Below are positions 1-64,000 of a stretch of DNA of 64,000 nt, one piece after another. The DNA is from Lineus longissimus. Its lineage: Eukaryota; Nemertea; Pilidiophora; Heteronemertea; Lineidae. Under the pieces are notes generated by a model. It had not been told where the DNA came from. It ran no database searches and saw nothing but the letters and a program-made list of their open reading frames with translations. The stretch covers positions 15,440,599 to 15,504,598 of the forward strand of contig NC_088309.1 of assembly GCF_910592395.1 (NCBI RefSeq), in the 5' to 3' direction. The position numbers were made by a program, and so were the translations under genes. The first letter of the stretch is position 1, and each line of letters opens with the position of its first letter.

Positions 1-197
1 CACTTCTGCCTAGATCTGTACACTTGATTGGGAACATCGTTTACAAAAAAGTTAACATGCCACTTCATCTCATTGGAAAATACATTTTCGGGAGGATTTT
101 CTGCTTACTTTTTGTATCTTTCGGGAGAGTGCAGATAGTATTTCTAATTAACAAGTTCACTATTGGCAACAAACATGATTCAGCACAGGTAAAATGA
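1..197. other. unassigned flank
   Basis: AT-rich sequence left of the first transposon copy. I see no exon, repeat or RNA gene in it. Confidence 0.5.
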
Positions 198-206
198 GTT
201 TATGTT

Positions 207-1193
207 TGTAGTTGATAAAGCTTGGAATCAGTGAAACCTTGGAACCAGTGATAAACCTTGGAATCAGTCCTAAAAATGCATAAAAACATGAAATAATGCC
301 ATTCGAACCTAACGTGGTTACGAATCAACATTTGGAGCTTATTCTTACATGATCAGATCGGAATTTTATGGTAATTTAGAAATCTGTCGCATATCCGATT
401 CAATAGTCTATATTTTAAAACAACCCAGTTGTACCTCGCCTCCAGTGTACAGTACTGATCTCCCAAATATGGGAAGACACGCCCACCACACACCCATAAT
501 ATGGACCAATAGCGCTCCGCTTATAAATACGCCACCACCACACGGGGCCTTTTCGATCAGACGAGTTGCTTGGGAAGTTGGGGGCCTGTCATGCATTATG
601 CATGGATAAGGTTGACGACTATGTCTAGGCCTAATTGTCTATGATTGACTGATATTTTATAACAAACGATGAATAAAAGAAGCCTAGTCATGTATGTTTA
701 TTACCGAAGTTTGCGGATGAAAATTTCCTTCGCCGTGAGCGATTTCTTACATCTTCCAGTACGCATCGAGGGATGCAGAGATCTTTGTGACGTCACCAGT
801 TCTAAGCGGGTTTTTTTATTCACGTGTGTTTGTCCTATGATCTCGTGCATCTAGTACCGAGCATAATACTTTATCGTCTATGGAATACAAAACAATCATA
901 AAAACTAATTTTTGCTTCCATTGAAGAGAAATAAAATATTTTAACGACCACAGCGCATTGCCAATTGATGACGTCATCCTCCACATTAAAAATGTTGGCT
1001 TCTGAACGAACTGGCAAATTGCTATCAATAAAGTCAGCTGGGACGAGACTGTCAGTTGGGAGGGTATAAATCGTGGAAGGAACGCACCCGATTTCCCGCG
1101 CTATTTGCACAGTGGTTCCATGGTTTACATTGAATATTCCAAGGTTTATCAGTGTTTCCAAGGTTTCACTAATTCCATACTTTATCAACTACC
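207..1193 (-). mobile_element. 1-kb TIR element, copy A (inverted)
   Basis: A non-autonomous DNA transposon. Its ends carry about 58 bp of terminal inverted repeat beginning GTAGTTGATAAAG and containing three spaced copies of CCTTGGAA. It is flanked by a perfect 9-bp direct repeat GTTTATGTT (198-206 and 1194-1202), a target-site duplication of the length usual for Mutator-like elements. Copies B and C lie in the opposite orientation. Compared with them, an internal segment near 545-590 is replaced and shorter. The open frames inside read through TIR sequence and show no protein family, so I call it non-coding. No transposase is seen. Confidence 0.88.
463..531 (+). promoter_or_regulatory. CArG/CCAAT/TATA-like cluster inside the element
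   Basis: Within copy A there is a perfect CArG box (CCAAATATGG, 463-472), then CACACCC, a CCAAT motif near 508 and CTTATAAATA near 520-529. TGACGTCA-type CRE motifs occur further in. The same motifs are present, inverted, in copies B and C. This resembles an RNA polymerase II promoter, but activity is only inferred. Confidence 0.35.
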
Positions 1194-1270
1194 GTTTATG
1201 TTGGCCGAAAGGAGTGAAATTCGCCGAGATATCTCACTTGTGACGTTCTGACGTAACAACAGTCAAGAGT

Positions 1271-2279
1271 GGTAGTTGATAAAGTATGGAATTAGTGAAA
1301 CCTTGGAAACACTGATAAACCTTGGAATATTCAATGTAAACCATGGAATCACTGTGCAAATAGCGCGGGAAATCGGGTGCGTTCCTTCCACGATTTATAC
1401 CCTCCCAACTGACAGTCTCGTCCCAGCTGACTTTATTGATAGCAATTTGCCAGTTAGTTCAGAAGCCAACATTTTTAATGTGGAGGATGACGTCATCAAT
1501 TGGCAATGCGCTGTGGTCGTTAAAATATTTTATTTCTCTTCAATGGAAGCAAAAATTAGTTTTTATGATTGTTTTGTATTCCATAGACGATAAAGTATTA
1601 TGCTCGGTACTAGATGCACGAGATCATAGGACAAACACACACGTGAATAAAAAAAACCGCTTAGAACTGGTGACGTCACAAAGATCTCTGCATCCCGCGA
1701 TGCGTAATGGAAGATGTAAGAAATCGCTCACGGCGAAGGAAATTTTCATCCGCAAACTTCGGTAATAAACATACATGACTAGGCTTCTTTTATTCATCGT
1801 TTGTTATAAAATATCAGTCAATCATAGAAAATTAGGCCTAGACATAGTCGTCAACCTTATCCATGCATAATGCATGACAGGCCCCCAATTTTCTCTGTAT
1901 CACCCTGTATGAACAGACCGATCCGTAGTTCAAATAGGCCCCGCGTGGTGGTGGCGTATTTATAAGAGGAGCGCTATTGGTCCATATTATGGGTGTGTGG
2001 TGGGCGTGTCTTCCCATATTTGGGAGATCAGTACTGTACACTGGAGGCGAGGTACAACTGGGTTGTTCTAAAATATAGACTATTGAATCGGATATGCGAC
2101 AGATTTCTAAATTACCATAAAATTCCGATCTGATCATGTAAGAATAAGCTCCAAATGTTGATTCGTAACCACGTTAGGTTCGAATGGCATTATTTCATGT
2201 TTTTATGCATTTTTAGGACTGATTCCAAGGTTTATCACTGGTTCCAAGGTTTCACTGATTCCAAGCTTTATCAACTACC
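1271..2279 (+). mobile_element. 1-kb TIR element, copy B
   Basis: Same family as copy A, opposite orientation, 1009 bp, starting GGTAGTTGATAAAG and ending CTTTATCAACTACC. The flanking 9-bp duplication is GTCAAGAGT (1262-1270 and 2280-2288). It is almost identical to copy C, which suggests recent activity. The target duplication differs from those of A and C, so B inserted independently rather than arising by tandem duplication. Confidence 0.92.
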
Positions 2280-2287
2280 GTCAAGAG

Positions 2288-2316
2288 TGCATTTTGTATG
2301 CTGGAGCATACAAAAC
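2288..2316. repeat. short hairpin between copies B and C
   Basis: TTTTGTATGCT and AGCATACAAAA form a near-perfect 11-bp stem with a two-base centre. It sits in the 41 bp of genomic DNA separating the two element copies. Confidence 0.6.
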
Positions 2317-2329
2317 GACGTCAAAACAT

Positions 2330-3337
2330 GGTAGTTGATAAAGTATGGAATTAGTGAAACCTTGGAAACACTGATAAACCTTGGAATATTCAATGTAAAC
2401 CATGGAATCACTGTGCAAATAGCGCGGGAAATCGGGTGCGTTCCTTCCACGATTTATACCCTCCCAACTGACAGTCTCGTCCCAGCTGACTTTATTGATA
2501 GCAATTTGCCAGTTAGTTCAGAAGCCAACATTTTTAATGTGGAGGATGACGTCATCAATTGGCAATGCGCTGTGGTCGTTAAAATATTTTATTTCTCTTC
2601 AATGGAAGCAAAAATTAGTTTTTATGATTGTTTTGTATTCCATAGACGATAAAGTATTATGCTCGGTACTAGATGCACGAGATCATAGGACAAACACACA
2701 CGTGAATAAAAAAACCGCTTAGAACTGGTGACGTCACAAAGATCTCTGCATCCCTCGATGCGTACTGGAAGATGTAAGAAATCGCTCACGGCGAAGGAAA
2801 TTTTCATCCGCAAACTTCGGTAATAAACATACATGACTAGGCTTCTTTTATTCATCGTTTGTTATAAAATATCAGTCAATCATAGACAATTAGGCCTAGA
2901 CATAGTCGTCAACCTTATCCATGCATAATGCATGACAGGCCCCCAATTTTCTCTGTATCACCCTGTATGAACAGACCGATCCGTAGTTCAAATAGGCCCC
3001 GCGTGGTGGTGGCGTATTTATAAGCGGAGCGCTATTGGTTCATATTATGGGTGTGTGGTGGGCGTGTCTTCCCATATTTGGGAGATCAGTACTGTACACT
3101 GGAGGCGAGGTACAACTGGGTTGTTCTAAAATACAGACTATTGAATCGGATATGCGACAGATTTCTAAATTACCATAAAATTCCGATCTGATCATGTAAG
3201 AATAAGCTCCAAATGTTGATTCGTAACCACGTTAGGTTCGAATGGCATTATTTCATGTTTTTATGCATTTTTAGGACTGATTCCAAGGTTTATCACTGGT
3301 TCCAAGGTTTCACTGATTCCAAGCTTTATCAACTACC
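2330..3337 (+). mobile_element. 1-kb TIR element, copy C
   Basis: Third copy of the family, 1008 bp, same orientation as B. The 9-bp target duplication is TCAAAACAT (2321-2329 and 3338-3346). The three different 9-mers establish both the element ends and three separate insertions within 3.1 kb. Confidence 0.92.
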
Positions 3338-3346
3338 TCAAAACAT

Positions 3347-4030
3347 GGTACCAGAATCGCACGTGTTTTTGGCAAACTTTGGTGCAAAAATTGGCCGTTT
3401 CATAGGCTGCTATGGCTTAGTGATTATTTGCATCTCAAAAACATCACATCCATTACTTTCTAAAAAACGTTTTCTTTCCAATGGTATGCTTTATTTTTCG
3501 ATGAGACCATGAGAAAAATAAGAAAATAGCAAAAGAGTGGCCAAATTTATGTAAACGTTGTTCCCAATTTATAGTATGGATCTATAATTTGAAGATGGCC
3601 ACCGAAAAAGTGACACAGAGAAGTGAGCAAGGCATAGCGCGACTTGAACTTCCCTTTGTTGGGGAGCTGTACAGTCATTTCGCTGCACTTCTGTGTCAAA
3701 TAGGAAAACCGACTTCGTGACCGGTCCGAGTCGCCGGATCAGCACGAGATGATTTTCTGCGGCCTGAAAGCTCGAGACCGCTTATATTTATCATATACCA
3801 CACATCCCAATAAACATTAAAGAAATTATGATTAAATCGTCTTTTAAAGGCAAGTTTTTGTCATTTTTTACCAAAAAACTCTCAAGACGTGACGACGTCA
3901 AGTAAGACGTAAATTTTGAGTTGACGTCGACCTGATGACGTCGCGACCACAAAAAATCATCGGTGTGAGGAATAAATTTATGACGTCGCAAAGTGCTACA
4001 ATGAAAATGTCGCAAAAGAGAAAACGTCAG
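3347..4030. other. intergenic, with a dispersed 80-bp repeat
   Basis: No exon is apparent. 3700-3775 (GACCGGTCCGAGTCGCCGGA... to AAAGCTCGAG) recurs at about 28782-28853, so it is a dispersed repeat. 3890-4000 is unusually rich in TGACGTC motifs. Confidence 0.5.
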
Positions 4031-4035
4031 GAGCC

Positions 4036-4078
4036 CGGACTGCACGAGAAATGCTCCCGTTCATTCTCGTGCAGTCCG
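4036..4078. repeat. perfect 15-bp stem hairpin
   Basis: CGGACTGCACGAGAA (4036-4050) is the exact reverse complement of 4064-4078, with a 13-base loop. It abuts the foldback element to its right. Part of the arm (TTCTCGTGCA) recurs just beyond that element near 4594. Confidence 0.75.
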
Positions 4079-4084
4079 TATATC

Positions 4085-4556
4085 AATAGGGAGGTTCTGC
4101 ACCGCCTACGATTACGATTACGATTACGATTTCGGAAAACGTAATCGTAATCGTAATCGCGTCGAGAAGCAGCTAAATTCAGTTCCGCAAAAATACTCTT
4201 GATGTCATTCAAGAAACCCACGGCTCACGAACAGAGCGAATTTGCATTCCAATTTCATTGCAGTCGTGACGGTCTAAAACAGCTTTGACCATGAAATTTG
4301 CAGGTCCTACGTCTGGAGGGCATAGTCAAAATATATTGTTTGTGAAAAACGTGACCCAGGATACTTTGGAAGTGCATGAAATTGACGTTCTCGATGATCG
4401 TTTATCACTTACGAAGATTAGCCGCCATCGTCGTAGAAACGAACCGAATATGCCGCAGACGATTTCAGGGCTGATGACGTTGCTGCAAAAATTGATGACG
4501 TCATACACAAATCGTAATCGTAATCGTAATCGTAGGCGGTGCGGAACCTCCCTATT
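4085..4556. mobile_element. foldback/MITE with TTACGA hexamer arms
   Basis: The ends are inverted copies of AATAGGGAGGTTCTGCACCG, followed by runs of the hexamer TTACGA/TCGTAA (4109-4132 and 4509-4532). A third hexamer run lies at 4139-4159. Total length is about 470 bp with no protein-coding potential. Flanks allow a 2-bp AT duplication, but that is too short to be certain. Confidence 0.75.
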
Positions 4557-4737
4557 ATTGCACCCCCGGATTGCACTCTCAGCGATGCGACATTTCTCGT
4601 GCATCTTTCGCAATTCTTTCTCAAAATATCCTCTGCAATGTAATCAAGGCAAGGACTGTGTTATCTTATAAAGGTTGGTCTCTTGTATATTGTCCTTGAT
4701 TTTGGATAACTTTGAATTAATATTTCGGGGTATTTTT

Positions 4738-5438
4738 AGCTCACCTGGGTGAGCTTATGTCATCACGTCTTGTCCGTCGTCTGTCCGTCCGTCCGTCCGG
4801 CCGGCGTCCGTCAACAATGGTGGCACGTTTGCTCACCATTGCGTCTAGAAGGTTGAAACTTGGTGTGTGGATGTCTCATGACAACATGACCTGACATACC
4901 GAAAATCATTCCAATTCGACCTACTTTCTTGGCTACAGGCGGCCATCTTTGAAAACCTTATTTTGTCAATATCTCATGAATGCTGATAGCTAGGATCTTG
5001 AATTTTTTTCTGTGGGTACCTCTGAAGAGACTACATGACATAATACCCGGGTTTTTGATTTGACCTACTTTTCAAGGTGAGAGAGGTCAAACTCTATAAT
5101 TTCACCGCAGGTGGCACGTTTGCTAACCATAGAGTCTAGGAGGTTGAAACTTGGTGTGTGGATGCCTCATGACAGCATGACCTGACATACCGAAAATCAT
5201 TGCAATTTGACCTACTTTCTGGGATCCAGGCGGCCATCTTTGAAAACCTTATTTTGTCCATATCTCATGAATGCTGATAGCTAGGATCTTGAATTTTTTT
5301 CTGTGGATACCTCTGAAGAGACTACATGACATGATACCTGGGTTTTTGATTTGACCTACTTTTTAAGGTCACAGAGGTCAAACTCTATAATTTCACCCCT
5401 GGTGGCACGTTTCGTCATCATTTGTTGTAGACTCTTTA
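4738..5438 (+). repeat. GTGAGC dispersed repeat, left half of an interrupted copy
   Basis: Begins AGCTCACCTGGGTGAGC with runs of GTCCGTCC and holds two ~290-bp tandem units starting GGTGGCACGTTTG (4820 and 5110). Each unit ends with GTTTTTGATTTGACCTACTTTT and an AGGTCA-type half-site cluster. The third unit is broken at 5438 by the 22.9 kb insertion and resumes at 28356. The family recurs at least nine times in the window. Confidence 0.85.
5352..5380. promoter_or_regulatory. nuclear-receptor-type half-site cluster (ER8 + DR3)
   Basis: TGACCT (5352-5357), an 8-bp spacer, then AGGTCA-CAG-AGGTCA (5366-5380): a perfect DR3 with an everted half-site. The arrangement is inherited with the GTGAGC repeat. 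Binding is not shown. Confidence 0.5.
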
Positions 5439-5690
5439 GGGATCACGTCCAAAGTCCGCACGCGAATATTCGCTGGGCGAATCGGGGCGAAAATTCGCCG
5501 CCTGGTCGAATATCGCCACACTCATTCGCCTCCAAATCGCTGCCTGCTTCGGCGATTCTATTTTTCCATGCGAAAATTCAGACTGAATAAAAATCGCAGG
5601 CGATATTTTATTTCGCCTAAATCAATAAAATCGCGCCTGATTCGCTATCGCCGGCCATCGGAACAGAGCGAATATCATGCATGTCATGCG
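5439..5690. repeat. left subterminal zone of the 22.9 kb element
   Basis: Dense GCGAAT/ATTCGC/TTCGCC motifs in both orientations, matching the composition of 28050-28352. Such arrays at transposon ends commonly serve as transposase-binding zones; that role is inferred. Confidence 0.6.
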
Positions 5691-5847
5691 AATTTCGCCA
5701 TCAATTCGCCATCAATTCTTTCCCGCTCGTTCAACTAACGATTCTCGGCCGTATTTTGTATTGCTTGTTTTAAATATTGAAAAATCATTTTCAATTTATT
5801 TAAAATCAAACAAGACTTGCTTTGCTTCGTACTCTGTACATTCCTTT

Positions 5848-5955
5848 GTTTTATATATATTGAGGATATAATTAAGGACGTGCACTGAACTATCGGATGA
5901 TTTTATCCCCGGGAAATCGAAGACTACGAATCACCGGCCACTGCTTGATACGAAA
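5848..5955 (+). promoter_or_regulatory. candidate promoter of the BEN-domain gene
   Basis: A TATA-like stretch (TTTTATATATAT, near 5849-5860) lies about 100 bp before the candidate start codon at 5956, just inside the left end of the large element. That spacing suits a short 5' leader. Confidence 0.4.
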
Positions 5956-5983
5956 ATGGCGTCTGAGGATGAAAACAACGTTG
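5956..5983 (+). CDS. BEN-domain gene, candidate first coding exon
   Basis: ATG in good context (CGAAAATGG) gives a short acidic start, MASEDENNV, then a consensus donor GTGAGT at 5984. It ends one base into a codon, which fits the acceptor of the next recognisable exon at 9840 (giving E-A-G-K). The intron between them is 3.9 kb and contains a complete Harbinger transposon. Confidence 0.55.
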
Positions 5984-6716
5984 GTGAGTCATTTTTGTTA
6001 GGTTTTGAAGAACTTCAAAGTCTTTTTTGCAAGAATTTTAGACTTGATCGGATTATCAGATAATGCGGTATTTTGTTGATCATGCTGTCATTGGCTGCAT
6101 CATAAACAAACATGCAATGTATTATGTAAGCTGTTGATAGACGAGCTGTGACTTTGTCTGGCAGTTCATCACTCAGTGATTCACTGCAGTGCATGCATGC
6201 ATGCATGCTTGTGTATGCACATAGGCCAACACTCAACACCTAGGCCTAGACATCAATTATGACTTTCACATAAATTGTCGTCTGCTCAAGACAATTCAAA
6301 GATCATTGCTGCGCACTGGGTATATTTTGAATGTGACCACCGTGAACACTCGTAGGCCATGGTCACACACAGTCATTGCCGGCAATAGGCTAGGCCTAGA
6401 CCCTTTTTATACACCAGGGCCCATATTCATAAAAATTCCTAAGATAAGTCACCTAAACTCTATGTGTCATACTTTAATAGTCATGATACTTATGTTGGAA
6501 TTCATAAACCGTCCTTAGTGTCATACATTGTTAAGTATGATACCTATATTTAGGCATCATGCTTAAACGTTTTTCCGAGACATTCCCAGGGTTGGTGATC
6601 GCATTTCATAGATTATGTTGCTCATTTTTGTGGTTTGGGAAGGTATTGGGGCGGTCTAAATTGCATGGGAAGGCCTCGGATGGTATGCACATTCTTCATA
6701 GTCCTATCTATTCAGC

Positions 6717-7767
6717 ATGGACAAGGCTAAGCGCAAGCCAAATTTTTCGGAAGGTGAAAAATATCGACTTTGCGAGGAATATGAGAATGTATTTAATGTA
6801 GTGACGGGAAAGTTCAGTGCCAATATTTCAAATAAGAAGAAACATGATGCGTGGCAGAATATCACCTCCGCCATGAATAGGCGAAATCCGTCGGTTACGA
6901 GGTCCGATGCTGACTATCTCAAGAAATGGCAGAATTTGTGTTCAAATGCAAAGGATGAATACAGGAAATATCGTAAAGAGCTAGCTAAAACAGGTGAGAG
7001 CAAAATAACTTTCAAGTTTAACATTTAATACAACAAAAAATAATTTTAACAACAGTTTTTTTATCATGCTGTATTCAATTATTTGCATTTATCCTTTAGG
7101 AGGAGGACCGGCACCAGTTGAACCGTCACTGATTTCGCAGAAAGTGTTGGCAATTTTGGGTGAAGATGACCCAACACTCACAGGGATAGAAGGTGGCATT
7201 GAAAACACGCCGGCTGTTGTCTCAAATACTCCCACTACAAGTACATCTACGGCAAGTGGAAGTAGTAGTTCAAGGCAAGTACATGTACTGCAATCAGTCC
7301 AAATACTGGCTGCAATCAATCCTGATTCAAAGAAATAGTCAATTTACATTTACGTGTACATTTACCTGTACGGTAATCGCAACCATTGTTTATTTTACAG
7401 TACGGATTCCATTCGTGAACAGCAATCGCAAGCATGCAGTCAACTTCTTACAACGAGAAGGAGTCTTACACCGTCTGCAATTCCGGATCCTTGTCCCCCT
7501 TTGCCAGACGTGGAATCAGCTACGAAGAAACAAAAAGCCAGTGTCAATGAAGAAGCTACAGCCCGAGCAGCCAGCCACGCAGAGCTTTTGGATCTCGAGA
7601 AGACGAGGTCCACATTAGAAATCGAAAAGCTTAAATTGGAGAAAACTAAACTTGTTTTAGAAATTGAAGTGTTGCAACTTAAGAAGAGAAAGCTTGAACG
7701 AGATGAAGTTGGCAATTATGATATGAGCAATAACCGACCATACGATTACTCTCTAACCAATCTTTGA
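6717..7767 (+). CDS. Harbinger Myb/SANT-like partner protein (3 exons)
   Basis: Exons 6717-6993, 7100-7274 and 7401-7767 join in frame to about 272 residues. The first exon is a Myb/SANT-like DNA-binding domain (KPNFSEGEKYRLCEEY..., W near residue 42, KKWQNLCSNAKDEYRKY near 73-88), as in the MSANTD/NAIF1 group. Then follows a Ser/Thr-rich linker and a C-terminal Leu/Lys/Glu coiled coil. The second intron has a GC donor in its best context (AG|GCAAGT) with acceptor TTTTACAG. In Harbinger elements this partner binds DNA and helps bring the transposase to the nucleus. It converges with the transposase gene at 7833. Confidence 0.82.
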
Positions 7768-7832
7768 TGTGTAACTTTTGTGAAAATAAAAACAAAATGT
7801 ATATCTTGACTAAACTAAACTCACCTTGATCA

Positions 7833-8879
7833 TTAGAAGTGGACATTTACCAATTGATTTCTTCTCCCAACCCCGTATGCTCTGTCAGGTAAGGGAACTA
7901 CGTTTTCTGGATCAACATCGGGTTGCGGTCGCAGTTCGATTGGTTGTTCGTCAAAATCGGGCAGCCCTCTGTTGATGGCAATATTGTGTAGAAGTGCACA
8001 CACGCCAATTATCTCACATGATTTTCTCGGGTTGTATCTCAATTTGCCGTGGAGACAGTGGAATCTTCTTTTCCATTGTCCAATGCCTCTTTCCACCAAA
8101 CATCTTGTTCTCTTATGAGCTCTGTTGTAGGCACGTTGTTGGGCAGTGTTAGGATTGAGGAAAGGTGTCATGAGCCATGGTCTCAGTGGGTACCCACTAT
8201 CTCCCAAAAGCAATTCGTCTGCTGCTCGTTCCTCAAAAACTCGTGGAAGTGCACTTTCCCTAAGAATCACAGAGTCGTGGGTACTTCCTGGCCATTTTGC
8301 TACCACGTTGATGAATCGACATCTAGCATCCATCACGACTTGGGTATTTATTGAGTAATAGTTCTTCCGGTTGACGTAGCGCCACTCGTGCTGGCTAGGG
8401 CCTTGAATCCAAATGTGTGTGCCGTCGACCAAACCAACAACACAGGGAAAGTTCGCAATTTCATGAAACTCGGCGACAATGTTCGGAATATTTGCAATAC
8501 TTGGAAATTCCACGGCTCTTGGCAACAGAGGAAGCAGTGCATGGGTCACTTGGGAAATCACTCTACACATTGTTGGTTGTGATACGTGCACTGTATCACC
8601 TGTGACCATTTGAAATGACCCGGAAGCATAAAATCGAAGGGCAGCAAGTAGTTTTAGTGAACTTGGTAGAGCATGATTCCTCAACGTCTGTGGCTCAAGT
8701 TCATCACCTACCACATCAATCAGTTCCAAAATGGTTTGCCTATCGAAACGATATCGTTGATAAAGTTGCACATCGTTATAGATGTCCAACGGATGGACAC
8801 GGTCCCGAAATACCCTCTCTCGCCGCATAGCACGTTGTCCTTCCAGTTCTTCTAGCGCAGCGATCATAAACACAGCCAT
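7833..8879 (-). CDS. Harbinger transposase (HARBI1-like nuclease)
   Basis: A single intact 348-residue frame, the usual HARBI1 length. The DDE nuclease core is visible: first Asp in VVGLVDGTHIWI, second in LLGDSGYPL, and Glu in CLVERGIGQWKRRF. HDSVILR and the C-terminal IIGVCALLHNIAI are also typical. The enzyme would cut and rejoin the element ends. It is transcribed towards the Myb/SANT gene, with 65 bp between the stop codons. No frameshift or missing catalytic residue is seen. Confidence 0.95.
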   Translation of the reverse strand: MAVFMIAALEELEGQRAMRRERVFRDRVHPLDIYNDVQLYQRYRFDRQTILELIDVVGDELEPQTLRNHALPSSLKLLAALRFYASGSFQMVTGDTVHVSQPTMCRVISQVTHALLPLLPRAVEFPSIANIPNIVAEFHEIANFPCVVGLVDGTHIWIQGPSQHEWRYVNRKNYYSINTQVVMDARCRFINVVAKWPGSTHDSVILRESALPRVFEERAADELLLGDSGYPLRPWLMTPFLNPNTAQQRAYNRAHKRTRCLVERGIGQWKRRFHCLHGKLRYNPRKSCEIIGVCALLHNIAINRGLPDFDEQPIELRPQPDVDPENVVPLPDRAYGVGRRNQLVNVHF

Positions 8880-9097
8880 TCTCCACCAATGTAGAGTCTA
8901 AATTGATTTTTTTATAGCGAACACCCAACCTACTCAAAGTTAAGACAGGTCTGGAGGTGTCTTAAATATAAGTAGGAATTTGAGTATCATACTTTGGATA
9001 AGTAGGATATTGAATTCCACTTAAGTATGATACTTGAGTTAAGTAGGTAGATAGGTGTCAAACTTTGACTTAAGTACGTTTATGAATATGGGCCCAG

Positions 9098-9839
9098 GCG
9101 CCCCGGCAGAGGAAGTCATTGCGGGCTCAAACAAACCTAAATATAGGCACAAAGAACCAAAGGTCATTTGTTGTTCGGTCATGCAGTCTTGTTTGCTGCT
9201 TGTTTGTTGTTGCCTTCAGTTCGAATCAGTGACTTCTTCTTCTAAACTACTCGACAGTGTCTTCCTCCGCCTGGTTTGTTGGCCCCTTATTACTTCTGAC
9301 ATGTTCTGATCGTCACATTTCACTTGTTTTGGCTCTGATTACTCTTCGTCGAAAAGGCCTATTTGATAAATTGATATCATTAGTATTGCTCGTTCGTCAT
9401 CATTGCTGAATTGGTTTGAACTGTTGTACCGACCTGTATGATACACAAAGAAGGAATTGCAGTTGAAAATTGAATCACATGAAAGTTGCTCGGCATCAAG
9501 ATCAGCCTCTGGCTTTCCTGCTTCGAAGCAGGCATGCACTGATGGCAGTGATGCAATAGTATGTTCACAGAATTTATAATTGATATTTTGTACCAAGGCC
9601 CCTTGATAAGTGGTTTACACTGCCTCCCAATAATCTGAATATTTTATTTATCTTAACAATTCTTCATGTTCTGTACGTGCCTTCCATCCAATTCTTGGCA
9701 ATTTTCATCCAACCATTGGAATTGGCTTGTTTAGGAACCAGGATTTTGATGGTAGAAAACACCATGGCCCATGACATTAAATAATTACATGGTATTTAAC
9801 GATGTTTCCACTTTTTATGATTTTATTGTTCTATTGCAG
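9098..9839. other. rest of BEN-gene intron 1
   Basis: Sequence between the Harbinger and the next exon. I see no coding signal or recognisable repeat; the acceptor TTCTATTGCAG ends it. Confidence 0.5.
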
Positions 9840-9954
9840 AGGCTGGTAAATTTGTCTGGGCTAAATTGCCCAAGACCAAGGCAATTTGGCCCTGCAGGCT
9901 AGAATCCGTTTGTGATGGGAGAGTTGTTGTCTTTAATCATTCTGACCTGGCAGT
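9840..9954 (+). CDS. BEN-domain gene, PWWP-like exon
   Basis: Acceptor TATTGCAG and donor GTAAGT frame a 115-nt exon. It reads E-AGKFVWAKLPKTKAIWPCRLES...RVVVFNHSDLAV. The FVWAK...WPCRL pattern resembles the first strands of a PWWP-like (Tudor-fold) domain, which in other proteins binds methylated histone tails or DNA. It ends two bases into a codon. The next exon is not certain: 10988 onward continues the frame (GSKQLIQWLRGF) but lacks a good donor before a stop. Confidence 0.6.
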
Positions 9955-9960
9955 GTAAGT

Positions 9961-11116
9961 ATTCTTAGCTACTTTCTGTTATTATTTATTTTACAATAGA
10001 ACCCCTCTCTAAAAGTTACTCACTCATTGCCAAAATGTAAAATCTTTAAATGAAGTTTTATGTAAAACTTATAACAGAGGATGTCACTCCAATCGGGTCA
10101 TTTTTGCCTTGCACCTTTTTTCCTCTTCCTCAGTTTAGAACTGAAAAGGCAGGTCATGTTAGCAACCCTGTCACTGCCTCTGTTAGTGTTGTCTTTTTTT
10201 CCTCAAATTTTTTGAAATCTTCATTTTTTGCTAAAATAAAATTGTTTGGTTGTTAATTTTTTTAGATTCAACTTGAAAGGGTATGGCAACTGTTATTGTT
10301 AAAAAAATGATATTGTCCTGTCAATTTGTATCAAGTTTTACCCATGCATTATTTAACTGGTTTCAATTAACCAAAGCACTTCACAATCAGCCGCACCTAT
10401 ACAGTGCTTAGGGCTAACATTCATATTTTGCCATCTCTGCCGGCATCTACCCATTTAGAAAACCAATTAGGGCAAAGTGCCTTTTTCAAGAAAATATGAA
10501 CCAGCTATTCAAACCCAGTTCTTCCTGATTATGCGCCCGGCACTAGACCACTATGCCATTGATCTCCCTATGACAACTTTATTATCTATCTATCACTGAT
10601 AGGACTTGACTCTGGTCTACACATGAACATATTGATACTAATGATAGGACAACAAACATGAAATAATAAAAACCATTACATTCAAATTTATGTTATTATT
10701 GATGTTTGCATTTGCATATTTTTCGTTCTTATCATTTTCTTTATATCGTTATTTCACATTCACAAGTTGTCCCTGACTGATAGGCAGAGCAGCGGGTTAA
10801 ATTGGCCATCTTCGGGTGACTAGTATGCACAGGAAGGGCACTGGGTCATGTAAGATTCCTGAATTCATTGTAAAAGCATGAATAATTATCTAATTAGGGC
10901 TAGTGATTCCTAATTTTGCCATATCCCTTTGTTCAATCTTGTATGTATTTTTTTTTACTTCAATAAAGTCTGATATATATATTTCAGTTGGATCGAAGCA
11001 GCTAATACAATGGCTAAGGGGGTTTGACACAGCAGCTGCAGATGATTGGAGATGCGCCCATATTCGAATATGCTGAATGCCCATGATGTTCACAGAATTA
11101 TTTTTGTTCTTTTCAG
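9961..11116. other. BEN-gene intron sequence
   Basis: Mostly AT-rich intron. A possible exon starts after TATATTTCAG at 10988 but cannot be closed with a convincing donor. Nothing else is recognised. Confidence 0.4.
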
Positions 11117-11184
11117 CATTGTTAAAGAAAAAACCTGCAAGTTTGCAGTCTTTTCTTTCTGATGTGAATTGGGCCTACGAAGAG
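11117..11184 (+). CDS. BEN-domain gene, exon LLKKKPASLQ
   Basis: Acceptor TTCTTTTCAG, donor GTGAGT. Encodes LLKKKPASLQSFLSDVNWAY followed by EE, ending on a codon boundary. No family match from memory. It fits in phase to the next exon at 11339. Confidence 0.5.
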
Positions 11185-11338
11185 GTGAGTAGGCAATATT
11201 TGACAAACATGAATTGCAGTTGGCACATTTCACATGAACTTTTCTTTAACATATTTTTTTTCCCTAAAATTTACTGCTGTACGTTAGGCTCCCTGCATTC
11301 CCTTCCTTTCCCTCGCCTCCATTTCGCGACAATACTAG

Positions 11339-11619
11339 TCGTTACACCCACTCATCCCTCGAACAACTGATCTACATGTACTGCAACAAAGTACTATTGA
11401 CTGTGAATGTAAGTATTATTTATAACTATTTTGAAATCATATAATGGAATTGATTACAATCCATCGAACAGGACTCTTAACAATTACAAGCTGAATATAT
11501 TAAAGTGAAGATAATAAAAAGACTGAAGCATTACTAGTAAATTATCAATCTATTGATTTTTTTATTTACAAATATTCCTTATTACAGTTCTGGCCGACCC
11601 GAACGAAGAAAAGTCAAAT
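11339..11619 (+). CDS. BEN-domain gene, exon pair (first copy)
   Basis: Exons 11339-11408 (TTDLHVLQQSTIDCE after a short lead) and 11588-11619 (FLADPNEEKSN), with donors GTAAGT and GTGAGT. The pair and its 179-bp intron are duplicated almost exactly at 11849-12115. All junctions keep frame. Confidence 0.55.
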
Positions 11620-11720
11620 GTGAGTATATCTTTTTCTTTAAAAAACATTTGTTTCACCCAATCGTCCCTCGAATGTGGCTGTCGCAGTCAGACTCAGAGG
11701 TTGATATAAATATAAACTAG

Positions 11721-11741
11721 GAATCAATTGTGGAGGCAAAG
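11721..11741 (+). CDS. BEN-domain gene, 21-nt micro-exon
   Basis: AAACTAG acceptor, ESIVEAK, then donor GTGAGT. Seven codons in phase 0, linking the first duplicated pair to the second (SN-ESIVEAK-IAETTDL). Small, so it needs transcript support. Confidence 0.4.
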
Positions 11742-11848
11742 GTGAGTCCATTTGCTTTAAAAGGCTAACTATTTTCCAGTTGAGCGACATCCATTATTGG
11801 TTCATACTTATATACACTATATTTTTGGTTTGTTTCTGTAATTTTTAG

Positions 11849-12115
11849 ATTGCTGAAACAACTGATCTACATGTACTGCAACAAAGTACTATTGACTGTG
11901 AATGTAAGTATTATTTATAACTATTTTGAAATCATATAATTGAATTGATTACAATCCATCGAACAGGACTCTTAACAATTACAAGCTGAATATATTAAAG
12001 TGAAGATAATAAAAAGACTGAAGCATTACTAGTAAATTATCAATCTATTGATTTTTTTTATTTACAGATATTCCTTATTACAGTTCTCGGCGACCTTAAC
12101 AAAGAAACGTCAAAT
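11849..12115 (+). CDS. BEN-domain gene, exon pair (second copy)
   Basis: Exons 11849-11903 (IAETTDLHVLQQSTIDCE) and 12084-12115 (FLGDLNKETSN). The intron (11904-12083) is nearly identical to that at 11409-11587, and the second exon has several amino-acid changes (ADPNEEK versus GDLNKET). Confidence 0.55.
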
Positions 12116-12437
12116 GTGAGTAGTCTATATATTTGTCTTTAAAAAACATTCCAACATCAGGTATTACAACTTTTGCAATTACAAAGTTGACGTTGTTGCC
12201 ACATGAATGAAAAAATTCTGCATAATTTCCATTTACAGTTACATATGATGCAAGAAACTTCAATTTCAGAATGTTTGCGGCAAATGCTTCAAAATTAAAT
12301 ACTGCACATGTTATGCTAAAATCAGAAGTTACCCGTTACACTTTGACATGTGGATTGAAGTCTCCTGAGGCAAGCACCTCTCTAAAGGACACCCTCTATG
12401 AAGGACACTGATTAATTTGACTTCTTTCACATTTCAG

Positions 12438-12455
12438 CTGCTCTATGATCTTAAT
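12438..12455 (+). CDS. BEN-domain gene, 18-nt micro-exon
   Basis: ACATTTCAG acceptor, LLYDLN, donor GTAAGT; six codons in phase 0. Both splice sites are strong for so short an exon. Confidence 0.4.
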
Positions 12456-12828
12456 GTAAGTAAGAATCCGGACAACAATCATAGAGACATATGCATCCCT
12501 TTATGAAATTTAGGTGTTTTCTCACCAGTACATTTCTTCAAGTCTGTGTCAATTAAAAACAAAAATATGCCATGTTACACATTTTACCGTTACTAAAAAA
12601 GACGACAACATGAATTGCTTGTAAAACCATACAAGAATTTGTTGTAATTGTGATTTAAAGGATGTTATTTTCTTAATATAAGGCAAGTAGATTGCCCAGA
12701 TTGCCGAGAATCTTTAATCTCAGTCTTTGTATTCAAGGCTGGCCTTCAAACAAGTTGGCTTTTTGGCTACAATTTCAAAGATGTGCATGACAGAACCTTT
12801 GTTTATCCCAGAAAACGTTTGCTTCCAG

Positions 12829-12952
12829 ATTATGACAGACATCAATCACATCAAGAGTCAGAATGACCAAATCATTCAAAAAAAAATGCAAAAATTTTGG
12901 AGCAGAATCAAGAAATCATTAATCTGCTTCATTCAAAAATTCACCACAGGAA
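12829..12952 (+). pseudogene. BEN-domain gene, coiled-coil exon with a frameshift
   Basis: Acceptor GCTTCCAG, donor GTATGT. The first half reads IMTDINHIKSQNDQIIQKK in phase 0; the second half reads ILEQNQEIINLLHSK in the next frame and ends in the phase the following exons need. The switch falls in a run of nine A (12880-12888); ten would keep the frame. Either a one-base deletion or a sequencing error. The residue pattern suggests a coiled coil. Confidence 0.45.
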
Positions 12953-13157
12953 GTATGTATTTCTCGACAATATACTATAAAGAAGAAGGGTGGCCTGAAC
13001 ACTTAGAAATCAGAAATTGAACAAATAACAAGAATCCTTGTATTTGTTTTCCAATGAAAAATAAAACCATGACCACGAGACCATGAGCAAAACACTCTCA
13101 GAAGAAGAAGAATATAGCCTCAACATATACATAAAAAATGGATGGAATTATGTAAAA

Positions 13158-13262
13158 TATTACTTGTTGGCTCACCTTAGGGGAGTCTATACAACACCGC
13201 ATTGTCCGTCATCCGTCGTTGTCATCCGTACATGGGTCTTGGCGTCCGTCATCGTCCGTATT
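13158..13262 (+). repeat. GTGAGC repeat fragment
   Basis: TTGGCTCACCTTAGGGGAGTC followed by repeated GTCATCCGTC/GTCCGT motifs, as at the 5' end of other family members. Confidence 0.6.
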
Positions 13263-13305
13263 GATCTTGCTTTCAGAGTTCAACTATTTATCAAATCTCT
13301 TTCAG

Positions 13306-13374
13306 ATCTACCTCAAATTGCCCTACTGTACCCTTGATTGCACCTGAACTGGAAATCCCCATGAACACCTTTGA
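13306..13374 (+). CDS. BEN-domain gene, duplicated exon 1 of 5
   Basis: Reads STSNCPT.PLIAPELEIPMN followed by TFE, flanked by TCTTTCAG and GTGAGT. It starts and ends in phase 2, so any number of these exons could be included or skipped without a frameshift. Confidence 0.5.
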
Positions 13375-13627
13375 GTGAGTATTGCAGTGGAGCAAGGCAG
13401 CAAAGAAGGTCTGATTTTTCAACAGTGTTATGCACTGAGCCGTTGATATCTTGGATTTGCTTCATTAGGAGGTTTAGTTACTGACACAGGTTTGGACAGG
13501 GGCTAATGTACATCATCCATGGAAATCAAGACCATAACATAGTATTATTTATAGAAATGAGGAATACCAAGCAATAGATGTATTGATCTTGCTTTCAGAG
13601 TTCAACTGTTTATCAAATCTCTTTCAG

Positions 13628-13696
13628 ATCTACCTCAAATTGCCCTACTGTACCTTTGATTGCACCTGAACTGGAAATCCCCATGAACACCTTTGA
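13628..13696 (+). CDS. BEN-domain gene, duplicated exon 2 of 5
   Basis: Same 69-nt exon as at 13306 (STSNCPTVPLIAPELEIPMN then TFE), with identical splice sites and phase. Confidence 0.5.
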
Positions 13697-13866
13697 GTGA
13701 GTATTGCAGTCGAGCAAGGCAGCAAAGAAGGTCTGATTTTTCAACAGTGTTATGCACTGAGCCGTTGATATCTTGGATTTGCTTCATTAGGAGGTTTAGT
13801 TGCTGACACAGGTTTGGACAGGGGCTAATGTACATCATCCATGGAAATCAAGACCATAACATAGTA

Positions 13867-14950
13867 CATTACGAGAAAAGCATAAACTCAACCCCGCGCA
13901 TGCGCAGACGTGACCCGATCTGACCTAATTGGCAGACCAGCCGGTCAATAGAAAATACATTGAGCACGTAGGTATTGCCATCTCACGGCTTCCAGGGGAA
14001 CTGGGGGCAAGTTGCCGATAGCAGACATGAAGGATATAATATATATCTATCCCCTGGCCAAATTTCAAGTAATTTGAAGAAAATTTTAAGTTGAACACAT
14101 CGACGGTGAAATTTGCCCGATTTTCCAAGCCTAAATGCATTAGAATTGCTTTGAAAAATGGCAAAATTAGAGAATGTAGTGACTTTGAAGGCTTGTAACT
14201 TCGCGCGCGTTGCATGGATTTTAGTTGCCGATAGCAAGTGCAGATGGCGATACCGTATAGAGCACCTCCATCAAGTTTGAGCGTATTTGAAGAAACTTCA
14301 CCGTTGAACATTGGGGTCCTCAAAATCGACTATTTTCAGAATGTTGTAATTTCGTCAGAGTCCAAATCAAGAAAAACCCATTGATTCTTCTTCCTTAAAA
14401 TGCAACAGGAGCACACTTTACATTACCTTGAGGATGTTTCGGTTGTGTATGGGTGTGGTGTGGACCTGGCCTGATTACTCCAATGTGTTGTCCTGTTAGC
14501 AGGGTGTGGGCCGGGTGTGGCCTGGCCGGGGGGGGGGGGGGGGGGGGGGGCGGGGTCGTTATTCCTTGGAAGACCATTTTCAGAATGTTGTAATTTCGTG
14601 AAGATGATTCGGTGGTGCATGGATGTGGTGTGACCCTGGCCTGATTACTCCAATGTGTGGTCCTGTTAGCAGGGTGTGGGGTGTGGCCTGGCCGGGGGGG
14701 GGGGGGGGGGTCGTTACTCCTTGGAGGTCAATTTTCGAGCAAAAACCCACTGAATCTTCTTCACAAATGCAACAGGAGCACACTTTACATTACTTGACAA
14801 TAATCGGGATTAACGCCGCGAGTGCGTGGCAATTCCAAACTTGTTGTTGCGGGATCCATGGTAGCGATTGCGGGCCTCTGATTGGCTGGCGATGTGAACG
14901 GTGCTGCCACCTTACGGATAGCGGACTTGCTCCATTTCTCCTAATGATTA
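13867..14950. mobile_element. 1.1 kb insertion inside the exon-repeat array
   Basis: Interrupts the junction that reads ATAGTATTATTTATAG in undisturbed units. The ends CATTACGAGAAAA and TTTCTCCTAATG are imperfect inverted repeats. The interior holds two copies of a ~190-bp segment (14400-14580, 14585-14790) with GCAACAGGAGCACACTTTAC, and G runs of 23 (14528-14550) and 17 (14694-14710). No protein is recognised. Confidence 0.6.
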
Positions 14951-15030
14951 TTTATAGAAATGAGGAATACCAAGCAATAGATGTATTGATCTTGCTTTCA
15001 GAGTTCAACTGTTTATCAAATCTCTTTCAG

Positions 15031-15099
15031 ATCTACCTCAAATTGCCCTACTGTACCTTTGATTGCACCTGAACTGGAAATCCCCATGAACACCTTTGA
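15031..15099 (+). CDS. BEN-domain gene, duplicated exon 3 of 5
   Basis: Same 69-nt exon and splice sites as the first two copies; first copy to the right of the insertion. Confidence 0.5.
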
Positions 15100-15352
15100 G
15101 TGAGTATTGCAGTGGAGCAAGGCAGCAAAGAAGGTCTGATTTTTCAACAGTGTCATGCACTGAGCCGTTGATATCTTGGATTTGCTTCATTAGGAGGTTT
15201 AGTTGCTGACACAGGTTTGGACAGGGGCTAATGTACATCATCCATGGAAATCAAGACCATAACATAGTATTATTTATAGAAATGAGGAATACCAAGCAAT
15301 AGATGTATTGATCTTGCTTTCAGAGTTCAACTGTTTATCAAATCTCTTTCAG

Positions 15353-15421
15353 ATCTACCTCAAATTGCCCTACTGTACCTTTGATTGCACCTGAACTGGA
15401 AATCCCCATGAACACCTTTGA
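15353..15421 (+). CDS. BEN-domain gene, duplicated exon 4 of 5
   Basis: Same 69-nt exon, identical protein sequence to copy 3. Confidence 0.5.
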
Positions 15422-15674
15422 GTGAGTATTGCAGTGGAGCAAGGCAGCAAAGAAGGTCTGATTTTTCAACAGTGTCATGCACTGAGCCGTTGATATCTTG
15501 GATTTGCTTCATTAGGAGGTTTAGTTGCTGACACAGGTTTGGACAGGGGCTAATGTACATCATCCATGGAAATCAAGACCATAACATAGTATTATTTATA
15601 GAAATGAGGAATACCAAGCAATAGATGTATTGATCTTGCTTTCAGAGTTCAACTATTTATCAAATCTCTTTCAG

Positions 15675-15725
15675 ATCTACCTCAACAAATTTAAATTGCC
15701 CGACTGCAACATCTGTAGATAATGG
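15675..15725 (+). CDS. BEN-domain gene, duplicated exon 5 (diverged)
   Basis: Reads STSTNLNCPTATSVDNG in 51 nt; keeps the NCPT core and the phase but differs from the other four after it. Possibly the ancestral or terminal version. Joins in frame to 16051. Confidence 0.5.
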
Positions 15726-16050
15726 GTGAGTATTGCAGAATTACCAGACAAAACACTGCAGAAATAGTGGAACTACTTTCTACCATCGCTATATACACTG
15801 AATCGATTTGAACCAGAAGGTACAAAACTGCACTGTCTGCCGTCAATGTCAGATATTAAACCTCGGATGCCAAAATTCCACTTGATCTGTTTCTCAACTA
15901 GGCCACCAGGGGGCAAAACCTCTAACTGTAAAGCAATATACATGTGCATGTTTCTTAACCACGATGAATTCCTATTAACCACCAATTATCTATATGGCGA
16001 GCACAATGGTCACTGGCCTCTCATATTAAATTGTTTTGGGTTTTTTTCAG

Positions 16051-16095
16051 AAATGTTGTGATTGGCGGTGGCATTTTCTCGATTCCCCTTTCAAA
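16051..16095 (+). CDS. BEN-domain gene, start of the BEN-like domain
   Basis: Acceptor TTTTTTTCAG, donor GTAAGT. Encodes NVVIGGGIFSIPLSK, resembling the opening strand of BEN domains (a V.LG.GV..PKS pattern). It ends in phase 2, as the final exon at 20922 requires. About a dozen residues usually present between these blocks are missing, so another exon may be unseen. Confidence 0.5.
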
Positions 16096-16532
16096 GTAAG
16101 TTTATAAATAATGATAGATATTTTCAGATGATTATTTCATTGCGACGCATAGTGTCAGCATAAAGAGTAATCCCTGTGTGTGATGGATCACTTTATTAGA
16201 AACTCCAACTGTGTTTGTTCATAGCAAAACCCTCGGGGGGGGGCCCAGAGGTGACAAGTGATTTATCATATATATTGATATATTGCTATATCCCGGTGAT
16301 ATATATCTTATAATTATTTGTACAAGTCATTTATCGTCAGTTGTCAATTTGTCATGAGTCACTGTATTCTGTCTGGTGTCACTGAGCATTGCACATGGTA
16401 TCAACCTGCACCTTTGTATCATTAAAAACACAGTCAAAAGTATCTCAAAAAAAATATGACTGGCAGCTGTGATTGCAATTGAGTGTCATCTGTAGTCGTA
16501 GTCATCATCAGTCTTGATACTTACTTACTTAC
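16096..16532. other. BEN-gene intron before the antisense transposase
   Basis: Intron sequence with a (TTAC)n run at 16519-16542, immediately after the transposase stop on the other strand. No other feature seen. Confidence 0.5.
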
Positions 16533-17672
16533 TTACTTACTTTTGTTTCTTTTCGCTTTCATCTCTTCTCTCCTTTGAATGGGGTGCATAAATTTCATAT
16601 GCCTTTCCCAGTCTGTGTTGGACAAGAAGACATACCTGCAACCGTAGCCACAAGAGCCCAGTGTGTTACTTGGGCAAAAGTTATCAAGCTTGTCATACAC
16701 TGTCATTGTCTTCATGTCCAGATATGTCTGGTAATGTCCAGGAAAAGCTGGGTCAGGTGCAGGTGAAAAACTCATGCAGCCTTGCTTGTGGATCTGCTGC
16801 ATGAAAGTGGTCGCCTGAATGACATTTGCTGTGCAGTGACTGCAGTCATGGCTGAAACATTTCATGTACTCAATGCCATGGCACCTCCGAGTGCAATGAT
16901 TCAGAATAAAACGGAACTCGTCCGCATATTCGGAATCCTGTCTGAGTGATTGAAAAGATGACCTGATGTTCTCGAAGTCGTTGTAGGGAAATGGGAGAGA
17001 TCCTCCCATAACCCCAGTCATGTCTGTCATGAAGTCGTCGTACTTGCCACCTTTCCAATATGACAAGCATTCTGTGATTGCGTGGTCAAAATTTTGCACC
17101 TCACTCATGCCTTCTGTCCTACGTCTGAGTGTCACACCAACAAGATCTCTAGAGAGAGGTGCCCAGGCATGCTCTATTGGATTCTCCTTGGAGTTTCCCG
17201 GGGCATGTTGTGTGATCCCAAAATAATCTAGATTCAAGTCCTTCCACAGCCGACCATAAATAAAGATATTATGCATGCTTTTGAAGCACCAGTCTGGCCC
17301 TCCGTCAGAGATTACTCCAACAACTGGTTTTATATTACGAGACATGATGGTATACAGATCATTGGCATGATTTATGGCTGTGGAAGGATGAAATCGAACT
17401 GCCCGCAAATATAAGTGAAGATTACCAGTAACAGGGCAAAACAAATGGTCTCGGCCATTTTCATCCTTGACTGATGATGGGATTGAACTATCTTTTGAAC
17501 TCAACATTAGATAGCCTGAAGGATTGAGCTTGCTGTTGGGTTCAGGGAAGTCATGGTCATGGTAATTTGGACGATCTGAAGTGGGAAATATTTTCCTAAT
17601 TTGAATGTAGCGGGACACAGCCAGAGTCCCCACATTTACTTTGTTTTTGTCGTCACTAGATAGAATACTTGA
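16533..17672 (-). CDS. DDE-type transposase-like protein, C-terminal exon
   Basis: A 380-codon open stretch. The acceptor CCCTTGAG ends at 17673; coding starts SSILSSDDKNKVNVG. Candidate catalytic residues are Asp in SSDDKNK, Asp in VVGVISDGGPDW and Glu in NPIEHAWAPLSR, matching the RNase-H-fold order of IS630-like enzymes. The C-terminus has a zinc-finger-like C-x3-C-x12-H-x4-H (CGYGC...HMKFMH) and a basic tail. No ATG begins the frame and the N-terminal part lies in the exon at 20420. I recognise related uncharacterised animal proteins but not a named superfamily. It lies antisense in a BEN-gene intron. Confidence 0.7.
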   Translation of the reverse strand, partial: SSILSSDDKNKVNVGTLAVSRYIQIRKIFPTSDRPNYHDHDFPEPNSKLNPSGYLMLSSKDSSIPSSVKDENGRDHLFCPVTGNLHLYLRAVRFHPSTAINHANDLYTIMSRNIKPVVGVISDGGPDWCFKSMHNIFIYGRLWKDLNLDYFGITQHAPGNSKENPIEHAWAPLSRDLVGVTLRRRTEGMSEVQNFDHAITECLSYWKGGKYDDFMTDMTGVMGGSLPFPYNDFENIRSSFQSLRQDSEYADEFRFILNHCTRRCHGIEYMKCFSHDCSHCTANVIQATTFMQQIHKQGCMSFSPAPDPAFPGHYQTYLDMKTMTVYDKLDNFCPSNTLGSCGYGCRYVFLSNTDWERHMKFMHPIQRREEMKAKRNKSK

Positions 17673-18068
17673 CTCAAGGGCCCAACGCGCCGCGTAGTGG
17701 CAAAAAAGCGAAGCTGGCGAAACATTTATAACGGGTCACCGTCACTTATTATTGGACTTATAGCGCATTTACGGGGTTGCAACTATTTTGCTTTATAGTG
17801 TCACCAGGAAAGAAAAGCATGCGACCTAACGCCGATCTATTTGTATAAAGTGATAATTGGAAGGTATATAGTAGGAAATATCAATAAAATAATCATTCCA
17901 TGTCGTCTTTTGAGGGCATTTTTGATTGTAAAAAATATATGTGTACGTCACCGTAGTCTCTGCAATGATAATTTTATCAGAGCAGTCTCGCGCAAGTAGA
18001 AGTTCTTTACCTACTAGTTCTTCACTTATTAGTCTCAACGTCTGGCGCAAAGCCAGACGTTTTCCATT

Positions 18069-18207
18069 ACGATTTCACTACGATGTTTGACAATAAGGAG
18101 CAGTGCGCAAGATATGCTAATGAGCAGACTTCCCTCGCTTGAGTTTCTGAAGAATGTTCCATATCGCGCTAAGCTCATCACTGCTGATTATGACAGGCGT
18201 GCAGCGG
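18069..18207 (+). repeat. 140-bp direct repeat, first copy
   Basis: CGATTTCACTACGATGTTTG through GACAGGCGTGCA, about 90% identical to 19617-19750. The shared frame reads HDFTTMFD.KEQCAR with in-frame stops, so it may be a decayed coding piece. Origin unknown. Confidence 0.55.
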
Positions 18208-19616
18208 TAGGTATCTGCTGCCCAACTTCCACCCTAATACGGTACAATAAGTTACCATTTGATGAGAATGGGACAATGCCCTCACTGTGTATGGAGTCAT
18301 AGGGATAAGAAGACATTATTCATTAGTGTTGGTACAAGTGATTTTGCCCAAAAAGCATGCGCATTCAAAAAACAAAATATGCAAGGTATCACGTACATGA
18401 CCATGACGACGTGCAGAAAGTACACTGGCCAGTGCATACCCTATGGCTATGTATAGTAAACATGGTAAACATGAACAACATCATTATTCATCGGCAGTTC
18501 ATTTTACTCCGAGCTTTTCCTGAAACATATTGCCATGATGATTAGGCCTACCAACCATGTACCATGACCAATAACGGCACTAGATCATGTAGATGTCAAC
18601 AAGTTCACATGAACCGTATAATCCCGCATGGCGCATGTGGGGCATGCGTCTAAACCAAAGCCCCAAAATCACTTGTTTTGGTCTATTTCACTTGTGTTTC
18701 CCCGTCTCCCAGTCCATAATACATTTACAGTTTACAATCCCCGATCATGGCCCAACAAAAGGTCATCGGTTGACTAAAGCCAAGGAACACAACTGTTCAA
18801 TGGATTTATAGTTGAATGCGATCAAACTCCGTCTTTTCAATCGTGGATTGTAAATATAACCCCATGGGCCTAGGGAAGGCCCTATAACAATACTTTCGAC
18901 ACAGTTATTATCTCCGCTGCCTCCACCATGTTACACACAGTGCTCACTGCTGATTCTAAAATGCGCCACCTAGTCAATTGCACTATCGTCATCACCTCAT
19001 CATACTTCATTGACATTACAGGCACACATTGACATAGACCACTGTTGCAATCAACGACACAGTCGCTATCCAAGTAGCATTATAGAGGTAATTATCATTA
19101 TCATACCTAATTAGCATGTGAACCAATCGCGTCGCGTCCTTTGCGATCACGGCAAAGCCTCATGGAATTATGTCTTTCAACGTTGAATAATTTTTCATAT
19201 TCCATGCCTACAACTTCAATTTCTTCATAATCCATGGCTAGAAGTTCAATACTAATATAATATCCAAGATAAAGTTACAAGAAGTAGTCAATAGGGGTCT
19301 CTCACCTCTCGATGTATGTCCACACTATTCACGCTTGTACGAGGAATACATTCAATGCTGAATCTAACAACACCCAGTGCCCTTACTCTGTATATTAGTC
19401 ACTGGAAGATGGCCCATTTCACTCCTTGCTTCTACTTCACCTATAGTCTCATTGCAAACGCCTCAGTTCTATGATATCACATTCACTTTCAGCTGTCATG
19501 CAACGCAACAACTGTGCTATCTGCCATCGCACATCAACGAAGAAGTGCAGCCGCCCACATTCCACCTCACGTCTGTCCGACCGGCTGCAATCCTCGAGGA
19601 CGCCCCACTGTACCAC

Positions 19617-19750
19617 GATTTCACTACGATGTTTGACAAGAAGGAGCAGTGCGCGAGATAGGCTAATGAGCAGACTTCCCTCGCTTAAGTTTCAGAAGAA
19701 TGTTCCATATCGCGCTAAGCTGACCACTGCTGACCATGACAGGCGTGCAT
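19617..19750 (+). repeat. 140-bp direct repeat, second copy
   Basis: Counterpart of 18069-18207; upstream of it the frame is open from 19377 but the protein is not recognised. Confidence 0.55.
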
Positions 19751-20288
19751 TGGACTGGTACAGGTTGGAACTGAACATTGAATATGCTGGTGGTGACGCT
19801 TTCTGATGAGAAGTTGGTCGTGACTGATGCAGTATCCTTGGACTTGTCCACAGCATCGTTCAATCATTGCTCTCTGAGCTGCCTTGATTCTGCCTTGATT
19901 CTGTACCCAAATACTAAGACCAAATGCCTGTTGACTGTGCTTTAAGAGAGACTGGCCCCATGCCTAGAGATATGACTGACCCCTATTGGCAAATTTGTAT
20001 GACTTTATCTTGCCTACCTAGCTGCTGCCTATAGTCTCCCTTTAACTGCGGAACACTTCAAAGTCGATAAAATGCCATGTTCCACCTTTTAATGTGTTCA
20101 GACTGCCATTTTCAAAATAATCAAGTCAGGACACTGCCTTCTAGTCTCATAATAAATTTTGCTTTCCTCAATATATAATAACATTTCTTCTTCTTCAATG
20201 CTTTCATCATTCCAAACTTCTCCTCCTCTGACTTTTACAGGGGTACAGTCATGGCAATCAAAACCCAAATACTGAGACCAAATGCCTG

Positions 20289-20345
20289 TTGACTGTGCTT
20301 TAAGAGAGACTGGCGCCATGCCTAGTCTCTCTTAAAGCACAGTCA
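20289..20345. repeat. 23-bp stem hairpin
   Basis: TTGACTGTGCTTTAAGAGAG.. (20289-20311) is the perfect reverse complement of 20323-20345, with an 11-base loop. The left arm is also part of a direct repeat with 19930-19955. Confidence 0.75.
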
Positions 20346-20419
20346 ACAGACACCAACCCCCTCAGACTCAGAAACCACAAACGCCCAACCCTTCCTGCTA
20401 CCATAATACTTCTGGATAC

Positions 20420-20817
20420 ATTAGAATGATCAGAGAACATTTCCCTAAATAAAAGAACCTGGCTTCTACAGAAATGTATATCTTGATGTTCTTTCACAAG
20501 GTCATTCTGCTTGGCAGGTACTCGAGCATGTATACTAGACGTGTACCTGCCAGCAGAGATGGAGGTGGATCTCGGAGGCTCGAGTAGCCTTGCTACTGTA
20601 CTCTGGCTTATGCTTTTTAATTCAGGTACGCTCCTCATTAGGTCCTTCCTTATATTATTTATGGTCACACCGCAACTTGCAGTGTCTGTTCTGCGGCGTT
20701 TGTGGGCTGAAAACCCATTATGGGTTATAAATGTTTCTGCTGCACCCAGTATGCCTGGGTACTGTTTCAGCTTGGACGGCCTACCCATTTTAGTGTTGAA
20801 AGGATCAGCAGGTTTGC
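20420..20817 (-). CDS. DDE-type transposase-like protein, N-terminal exon
   Basis: Acceptor TTATTTTTCAG precedes 20817; donor GTATCC follows 20420. It encodes a helical region: GRPSKLKQYPGILGAAETFI, GVTINNIRKDLMRSVPELKS, ARVPAKQNDLVKEHQDIHFC, ending REMFSDHSN in phase 0. This joins directly to SSILSSDDKNK with the spacing expected of the family. Basic and helix-turn-helix-like, so probably the DNA-binding part. The initiating exon upstream was not found. Confidence 0.65.
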
Positions 20818-20921
20818 CTGAAAAATAAGTTTTTTTGATGCTGTAATTGTATCTTTTTGTCTTTTTAGGTACAATACCATAGTGAATAAGAAAGGCTACA
20901 ATGGCCATCTGCTGTGTGTAG

Positions 20922-21138
20922 TGGTCTCCTGAGGGCGTTGGTACCGAAGGAGGTACTGAAGTATTCGAGCGTTTCGGGCTCCAGCCGTAAAGTGGCTGGG
21001 CATGTCCAGAATTTTAAACCGATACTTAGGACAGTTGTCGATTCAATTCGTACACATGTAAGGGCAATATTTCCTGCCAGCACAGAGGACGATATCTCAA
21101 ATGAGGTATTTAACAAAGTGTGTCGTCGTTATCGATAA
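20922..21138 (+). CDS. BEN-domain gene, terminal exon
   Basis: Acceptor CTGTGTGTAG, then GLLRALVPKEVLKYSSVSGSS, a linker, and LRTVVDSIRTHVRAIFP with a basic end VCRRYR before TAA. The pattern LL..L...E.L..SSVSG...L...V..I...V...FP is that of the C-terminal two-thirds of BEN domains, sequence-specific DNA-binding modules often found in chromatin repressors. Confidence is moderate because I worked from pattern only. Confidence 0.6.
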
Positions 21139-22180
21139 ATTCAGATTAACTAACATTCAACTACCTTTCTTTTGGTTCCGCAAAGGCGCTTCCTTTATAT
21201 CCAGTGGCTTTGACTTCGGTAAATCTAAACCGGCATCCTTTTCTGTAACTACAAAATATACATGTAATAATAAGAGTTCGGAATGTTAGATAATCTGTGC
21301 TCAATACAGTACTGGAAAGAAGTTTCGGGCCAGGTCTTTGCATAAATTTCCTTCATATCGCACCAGTACTGGCAAATGCAGAACAAGGTCAGCAATAGTT
21401 CTCACTTCACACAGCCACTTGTGCTTCAGGGTCACATGCATCCATGTGAGGTGAGAACTGTAGCTGATATTGTCCTGCATTTGCCAGCACTGGTGAGACA
21501 TGAAGGAATTCAATTCAAATGCCCAGCTCAGAAACATCTTTCCAGGACTGTATATTCTGTACTGGCAGGTGGTTTTACATATGGGCTGGTAATTTGTTCA
21601 TAGTGCCATCATCGGCACCAAATATCTATACAGTGAGCACAATGGCCCTTGGCCTTTTCATTCTATTTTCCTTTAAGCATAAGTTGACTGTTATTGGTTT
21701 CTGGAGCGTGTATCCATAAATGTTATTGTTAGGTTGCTGATCTTCACCAAACTCGTTTCCTGTGATAAAAATAGTGTGTAAATTGAATTATTAATAATTA
21801 TGAAAATCGGATCTGTTGCTAACATGGTTTATGCACTCTAGACTCTGAAAAATGTACAAGTATATTATATAAACTGGTTTTCAAATTTTGTAAAAATGGT
21901 TAATCGCATTGAAAAACTTGTCTCGAGATTTGAAAATAGCCACACCCAGAAGTTATATGGAAAAATGATTGAATTTATTCAACAATTTGGCAAGGTGTAT
22001 TAAAAATCATCAGCACTTTTTTAACAGTTTATGTTCTTACCTGAAGAGTCAGAGTCTGTATCTGAAAACATCCATAAGCCATGTAAGCCATCCGTCTCGC
22101 TTTCACTATCGGAATATGGCTCCGTTGTCTGGAAGGAAATGGAAATGATAAAACTGTGGAGATTATAGAAAAGTCGTCTG
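21139..22180. other. 3' flank of the BEN gene with an inverted repeat
   Basis: Contains the 60-bp-arm inverted repeat at 21353-21506 and a GTGAGC-repeat tail at 21630-21660. The rest is AT-rich without a recognisable gene. Confidence 0.5.
21353..21506. repeat. imperfect inverted repeat, ~60-bp arms
   Basis: 21353-21413 (CATATCGCACCAGTACTGGC...) pairs with 21446-21506 (...GCCAGCACTGGTGAGACATG) with a few mismatches and a ~32-base loop. A miniature transposon remnant or a hairpin RNA source. Confidence 0.6.
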
Positions 22181-22800
22181 TATCCTGTGTGGCACGTTTC
22201 TTTACCGCTTGTGCTATGAACTTGAAACTTTGTACACATTATGACCTAGGTCACATGAGGTCAAATGGCATAAATTGGCCGTTAGGATGTAACTTATGGC
22301 ACGTTTCTAAACTGCAATGACTCTTGATCCCAAATTTGGTACACATGTACCTCTTAGTCAGGTGATCTCAGGGACTGAAGTTCGGTCCAATATGATTCAC
22401 CACTTGACCTACTTGTCAAGGTCACAGAGGTCAAATGTGCTGTAAATTGGCCATTTTGGGGAAATTTTAATTGCTTGGACCTACATCAAACCTACCACTA
22501 CATGACACAATACCATGCTATTCATCCATCTTTCTTCCACGAGGTGAGCACAATGGCCCTGGCCATTTCATTAGTGACTTGTTTTCGATAACATTTTTAT
22601 GGTAGGTTCTCCTAGCGATACATCACACATCGTACAGGTTTTTGATTTGACCTAATTTTCAAGGTCTCAGAGGTCAAATGGCATAAATTGGCTATTTGAG
22701 TGAAACTATGGCACGTTTCTTAGCCGCTAAAGCTATGAACTTGAAATTTGGTACACGACTCCCTATGACATGTAAAACCTCTGACACTGAATTTTGTATA
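22180..22800 (+). repeat. GTGAGC dispersed repeat
   Basis: GGCACGTTTCTTTACCGCTT-type units at 22191, 22298 and 22711, and GAGCACAATGGCCCTGGCC at 22544. A perfect DR3 of AGGTCA lies at 22419-22433. Confidence 0.8.
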
Positions 22801-23195
22801 TCCGTCCATAATGAAATCGACATAGCATATAATGAGTTAATGTTTCAATGTCGCAAGTTTTATTACTTGTATTCAGTGTATATCCGTCCATAATGAAATC
22901 AGTATTGCTGATTGGTCAATGTTTCAATATCGCAAGTTTTATTACTTGTGTTCAGTGTATATCCATCCATAATGAAATCAGTATTGCTGATTGGTCAATG
23001 TTGTATTGTCGCAAGTTTTATTACTTGTATTCAGTGTATATCCATCCATAATGAAATCAGTATTGCTGATTGGTCAATGTTTCAATATCGCAAGTTTTAT
23101 TACTTGTATTCAGTGTATATCCGTCCATAATGAAATCGGTATTGCTGATTGGTCAAAGTTCAATTGTCGAAAGTTTTATTCAATGTATTCAGCGT
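22796..23195 (+). repeat. 79-bp tandem repeat, five copies
   Basis: Units begin GTATATCCGTCCATAATGAA (22796, 22877, 22956, 23035, 23115), the first and last diverged. Four units carry GATTGGTCAA, an inverted CCAAT motif. The open frames across it are by-products of the 79-bp period. Confidence 0.9.
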
Positions 23196-24530
23196 AGGTT
23201 TCTATTAAAGTGAAGTCAGGCGGCAGGTTTACTGACATAGATCAGACTGATCTTGGATTTCTTCCTTCAAATTTGTATGTATTACCTTTAATACATTATA
23301 ATGGTATATCATAGCTTTGAATTAGAAATGTTGTTTTTGGCGTTGATTGTGTTTTACCACTTAATGCATTTAGTCAAATAACACTTTTTAGATGCGAGAT
23401 TTGGCTTCTAAAACAAATATAACTGGTTTTTTAGAAAAATTTTAAAGTAAGATTACAATAAACTAATTATCATGGGCAAAAGTGTACTTTCATATATTTT
23501 CGCTCTAACAACAAACTTGAGTTTCTGTGTTGTAATTTTTCCATGTGGTAATGTCCACATGGGCAATATCTGCATGTCCTTGGGGAGAGACATGACCAGC
23601 GTGGAGGGGAATTGGTGGTTGTGCTGTGCACGGAGGCTATAATGGGTGCTAGTTTAGTTTGGATTAGGTCGTCCCAGTGGTTTTTTGGTCTTTGAAAGCA
23701 GTGTATGATGGGTGTCTCAAAACAAGTAGAGAGTAGTTTTTTGTCCTATTAATGCACCTATTGTCTTCAATTTATTGCTGGTGCAAAAACTCAGAATTGT
23801 TAAAACAAACTTCTGCTGCATAAACCCTGTGGAAAGCCACGATCAAACTGGTAGAATTGAAAATTGTAAATGCAAAAATGTTGCAAGAAAGGTTTCATTA
23901 GCACCGGGCTATAAAGTGTGGATTGAAGCTCCTCACAGCCAGCAAGGCCCCTTACAAATTGTACGGCGACAGGTATTCGGTCTTTCGCTTACTGATTTAT
24001 CACCTATAGTCGTTTTGCTCCCAGGCTTGGCGTATGTGGCTTGGACGTTTCAATCGATCAGATTTTTCTTCACAGTTCCTTGCAGTAATCATGAATGAAA
24101 TCAGGGTATCAAGTAATACTTGTCTATCTGGTGGATATCAAATCTTGACAAATTCTAATTGGCTTTTAATTACATGTAATTGTCTAATTATAGATGAGTC
24201 ATTTACAATACAGCTTGATATTGGGGAAGTATAACTTGTCGGTAAAATGACTGGTCCATATCAACGATTGTTCCTCTACTAGAGTGATGCCCTGGGCAAT
24301 TCAACAGTGTGTGATTATTGATGGGTGATCAAGAGTGTGATCTTGGGAAAGTCAATTGTCTAACTCATTCATTGGTCATATCTGGTGTCTGACTTTCAGC
24401 AAGTCACTTGTCAAAGATCGCAATGCATCATCATGTCTCAAAAGTAGGACGAAAGGAAGTAAAAAATAAATGTAAATCAATAACTCTAATGCAAAAATTT
24501 ACATTTTTAAGTATTCTTGGAGAGTAAAAG
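23196..24530. other. no recognised gene
   Basis: An open frame at 23775-24098 shows no family and no convincing splice sites. No other repeat recognised. Confidence 0.4.
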
Positions 24531-24743
24531 CTCTGTACACACTGACAACATTTTGGGAAACATGTTGGCCAACATGTTGTCCAGGTGCGATGTTATCGAA
24601 AATGTAGACAGTGTGTACAGTTCGGAAACATTCGATAACATGTTGGCCAAAAGTTGCTCAAATGTTGTCGAAATAATAAAAAAATCAATTTTGTTGCGGA
24701 GTGTTGTCAAGTTTTATCCAATCAGAAACAGGCCACAAATCAC

Positions 24744-24881
24744 ATGATCTACCTGAAGCCATGTGATGTAGTCAAAATAGCAGCCTCCAGCAAGGAATGG
24801 TTATTGAGTGAAGTGGAACAACTTATCGCAGTATGGGAAAGTTGTGCCTGTTTATGGGACGACAGTAGACAGGAGACAGTG
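24744..24881 (+). CDS. MADF/Myb-SANT-like first exon, copy 1
   Basis: ATG to donor GTAGGC gives 46 codons. KEWLLSEVEQLIAVWESCAC followed by LWDD resembles the first helices of MADF or Myb/SANT-like DNA-binding domains. CCAATCAG lies 27 bp before the ATG. No following exon was identified, so it may be a duplicated gene start without a body. Confidence 0.4.
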
Positions 24882-25318
24882 GTAGGCCCCATGCTGGTCT
24901 CTCATATATATCCATGGTCTTGTCCACACACTTTTCTCATCTTTACGTATTCTTTGCCATCTTTCAATCAGGATACGTAAAATTATGGCAGAGCCCCCGA
25001 CAATACATCTTCTTCTCTTGGAATCTTCCATTGTTTATGAATGTCTGTGCAAAATCCTCATTTTCTCAGAAACATTTGATAACAAGTTGCTCAACATGTT
25101 GTCGGGCTCAGTACACACTGACAACATTTTGGGAAACATGTTGGCCAACATGTTGTCCAGGTGCGATGTTATCGAAAATGTTGGCAGTGTGTACAGTTCG
25201 GAAACATTCGGTAACATGTTGGCCAAATGTTGCTCAAATGTTGTCGAAATAATACAAAATCAATTTTGTTGCAGAGTGTTGTCGAGTTTTATCCAATCAG
25301 AAAAAGGCCACAAATCAC

Positions 25319-25456
25319 ATGATCTACCTGAAGCCATGTGATGTAGTCAAAATAGCAGCCTCCAGCAAGGAATGGTTATTGAGTGAAGTGGAACAACTTA
25401 TCGCAGTATGGGAAAGTTGTGCCTGTTTATGGGACGACAGTAGACAGGAGACAGTG
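25319..25456 (+). CDS. MADF/Myb-SANT-like first exon, copy 2
   Basis: Same protein sequence as copy 1 with the same donor, produced by the 576-bp duplication. Preserved reading suggests recent duplication or constraint. Confidence 0.4.
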
Positions 25457-26283
25457 GTAGGCCCCATGCTGGTCTCTCATATATATTCATGGTCTTGTCC
25501 ACACACTTTTCTCATCTTTACGTATTCTTTGCCATCTTTCAATCAGGATACGTAAAATTATGGCAGAGCCCCCGACAATACATCTTCTCTTGTAATCTTC
25601 CATTGTTTATGAATTTCCGTCCAAAATCCTAATTTTCTCAGAAACATTCGATAACAAGTTGCCCAACCTGTTGCCGAATGTTGTCATGTGTATACAGGGC
25701 CAAATTATTGTTGCCCAGATGTGTTGCCGAGACGTTTCCAAAAATGTAGAAGTGGGGATATAATATCGCGCAACGTTGAGTTGGCCCCAGAGAAATTATC
25801 ATTGATGATGTGTGAATGTTATCATCATCATCATCATACCATCTTAGTGCATAGAATGATCTTCTTCTTCTTCAATTACTCGGTTGGCCGTCTGTCGACG
25901 TATAATAACCGAGGTGGAGGTGTGGGCATGCGGGGAAGGAAGGTTTGTTAGTAGCATGCCTTGGGGAGGCATGCCCTGAACGCTGTGGGTGAAATAGCCC
26001 TGCGAGCGTCTGCGCTTAAACTATTCCAATCGGAAGTTGTACGGATGATGAAAGATTTCCTGTACGCATCGGTGTTGCATCTAGTTTAAATTAGTCTGTT
26101 CCTTCTTCCAGGGTTGATCAGATTGGGGTCAAGTTGAACTTCAACTTTCTTATTTATTATTAGGTAAAAAAGGATGAGGCGTTGGTTTTTCCGTCGTGAT
26201 GTTAAGGGTTCCCAGTTGAGATTTCTCAAGAGTTCCGTGACGCTAGTTTTGGGCTCGTTGTGATTATGTAACACGATCATATA

Positions 26284-26790
26284 TGCAATACTACAATCAA
26301 GATGTACAGACCGGGGGAGCTGGCTGTACGTACCCATAAGTCTTTGCGGTAGTCTCGCGCGTACCGGATATAACCCATCAAGCTTTTCTCCTTCAGAGAA
26401 ATACTGCGTTGCGCTCAAGTGCCTTATAAGGCTGTGAACAAAATTAACGTTCGACCAATGAGAAAGCCACATTACCCTGCATACGAGGTTGGACGCGTGA
26501 TCACTAAATGACAAGTAAAAATAGAATCAGACCACATGTTTCTATATGTCAGAATGCTGCCGTTTGTTGTAGTACACGTGTGTTGTCCAAATTTTCGATT
26601 TCAAGCAAGTTTAAGGCCAACCTCGTGTCCACCAGACTAATGCATAATTGGCAGTTGAGCGCAACGCAGTATTTCTCTGAAGGAGAAAAGCTTGATAGGT
26701 TATATCCGGTACGCGCGAGACTACCGCAAAGACTTATGGGTACGTACAGCCAGCTCCCCCGGTCTGTACATCTTGATTGTCGTATTGAAT
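26284..26790. mobile_element. foldback element with ~137-bp arms
   Basis: 26284-26421 and 26654-26790 are nearly identical inverted arms (GATGTACAGACCGGGGGAGC... and its complement) around a ~230-bp loop. The inner arm sequence (AGTATTTCTCTGAAGGAGAA...) has a diverged relative at 55705-55790, so it is a dispersed family. Frames inside are not protein-like. Confidence 0.8.
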
Positions 26791-28050
26791 AGGATTGATA
26801 TAGGCCTAGACAATGCCAAATGGCAATGGAAATGGAAAAGCTAAATTTTTATCTAGAAAAGCTAGGATATAATTAAAATTATTCCAAAATAAAGGTAGAT
26901 AAACAAGGGATTCAAAAGATATACATGTATATACAACATAGGAAAGTGATCAGAAACCAGCGGTATCGAGCGGAGAAAATAATCTCTTCTTGTCTCGTGT
27001 AATCTGGATCAGCCATAAATCATGCATTCAGCATTGCAGCATTGCATCAGTTTTCTTAGCTGACCAAAACAACATTGAACATTCGTGCATTTGTTCCTCA
27101 TTGGTGACAAATGTTGTTGAGTTTTCTGACGGGCCCAACCTAGGCCTAGGTTGAAAAAAATTTGAAGACTATCGATATAAACGCCTATTTCTTTTGGTCT
27201 GCCAAATGTTTAGATATGAACAGGAAATGATCGATAGCATATTCATTCAGAAAAACTGAAGTGAAAAATGGTAAACATGCATTGGAAGGGTCATCCTATT
27301 TGCGTCCAGTGGCGACCAGAAAACGATAGTATGCGTCCAGCAAAAGTACAGGACGCCATGTTTGTTTTAGCTGCCGTTCCTTGGGTTTATAGAAAAAGCG
27401 GAATCGCATCAGGTTGGCACATGGAGATGATGGATGATTATTCAAAAACTAGGTTTGCAAACTCCACCAAACTTCTAAATCTTGTTTATTGAAAGTGTTT
27501 TAGGAGCTTGAAAACATTTTTAACCATATACACCCTTTTATTTTCTCGTTGGACGCCATTGGTCGCCACTGGACACAATTTAGGATGACCGCATTGGAAA
27601 CAGGAAACTGAATTGTCACGTGACTAACTTTTTTCGGAAATAAGAAATTATGGAATGTAGGAAAAGGTATTCAACTGCCATAGCGAATAGATTGAAGTGG
27701 TATAAATATTTCACAGACAAAACATATTTTTATTTTTTTGTGAAAATCTGATAAATGAAGTCGGCGGAGATTTGGTGCTGTTGATAGAGTGTGTGTACTT
27801 TTTAAAACAGCGTGTCAGTGTCGTGTGTGCCGTCGTGTAGGTTTGAAAGGCAGTTTGGCGCTATATCGCCTAGGGGACGGATAGGCCTAGGCCTACAGTA
27901 CACCCTCGATTTAGCCAAATTATACTGAGTGGCAAACTGTGCGAGATGGTTTGACAATTGATGATTATTATAGAAATATCAGCTAATAAATGTTTACGCT
28001 TTTTATACTCACCATTTTGGCCGATCTTTTGTCCCCGAAATAAAACAACG
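26791..28050. other. right interior of the 22.9 kb element
   Basis: AT-rich with several TAGGCCTAG palindromes (26800, 27141, 27882). No exon with convincing splice sites. Confidence 0.4.
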
Positions 28051-28352
28051 AATCCAAGAAATCGAAAATGCGTCCGATTTTCGCCGGGTATTTTAAAGAT
28101 GGCGAAAATCGTTTGCGAATATCGGACAAGAGCCAACAATTTCGTAAAATCGCTCCATTATCGCCTGGAGCGATTTATTGTGCGAAATCGAAGAACAGGC
28201 GCGATTGTGGGTAAATTTCGCATTGACATATCGGCGATTTTTTAAAATCGCCATCGTTTCGCCGGTCGATTTTCGGACTGATTTCGCAGGCGAAATACTG
28301 CAGTGTGAATTTCGCCGGCGAATATCGCGTGCAGACTTTTGGACGTGATCCC
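28050..28352. repeat. right subterminal zone of the 22.9 kb element
   Basis: Dense TTCGCC/GGCGAA/AAATCGCC motifs mirroring 5439-5690, ending in TTTGGACGTGATCCC and the TTA duplication. Confidence 0.65.
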
Positions 28353-28355
28353 TTA

Positions 28356-28745
28356 AATTTGGTATGTAGACACTTATTGAGCATCTCTACATGTTGACCA
28401 AAAAAGTAGGTCAATGTGACCAACTTTTCAGTGATAAGGAGATCAAGTTTGTAAAATCCTATAAAGAGATTATTATAGAAAATTGTGTTGCCCAAGGTTA
28501 CACATGACTTGACCAAGTCAGTGTCATTCCTCTCTGTGTATTTGCTCCCCTCTATTTGTAGACTCTATAGCTAAATTAGGCAATATTTCAACAGTAGGCA
28601 AGTAGCCTGCATGCCTTAATCCACACCAATTAATTCATGTCAATTACCAAACTACAAATCTGTCATAATATCTAGGAATAAATCAACACCAGGTGAGCAC
28701 AAATGTCCCAAGGACATTTCATTTAGCTTTTGCAATGTCTTGTTT
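28356..28745 (+). repeat. GTGAGC repeat, right half of the interrupted copy
   Basis: AATTTGGTATGTAGACACTTATTG continues the unit broken at 5438 and finishes with AGGTGAGCACAAATGTCC near 28692. Confidence 0.75.
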
Positions 28746-29215
28746 GCCGGATCAGCACACTTCGGGTATATGATAAAATAGGAAAACCGACTGAGTGACC
28801 GGTCCGAGTCACCGGATCAGAGATGATTTTCTGCGGCCTGACAGCTCGAGCGCCATCCGGAAAGAAATGACATAACATGAATGAAATGGCATAACACTGG
28901 TCGACCTGAAACCTTGTGTGGAGTCATGGTAGTTTCACCTTGATAATGTCTCCTGGGACAACTTTGAGATAATGCCTGATTACTTCGAAACTAATGATCG
29001 GATCGCTACCAAATTTCATGTGATTATATATCTATGTACTCATGACAAAAAACTCAAGTTCTCAATGTAATCTTTTGACAAATAGGGCCACCAGGCCACC
29101 ATCTTGAAAATTTAAATAAGATCTTTTTTTCCTAAATTGTTGAAGAGATGTCAACTAATTTCCATGTGACATGTACATCCACTTCAAATGGCATGTATTA
29201 ACATTTTCCGAGGTG
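28746..29215. repeat. dispersed repeat and GTGAGC repeat
   Basis: 28782-28853 matches 3712-3775 (GACCGGTCCGAGTC.CCGGATCAG). From about 28900 the GTGAGC family resumes (GCCACCAGGCCACCATCTTGAAAA) and ends CGAGGTGAGCAC just before the next insertion. Confidence 0.7.
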
Positions 29216-29221
29216 AGCACA

Positions 29222-30275
29222 TATGGCAAGCGGAGTGTCCAGTAATTAAAAAAACCTAGTTTTATTCAAAAAAACTTGGTTTTTTACCTAATAAACTAAG
29301 TTTATTTGGTAAAAATATAGGTTTTTTTAAAACAACCTTGTTTATTAGCTAATAAACCGAGTTTCTTTAATAAAACCAAGTTTTTTTACTTTCTTTCCTA
29401 ATAAAGTAGGTTTTTTAACAGAAACTTACATTTTATGCTAAAAAACCTGGTTTATTACCTAAAAAACTTGTTTTTTTACAACATAATCGTATAAAACATA
29501 AGTTTCTGTACAGAAATGTCCATTTATTCAATAAAACAAGGTTTATTACCAAAACAACCTAGTTTATTTAAAAAAACTAAGTTTATTACTAATAAACCTA
29601 GTTTTTTAAAATAAACCTGGTTTATTAGAAAACTTACATTTTTAAACCTCGATCCTACCTACATTGAGTTATCTGGGATGAGGTTAGGGTCTCACTAACT
29701 AGTTTACAGAGTGCAGTGCAGTGCAGCATTAGTACAACGTGGTGCCGAGGTTGCCCATCCTCGTCCCGATAACATCGCGGATTTGTGTACATGGGGCGAG
29801 GTAGAAAATACAAGTTTCTCGATAGAAAGTAGGTTTTTGCACGCCGTTTGTCCAGTTATTCAAAACAACCTACATTTTTACAATAAAACCAGGTTTTATT
29901 GCAAAAAACTAAGTTGTTTTGTATAAAACCAAGTTTTTTACGTAAAAAGGTAGGTTTATTGGCCATTTGTCCAGTTATTGTTAATAAACCAAGATTCTTT
30001 GCTATAAAACTAAGTTTATTACCACTGGATGAAAAACTTATATTTTAGGGAATAAAACCAAGTTTATTTGTTAAACTTGACATTTGTGGATAGAAACAAG
30101 GTTTATTAGGTAAAAAACTTGGTTTTATTAAAGAAACTCGGTTTATTAGCTAATAAACAAGGTTGTTTTAAAAAAACCTATATTTTTACCAAATAAACTT
30201 AGTTTATTAGGTAAAAAACTAGGTTTTTTGAATAAAACTAGGTTTTTTTAATTACTGGACACTCCGCTTGCCATA
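29222..30275. mobile_element. palindromic element of AAAC..GTTT mini-palindromes
   Basis: TIR TATGGCAAGCGGAGTGTCCA at both ends, flanked by AGCACA (29216-29221, 30276-30281), inserted in a GTGAGC tail. Each arm is a series of short units such as AAACCTAGTTT, AAACTAAGTTT and AAACTTGGTTT separated by TTATT or AATAA. The arms are inverted copies of each other for at least 200 bp. A GC-richer core (29645-29825) holds CGAGGT motifs. No coding potential. Confidence 0.85.
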
Positions 30276-30338
30276 AGCACATGGTAGCTGGCCTGCACCA
30301 TTTCATTAACATTCACCTAATGGGTCTTTCTTCTTCAG

Positions 30339-30641
30339 TCTACGGCCATACTGGAGGACATCGTAAAAGATGTGCGAGGCCGGGACCAGCCCGCCATTAT
30401 CGTGACAGGCACATTGGAAGATATACGTAAAATCCATATAATCGCTGAAGGGTGCCTTGTTTGGAAGGTGCCTCACATCTTGGATGCTATCATGGCCATG
30501 GTAGGACTGCACTACATTTTAAATGTAGAATATAACATGCATGTAAAGCAGGCACAGATTTTTATTGAGAAATTTGTGTGTGGACTTAAGGCCAGTAAGA
30601 GCAACATCAAGTCGATTCAGGCATTCTATAACAAACTATAA
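30339..30641 (+). CDS. conserved terminal exon of an uncharacterised gene
   Basis: After acceptor TTCTTCTTCAG, 100 codons to TAA. IIVTGTLEDIRKIHIIAEGC, AIMAMVGLHYILNVEYNMHV and AQIFIEKFVCGL recall a C-terminal block seen in many invertebrate and fish uncharacterised proteins (a 'vaEg..c.v....AL..L.A.YY.FNI.Y......t..FLq.f' pattern). Upstream exons were not identified; the palindromic element lies just before it. Confidence 0.55.
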   Translation, partial: STAILEDIVKDVRGRDQPAIIVTGTLEDIRKIHIIAEGCLVWKVPHILDAIMAMVGLHYILNVEYNMHVKQAQIFIEKFVCGLKASKSNIKSIQAFYNKL

Positions 30642-31114
30642 GATTGATGTGCACTAGTGCAGCAATTTGGGCAAAGTTATTTGAGAGAATTAACAGTGGA
30701 AGCATTTTGACTCTTACATACATGTAATGCCACAATTTAAATGTACTAACAACCGGGCCCTGTACTGCAGCACTTTCAGTAAACAAGCATGAATTATATG
30801 TCTTCTAAGTATTCTTATGGCGAGCACAATGGCCCCTGGCCGTTTCTTTAATTTCGCTGTTTTCGCAGTTGTCCATGATCCGCGAAAGTAACCAGCATAA
30901 AACATTAAATTTCATTGGAGTTAACTGAAGAACCATAGTGCCTCCGCAAAATTAAAAAGCGTAAAATATAGATGTTTCAAGCAATTTCCAGAAATCCGCC
31001 ATAATTTCCACCCGCGAATATTTCCCGGTTTACAGTATTCTCCAAGTGCGTGTTAAGAGAAAGTGCAACCAAGTGCTGGTGAATTAACATGATTGTAGAT
31101 GGGCATGACGTGCC
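30642..31114. other. spacer with a GTGAGC tail
   Basis: GGCGAGCACAATGGCCCCTGGCC at 30819 marks a repeat end. No gene seen. Confidence 0.5.
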
Positions 31115-32430
31115 CAGAACATCACCCACAGCGAAAGGGTTAGATTTCAGAATTTCAGTGTTGCCCTCTGGGCCTTTTAAGTAATGAATTTTTGAATTTG
31201 TAAATTTTGAATTTCCCAGTTCTTTTTTCAACACGTTTGAAAATAAATCAAGCAAATGGTATGTACGGTATCTGAAGGATACCTAGTTTGTAAGGTAATG
31301 AATGAATTTGACTTTGTAAATTTTGAATTTCCCAGTTCATTTTCGAACATGTTTGAAAATAAATCAAGCAAATGGTATAATATGTAACTGAAGGATGCCT
31401 AGTTTGTAAGGAAATGAATGAATTTGAATTTGTAAATTTTGAATTTCCCAGCTCCTTTTTCATGACCTGCCAAGCAAGTCACCAACAGTGAAAGGGTTAG
31501 ATTTCAGAATTTCAGTGTTGCCCTCTGGGCCTTTTACATGTAAGTAATGAATTTTTGAATTTGTAAATTTTGAATTTCCCAGTTCTTTTTTCAACACGTT
31601 TGAAAATAAATCAAGCAAATGGTATGTATCTAAAGGATACCTAGTTTGTAAGGTAATGAATGAATTTGACTTCGTAAATTTTGAATTTCCCAGTTCATTT
31701 TCCAACATGTTTGAAAATAAATCAAGCAAATGGTATGTAACTGAAGGATGCCCAGTTTGTAAGGAAATGAATGAATTTGAATTTGTAAATTTTGAATTTC
31801 CCAGCTCTTTTTTCATGACCTGCCAAGCACGTCACCAACAGTGAAAGGGTTAGATTTCAGAATTTCAGTGTTGCCCTCTGGGCCTTTTAAGAATCATTTT
31901 AATGAATCATTTGAATTTGTAAATTTTGAATTTCCCAGTTCTTTTTTCAACACGTTTGAAAATAAATCAAGCAAATGGTATGTATCTGAAGGATACCTAG
32001 TTTGTAAGGTAATGAATGAATTTGACTTGTAAATTTTGAATTTCCCAGTTCATTTTCCAACATGTTTGAAAATAAATCAAGCAAATGGTATAATATGTAA
32101 CTGAAGGATGCCTAGTTTGTAAGGAAATGAATGAATTTGAATTTCTAAATTTTGAATTTCCAAGCTCCTTTTTCATGACCTGCCAAGCACGTCACCAACA
32201 GTGAAAGGGTTAGATTTCAGAATTTCAGTGTTGGCCTCTGGGCCTTTTAAGTAATGAATCATTTGAATTTGTAAATTTTGAATTTCCCAGTTCTTTTTTC
32301 AATACGTTTGAAAATAAATTAAGCAAATGGACACCTAGTTTGTAAGATAATGAATGAATTTGACTTTGTAAATTTTGAATTTCCCAGTTCTTTTTTAAGA
32401 TGTTTAAAAATAAATCAAGCAAATGATATG
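31115..32430. repeat. higher-order tandem satellite (~357 bp)
   Basis: Four higher-order units start with GTGAAAGGGTTAGATTTCAG or a variant (about 31130, 31488, 31840, 32198). Each has three ~117-bp sub-units containing TTTGTAAATTTTGAATTTCC and GAAAATAAATCAAGCAAATG. The last unit is shortened. Frames in it are period artefacts. Confidence 0.92.
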
Positions 32431-32574
32431 TAACTTTTAAAGGCCTTAGATTGAGTTCTTGAAGTCAAGCCAGGGACTTCCTAGGTTGCAGCCTGCAGCT
32501 TTGAAGGAAAAGTAGCAGTGGGACCTAGGAGGTGGCAATCTCTCTGACTGATTTCTTACTTTCCCATTAGAACT

Positions 32575-33425
32575 CACTCTTCTGGGAATTTGGGATAACA
32601 CTCTCTTGGAGTGTTAGTTGCCAACACTCTAGTTTAGTGCTTGACTAACACTCTGAGGTAATGTTCAGACAACACCATGGTTTAGTGTTGGATTAACCCT
32701 TAAGAGTAGTGTTAGGTTCACACTCTGGTTCAGTGTTGGTTTAACACTCCGGTTCAGTGTGGGTTTGACCCTTAAAAGTGGTGTTAGGTAACACTCTGGT
32801 TCAGTGTTGGTTTGACTCTTAAAAGTAGTGTTACGTTAACACTATGCTTCAGTGTTGGATTGACTCTAAGAAGTAGTGTTAGGTTAACACTCTACTTCAG
32901 TGTTGGATTGACTCTAAGAAGTAGTGTGACATTAACACTCTGCTTCAGTGTAGGTTTAACACTCTGGTTCAGTGTGGGTTTGACCCCAAAAAGTAGTGTT
33001 TGGCTAACACTGTGGTTCAGTGTTCGATTGACCCTTAAAAGTAGTGTTCAATCAACACCCTGGATTAGTGTTGGATTCACACTAAGAGGTAGTGTTGGCC
33101 CGACACTTGTCAGCAGTGTGCAAAATTGGACACCTGATACGGGTGTTGGGTGGTTGTCTACACTACAAATGGGTGTTCTACATGCCAACACGGCCTTTTA
33201 GTGTTGGCCCGACACTTGTCTGTTGTGTTCAAAATTGGACACCTAATATGGGTGTTGGGCCCGACACTTGTCTGTGGTGTTCAAAATTGGACACCTAATA
33301 TCGGTGTTGGGCCCGACACTTGTCTGTGGTGTTCAAAATTGGACACCAATAATGGGTGTTGGGTGGTTGTCTACACTACAAATGGGTGTTCTAGGCACAC
33401 TCATTTTGAGTGTTAAGGTAACACC
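32575..33425. repeat. AACACT/AGTGTT array element
   Basis: About 850 bp of alternating AACACTCTGGTTCAGTGTTG units, changing near 33085 into GTGTTGGGCCCGACACTTGTC units. It opens with AACACTCTCTTGGAGTGTTA and closes with ACACTCATTTTGAGTGTTAA, so both ends are AGTGTT palindromes. It sits immediately before the integrase-like exon and may have inserted in that gene. Confidence 0.75.
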
Positions 33426-33443
33426 ACTTTTGGGGCTGTGTAT

Positions 33444-33535
33444 TGGGATGAGCAGCTGGAAGAATGCGTTTTCGCTTACAATACATCCAAGCACGCATCA
33501 ACGAAGTACACACCCTTTTTTCTCATGTGCGGGAG
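33444..33535 (+). CDS. integrase-like gene, end of catalytic core
   Basis: WDEQLEECVFAYNTSKHAST then KYTPFFLMCGR is the block that follows the catalytic Glu in Ty3/gypsy-type integrases. Donor GTAAGC at 33536. The earlier core with the catalytic triad is not next to it; the AACACT array occupies that position. Confidence 0.7.
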
Positions 33536-33712
33536 GTAAGCTGTCTATATTTAGTATGGTACATCTGGAACCTTGTCCCGCTCCATTATTGCTAATAGTG
33601 ACCAATCATCCAACGATATTTCAGTTCAAAATATCACGCATCGACCTGGTACCTTCGATTATTTTGTGTGTTAGGTTGACAAGTTCTATTGTATATCTAC
33701 ATACCTTTACAG

Positions 33713-33905
33713 AGAACTGACCCTCCCAGAGGATGTTATTGAAGGAGATAATACTGGCGCAGAGAATGGCAATGGAGTAGCGGAAGATGTTGTTGAAAAA
33801 GCAATGAAAGTTAGAAAAGTAGAGGGGAAGAAAGTTCTGGACAATATTGAGAAGGCACAAGGGCAACAAAAGAGAAATTACGACGCTAGGCGAAAAGCGC
33901 AAGCG
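33713..33905 (+). CDS. integrase-like gene, middle exon
   Basis: Acceptor CTTTACAG, donor GTGAGT. Starts RELTLPEDV, directly continuing MCG-R from the previous exon, then an acidic stretch and IEKAQGQQKRNYDARRKAQA, the helical linker usual in gypsy integrases. Confidence 0.72.
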
Positions 33906-34132
33906 GTGAGTGGTCGAAATAACAAGAAATAATTCTGTTGATCATTGATGATTTTCTCTACTAAGACGCCTAACGTGGAAGTGAAACGCAACGGGAAGAT
34001 GTTATCATAAAGATATAAGTAGGACTTTAAAATCCAAGTATTGGAATATATGTTTCATTGCCAATAAAACACTTTGCTTCAACATAACATCACAACTTTT
34101 TCAACAGTTCGTATTATAATCACTCATTTCAG

Positions 34133-34333
34133 GATCTAGCTGTTGGAACAGTAGTTCTAAAGAAAAACCTCAGAAGAAGCGATAGGAAAGGAGGCAAAAA
34201 AGAGGAGCCCTGGTTGGGACCATTCACCATCGTAGGGAGAACAAGAAGTAACGGTTACATGTTACAGAATTCAAAAGGGGAGAAAATGAAGGGGGCCATA
34301 AATGGCAGCGCACTTAAGCTGTACAAGCAGTAA
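34133..34333 (+). CDS. integrase-like gene, GPY/F-type terminal exon
   Basis: Acceptor ATTTCAG, then DLAVGTVVLKKNLRRSDRKG, WLGPFTIVGR (the GPY/F motif), LQNSKGEKMKG and LKLYKQ-stop. AATAAA follows at 34346. Phases agree over all three exons and none carries a stop. Introns in an integrase tail suggest a Ginger-type transposon or a domesticated gene rather than a simple retroelement copy. Confidence 0.75.
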   Translation, partial: DLAVGTVVLKKNLRRSDRKGGKKEEPWLGPFTIVGRTRSNGYMLQNSKGEKMKGAINGSALKLYKQ

Positions 34334-34351
34334 TTTTATAGCTGGAATAAA

Positions 34352-35740
34352 AACTGCGTATTAGCATTGAATGAATATTTCCTCATTTCTTTATTTACGA
34401 CTCGTATACCCTTAAATGGCCAGTTACCCCAATGTCAGTAGGGATTTGCCCTCTCGCAATCCCCTCGCGACCACACTAGATTGATTGTGAGCGATAATCA
34501 AGGCCAGCGATGGGGTATTCAGGCAAACGGACGAAGGTCACATATACTCCCCCTTTAACTCAGCTGGTTTCAATGTCCATGACAATGATGTTTATGCATT
34601 GAATTGCATCGTAATCAACTGTCTGCGTTGTAAATTCACTATTGTTGTGAGTTTTGTTAAAATAAGACTCAAAAGAGTAGGTAAATCATTTAAAAAATTG
34701 ATAACAACTAGCAAGGGATTTCGATCACATGGACAGATATTACTGGGAAAAGAAGTCCATAACGGACATATTTTCCTAGACCCTGGACAATCTCCCCTAG
34801 GTAAAATTGCCCACCCGGACATTTTTCCCCAGAATAAAATAACCTAGGACATTTTTTCCTGGGACTTAGTATCCAGGGGACATTTTTACCAGGGGACAGT
34901 TAAAACTTCTACACCGGCCGTGCTGAGGAGTGTGAGGCGGGCGGGCGGTGAACGTTTTAAGTTTGACGCCAAACACATTGGGACTCGGGATTTTTGGAAG
35001 TCAGAATACACCTTCAGATATATTAGAAAGCATACGCTGAAATCAGATGTTCATTTAGGGGGTGTCACAATACGTTTTTGGCCCAGAAAACCTGGCGTAT
35101 TGCTCTTTTCCACAGGCGTATATACACCCATACGCCCGTTATCTAAAGCCCTGAAATTTAGGACACTTTTATTGAAAATTCCCTATCAAACTTCATATTT
35201 TTATCCAAGATAGTCTATCAATATAAAGGTTTATAGTGCATTAATAATAAATTGAGAATATATGGCCCATTATCTGAATAAAAGTATGTGTAGGTGACTA
35301 ATCTATAAAACCCAAGCGCTTAGACATAATGATGACGTCACATCAGTAGCAGTCAAACATATGTGGCACATTTTTTAAAGAAAATTGTAAATCACTGATG
35401 CAATGACTTTTGATGCATCCTACAAATGTCATCAATCTTTTTGATAAATTCAAATAACCACTGTGCTGAAATTAACACGAGATATTTAAAACACATCATC
35501 AGATATCTGTACAAATTTTTGAAATTTTTTATCTGTCTGCCTCCTACAGAGAAAATTAAACACCTTTAGCGCCACAGTTTCACACCCCAACACCCACCCC
35601 AACCCACAGGAAAAGAATCAGAGATACATGTAGCTCAATAAGTTTTTTTGCAACAAGACCAGAGCTTGCTGAATCAACTGAGAAAAGATCACTTTGCCCC
35701 AGCTGTATTTTATTTCTCTGATTGAAAAGAAAGAATGAAA
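34352..35740. other. spacer with GGGACATTTTTCC repeats
   Basis: 34725-34905 holds degenerate repeats of GGACATTTTTCCC/CCTAGG. 34920-35213 is open but unrecognised. The remainder shows nothing. Confidence 0.4.
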
Positions 35741-35744
35741 TGGT

Positions 35745-36780
35745 CCAGGAACCATGTGCTCACCTCGAGTAATGTAATGCATGTCATTTGCAGTGGATAT
35801 GAGGAGAACAGTTTCTGACTCGTTTCACCAGTTTTGATTCCATCGAATAATATTATTCTTCTTGGCTCAATGGTACAAAAGAAAATAACCGGTACCATCT
35901 AACTATAGCATTTTGGTTATAAATTTGACTAAATTTCAGGGTTATTGAAGAGTGTACATGTCACATGGAAATTGGTTGATATCTGTTCAACAGTTTAGGA
36001 GTAATAGGACTTCGCTGGATTTTCAAAATAGCGGCCTGGCGGCCATATTTGTCATGGGATTTGACTGAAAATTAGAGATATTGATAAGAGTACATAGATA
36101 CATAATAACATAAAGTTTGGTTGCAATCTGATCATTACTTTTGGAGTAATGGGACTTTGTTTAATTTTCAAGATGGCCCATCTGGCGGCCATATTGGTCA
36201 ATGGATTTGACTGAAAATTAGGGACATTGTAGAGAGTACAAAGATATACAATCACATGAAATTTGGTTTCAATCTGACTTTGTTTAATTTTTAAGATGGC
36301 TGCCTGGCGGCCATATTTGAAGTCCGAGCGGGACAAATTTTGGGAATACAATAGAGGGTCCCTAGATATATGTCCTCAGAAGTTTAGAACCTTCTAGCTC
36401 AAATAGAAACGAAACGTGCCACCAATCGGTGATTTAGTGAACTTTGACCTCTGTGACCTTGAAAAGTAGGTCAAATCAAAAACCCGGGTGATATGTCATT
36501 TAACCTTATTAGATACACACACAATAAAAATTTTGTCACTCTACGTACAACCATTAGCTTCAAAAAGGCAAAAAACCAATTTCCAAGATGGCCACCTGGA
36601 GGCCAGAAAGTAGGCCATATCGCGAAAAAGAAAAATACGCCTCGGCATATTGCCCAAAGCTACCATCACACCAAGTTTTAGCCATCTAGCCCTAGCGGTT
36701 AAGAAATGTGCCCAGGATACGACGACGGACACAGCGGTATTGTATAGACTCGCCGAACGGTGAGCCAAAAAGTGCCCATA
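35745..36780 (-). repeat. GTGAGC dispersed repeat cluster
   Basis: Units with AAGATGGC.GCCTGGCGGCC (36170, 36295) and GTGACCTTGAAAAGTAGGTC. A perfect DR3 and an ER8 lie at 36445-36473. Ends in CGAACGGTGAGCC. Confidence 0.82.
36445..36473. promoter_or_regulatory. nuclear-receptor-type half-site cluster (DR3 + ER8, RORE-like)
   Basis: TGACCT-CTG-TGACCT, an 8-bp spacer, AGGTCA. The last half-site with its 5' flank, AAAGTAGGTCA, also fits the RORE consensus. This is the least decayed version in the window. Confidence 0.5.
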
Positions 36781-37530
36781 ATGACCTCCTTTTCAGCACT
36801 CCCCAACCCCCTCAAAAGTAAGACTTGCTTCAGAACTGGTATTGACGCAATGAATGTAGCAGTGTTGGATTTTCCCAGTCGTCCCTTTGCCCGGGCGCCC
36901 CAATTTTGTGATGGATGACCCAGCCTTGCTTACAGGCTCGCCCGGTGGACAAGTACGTTTTTTTGCACATAAGCACTGCTTTTCAAGCAGGCAACCTGTC
37001 ATTTGACAAACATTTGCTTAAAAACAACTACTAAAATCAGCCGATTTCCGTACATGAAAAATGAATCAGCCGATCGTGTCAAGGATTTGTGCTCATTGCA
37101 CTAGGGTCTATGTTCATATTTAATCGCATCACTCCGGGTGCTGGCATCGTAGTTCAATTTTCAACCAGTAGGGTCGGCAGTCAAGTTATTTAATGTAATT
37201 TTGTGGCGCTAGTGTCACTTAAGCATCGGGTAAGTTCGGCCAATAGCCTTCAGATTCAGGAGGACCACCTGAGCTCATGCAGGTGGTTGCCGTGCTGACA
37301 ACCTGTGAAAAAACCTTAAAATCTAACACTGGGCAGTTATTTCCGAATAACCAATTATAATGTATCCACACTAATCATATGAATTTTATCAAATTCCCTT
37401 GAGGAATTCACCAGGAACTTTTGTGTTTTCAGGAAATGCCCCCTAGTGGTGAAGCTGTGAATTGTATTGTATATTCAATAGCGAACAGCATTTACTGATA
37501 CTTAATATACAGCTGTGGTATAAAGGGTGT
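36781..37530. other. no recognised gene
   Basis: Frames at 36793-37002 show no family. No repeat recognised. Confidence 0.4.
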
Positions 37531-37656
37531 ATTCCTGTTTCGCCTATTCCTGTTCCGCCTATTCCTGTTTCGCCTAATTCCTTATTCGCCTATTCCTGAT
37601 CACCTACTTCCTGTTTCGCCTAATTCCTGTTTCGCCTATTCCTGTTTCGCCTATTC
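37531..37656 (+). repeat. 15-bp minisatellite
   Basis: About eight copies of ATTCCTGTTTCGCCT with occasional one-base insertions. It lies some 170 bp past the stop of the C22orf39-like gene. Confidence 0.92.
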
Positions 37657-37828
37657 AAATGTATTGCTAACCTCCCCACAGACGTAGGAATATGAACCGT
37701 CCCTTACTATAGTGTTAAAGGCTATCATTAAGAATAAAGTCTGAAAGTCCTGCATTGTTCCGTAAATGGAATCACAGCTTACAGTCTTTCCACATCTGAT
37801 GCGGCTGACTTAAATCTCTACCTATCTG

Positions 37829-38044
37829 CTATGAAATGATACACATTCTTTGTTGTTCTTGTAGACCGCTGTCAATAATTCCTTGTTGGTGAGTAAAGTA
37901 TTGACTCTCATTTTTCTTGCTCCACTCTGGCAGAGGTCCAGCCCAATTTGCTGGGGGCTCTTTTCTGTACTCCCAAACATCATTTGACCGAGCATCTGCT
38001 AGTCGTTTACTGCGACGTGCATCTTCATTTTCGATGATTTTGGA
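37829..38044 (-). CDS. C22orf39: C22orf39-like gene, terminal exon
   Basis: Acceptor GTCTCATTTCAG, then SKIIENEDARRSKRLADARS, DVWEYRKEPPANWAGPLPEW and a short variable tail to TAG. The block matches the end of vertebrate C22orf39 (an R..VW..R..PP.DW..PLP pattern). It joins in phase 0 to the exon at 48651. The tail after LPEW is longer than in the human protein. Confidence 0.8.
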   Translation of the reverse strand, partial: SKIIENEDARRSKRLADARSNDVWEYRKEPPANWAGPLPEWSKKNESQYFTHQQGIIDSGLQEQQRMCIIS

Positions 38045-38129
38045 CTGAAATGAGACAAAATGAGGATAGAACTGAACTGTTAATGCCATTGCACCTGTTG
38101 AATATCCTAAATGTGTCAGTTTGTCCCCT

Positions 38130-40800
38130 TATATCATCTTGACCCTCAAGCCTTGGATCCACTCCGCTGACCTGGGCTTTTAGTTTTGGCCCCCTGGTGA
38201 CCAAGTGGAGAATCAGATCAGACCGAAATTCGGTGTCAACGGTTATATGATGTAGGGAGTCATGTGTACCAAATTTCAAGTTCATAGCTTAATCGGTTAA
38301 GAAATGTGCCATTGTAACACTCAAACGGCCAATTCACACCGTTTGACCTCTGCGACCTTGAAAATTAGGTCAAATCGAAAACCCGTAAGATGTGCGATGT
38401 ATCCTTGCTCTGAGTACCTACCACAAAAATATCATTGAAAACAACTCTCTATCAAGCGAGATATTGCACTTTTTACGTTTTTTAGTTTTGCAGGCTTTCC
38501 GGTCAACTTCAAGAGCATTTTAGGGCATTTTTTAGGGCATTTTAATTACAAATTTAGGGATTTTTAGGGGTATTTGTAATCAAATTTAGGGTGATCTAGG
38601 GTATATTACTCATGAAAATCTAATGGAATATTAGAACTCACCCCTGGCATTCACACACATACTCACAAAATACTTGTCCGGGTGTGCTTGGCAAACCTCC
38701 ACTGCTTGTGTGATGGAGACTGGTCATCAAATCTGGCACTTTCGTCACTTACCTAGAACTGGGATCCTGTATGCTTCTAGAAGGAACCAGATTTGATGAC
38801 CATGAGATAACCATCACCAAACCAGAATATGTGGAGGTATGCCAGTCACATCATCAACGACATCGTACTTTGAGCGCGCGTGATCACCGGAAAAAGAGAA
38901 AATTAGGGATTTTTAGGGCAAAAGAGCAAAATTTGATTCAAATTAGGGATTTTTAGGGAAAGCAATTTTTTTAGGAATTTTAGGATTTTTAGGGCAAGTG
39001 GAAAGCCTGGTGGAGAAGTAGAGAATCAGATCAGACCGAAATTCAGTCTCAGAGGTAATCTGATGTTAGGAGTCATGTGCACTAAATTTCAAGTTCATAG
39101 CTTAATCGGTTAAGAAACGTGCCATTGTTACACTCAAACAGACAATTTACGCCATTTGACCTATGTGACCTAGAAAATTAGGTCAAATCAAAAACCCATA
39201 TAATATTATTGAAAACGAGTCACTCCTAAGAGAGATATCACACTTTTTAGGTTTCCACTTCTGGTCCCCTGGTAGCCAAGTCAGAAATCAGATCGGACCG
39301 AAATTCATTGTCAGAGGTTACATGACCTGGGGTCCTGTGTACAAAGATTCAAGTTCATAGCTCTAGCGGTTAAGAAACGTGCCACTGTTTTTGAAACAGG
39401 ATACGATGACGATGACGACGACCAAAGCAACTAAAAGTACCTTAGGTGGTTATCACAAACTCTTGCTTGGAGGTCATTCCTTGTTTCCAATCTTCACCTA
39501 TGAGGCCAAGGGCCATTGTGCTCACGACCAAGGGCCATTGTGCTCACTGTATAGATATTTGGTGGTTAGGAATTCATCCTGGTTAAGAAACATGCTACAT
39601 GGTTAAACCAAAGTCGGTATGACATTTGATGTATTGTTGCTTGGAGTACCTATCATAAAAATATCATAGAAAACAAGTCACTAATAAGCGAGATATTGCA
39701 CTTCTTACCTTTTTAGCCCAGCTCTGGGGAGCTTATACAATACCGTGGCTTCCGTCATCCGTCATCGTCGTCCGTGTTTGCAAACAGTAGCTAAGGTGGT
39801 CATTTTCATCTTCATTGGACTCGTGTGGTCATTTTCCCTTACATGGTTAACCACTTCAGGAAAGCTATTGCAATGTGGTGAGCTTGCCCTATGGTGAGCT
39901 TATTTCAGACAGTTGTTCTTAGGTGGTTAAACATGGACTTGTCCATTTTCTGTTTTTTTACCTCATAAGTGAAGATTAAAAACAAAGAATGACCTCCTAA
40001 GCAAGAGTTCATAGGTGGTAACCACCAAGGTACTTTTCCTGCTTTGCTCGTTATCGTCCGTTAGCGGAGCACGTTTCATCACCGGGTTTTTGATTTTACC
40101 TACTTTTCTAGGTCACAGAGGTCAAAGCTCACTAAATCACTAATAGGTGACACGTTTCGTTTCTATTTGAGCTCGCTCTATCCTACCCCAAAAATTTTTT
40201 CCACTCGGACTTCAAATATGGTCGTCAGGCGGCCATATTGAAAATTACACAAAGTCGGATTGCAACTAAATTTCATGTGATTGTATGTCTATGTACTCCC
40301 TACAACATCCCTGATTTTCAGTCAAATCCATATTCCAATATGGCCGCCAGGGGGCCATCTTGAAAATTAAACAAAGTCCTATTACGGTACCCCAAAACTA
40401 ATGATCAGATTACAACCAAACTTCATGTGATTATGTATCTATGTACTCTTATCAATATCACTAATTTTCAGTCAAATCCCATGACAAATATGGCCGCCGT
40501 CTTGAATATCCAACAAATTCCAAGTACTCCTAAACTGTTGAATAGATGTCAACCAATTTCCATGTGACATGTATACTCTTCAATAACCCTGAAATTCAGT
40601 CAACTTTATAACCAAAATGCTATACTTAGATGGTACCGGTAATTTTTTTGGTGCCATTGAGCCGAGAAGAATAATATTATTCAATGGAATCAAAACTGGT
40701 GAAACCAGCCAGAAACTGTTCTCCTCATATCCACTGCAAATGACATGCAGTATGTAACTGTGGCCACAGTTTGAATGTACAGTTCAGCTTTAAGGGAAAC
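38130..40800 (-). repeat. GTGAGC dispersed repeat cluster
   Basis: Several units in both orientations (CCCCTGGTGACCAAGTGGAG at 38190; GGCCATTGTGCTCAC at 39511 and 39533; GGCGGCCATATTGAAAATTA at 40217). Perfect AGGTCA DR3 sites at 39157-39171 and 40120-40134. Fills much of the second C22orf39-like intron. Confidence 0.82.
38491..39009. mobile_element. TIR element rich in TTAGGGATTTTTAGGG
   Basis: CAGGCTTTCC at the left and GGAAAGCCTG at the right bound 519 bp that interrupts a GTGAGC unit. Subterminal zones repeat TTTTTAGGG. Terminal CAG and the TIR style recall hAT elements, but no clear 8-bp duplication is seen. Confidence 0.65.
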
Positions 40801-41460
40801 TGACCTGAGCGCCACCTACCCTTGTGGTTCGCATACCGCCATTATGTATTCTAGAAAAGATTGGAAATTACAGAGCAAATAATTTAAAGTGATCTAAGCC
40901 ACCTTTGCCCCAAAAGTAAAAGTCAAAGATTAGCGCATCACAGAGGTAAATGTCTAGAACCCCATATATTGTGATGTCAAGCCCCTGGGTCTGAATTACG
41001 GCCTGTTATTTGTCACCCTGCCCCGGCAAAATTGCATCTTTCCGGAAGACAGTTCTGTCATCAGGTGTATCGCTTCAGATTCCCTCTAAAGCTGTTTCTT
41101 CGCTATTTGAGTTAGATTTAGGCCCTGTATGGACCTTTATGTACTCCAAATGAGTTTGGATGTTAATTTGGCATTGTTAGTGCGGGTTTTTAGGCACAAA
41201 TATAGGCAGAGGTGCTGTCCAAATTTTCTAATATTTAGTCCGTTCACATAATGCCAGGTGGCAGCACTTCCTAGACTGTCTGATTGTGCATTTGTCTTTG
41301 TTTGAGATGAAACTTAGGGCACTTTATTTCTTGTAATGCAGAACTTAAGTGGACATTTAGATGGATAAAAGAATAAAGACTCAATAAAGAACTGGTGAAA
41401 TATTCCACGACTTCCTCGATTCCTTCGGGACACAGTTCGACGTAGAAGCTGCTACACATT
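40801..41460. other. intron sequence, nothing recognised
   Basis: No exon, RNA or repeat I can name. Confidence 0.4.
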
Positions 41461-42870
41461 ACATTAACCGAGGTGAGCACATGGGTCCCTGGACCATTAC
41501 ATTTAGTTTTGGCCCACTGGTGGCCAAGTCAAGAATCAGATCGGATTGAAAATCAGTGTCAGAAGAAACATGACATAGATAGTCATGTGTACCAAATTTT
41601 AAGTTCATAGCTTTAGCGGTTAAGAAAAGGTTTCATAACATTTGACTTCCTATCCACCAAATGTCTATACGGTGAGCACAAAGGCCCCTGGCCTTTTCAT
41701 TTTTAAAACTCGTTAGTTATTATTGCTATCGCCATAAAATTTTCATGGAAGGTGGATCAGAGGATTTTCACCAACTTTCATTCCAGGCAACATTTGCTTC
41801 ATTCATGAAATAATGAGTGCTTTTGTTTTTGGTAACTATCAAATGACAAAAAAATCATTTCGAGACAACTCCTCTGTAACCGGTGGAGAGTGCTGAAACT
41901 TTTGGGCATGATAGGTGATATGTTGTAGTTGTGCATGTGGGTTTGATTTTTCAGTTAGGTGACTAATTTGCATAATAACGAGCTTCATTGTGTTTTACCT
42001 TGTTAGTTCGTATCTCACTTATCCTTAATGCTATTGACATACAATTTTCAGGGAAGGGGGATCAAATGATTTGAAAAAACTTTCATTGCAGGCCTCGTAA
42101 GCTCCTAGCCCACTAATTATTTTAAATGCTATCATCTTGCAATTTTCAGGGAAGATGGATCAGATGATTTGCAACAAAAAACACCGTGGGGAAGCCTCTG
42201 AGTTTGCACTGAACTCCGGACACCTCTAGTTTCAAAAATTTACTTCAGCGGAGCAGAAATGAGAAATTTTTAATTTGATCACTATCAATTCTCCTTACCA
42301 TGCACAGAAGCCGAGCTATTGCTCTTTAGTTATGCAGTGTCTTAATCAGACACCTGCACTCACTGTGGGGTGATTTAGATCACCTATCAAACAGCTGGGT
42401 GTGGGGATGATTGGAACAGCCTGTACCTGGTGGTTTTGCGGTGGCTTTGAAATCACTTTACTTGCCCTCCCTCTGGGCTGATTAACATTACCTATCTAAC
42501 AGCTGGGTGTTGAATGCAAGAGCTTGTATTTTTAGTAACCTACCTGTACCTGGTGAATAGCTGAACTTATCTTAGTAAGAATATTTCTTCACACCAGTCA
42601 TGCTATTTACATTCACTCATCCTACATCAACAGTTAACATGTGACCAACATCCATGCCAAATTTGAAGGCGATACAACGTCCCAAAGTGTGACTTAACTC
42701 ATCCCCCTTCCAGTGTAATTATAATAGATGACCTCTGTGACCTAGAAAAGTAAACTGAATCAAAACCCGGGTATCACGTGGTCTGATCCGATTATGTCCA
42801 CAGTAAGAGTTTCATAACTCTGACAATCATTGTTAATGAGATATTGGCAAAAATAAGGTTTTCATAAATG
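41461..42870 (-). repeat. GTGAGC dispersed repeats
   Basis: AGGTGAGCACATGGGTCCCTGG at 41472 and GGTGAGCACAAAGGCCCCTGG at 41671; perfect DR3 at 42729-42743. 42000-42200 repeats TTCAGGGAAG.TGGATCA.ATGATTTG units. Confidence 0.75.
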
Positions 42871-43254
42871 GGGGACAGACCACGGAAGACAGAGAAGACA
42901 CAAGATGTGATGGCATTAGATGAACAAGAGGCCTGGCGGCCTGAATAGCTACGCTGGCGGAATTTAATAGCAAGGAATCTATACTATAATGCGCGTTGTG
43001 GCCGCTAAATAGGAGGCGATTTTTGTTTCAAAATTGGGCCTCGAAAATGCGTCGAATTCTTGCAACTTTTGGCTTCGTAGGTGTGGATCATAAGTAAGAG
43101 TGTCACTGAGGGTGCCATACGTCGAATATCTTGGTGGTTTTGGAATAAATAACAACTTTGTGGAGATGACATCAACTGGAGAGCTCCAAGTAATCTCTTC
43201 GCCGAGAAGTCCGTCAGTAATCTCTCTGCATTATTACCGTCATGAAAATTGCCG

Positions 43255-43368
43255 AGCCACCTCCCACTTCTGCGATCAACCAATCAGATGTCCTGTTCAA
43301 ATGGTCACTTCCATGCGCGCATCATCCACCAATCAAAATCGACGTCACTGACGCCAGCATGCAAGATG
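43255..43368 (+). promoter_or_regulatory. candidate promoter with two CCAAT boxes and a CRE
   Basis: CAACCAATCAG (~43277) and CACCAATCAAAA (~43328), CGACGTCAC (~43341), and CAAGATGGCGGC (a YY1-type initiator) at the ATG. GC-richer than surroundings. Typical of housekeeping promoters. Confidence 0.5.
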
Positions 43369-43488
43369 GCGGCGCCCATCTCTGAAGGAAAAATGCTGCT
43401 TTTCCACCTCGAGACAGCCATTTATTCACAAATAGCTCATCTTAGGACACAATGTACCCAACGGGAGACAAGATTTACGTACACACCG
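43366..43488 (+). CDS. candidate first exon (MAAPISEGKM...)
   Basis: ATG in strong context, 41 codons, donor CCG|GTAACT. MAAPISEGKMLLFHLETAIY continues QIAHLRTQC...RFTYTP. No family recognised and no second exon found. It lies on the opposite strand within an intron of the C22orf39-like gene. Confidence 0.45.
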
Positions 43489-43500
43489 GTAACTTAAACC

Positions 43501-44490
43501 ATCCTGGCGCTAATCGCTGGCTGATATCGAGTACATCACCAGTCTGCACCATCTTGGTTTTCCGAGAATTGGTTTAGCATTGTGGACGCCTGTACATCAT
43601 GTACATGGTTACATAGTTCCATTTTCAAGAAGTATTACACTCATGAAAAAAGTGTTACTCACAAACCAGCACCCCATTTACACCAAACCCACAACATACC
43701 AGCACCCACACAATCCGATTTTTATACCTCGAACAGCCCGCGCCTCGGGTATATGCTAGTGAGATGAATGACAAGAAAATGTAGCAAGTGGTATATGCGA
43801 GTACCAGAATGTAGGTTTATGGTAGATTAGGGAGATGTGGACTAGATGGAATCAAGCCTAGACAAATGGGGCCAAATTCATGGAGGGCGTTCAGCTTAAA
43901 ACAGCGTTTAACTAATGAAGACAGATTCAGGTCCTTCATGTAAATCTTCACAGATGAATAGGCCCTATAACTAATCAGGGAGAAGTTACACCCGTCTAAT
44001 GAATTTGGCCCCTAGGGTGGATGACAGTTGTGAAGGTTTTATTTGAACTGCAGTGAATGAAGTAGTTGAGGGGTTCTTTTGTCACATCCGCTCTTCAATA
44101 CCTTCAATGCCTTTGCTCTAACTGTGTTTAAGCAGGCCAGCACAAAACTGCTCTTTCAATACCTTTAGTTTGATACCATTAATGCGACTGCCTTCCTCTA
44201 AGGGTGTTCAAGTTGTTTAGTGAGTCATAAAAGTATATCAGGGTAAACCTACTCTTAAACACTTTTAGTTTGATATCAAACACGGATGACACATTTCGCT
44301 GTAACCGTCTCCAAGTAGGTCAGTTGGTAATGAAAATGGGTTAGCACAAACCTACTGTTCATTATATTTAGTTCGATACCAAACACGACTACTTTAGCTA
44401 TAACAGTCTTAAAGTAGGGCAGAAGGTCATAAAAGTACGTCAGTGCAAATCTCTCCTTCATTACCTTGAGTTAAGATTAGTTCTTGCGAC
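43501..44490. other. no recognised gene
   Basis: 44170-44460 has loosely repeated CATAAAAGTA..TCAG..CAAACCTACTCTT motifs (about 115 bp apart). Otherwise nothing. Confidence 0.4.
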
Positions 44491-44519
44491 ACTGCCCTAT
44501 TCCCTCCCATAAGGCTACA

Positions 44520-44965
44520 ATACAGTCTCTAGATTGTGACATGAGGCATGATGCCGTCTCTAACATCACCCTCACTACTCTCATATCAATCAGGCTACAA
44601 TGCGGTCTCTTACTTGATTGTGACATGAGGCATGATGCCGTCTCTAACATCACCCTCTCTACTCTCATATCAATCAGGCTACAATGCGATCTCTTACTTG
44701 ATTGTGACATGAGGCATGATGCTGACTCTTTCATCACCCGCTTCTCTTATATCAATCAGGCTACAACAAAGTCTTACTTGACTGTGACATCAGGCATGAT
44801 AACGTCTCATACATCACGCTCTTTTCTTACATCGATCAGGCTACGACGTGGTCACTTACTTGATTATGACATCACCCTCTTGTCTCATATCATTCAGGCG
44901 ACAATGCGGTCTCTTACTTGATTGTGACATGAGGCATGATGACGTCTCTTACATCACCATACCCC
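44520..44965 (+). repeat. 84-bp tandem repeat, about five copies
   Basis: Units with ATTGTGACATGAGGCATGAT and ATCAATCAGGCTACAATGCG (44534, 44617, 44700, then diverged ones to 44960). Open frames in it are by-products. Confidence 0.88.
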
Positions 44966-45167
44966 TTGCCTCTCGACCTAGGGTCGAGCGCGACAGTTAG
45001 TATAAGGGTTAAAGGTTACATGTTCAAGAGTTTAGGTTTAATAGGCAAGCTTTATTTTTCAATATTATAATAAATAAAAATTCAGAGATGCCTTTTCAAT
45101 TTCAAGGCTTCTTTATTCAATCAACTTGTATAATACAGTAAAACAAGACCAAAACGTGAAGGACAAA

Positions 45168-45321
45168 TCAGCTAAGATACAGCGTCTTCTTTCCCGATCC
45201 TGTCAATTTCATGGCTGACTGGTTGATTGGTTTCGTGTCACCAGTTCCACAGCATGCACAGCAACACCACTTTGCCAGTGGAGACCACCGGAATGACTCG
45301 TAGATTTTAGACTGCATCATC
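45168..45321 (-). CDS. minus-strand terminal exon of an unknown gene
   Basis: Acceptor TGTTTACAG at 45322, then MMQSKIYESFRWSPLAKWCC followed by CACCGTGD and about 20 more residues to TGA. AATAAA signals on this strand lie near 45107 and 45048. The frame does not suit the C22orf39-like upstream exon (it would stop at once), so it belongs to another gene or is an alternative end. Cys-rich, family unknown. Confidence 0.45.
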
Positions 45322-45324
45322 CTG

Positions 45325-45928
45325 TAAACATGAGAAAAAATATCACTTTGTAAAAAAACACCATCAAAATAAGATAACATTCCCGATTATGTTACAAAAA
45401 CAATGAGAAGTCTGTGCTGATACGCGAAAACCGTGAGAAGATATACAACCCTGTATGGCTTGCTGTTCATGTTGATGAAAGGTAAAACATAAATGTACAA
45501 AAAAAGATCAAAACTTTTGTGAAAAACTAGTGAACTGGTGGGGGGGGGGGGGGGGGGATAAAATAAAGTTAATAAATTTGAAAAAGTTCACCCTTATTTA
45601 CTAACGTTCACCTTGGTAGAGTTTGGACACATGGCTTGCAATGCATACTTCACTTCCCTGCACATATGTTGCAGTGTATTGCATTTGTTCATGTACCGGT
45701 ATCAGGTATGTAACTGTAAAGTATGGTAAATAATGTAGGCCCAGTTCATGCAGCTCCTCACGGTTTTCCGTATCAGCATAGATTGAGAATGGCAGTTTTA
45801 TTGTTCGTTAAAAATACCTCGCAATTCCAGCAGACTACTTCGTCGCTATTATTTGTGTACTCTGACCAGTGTAACTATCAAAGGTGTACGATATCATTGT
45901 TATTTTGACAAGAAACATGAGAAAACGT
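45325..45928. other. spacer with an 18-G run
   Basis: G18 at 45540-45557. No gene seen. Confidence 0.5.
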
Positions 45929-46344
45929 GAGACAATACCACCATTGAATATTCATAGACGAGTGAATGTTTTTAATTCTCAAGTACATATTTGGAGAGGT
46001 ATTGAAAAAATATTTGCTGTGGCAAGTCTACAGATATAAAGAAATTATTTGATGAAAAAATTCATTTCTAATTTTGCTAATTTGGTAATAGGGGGTGTGT
46101 TTTGAGATTTTCCTGCCAGTTGGCTGAAAAGAGTGGAAATATCAATGTCTGTCTAATTTGTCGATTATCAAAAAATTTCCGTGGTCAACTACCAGTTTCC
46201 TTTTCACTATTTACTTGCCCGACTGTCCGGAATATCATATCAAAATTTCAGATTCACAACCCCACGCAGTATTTGATGCGTCGCGGTCAAACATTGACAA
46301 TTGAACTGCTAAAAGGCTTAAAAAATCAATGGTGGTCTTGCCTC
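45929..46344 (+). mobile_element. TIR element (GAGACAAGACCAC family), copy 1
   Basis: Ends GAGACAATACCACCA and TGGTGGTCTTGCCTC are inverted. Closely matches copies at 46889 and 62770. 416 bp. The open frame inside (46102-46356) runs through the right end and is not protein-like. Confidence 0.82.
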
Positions 46345-46888
46345 GATTTACTATAGTGAAAAATTTGCATGTGCTCAAATCACTCTAATTCATTTAGAAT
46401 ATTGTATTGCTGATGATTTAAGGTCAAAACAAGCTAAAATAATGAGAGAAAAAACTTAATTTGACCCCAATATGAGCCAACCTAGCCCCGGTCTAAGTTC
46501 GGTTTCATTTTTACAAGTCTTGTTGTGTTGCCATTCATTTTGTAATTTCTTTGAAACTACTTAGGCCTTGATTCTAAAAGTTGTGACCTAAGCAGCAAAG
46601 ATATTCCTAAATCACATCCTAAATGTTCAGCTCCATAGCTTGCTTATTCTGGCCACGGCTGGTCTTTGAACTTGGTGCTGTTGGCTGCAAAATCATGACT
46701 TTTTGTCGATTTTGTCCTCTTTCGTCGCTTTTGGCACAGTTGTACCACTCTTGGAAATGTCTCTCATTTCTCCAAAAATCTCCAAATATCACTTTCCTTT
46801 GTTGGAGAGTTGTGGGATGTCATCGACATTAGGAAAATCAAGTTTGAAAAAATTCTCAAAATTTTAACCCCTGAAATCTACCTTCATT
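46345..46888. other. spacer between two element copies
   Basis: No exon or repeat recognised. Confidence 0.4.
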
Positions 46889-47331
46889 GAGACAATACCA
46901 CCATTGAATATTTATAGGTTGGAGGGTCCAGGCCTATCAATTAGATGAGTGGATGTTTTTAACTCTCAAGTACATATTTGGAGAGGTATTGAAAAAATAT
47001 TTGCTGTGGCAAGTCTACAGATATAAAGAAATTATTTGATGAAAAAATTAATTTCGAATTTTGCTAATTTGGTAATAGGGGGTGTGTTTTGAGATTTTCC
47101 TGCCAGTTGGCTGAAAAGAGTGGAAATATCAATGTCTGTCTAATTTGTCGATTATCAAAAAATTTCCGTGGTCAACTACCAGTTTACTTTTCACCATTTA
47201 CTTGCCCGACTGTCCGGAATATCATATCAAAATGTCAGATTCACAACCCCACGCAGTATTTGATGTGTCGCGGTCAAACATTGACAATTTATCTGCTAAA
47301 AGCCTTAAAAAATCAATGGTGGTCTTGCCTC
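46889..47331 (+). mobile_element. TIR element (GAGACAAGACCAC family), copy 2
   Basis: Same family as copy 1, 443 bp, same orientation, with an extra TTGGAGGGTC.AGGCCTATCA stretch after the left end that copy 3 also has. Confidence 0.85.
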
Positions 47332-48650
47332 ACGTCAACTTCTTGTGAAGCGGTCTGCCATGTTTGTTCTAGCGTTCGGGTTTGTTTTTTTACATCTATG
47401 ATGTTTATAAATACAAAGAGGCTATTCTTATAACAAAGTTTTGTCTGGATTTCAAAGTCATTTTCCTGTAGTTGTTATATCTATGTGTAATAGATAATTC
47501 TGAAGTATTACGATTATTTCATTCTGATGATTGGGAAGAATTTTTTGCAACACCGTTTTGTGTATAAAATGTACTATGGCGTTCATGTGTGTTTTGATCT
47601 TTGACTTCGACTCAATGACTGAGCAAATTAAACGAGACAGAAAGCCAAAAACGGTAACACTTCCTATGTAAACAAGCTACGGGAGTCATTCTATACTATG
47701 ACTTTTCAAATAACAGTTGTAATGGCCATTTGTACCTAGCAAATCAAGAGAAAATACAGAGAAAACCCACCCTGGTTTTCTGTCAAAACGTCTACCGTAC
47801 AGAGATGAACTGAGCGCATGAATCTGGGTTTCTCTACGTGTCTTTTATCGGCAATATTAATAAGAATTAGACAAAATAACCACAAAACGACATGTTGACA
47901 TTAAGAATAAAAATATAGGGAAATACCACTTTCTAACTGCTTGTTATGAAAAATTTCGATTGGAACTGTTTTGAAGTGAACATACACACTCTATATACAT
48001 TCACAAAATGGCCATCACTTTATCAGCCTTGGCTGCAATGCCTTAGGACAATGCCTTATGTGTACCGCGTTCAGTACATTACAGAGACAGGTAGGATCGA
48101 GGCTGTTTTGCGACTTTTGACCAGAAGACAATTTCCAGCTTAAAATCTGCCAATTACTGGTTTAGTCTTTCTGCTGTGAATAGCTATAATCATATCGAAA
48201 CAAGAGTTCAAAATATTGGTATCCTGGCACATTTTCTGGCCCAGCTACAGCAAATTCGGATGAAAATGCAACTATTTTGCTGGAACTACTTTTGGCCAGC
48301 TCCAGTACAAACAATAAGCTCCGCTGGAAGCCAGCGTAGCTAATAAGGTCTTGAACCTGAATCTATAAGAATCTTAGCAGGATAATGAGGAACCTGCACA
48401 ACAAAACCTGCCAATAGGGGGCCCTGCAGGCAAGTGGACCATGGTTGTAATGAGAAAGCCATTTCCCGGGTCAATGATTATTGAATATTTCAAAACTTAA
48501 TTTTTAATGGAAAATGCACTGGAAGTGTACATGTACCTTTCAGTACTGGTGCTGCCATCTGGATTTTTAGTTCTGCAGGTTCCTCATTGTACTTTGATAT
48601 TACAAGCACAGCAAAAAAGAAAAAGGGAAACAGCATGCCAGTAGACTTAC
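47332..48650. other. intron of the C22orf39-like gene
   Basis: No exon or named repeat. A short CCAGCTCC/AGCCAGCG region near 48290 is not explained. Confidence 0.4.
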
Positions 48651-48772
48651 AGCTAATTCTGGAAATTTTGATTCTACTACGGCCATACAGTTATCATAAT
48701 CTTCTTTCCATTTGTGGCAATCTGGGTTGGAATAGCCATTGATATAATACTGGTGGATTCTGCCCCGAGTGC
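48651..48772 (-). CDS. C22orf39: C22orf39-like gene, central exon
   Basis: Acceptor TCGAATTGTAG, donor GTAAGT. Encodes TRGRIHQYYINGYSNPDCHK then WKEDYDNCMAVVESK. It contains the second CX9C motif, CHKWKEDYDNC, matching vertebrate C22orf39 (HHYY..G..P.C..W..D...C). Length 122 nt, beginning two bases into a codon and ending in phase 0, so it fits both neighbours. The protein is a short twin-CX9C type; the mouse homologue is reported as a synaptic protein (PANTS). Confidence 0.85.
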
Positions 48773-49480
48773 CTACAATTCGAAAAAAAAAGACATCAGC
48801 AAAAAAAATATTGCAAAGCGAGCATAACCCCTCAGCCCACACTCGCTGAAGGTGACATGATAGTAAACGCGCATCATTCATGAGATATAGCTGAAAGTAG
48901 TTTGTGAGAAGAAGGGACCTTTCTTGCTGATGAGCAAAAGCACCGAAGCACACAATGGCGCCATCATCCTGACTCTCATGGGTTTGCGTCACCACTATCG
49001 AGCTCCACAAACCCATGACGGATTCCATCGCCTTTCCTGTTTTCTCGAGCGCTGATATGAAAACTTAAGTAGGACAAAGGTCACGCCGATCGAATGTTGT
49101 CCAACCTCATCACCTGTTTTGGCAACGGTCCAACTAATGCAATTGTTAGTGTATTTTTAGAATCTGTTTAATGGGCGCAGCGTTGTAGGCAGAAATTCAT
49201 TTTCCTGGGATAGCCTAGAGAAAAACTAGCTTTAACTCCACACATTCTAAGGTACTTTTCATCTACCTGTTTCCCCTGCACCATGGCAAAACATGAATAA
49301 CCACAATTCCAAATCGTATAACTATTGTCGTGGATATTTCAAATCGTATTGTTGCTCAGAATCGGATACTACTGCAGTTGCTGAGATTGTTCTGATTGGT
49401 CCAAAATCGAGGCTACTTGCCAGGACCAAAAAACAGCTTCTACGGCGGAAAAAAGTTCAAGGGTTTGGGTAAGTGATTTA
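48773..49480. other. intron sequence
   Basis: Nothing recognised until the GTGAGC repeats resume near 49480. Confidence 0.4.
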
Positions 49481-51918
49481 GCGATCTCAAAACATTGCGG
49501 GTGAAGATGTGGCACCATAAGACCATCATATAACTCAGTGATGAAAATTCAAGGATCAATAGTTATGGAGACATACCCCAGTAACCAATAGTGGTAAATT
49601 TACGCTATTTGAACCGTGTGACCTTGAAAAGTAGGTCAAATCAAAAACTCTATTATGTGATGTAGTCTCAATATCTCATGAGCAGTGTCCATAGTAAGAA
49701 TTTCATGATTTTAGCTAGCAGTATTCACAACATATAGCCAAAAGTATTTTTTCACATGACCCGCCCACTGGGGCCAAGCATAGTTCGAAAATCATCAAAT
49801 CGGCCAAGAACTTCAAACCACCCAAAGATGAAAAGCCCAGCCTCAATAGTCATGGATATCCTCTGGAAACCAATTTGGGTCAATTTACACTATTTGACCC
49901 CTGTGATCTTGAAAAGCAGGTCAAATACAAAACCAGGGTGTGATGTAGTCTCATGAGCAGTGTCCACAGTAAAAATATCATGATTTAAGCTAGCAGCATT
50001 CATGAGATAAAGCCAAAAGTAGTTTTTTTACATTAAGTGCCTCCTGGGGTCAAGCGTAGTTAAAAAATTGCCAAAACTGCCAAATGGCACAATGGGACCA
50101 TAAGACATTTAAACTACCCAAAGATGAAAAGCCTAGACTCAATAGTTATGGACATATGCACTGGAAACCAATTACGGTCAATTTACACTATTTGACCACT
50201 GTGAGCTTGAAAGTAGGTCAAATAAAAAACCCGGGGATTGTATGATGTAGTCTCATGAGCAGTGTCCACAAAAAAAATTTCACGATTTTAGCTAGCATAA
50301 TTTATGAGATAAAGCCAAAAGTAGTTTTCACATGAAGCGCACCCTGGGACCAATAAGCGTTGTTCAAAAATCGTCAGACACAATAGCACCATGAGGCCTT
50401 CAAACCACTAGGAAACGATTTCAACAGATGGCCGAACGGATGGCTAGACTGACAGACGGACCGACCGACCCATGACAGATGATGGAAAAGACGTGATGAC
50501 AGAAGCTCACCAAGGTGAGCTAAAAATGAGAGTGAAATCTCTAGCGATTCTGAAGTTATAGCTCTGATGCATGACAAATGACACACAACTCATGACAGGC
50601 CCATAACAAGTATATATCCCTCTTGCGACGGGCGCATAAAAAACCCTTTCCCCATCCATTGTACTGGCCAGCCAAATTGTTGAGATCCAGCATTTCTCTT
50701 TTAACCACTTCACTACTGTATCCCAAAATTTCGGTCCGATGTGTGATGATGCTGGCTCCTACAGGTAGACAGGTTTTTTGGTCTGATGACGTCATTACGT
50801 AACGTACTAGGATGCATGACGAATTGCACGTGATTGCCAGGAATGACACTATAGAGTCCAGTACTCAACTGAATAATGTTAATGAAATGGCCAGGGCCAT
50901 TGTGCTCACCTCATTTGGAGGAAAGATGGATAAAGAGCATGGTCTTGTGTCATGTAGTGTTAGGTTTGATATAGGTCCAAGCAATTACAATTTCCCCAAA
51001 ATGGCCAATACAGTACATTCGACATCTGTGACCTTGAAAAGTAGGTCAAATCAAAGAAGACCCGGGTGACACATTGAATAGTTGTTAGAATTAGATGTAC
51101 CTATGATATAAAATTGGTGCCAATCGGGCAAGTCATTACTAGGAATAATGGCATTTTGAAGAATTTAGGATTTGGCCCCCTCCCTGGAGGCCAAACGGCA
51201 AATCAGATCGCACCAAACTTCGATACCTGAGATCACCTGACCAAGGGGTACATGTGTACTTAATTTGTGATCAATAGTCATTGCAGTGAAGAAACGTGCC
51301 ATAGTTACGGCCTGACGGCGAATTTACGCCATTTGACCTCTGTGACCTTGACAAGAAGGTCAAATTAAAAACCTGTGTGACATATACTGTATGGTGGTTA
51401 GATGTACCCATGATATCAAATTGGTGGCAATCGGGCAAGAAGTTAAGGAATAATCACATTTTTAAGGCTTTTGGATTTTGCCCCCTGGTGGTCAAGTGGT
51501 GAATCATATTGGAACAAACTTCGGTCCCTGAGATCAGCTGACTAAGGGGTAAATGTGTACCAAATTTGGTATCAATAGTCATTGCAGTTTAGAAACGTGC
51601 CATCGTCACATCCTAACGGCCAATTTACACCATTTGACCTCTGTGACCTTGAAAAGGAGGTCAAATCAAAAACCCGGAGGATATATGATGCACCTTTGCT
51701 AGAAGTACCTACCATATTTTTTTCAAAATTTCCCGACTACTATTAAGGGAGATATTGCATATTTTCACTTTTAACGTTTGGCCCCCTGGTGGCCAAACCA
51801 TGAAACGAATCGGACCGAAACTTGGTCTCCCAAGTGTCATCACATAAGGGTACATGTGTACTAAGTTTCAACTCAATAGCTCTAACAGTTATGAAACGTG
51901 CCCTGCTAACGGACGACG

Positions 51919-51962
<44 letters not shown>

Positions 51963-52015
51963 ACGACGGACGCCACGGTATGGGATAAGCTCACCTCTGC
52001 TAAGAGGTGAGCTAA
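49481..52015 (+). repeat. GTGAGC dispersed repeats with an ACG microsatellite
   Basis: At least six units, including GTGACCTTGAAAAGTAGGTC at 49618 and 51029, a CTCACCAAGGTGAGCTAAAA end near 50505 and GGCCATTGTGCTCACCTC at 50896. Perfect DR3 at 51334-51348 and 51635-51649. (ACG)n at 51911-51972 precedes the CTAAGAGGTGAGCTAAAA end. Confidence 0.85.
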
Positions 52016-52109
52016 AAAAGGTACAGTAGTGAAGCGGTTTTAATGGACAACAGCAGAAGGCTCAAGACCGAGAGTCTACATACCAGAAATCAAATTAGGC
52101 CCTACTTAC

Positions 52110-52155
52110 TTGTACACTCCAAGTATTCAGACTTGTAGACAGCACATGGACGAAT
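52110..52155 (-). CDS. C22orf39: C22orf39-like gene, upstream exon
   Basis: Acceptor GTATTTTTCAG, donor GTAAGT, 46 nt. Encodes IRPCAVYKSEYLECT, ending one base into a codon and completing Ser at the next exon. CAVYKSEYLEC is the first CX9C motif and matches PCE.YRAEW..C of the vertebrate protein. The initiator exon, expected to be only about 10 codons, was not found. Confidence 0.82.
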
Positions 52156-54611
52156 CTGAAAAATACACAAATCATCCAACTTGTGAAAATACAAGAAATA
52201 TATCATAGCTCACTTTCTGCAAAGGATCCTGATTAGGGACTGCTCATTTAGTACATGTGCATACAATTTCTCCTTTTTTTTCAGTACTCCCTACCACTCT
52301 TGTACACATGCATATGCTAGATTCCAGACACCCTCCTGGGTATGCACACAGAAAGATTGTCAGTCGATACTGGTGGTGATAGTCAATTGCAAAGTTGGTA
52401 TCATCCTGCTGTTAAATAAGATGGCAGCTTGGTGGTCAGAAAGGAGGTCATATCACGATCACAAGAAATATTTCTAGGTATAGTAGCAAAGATATCATCG
52501 AACCAAGTTTTGGCCATGCAGCCCTAGGTCTCACTAACCAGTGGATACAAGGTCGCCACTTTGTACCTCCCCCCCCCCCAAAAAAAAACCCCAACTAGTT
52601 CTTAGCTTCAGACTCTGGCCGTTTCCATGGATATGAGTCGGTCTGTTGTGTTCAAAATAGCAATAACTTTAACGCCATGATCTCAGTTTCCATGTATAGA
52701 GGATGCTTTGGCAATTTGATGAGGCCATCTTATGTGAGCTTAGGGCCGGTTTACTACCCTAAGATGGCGGTCATACGGTAACATACTTCCAAGCTGCAGG
52801 GCGAGATTTGGCAAGGTTAAACATGTGCTAATTCGTATGGGTTCATTTCAAGCTACACTCGAGTAAGGAAGAGCCGCAACAACCCTGCAATTTTTCATCG
52901 AAATTAGGAAAAGTATTCTCCTGGCTATCACAGTGTGGCTGGAGGCATCAGATTTGGAATCCCAATCAACTCGGAATTCTTGATACACTTTTGAGACGAC
53001 TGAAAAACATACACAATGTTTGGAAAAATGAATTCATTCTCTGCTCTGACATTTGCTTTCTGTGACTCGCTAAAGTGTCCAACATCCAACACAGAAAAAA
53101 AAAGAAAAAAAGAAAGAATTTCATTCAGATCCAGACTAGACAAATGTGAAAACCAGTGGCTCCGAACTATAAAACCACTGGGTATGAACTTGATAGATAT
53201 TCTAACTAGAATTGTCAGTTGAGTCTTTGCAGACTCTGGAGTCTCCGCCTCATATGCACACAGCCATGCATGTTGACAAAAACAAAACAAAAACATCGCA
53301 CTTTCACTTCAGGGAAGCGATGGTTTATGTGCGAAATACGACTGATCAAGGCAACATAAAGTGTCCAGAAGGGAAGAACACATTCTTGAAACTCAGCTGC
53401 TTTAATTCACTGCCGTTTTTTCTTATTTCATAGCCCATAAACTCCAAATATTAGGTTTTATAGAAAAATGCTTCGATGGTGTAGACTAGTCCCTGGTCTT
53501 TATCCGTTACGTTCCTCCATATGTGCAGCCAATATGTAATACACATAACGCGGGGTACCAGTCATCGTGCCGGTATGGCGAGGTTTATTGGTTAAAAATT
53601 TACATGTATTGCGCTGTGCATGCCCATAGCACTTTCGCGGCTGTTACCCAGATTGACTTCTTAGTTCATGGACACCCTCGTTTTATCGATGTTTTGCAAT
53701 GCATTGCCGTGTTCATGTACATATGAAGCTTTCACCTGGGGACGAGAGTTTACTGGAATAATTTCTTGAGGAGAATAATACCCTAATACAAAAGTCTCAG
53801 CCGATGGCGGAGACTAACTACAAGATAGGTCTTCAAGGCAAATCCTTTGCCATGTAATGTGTTGTTATGCATATCTTCTTATCACTTTGATATACCACTA
53901 TCAGTTTACTCTTGTATTATTGCTATCACGATATGTGCAACATCAGTATTGTCCATTTATCATGCTTGTCAATTATTCCTCTGCAGGTTGGGAATTTCTT
54001 TACACTTTTTTTTTCTTCATATAGCTAGAAATCCCAAGTATTCTGGGTGAATCCCTGTACAGATCTAAATCTTCACTCCTTAGCAACCTCTTGGTAACGG
54101 CACTTGCCTCATGCTCAGCCATTACGTAATTTATTTGGACACATGACGTCACAGCTGTGCTACGTCAACAAACAGGCCAACACAGCACGTCAATGAAAAC
54201 AACGTAACTACTTTGCGTCACCGTCCCAATACTGTTGCAGCACATATAAAATCTTGTACATGTCAATTTTTTGTTTACTCCTGTTGAAGCACATTTCAGC
54301 GCGAAACGTAGAGTGTGAGAATTAAAACATATTTAATACGAGGAAATCGTTGTATGGTTTGTTCCCTATTTAGCTCAACGTCCAACAGAGGGCACCATCG
54401 AGTCACGACAGATTTATAGGCGGGATGGCACGAACATTCTCCCCTGATGGTCTAGGGATCACGAAGACCATCCAATCCATCCGTGCCATTGCGCTTGAAC
54501 AGTCCGATACCGTATTTGGTAAAACGTAAAATGTCACTCAAAAAACAAAGCGTCTGCCACAACTTACACTGGCAGAAAAGTCTAATTACTGTCCGTGCCT
54601 CTATCTACATA
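52156..54611. other. upstream region of the C22orf39-like gene
   Basis: 52560-52590 has C8 and A8 runs. Open frames at 52928-53296 and 53847-54050 show no family. A GAAAAAGAAAAAAAG-type purine run lies at 53090-53118. The gene's first exon and promoter should lie here but I could not pick them. Confidence 0.35.
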
Positions 54612-56116
54612 CCGTATTTTGCTGCGTATAAGGCGCAACTTTTTGACCCAAGAAAGCCCTAAAATCGGGGGGTGCGCGTTATACCAAGGTGCGTGTTATC
54701 TATGGCCTAGCCCTAGGAAGCCACCAAATGATCACAAGATTTTTTTCCATCAACTCATTTCTTTTGACGGCTTTTTTTTTTTTTTTTTTTTTTTTTTTCA
54801 AGGAGCCTCATGGCCTAGTGGTTTACACTGCTGGCCACCACGCAATAGGGCCCGGGTTCGATCCCGGGAAGAACCCATGATCGTATGTCTGGATGAACCG
54901 GCGTGGCTTTCAAGGAACTAAAATTCCTGGCTCTTCACAGTCCTTCGAATGAGACTCAAAACCGAGGTTCCTTGTACCTGGTGTCTATGCCAGGGCAAGC
55001 TAAGACCCAACCAAGTGAGAAACATGAGTAGCTTGCGTGGACTCTATCTCTCTCGCCAAAGTCGGACCACTAAGCCAATAATCCCAATTGGCGCCTAACC
55101 GTAGTGGCACGCAGGATACGCTCATCCCGCCTTGGAGGAGGATTACTCCTAGGAGAATGACCCCTCCAAGTGCAGAGCGAACGCTGAAGAAGAAGAAGAA
55201 GAAGACGGCTTTTTTGGCTCGCAACCAAGTCGGCGCATTTTTATATTTTTGCACGAAAGAAAAATCGGGAATATCGATGCACTTTGCATAGTTCACCGAT
55301 GCTAACTCGCCTGTTCTGTACCCAATACATATTAGTATCCTCATTATCATTTCAGTTACTTCTATAAATGTTTTTGAGGGTCCTTAGCGGCAATATTCAG
55401 AGCGTAGATGCGAGATAAATCCAAATCGATAAATCAGCTGATTGTGTGCCGCCATGATTTAACATCAAAGCGAGGCTTTGTTTGGTCTATTGTCCTTGAT
55501 TGATGCAAAGTACCGTTTAATTACCTACCATAAACAAGGCATTGTTAAGGTGCTAATTGTCTATTGTGAATAATGGGATACTGTTTATGTGCTATTATGT
55601 GCTGATTAAACATCCATAACTTTATGTTTGGAAAATTTGACTTCTCTATTCTGTCGACCTATGATACAGCCCCCATACCACCAACCACGTGTCAACACAC
55701 GAAATTGTAGTTGAGCACAACACAGTTTTTCTCTCAATGAGAAAAGCTTTATCGGTTATATCCAGTACGAGCAAGACTACCGCTGTAGTGAGATAAGAAA
55801 GAGGAACGCAGTACAAATGTATCGGCTTTATTAGCAACTAGTATACAAGTATGTGATGCAGGGTCGGAGGTGTGTATGACCACTTTCCCTCTTCATTGTT
55901 ACAACAGTCCTTTTCAACTAAAAAAGAAATAGGAAGTTCAATTTAAAAACCGGCAAAAATTGTTTATGGCCAGGTATACCCGGTACATTGTGTATACCTG
56001 TAGTATGTAAAATGTACTGCGTGTTATACGTAGGTGCGCCTTATGTCTGGATTTTGTCTACGGACTCAATGGGTGCGCTTTATACCCCAGTGCGTTTTAT
56101 ACGCAGCAAAATACGG
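54612..56116. mobile_element. TIR transposon flanked by TA, host of a nested SINE
   Basis: CCGTATTTTGCTGCGTATAA at the left and its complement at the right, flanked by TA (54610-54611, 56117-56118). The arms repeat GCGC..TTATA/TATAAGGCGC motifs. No transposase is seen. A SINE occupies 54799-55203, and 55705-55790 resembles the foldback at 26.3-26.8 kb. Confidence 0.82.
54799..55203 (+). mobile_element. tRNA-derived SINE
   Basis: The head carries perfect RNA polymerase III boxes: A box TGGCCTAGTGG (54811-54821) and B box GGTTCGATCCC (54855-54865), 33 bp apart as in tRNA genes. A ~330-bp unrelated body ends in (GAA)n. The direct repeat GACGGCTTTTTT flanks it (54766-54777 and 55204-55214), the left one expanded into a long T run. 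Not a functional tRNA gene, since the body continues past the tRNA part. Confidence 0.88.
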
Positions 56117-56280
56117 TACACAAGTCCAGAAACTGTGAAAAGATTGAATAGAATCCGATATGCACCAAAAAAACACATGCCCTGTCTTGACCGAAGTATT
56201 TCGGCAAACCAAGATGAGCTGTGCGTAGAAAAATTGCCCATGGCAGAAATATTGTCTAAGTTTTTGGACCCATACAAATA

Positions 56281-57005
56281 CAGTAGAACCTCCCTCAGCG
56301 GACACCTCTGCCAGGCGGACACCTCTACATTCCGAATTGCGGACAGGGCGATAGCCAATTTTTGGTCCAATTCCCTCCCAATAACGGACAGTAGGCAAAA
56401 ACAATGGTTTCCTGCGTGCGCTTGGAGAGTCAAGTAGGCCCGACAGGTGTGATATTTGCGTAATTAATCAACGTAATTACCCCATGGCATTGTGTTTTTG
56501 TATCCTAATTAAGCCGCGGCATTTGTTTACTCATCTTTTCAACTAATCACATAGGCCTATTGCATGTATTGTGTCAACGGACACTCATAAATCCACACGG
56601 TTTTGTCAGTGTTGCGGTGAATATGCGTAAGTAGAGAAATTAGAAAAAAATAATTATTAATCAAAGGTGGCTGATGGACAGAAATTATGGGTTTTTTTCA
56701 CACATTATGACATGTCGAGGAGATTTCGCAATACAAGGGGCACCTTTTACTAGAGAGATTATTCACGCTCTAAGTTCCAAAGTAGCTCACGTCATTCAAC
56801 GCAACATCACAAGCAAATACCGATCAGCCAACAGGTTTAAAGTTTCTACGCTAGATGTCGACACAGAGAAAACCAAGACCTGCAAGGCGGGAACTTAAAA
56901 TCCACCTATCGGACGATTTGGCATAACCTCTCTAGTGCGGACACCTCTCTATTGCGGACACCTTGGCCCAGTCCCATGGGTGTCCACAATAGAGAGGTTG
57001 TACTG
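56281..57005. mobile_element. pogo/Tigger-like TIR element
   Basis: CAGTAGAACCTC at the left and GAGGTTGTACTG at the right, flanked by TA. Subterminal GCGGACACCTCT motifs repeat at both ends, as in Tigger-type elements. 725 bp, no intact transposase; the frame at 56674-56898 is unrecognised. Confidence 0.75.
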
Positions 57006-57009
57006 TACC

Positions 57010-57646
57010 ATGTACTCGGGTACAAATATTCTCCAGAAGCTGGACGTGACGCCACTTCAGACGGTGATGCTGATCTGTGTCCACAAAATTTCCTGGAGGT
57101 AGAAATATGGCAGGTCTCTGAATGAGGAAGTGCGCTGGTGTCAGTACTTCTAACCCTCTTGGTCAGCATTGCTCCAAAAATAAGCCACATCAGAACGTGT
57201 GAACAGAGGCTCATACATCCTCAGCCTGTAGTCTGGGAGTTTTGCCATCATTTGCGTCATCAGCTTTGCATGTCGCTTGCACCTCCAATGCAAGCTCTAA
57301 GTACCTTCTCTACGAGGGTACGGGCTCTGCAAATTCAGAACTCTTCTCTAATCTTGGCGAGTACGTGGTCCTGACCAGCATGACCAACAGCATCATGGAA
57401 CTAATGAACCAGCACTTCTGCTACGTGATTATGGCTAGGCAGTATTATCGAAAATTTACTGTCAAAGGACATCACTGCTCTTGCCAATCTTCCTCCAACA
57501 GGTAACACCCCATTGACCAACACAGGGTTCAATCGATGCAAATGACTTTTTGCTTTGACTCTTTCTGTCTGTTGGATGCTGTCAATTTCTTCAGCAAACA
57601 CAGCTGCCTGCACCAACTTTACAACCCTGAGTTTTGCTTCAACCAT
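57010..57646 (-). pseudogene. BEL/Pao integrase remnant
   Basis: SHLHRLNPVLVNGVLPVGGR marks the zinc-binding N-terminal region and MAKLPDYRLRMYEPL the start of the core; LTPAHFLIQRP marks the C-terminal part. The catalytic core between the last two is missing, so it cannot be active. Confidence 0.75.
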
Positions 57647-58940
57647 TCCTGGACCGTGATTTCTGGACTAACTAAAGACTTGTCTCTCAGATATCTGCAG
57701 AACTTTGTCAGAATCACTACAGCTCTCAGCAATCTGGTGCATGATGAGTACCTCTGCAGAATATTCTCGACTGACTGTGCTGCTGTATCAACCGTTCCAA
57801 TAAACGTCTCTTCCTTGATCTCCGAATCATCGCCAGGTAACTGACACGGTACAGCGGCAATCTGGCCAGCGATCTTCCATTTTCTAGAGAAAGTCTGGCC
57901 CATAAAACCATTGTTTCGACTCCAAGAACGTCTCTACTGGTTCCCTTCGACACCATGTCTGCAGGTATCAATACTCCGGGTATATGCCTTCACTGCCTTG
58001 GCGTCGTCGAGTCCCGTATTTCACCGACACAATTGGCCACATATGTCTTGAAGCGCCTATTCTCACTCTGCACGTACTGAAGTGTGATCTTTGATGCGGT
58101 CAGTCCTTCCTTCCGCTACCAGAGCAATTAAGCCCAATGATAGCACAATCGCAACCGCGACCGTAGCCAATGAACACAACAAGTCATCTACATAGAACCT
58201 CCGGTGAACAGCTTCAGAAACTCTACTGTCTTACTTGGCACCGTGATCACTTGCACACTCTTTCAATCCAAAGATCCACGCACTCGGGCTATCTGCCATG
58301 TCAAAAATGTGCCTGGTCATCTGGCATATAACAGGTTTGACCTCAAGCCCATCTCGTGACCACAGAAATCTCGAAGCTTGGCAATCTTCTTCACGAACCT
58401 TGAATCGAGCTCACAATTCAAGGAAGTGCCTTGATACTCTGCTGCTGCATCAAAGACTACTTTTTATCGACCAGGTTTGTTGATATTTTGCACTCCATGA
58501 TGAACCAAATACCAGGTTTTGTCATGGAATGCTGCTGCTTCCTCTGCGGTGAGAACCCTTGCATAACCTTCCTTAAAATTGGGGTCCATCGATTCCCTGT
58601 ACATTGCTGCATACTCTGGATCCCTGTCAAACCACCTCTTTAGGCCAACTAATCTTTTCTCTGCCAACATTCGGTTGTTCGGGAGTACTGGGTGGTTGCT
58701 CTTCTACAAGAGACCAATCTCATAATGACCATCATCGGTCTGACATGTACCACTTTCTAGCAGGGCTAATGAACGACGATCTTCAATTGACATCATCTTT
58801 GTTTCCGTATTTTCGAATCCATGCTTCTCGACTTCCAATAACTTCGCCACAGCCTTTGTGAGGTCAACATCTTGAGCTTCACCCTGTACTCCTAACTCCT
58901 TCGCCTGACTCATCCCGACATAACTGACGTTCATTCCTGG
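57619..58940 (-). pseudogene. BEL/Pao reverse transcriptase-RNase H remnant
   Basis: The YVDD box is encoded at 58183-58194. Upstream are SIEDRRSLALLES and WYLVHHGVQ, typical of the finger region; downstream PADMVSKGT marks the RNase H end. Split over several frames with stops. Confidence 0.8.
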
Positions 58941-59114
58941 CGATACCAGCTCATTGGTGGGTCTTGCAACATACCATCCCAGGGGGTCCTCACCGCATAA
59001 GGTTGGTTATGAGGTTCTTCACCATAGCGACCTTCCAACACAGCATGAGCTGTAGGTCTGAGTCAAAATCAGCCGTTGTCGAAAATTCAATCAATTGCAG
59101 GTGATCCCATGCAC

Positions 59115-60330
59115 TCAGTCGACAGACTCTGGATGATACTTGTTGTCTATGTGAAGGTCTGCAATGATGTAGGCCTTATTTACAGGTATTACTGCCTGGT
59201 CAGCTCCAACTGGCTGCAGGCTACAACTACAGACCGAGACAGCCTGATGTTGTCCTCGAGCTAGAACAGTGTTAAACATGATCGTCTCCTTCCTCCTGGC
59301 CAACTTCAAACCATCCGCTAACTCCCTTGTAATCAGCGTTGTGCTAGACCTAGTGTCTAGCAGACCACGTGTTGTGAAAGATCATTCGTTTCCGCAATTA
59401 CACGCACAGACACCACCTTCAGCAACATTGCATCTTTTCCCTGTTTTGATGCTACCACCAACCCAAGTGTTTGACTGTGGGTCTTGGTTTGACCTGAACG
59501 ATCCTGCCTGCTGGTTGGCCGAGCTGCTCCATCAGCTCCCTATGTTAGATGTCCGGTGGATTCACCTGGGCCTGACCTGATGCACCATGACTTGGTGTAT
59601 GGAGGAGTGAATGGTGATCACCACCACAACTTGTACAAGGCCTTTTCTTTCTGCAGTCTTTAACCTTATGCCTGCTGAGGCAGCCATAGCACAGCATATT
59701 GTTCCTGGCAAATCTCCTCCCGGCTGCGGGTTCCTCCTTCTCAAACTTTTGACAATGGATAATCAGATGTTCCTGGCTGCCAAATTTGCACTGCGGCTTC
59801 CCGCCCCCTGGTTTTTCACCCTTCTGCATGTCTTCACTTGCTGCCTGAATAGAAAAGGTGGTAACTTTTACCTATGGTGGGAATGCTGCTGTTGTCCTGT
59901 CTTTCTTCGCAGCAGTTGATGGTTGCGCTGCTGCAACCACTGACTTGACTTCAAAGACCACATGGTTCATCATCTTAGCTTGATTCTTCACATACTCAAC
60001 CAAATCCTTCAATCGCGGAAACTTATCCTCCTCTTCCATTTGTGACACCATCTTCGCCAATCGCGTCTGGACTGCCGGTGGCAATCGCTCAAATATTGCC
60101 TTCAAGGCGGTTTGAGCCTTTCTAAGTAGGTCGATGTCTGACAGAGTCTCGTGGACAGCGTTCAAGTGGTCGAAATATTCAAGCAATCCCTTTGGATTAT
60201 TAAGGCGGATCCTCTTCGCAAACAAGATTTTCCCCAAACATGACTTAACAATCTGATAGGGTCGACCGAACCTGTCCTTCAGTACATCCAAGGCGTTGGT
60301 GTAGCCATCCCTTGAACCATCAAGGTGCAT
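59115..60330 (-). pseudogene. BEL/Pao gag and protease-region remnant
   Basis: 59872-60330 is the gag helical domain (YTNALDVLKDRFGRPYQIVK). 59545-59829 holds the Cys/His knuckles (LCYGCLSRHKVKDC, CTSCGGDHHSLLH) in another frame, so a frameshift separates them. 59115-59309 lies where the aspartic protease should be but shows no clear active site. Confidence 0.8.
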
Positions 60331-60960
60331 GATTGCCTGTGGGCGTTACCAGTTGTCAACATCAGCAGCTGGGAAAGCTTAAAGCTATCGGTAAAGTGTT
60401 TGCATCCAACCCGGAGGTCAAACAATCAACAAAATTTCATATACTCGGCCGGAGTTCCATCAAACGACATAGGTGGTGGTGTAGGTAACTCTGTTTGGAC
60501 CGCTAATTTCTCCAGCACCAATGCTAAACTTAGCTCATTAGACAAAGCCTGGTCTCTCCCCCATCAGGCACAATTCGGGACTCTTGAATCATCCCTCCAT
60601 GGGGTGATGCACATAGGTCTGCAGCTGGATCTGCCACTGTCTGGGGCCTTTGGCTCACGGCCCTGCCCTCTCGTGGATTTGGCTCAAACCAGGCTCACAG
60701 GGCATTTGGCGCATCCCATAGCCTGCTTTAAATCCGTTGGCATGGGTTTCTCCTTTCAATTGCTGGATACCATTGCAGTATTCTTGACCACAATCATCAA
60801 TGCACTCAGACTGGTTAGGGATACTGCATGTTGGGTTTGGTTCCCTCACAAGTCCCTGGCAAGTCAACTGGTTTATAGGCATTCTCCTGAAAATGTCTAA
60901 CATCACCATCCATGTGAGTGCTAACACGAACTTGTGGCACCATCTTTACTGTTCCGAATA

Positions 60961-62340
60961 ACTGACTGGTGGGCCTACCTAACTCAGGTAAACTACTAAC
61001 TAGTCCCTGTCCCAGGTGTCGATGACATCGCCAATATGGTGACAAAACACAGAAATGAAAATGCAACGGGTTTTCATAAAAGTTGGAATTAAGGCGCAGG
61101 CATAGGCGATACTTTCCATGACCAAGTCGTTGTTATCGTCGTTAAAGTAAACTCTGAGTGGATGACTCCATCACGGGCACGAAGGGACTGCAGTCTTTTT
61201 GAGATGGTAGTGTAGTGATTTGGTAGGTTCGATTCCTACAGCTTGTTGTTTTAAATGGTGGTGTAATGTCTCGGGTTTATGATTAAATGAGGTTCAAGGT
61301 AGATTTGCCTTCATTAACATATGCAAAGTAGGGTCAAAGTTCAGCCTAGAGATTGTGGTGTGGGGTTTTGGTCAATATCGTTTGTTGACAATTTCTCTGT
61401 TGGATATACCTCTTCTTTCCTCTATTCTGCAAATAGAAATTCCAGAAGAAATTGGGAGATTTCTCCGGCGAGAATGAACATGCCTCCTTCTCCCCAGACA
61501 CGTTGTTGGAGCTGCTCGCGATTTTGGCAAATCCGGAAAAAAACATTTTTAGGGAGGTTTAATCATTTGCATAATGTATGAACTTCAGAGTGCCGCCACT
61601 TGGAGCGCAGCTATTGCTGCCTTGTAGATCCCAAAAGGGATATTGGGAAATGAGCATTCCTTCTTCCATTCCGACTGAGTACCTGTTTTTGTTACAACCA
61701 CTTTCGCGGCAACAACCATGACAACAGGAGTGGCGGGTCCTGCATTTCTGTGTTTCGTTCCTGCGTTTCTGTGTTTCTTATTTTACAACTTCCCTTAGTA
61801 GCAGACGAACATATTTCATTTTCAGCTTCCTCTATTTTTAAAGGTAGGATGGCACGAACACACAGCGTGGTTCTTTCAGGTGAAAATAAATATTTTTTCA
61901 GTATGTCTTTAACCAGGCATACTTCAGCATCACAGCGGGAACTTTTCTTTCCAATTTTTTCCCCGTTTGCATGATCTGGTGATATCAAAGGTGGCGCCAC
62001 CTAATGGTTTCGTATCACATTAAATCCATTCAAATTGCTCTAAAATGCATCGCTGGGTCTCTACTCTCCACGAACCTAAAAATGTGTAGGGTGTGGCAGT
62101 TATGACAAATACCTCGCCCACACATTATGCAAATTACCTTCAATCTGCCAGGCGAGTCTGGCGATAGTTGCATGATAGCCAATTCCTGTTGTTTCACTTC
62201 AAGTCAAATTTTTTCAATGAAAAGCCTCAACACCCATATGTTTATTTTATTGAAGAATTCCGCTGACTATCACATAGTTGTATCTTTATGAAGAAAGAAA
62301 TATTATTTCACTAATCTAGTTGAGGTAAACTGGGGGCTGA
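60961..62340. other. no recognised gene
   Basis: Any upstream LTR of the BEL/Pao element should be here, but I could not delimit one. 61226-61236 has a B-box-like GGTTCGATTCC without a properly spaced A box. Confidence 0.4.
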
Positions 62341-62344
62341 GACC

Positions 62345-62655
62345 CGCACCACACCAAAGAGTAAATCTCAAAATTGAACCCATGACCGAAGCCCTGCAAC
62401 ACCTGATTGAGGAGTAAATATTGAGAATGATTCAATGACCAAAGGACTACAGCACCCCATTGAGTAGTAACTACCAAGAATCGAACTCATGACCAACTTA
62501 CTGCACCACCACAGAGGAGTGAATCTCAAATATCAAGAATCAAACCTATGGCCAACACACTACACAACCCCATTGAGGAGTGACTATAAAGAATTGAACC
62601 TAAGACCTACACACTACAGCATCACATTGAGGGGTAAATCTAAATAATTGCACCT
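62345..62655 (+). repeat. degenerate ~58-bp tandem repeat
   Basis: Five or so units of the form ATTGAGGAGTAA.T..AAGAAT.GAACC.ATGACC.A....CTACA.CACCCC. The GAATCGAAC part resembles a reverse B box, so the unit may derive from a tRNA-like sequence. Confidence 0.6.
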
Positions 62656-62769
62656 ATATCATCCACAATATGGAGGTATTCTGTTGCCATGTTAGCCCCA
62701 AGTTTATTTTAGGAACAAAAACTTGCAGGGTCCAAAATAATGGCCGCTCCCCCATTTTGCTTGTTGCGT

Positions 62770-63213
62770 GAGACAAGACCACTAATGAATATTCATAGGT
62801 TGGAGGGTCGAGGCCTATCAATTAGACGAGTGCATGTTTTTTACTCTCAAGTACATATTTGGAGAGGTATTGAAAAAATATTTGCTGTGGCAAGTCTACA
62901 GATATAAAGAAATTATTTGATGAAAAAATTAATTTCGAATTTTGCTAATTGGGTAATAGGGGGCGTGTTTTGAGTTTTTTTCTGCCAGTTGGCTGAAAAC
63001 AGTGGAAATATCAAAGTCTGTCTAATTTGTCGATTATAAAAAAATTTCCGTGGTCAATCACCAATTTCCATCGCACCAGTTACTCACAAGACTAACCCGT
63101 ATATCATATCCGAATTTCAGTTTCACTACTTGACGCATTCTTTGATGCGTCGCGGTCAAACATTGACAATTTAACTGCTAAAAGGCTTAAAAAATCAATT
63201 GTGGTCTTGTCTC
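62770..63213 (+). mobile_element. TIR element (GAGACAAGACCAC family), copy 3
   Basis: Left end GAGACAAGACCAC, right end GTGGTCTTGTCTC, perfectly inverted. GCGT flanks both ends (62766-62769, 63214-63217), a possible 4-bp target duplication. More diverged from copies 1 and 2 than they are from each other. Confidence 0.85.
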
Positions 63214-63359
63214 GCGTTGCATTAAGTCCAGTAAGCCATTATGAAATTGTGCCCTGCTAACCGAAGATGACAAACAACTCGCTCTGCAGTAACAGTTTGG
63301 AATGTGAAATCCTAGATGACTGCAGTGTGGCCTTACTGGATAAAGGGTCAGGTCAAATT

Positions 63360-64000
63360 ATTATTATTAAAACCATTTATTTAGTGCTTAACATCAATAA
63401 AAACTTCTAAGCACTCTACAATATATCAAAACATGCATGCATTCAATAAGACAATACACAATATGATTATAAAATTGGGTATTATCATGTAAAAGAACAT
63501 TTGTTATAAACATGTAAATACTTAAAAATATTTCTTAAAAATAAAGATTTTCAGTGCAATTTAAAACTAGCCATGGTCGTTTTGTCCCTCACAGTATTTG
63601 GAAGCCGAATACACAGTTTTGGTCCCGCCACAGAAAATGCTAAAAGAACCGATCACTCAGCGTGTGCACACCTTCTTACAAAGACCTTTTGCACTAGATC
63701 TTAGAGAGCGAGTGGGCAAGTATAGCTCGGGGCAGTTTGTAAGGTAGCGTGGTGCGACATCTAGAAAACATTTGAAGACCACGAGTCAAATTTTGTACTA
63801 AAACCATGCCTTCTGAGGAAGCCAATAGAGTGAACAAAGTAGCGGAGTGACATGCTCTCTTCTGGGCATTCTGGTATGTATATCCCTGCTCTACAGAGAT
63901 GGGATCACAAGAGCTGAGTCAGATTTACATTAGAAGTATCACTAATTAGTGACATTTTATGCTCCGACAGAGGGGTCAAGACTGATTCCAAAATTTCTCT
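63360..64000. repeat. probable dispersed repeat (TTATTATTATTAAAAC... type)
   Basis: (TTA)n followed by CCATTTATTTAGTGCTTAACA..AAGCACTCTACA resembles a repeat end common in marine invertebrate genomes. The rest to the window edge has no recognised gene. Confidence 0.35.

Follow-up and report, generated by a model that had tools for sequence, protein, structure and literature searches.

PIF/Harbinger elements insert at TWA targets and carry two genes, one of which encodes a DNA-binding partner of the transposase. BEN domains are known from chromatin factors and viral proteins. The systems closest to the locus described here are the bacterial ISAzo13 insertion sequences and the eukaryotic Zator elements, which, in the accessible text of one source, are linked to each other and both make 3-bp target duplications (PMC10045372), and the accessible part of another treats Zator as a superfamily within the IS630-Tc1-mariner group (PMC7386202).

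The window, i.e., the whole stretch of DNA analysed, comprises 64,000 nt of Lineus longissimus (NC_088309.1:15,440,599-15,504,598, forward strand), and all coordinates given here are window positions (Table 1). Within it, the 22.9 kb interval 5436..28355 is a decayed cut-and-paste transposon insertion. In our view the element is probably a large DNA transposon of the ISAzo13/Zator kind that moved by cut and paste and is now inactive; its two intertwined genes, one running inward from each end, would encode a DDE transposase and a probable BEN cofactor.

Table 1. Features of the element and of the insertions nested in it (window positions)
Feature	Position	Strand	Basis and remarks
Left target-site duplication, TTA	5436..5438	.	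Sequence
Left terminal inverted repeat (GGGATCACGTCC...)	5439..5481	+	Alignment to right end
Left subterminal zone	5439..5740	.	13 TTCGC/GCGAA words
First exon of + strand gene	5956..5983	+	ATG, donor GTGAGT; splice reading by eye
Nested PIF/Harbinger element	6418..9094	.	3-bp duplication CAG; Pfam and C7 empty site; exact edges by eye
Myb/SANT protein inside nested Harbinger element	from 6720	+	Pfam
Harbinger transposase inside nested element	7833-8897	-	Pfam
Likely second exon of + strand gene (GKFVWAKLPKTKAIWPCRLES...)	9840..9955	+	Inferred; mostly missing in C7 copy
BEN-side exon a (NVVIGGGIFSIPLS)	16051..16095	+	Donor GTAAGT; identical peptide in C10 copy
DDE transposase, catalytic and C-terminal part	16533..17672	-	DDKNK, SDGGPDW, NPIEHAW, stop codon
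Nested 2.7 kb insertion	17673..20404	.	Splits transposase ORF; edges +/- ~10 bases; absent from C10 copy
DDE transposase, N-terminal part of main exon (GKPADPFNTKMGRPSK...)	20405..20817	-	Acceptor TTATTTTTCAG
BEN-side last exon b	20869..21138	+	BEN-like domain and stop; frame not continuous in window copy
Right subterminal zone	28050..28352	.	10 TTCGC/GCGAA words
Right terminal inverted repeat	28311..28352	-	Alignment to left end
Right target-site duplication, TTA	28353..28355	.	Sequence

Comparison with described transposons

The element resembles Zator, as portrayed in the accessible text (PMC10045372), in its eukaryotic host, its 3-bp duplication and its probably ISAzo13-related transposase, whereas the probable BEN partner gene and the seemingly intertwined antisense genes set it apart, Zator being compared by its description only and from partial text. 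It resembles ISAzo13, again as partially described, in the 3-bp duplication and in the DDE region of its transposase relatives, which matches NF033519 and PF07592; by contrast, it is a long two-gene animal element with introns (by our splice reading), and ISAzo13 elements are bacterial insertion sequences. The duplication shared with both kinds is seen in 26 of 31 short copies of ends whose tie to this transposase we infer. A likeness to PIF/Harbinger also exists, in the TTA/TAA duplication of these same 26 copies, in ends that start with GGG and in the two-gene plan with a DNA-binding partner, but the transposase of the element has no DDE_Tnp_4 match. From Tc1/mariner elements (Mos1, SETMAR) it differs in its 3-bp TTA/TAA rather than TA duplication, its D-43-E spacing and its long extra segments.

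A sequence-only reading of the locus had raised the possibility of an undescribed superfamily. This is not supported, because relatives of the transposase match the ISAzo13 models PF07592 and NF033519 and because ISAzo13 is linked to Zator in the accessible text (PMC10045372); a new two-gene relative of the Zator/ISAzo13 kind fits best. Among the matches listed in our literature search, we met no BEN domain paired with Zator or another DDE transposon.

Two probably interlocked genes

The two parts of the transposase gene form a continuous frame in the C10 copy, with a predicted DDE-type fold and a catalytic spacing of D2-43-E. Its relatives gave weak but repeated matches to ISAzo13-family models, mostly below the curated cut-offs: NF033519 (ISAzo13 family) was matched by 7 of 10 tested proteins at E<=1.3e-3, far under the 200-bit cut-off, and two of eight proteins (P0008 and P0010) reached the 26.9-bit cut-off of PF07592. 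For the transposase ORF of the window copy, E was 0.14, with no PF07592 match. DDE_Tnp_4 matched neither ORF of the DDE gene but did match the nested Harbinger ORF, at 1.2e-39 in the same search, in agreement with the earlier call of a non-Harbinger DDE enzyme.

The + strand gene probably carries a BEN DNA-binding domain, judging from its sequence. No BEN match was obtained in an initial 10-frame Pfam scan, nor any Pfam match for the likely second exon. Exon b matched PF10523 with E=0.005 and 17.5 bits, below the curated cut-off of 23.2, with 20 frames (19 +, 1 -) examined over the two scans, and therefore about 0.1 such matches would be expected by chance. Together with the spliced C10 peptide, which had no Pfam match, and the low-confidence predicted fold of exon b (pLDDT 56), this score is compatible with a chance match, in which case the + strand gene would be something else or a pseudogene and the element an ordinary one-gene Zator-like transposon. 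We think this unlikely, since 12 of the 16 substitutions that separate exon b from its C10 counterpart are at third codon positions in the proposed frame and strand (12 synonymous, 4 not), with pS 0.40 vs. pN 0.046 (Fisher p 1.1e-5, for a stretch chosen after the frame had been seen), the PF10523 match covers model positions 6-74 of 76, and the exon before it encodes one and the same peptide in the window and C10 copies, with consensus splice sites in each.

The BEN-domain gene of the sequence-only reading has the backing of its codon pattern and of a Pfam match below the curated cut-off, and the antisense arrangement of that reading was confirmed, the transposase lying on the - strand and the BEN-side exons on the + strand. 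The main exon of the transposase appears to lie antisense within the last intron of the BEN gene, given the predicted splicing of both genes as drawn in Table 1.

Later insertions

Because several later insertions are nested in the interval, 22.9 kb is not its native size. The C7 copy lacks the PIF/Harbinger element at 6418-9094 and has an empty site there, and a Harbinger identity for the element as a whole was rejected because the Harbinger genes belong to this nested insertion, which has ends of its own and the empty site in C7. Part of the 2.7 kb insertion (19500-20417) has a 97% copy at C4 (L066). We regard 17673-20404 as unlikely to be a transposase intron, because the C10 copy is without it and its frame is uninterrupted across the site, although the insertion may still be spliced here. 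A 9-bp duplication around it was considered and rejected, the shared AATACTT being the insertion's own end, with no clear duplication. The insertion first proposed is real, but its size is swollen by these nested insertions and the reading frames of both genes are interrupted in the window copy.

Ends, copies and empty sites

The 12-mer GGGATCACGTCC is exact at 5439-5450 and its reverse complement is exact at 28341-28352, these two ends being its only exact matches in the window; with up to 2 mismatches there are 5, vs. a chance expectation of 2.3. Aligned locally with each other, the two ends (50 bases each) scored 31 over 44 columns, compared with 15 for the best of 2000 dinucleotide shuffles. 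In a further control, 5000 window pairs likewise reached a maximum of 31, which is uninformative because the pairs were taken at exactly the element's own spacing and probably included the true pair. TTCGC/GCGAA words occur 13 times per 302 bases on the left and 10 times per 303 on the right, vs. 12 times across the intervening 22,309, and are putative binding sites of the transposase or its cofactor.

Elsewhere in the same genome, 31 short copies have both ends and distinct flanks; of these, 26 show identical 3-bp flanks (TTA, n = 18; TAA, n = 8) and none contains gene DNA. Three further left ends (C7, C10:6529k and C4) run on into the first part of the + strand gene, whose first exon is whole in C7 (with 3 extra bases), has an 11-base gap in C10:6529k and is mostly present in C4. 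Transposase and BEN exons are adjacent at one further locus, making two in total, with no end within the DNA examined there. No second complete copy was found in this genome, where partial copies run from the left end to 13.9 kb (C7, gapped), over 15.3-22.2 kb (C10) and from 24.1 kb to the right end (C17, gapped). The inverted ends with TTA on both sides, the GCGAA-rich zones and the boundaries of the sequence-only reading were all upheld, by the exact 12-mers, the alignment, the word counts and the multicopy ends with their TTA/TAA duplications. The case it named as refuting, other copies of these ends devoid of both genes, is seen in the short copies, but the three left ends reach the beginning of the + strand gene, and the one further locus has the transposase next to the BEN exons.

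It might be argued that the ends belong to a PIF/Harbinger family whose mobilising Harbinger enzyme comes from another locus, with the DDE and BEN genes as passengers in a large non-autonomous copy, since the TTA/TAA duplications are compatible with Harbinger TWA targets, the short copies lack gene DNA and no other complete copy bearing the DDE gene was found. This seems distinctly improbable to us: no Harbinger transposase was recognised in the interval except that of the nested element, which has different ends and a CAG duplication, and the + strand gene begins some 500 bases in from the left end, its first part being common to four left ends. Further, 3-bp duplications are also made by ISAzo13/Zator, according to the accessible text (PMC10045372).

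When the joined flanks were compared with other copies of the flanking repeat, 2 of 59 matches crossed the junction, one with 82% identity and a single TTA at the insertion site (L014), the other with 72% identity and CTA (L004). Paralogous empty sites, suggested earlier as a check, therefore exist, and the flanks do rejoin in two paralogues, but the repeat unit at 5110-5165 is not among the junction-spanning matches. That the two ends derive from different insertions, with host DNA and mixed repeats between them, is highly implausible, for although there is no intact second copy, the ends are multicopy and nested repeats are many, the TTA on both sides, the rejoinable junction, the paralogous empty sites and the partial copies C7, C10 and C17, which span much of the interval, all speak against it.

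Proposed mechanism and implications

For a two-gene transposon of the Zator/ISAzo13 kind, we propose that the right gene (-) would encode a DDE transposase that binds the ends and the subterminal GCGAA/TTCGC words, cuts the ends and joins them to a TTA target, resulting in the 3-bp duplication; it is the window transposase that would mobilise these ends. The protein of the left gene (+), with its probable C-terminal BEN domain, may act as a transposition cofactor that helps the transposase locate the ends or the target, by analogy with Harbinger elements, in which a Myb-like protein aids the transposase in the same way. More speculatively, and we hold this to be possible but doubtful, the element could represent an animal lineage sister to Zator, derived from ISAzo13-like D-43-E enzymes and requiring both a DDE transposase and a BEN partner from interlocked antisense genes, such that a simple internal deletion could not remove either gene without damage to the other.

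If a BEN gene does reside in a DNA transposon, such elements are a possible source of host BEN factors, and the BEN protein would be a second kind of DNA-binding partner besides the Myb-like one of Harbinger. The locus also provides a connection, open to testing, between the ISAzo13 enzymes of bacteria and animal transposons that make 3-bp target duplications.

Relatives of the transposase

Alignment searches of the viral-contig and genome-contig collections returned no relatives of the transposase, and P0008 as a query against plasmids gave nothing useful. PF07592 had no match in this genome or in any of 14 control genomes, a result that does not indicate absence. The C15 relative is 48-65% identical and has a THAP-domain frame (E 1.8e-10), at a locus without a BEN exon or matching ends. 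By eye, a neighbouring frame at the C15 locus resembles a BEL/Pao retrotransposon.

Element Ends and Integration Site

We read the 22.9-kb insertion, with reasonable confidence, as a two-gene transposon that has decayed. It probably belongs with Zator/ISAzo13 and carries an unusual BEN partner that is intertwined in antisense with the transposase; it might possibly represent a new superfamily. Our confidence is not higher because the fold evidence is weak and because, of the three other left-end copies, two retain just part of the start of the plus-strand gene.

The sequence-only reading had described an insertion with matched ends and TTA on both sides, and this was borne out as a real transposon. 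The terminal inverted repeats align over 44 columns with a score of 31, versus a best score of 15 among 2000 dinucleotide-shuffled versions; a further control, which drew 5000 pairs spaced exactly as the element's ends are, peaked at 31 and is uninformative, since the true pair is probably among them. Exact matches to GGGATCACGTCC occur at just two places in the window, both of them element ends, and three further matches have two mismatches (five in total versus 2.3 expected). The word-rich subterminal zones are likewise present, with 13 GCGAA/TTCGC words in 302 bases and 10 in 303 bases at the ends versus 12 in the intervening 22,309. Two of the 59 matches to the flanking repeat (loci L014 and L004) align across the rejoined junction and are paralogous empty sites.

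Features of the large element (window coordinates)
Feature	Position	Strand	Remarks
Left terminal inverted repeat	5439-5481		TTA directly outside
BEN gene start	5956	+	Donor GTGAGT at 5984
Nested PIF/Harbinger	6418-9094		DDE_Tnp_4 1.2e-39, Myb/SANT 1.1e-14; duplication CAG; C7 site empty
322-bp tandem units	13258-13866, 14947-15685		
BEN exon a	16051-16095	+	NVVIGGGIFSIPLS
Insert splitting transposase ORF	17673-20404		
BEN exon b	20869-21138	+	
Further upstream transposase exons, predicted	about 21164-21250, 22040-22130	-	By-eye splice sites
Dispersed flanking repeat, copies	22.2-22.8 kb		
Repeat of about 575 bp	24530-25104 and 25106-25676		
Transposase first exon, predicted	near 28010	-	By-eye splice sites
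Right terminal inverted repeat	28311-28352		TTA directly outside

Copies of the Element in the Genome

Across 391 Mb in 30 contigs, the left-end probe (205 bases) gave at least 40 matches (best 40 of 172 candidates scored) and the right-end probe (251 bases) at least 40 (best 40 of 100). All 40 scored left-end places were examined, with at most two mismatches per 15 bases tolerated in looking for ends. Three are large copies (the window, C7 and C10:6529k), and 31 have distinct flanks and a partner end no more than 3 kb away; one of these 31 (C7:14720778) was read from L011. L051 has both ends and was excluded as a duplicate, its left flank being the same as that of another copy, while five places (L019, L039, L055, L057 and L058) lack a recognizable end pair.

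The 31 two-ended copies are 0.77–2.0 kb long (27 of them 0.99–1.05 kb) and are flanked by TTA/TTA (18), TAA/TAA (8) or unequal triplets (5). Mean identity is 97.1% among 28 copies of 0.98–1.06 kb, a set made up of L051 and 27 of the 31; one of them, L006, has only about 220–250 bases per end in common with the large element. None of the 31 has a transposase match. Because they also fail to match the element interior, apart from the dispersed repeat (22.4–22.7 kb) in the 2.0-kb copy, they resemble non-autonomous derivatives.

The genome yielded no other complete copy, the end searches being lower bounds, and partial copies cover much of the element. A probe from the start of the plus-strand gene (5700–6400) hits the window, C7 and C10:6528k; on C4 it hits four pieces that come after a left end (L066), and it has some short matches at other places. 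C7 parallels the window from 5439, though with gaps, as far as a single 322-bp unit near 13.9 kb. Neither the nested Harbinger nor most of the likely second exon is present there, and the copy has other interruptions, among them a stretch (L011, about C7:14718700-14719900) that by eye resembles a tyrosine-recombinase gene. The transposase was found neither in the 40 kb examined at C7 nor in 40 kb surrounding the left end at C10:6529k, which is oriented toward the C10 transposase 115 kb away. That transposase locus (C10:6411-6416k) matches 15326–17672 and 20405–22177 without 17673–20404. A right end on C17 matches, in order, 27829–28352, 26794–26898, 25744–25860 and 24119–24461; therefore, 26899–27828 and 25861–26793 are later gains, or losses in C17.

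Proposed Gene Architecture and the Probable BEN Domain

The transposase main exon (16533–20817) lies wholly within the proposed last BEN intron (16096–20868) on the opposite strand, and BEN exon b begins about 50 bases past the acceptor of that main exon. If the by-eye splice reading is right, each gene would carry, within one of its introns, an exon of its partner. Splice sites of exons a and b are consensus-like in the window and C10 copies alike.

It is quite probable that the plus-strand gene encodes a BEN domain. PF10523 matches frame 20890–21135 over positions 6–74 of 76 with E=0.005 and 17.5 bits (cut-off 23.2), a value of which about 0.1 matches are expected by chance in the 10 + 10 frames scanned. 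In 20923–21039, a stretch picked after the frame was seen, 12 of the 16 substitutions between the window and C10 fall at third positions of the BEN frame (pS 0.40, pN 0.046, Fisher p 1.1e-5). Beyond this stretch, exon b has two length differences, and the whole frame is intact in neither copy. The spliced C10 peptide had no Pfam or PDB match, and a protein search with the BEN exon as query gave no match.

Identity to C10 is 89–90% in exon b (150-base windows), 96% in the neighbors on both sides and 93–100% in the rest of the compared region. The simplest idea is that this dip in identity may mark a tract acquired, by recombination or gene conversion, from a lineage that had diverged further. 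The exon b divergence is mostly silent, at about 10–11%, with about 4% in neighboring windows.

Nested Insertions and Internal Repeats

CAG flanks the nested Harbinger (6415–9097), and the empty site is preserved in C7; TWA is the usual flank of Harbinger elements. Where the insert splits the transposase ORF, the C10 frame is uninterrupted (...REMVSDHSDVSSILSSDDK...); the insert bears a 70-base foldback toward its end (20283–20352) and has a 97% partial copy on C4. Each 322-bp unit carries, by eye, a possible exon between splice-like sites, and exon multiplication in the plus-strand gene through these units is possible. Read by eye, a minus-strand frame at 25951–26526 resembles the C terminus of a non-LTR retrotransposon protein; there was no Pfam match in 26089–26526.

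Transposase Relatives Elsewhere in the Genome

Another transposase lineage of the DGGPD type, very distant from the first (26–27% identical; L036 532-2292, L035 1198-2157), has two copies, on C4 and C11, that are 98% identical across the 2.3 kb compared. Adjoining a transposase relative on C15, on the opposite strand, is a THAP-domain frame (E 1.8e-10; L031 3246-3602).
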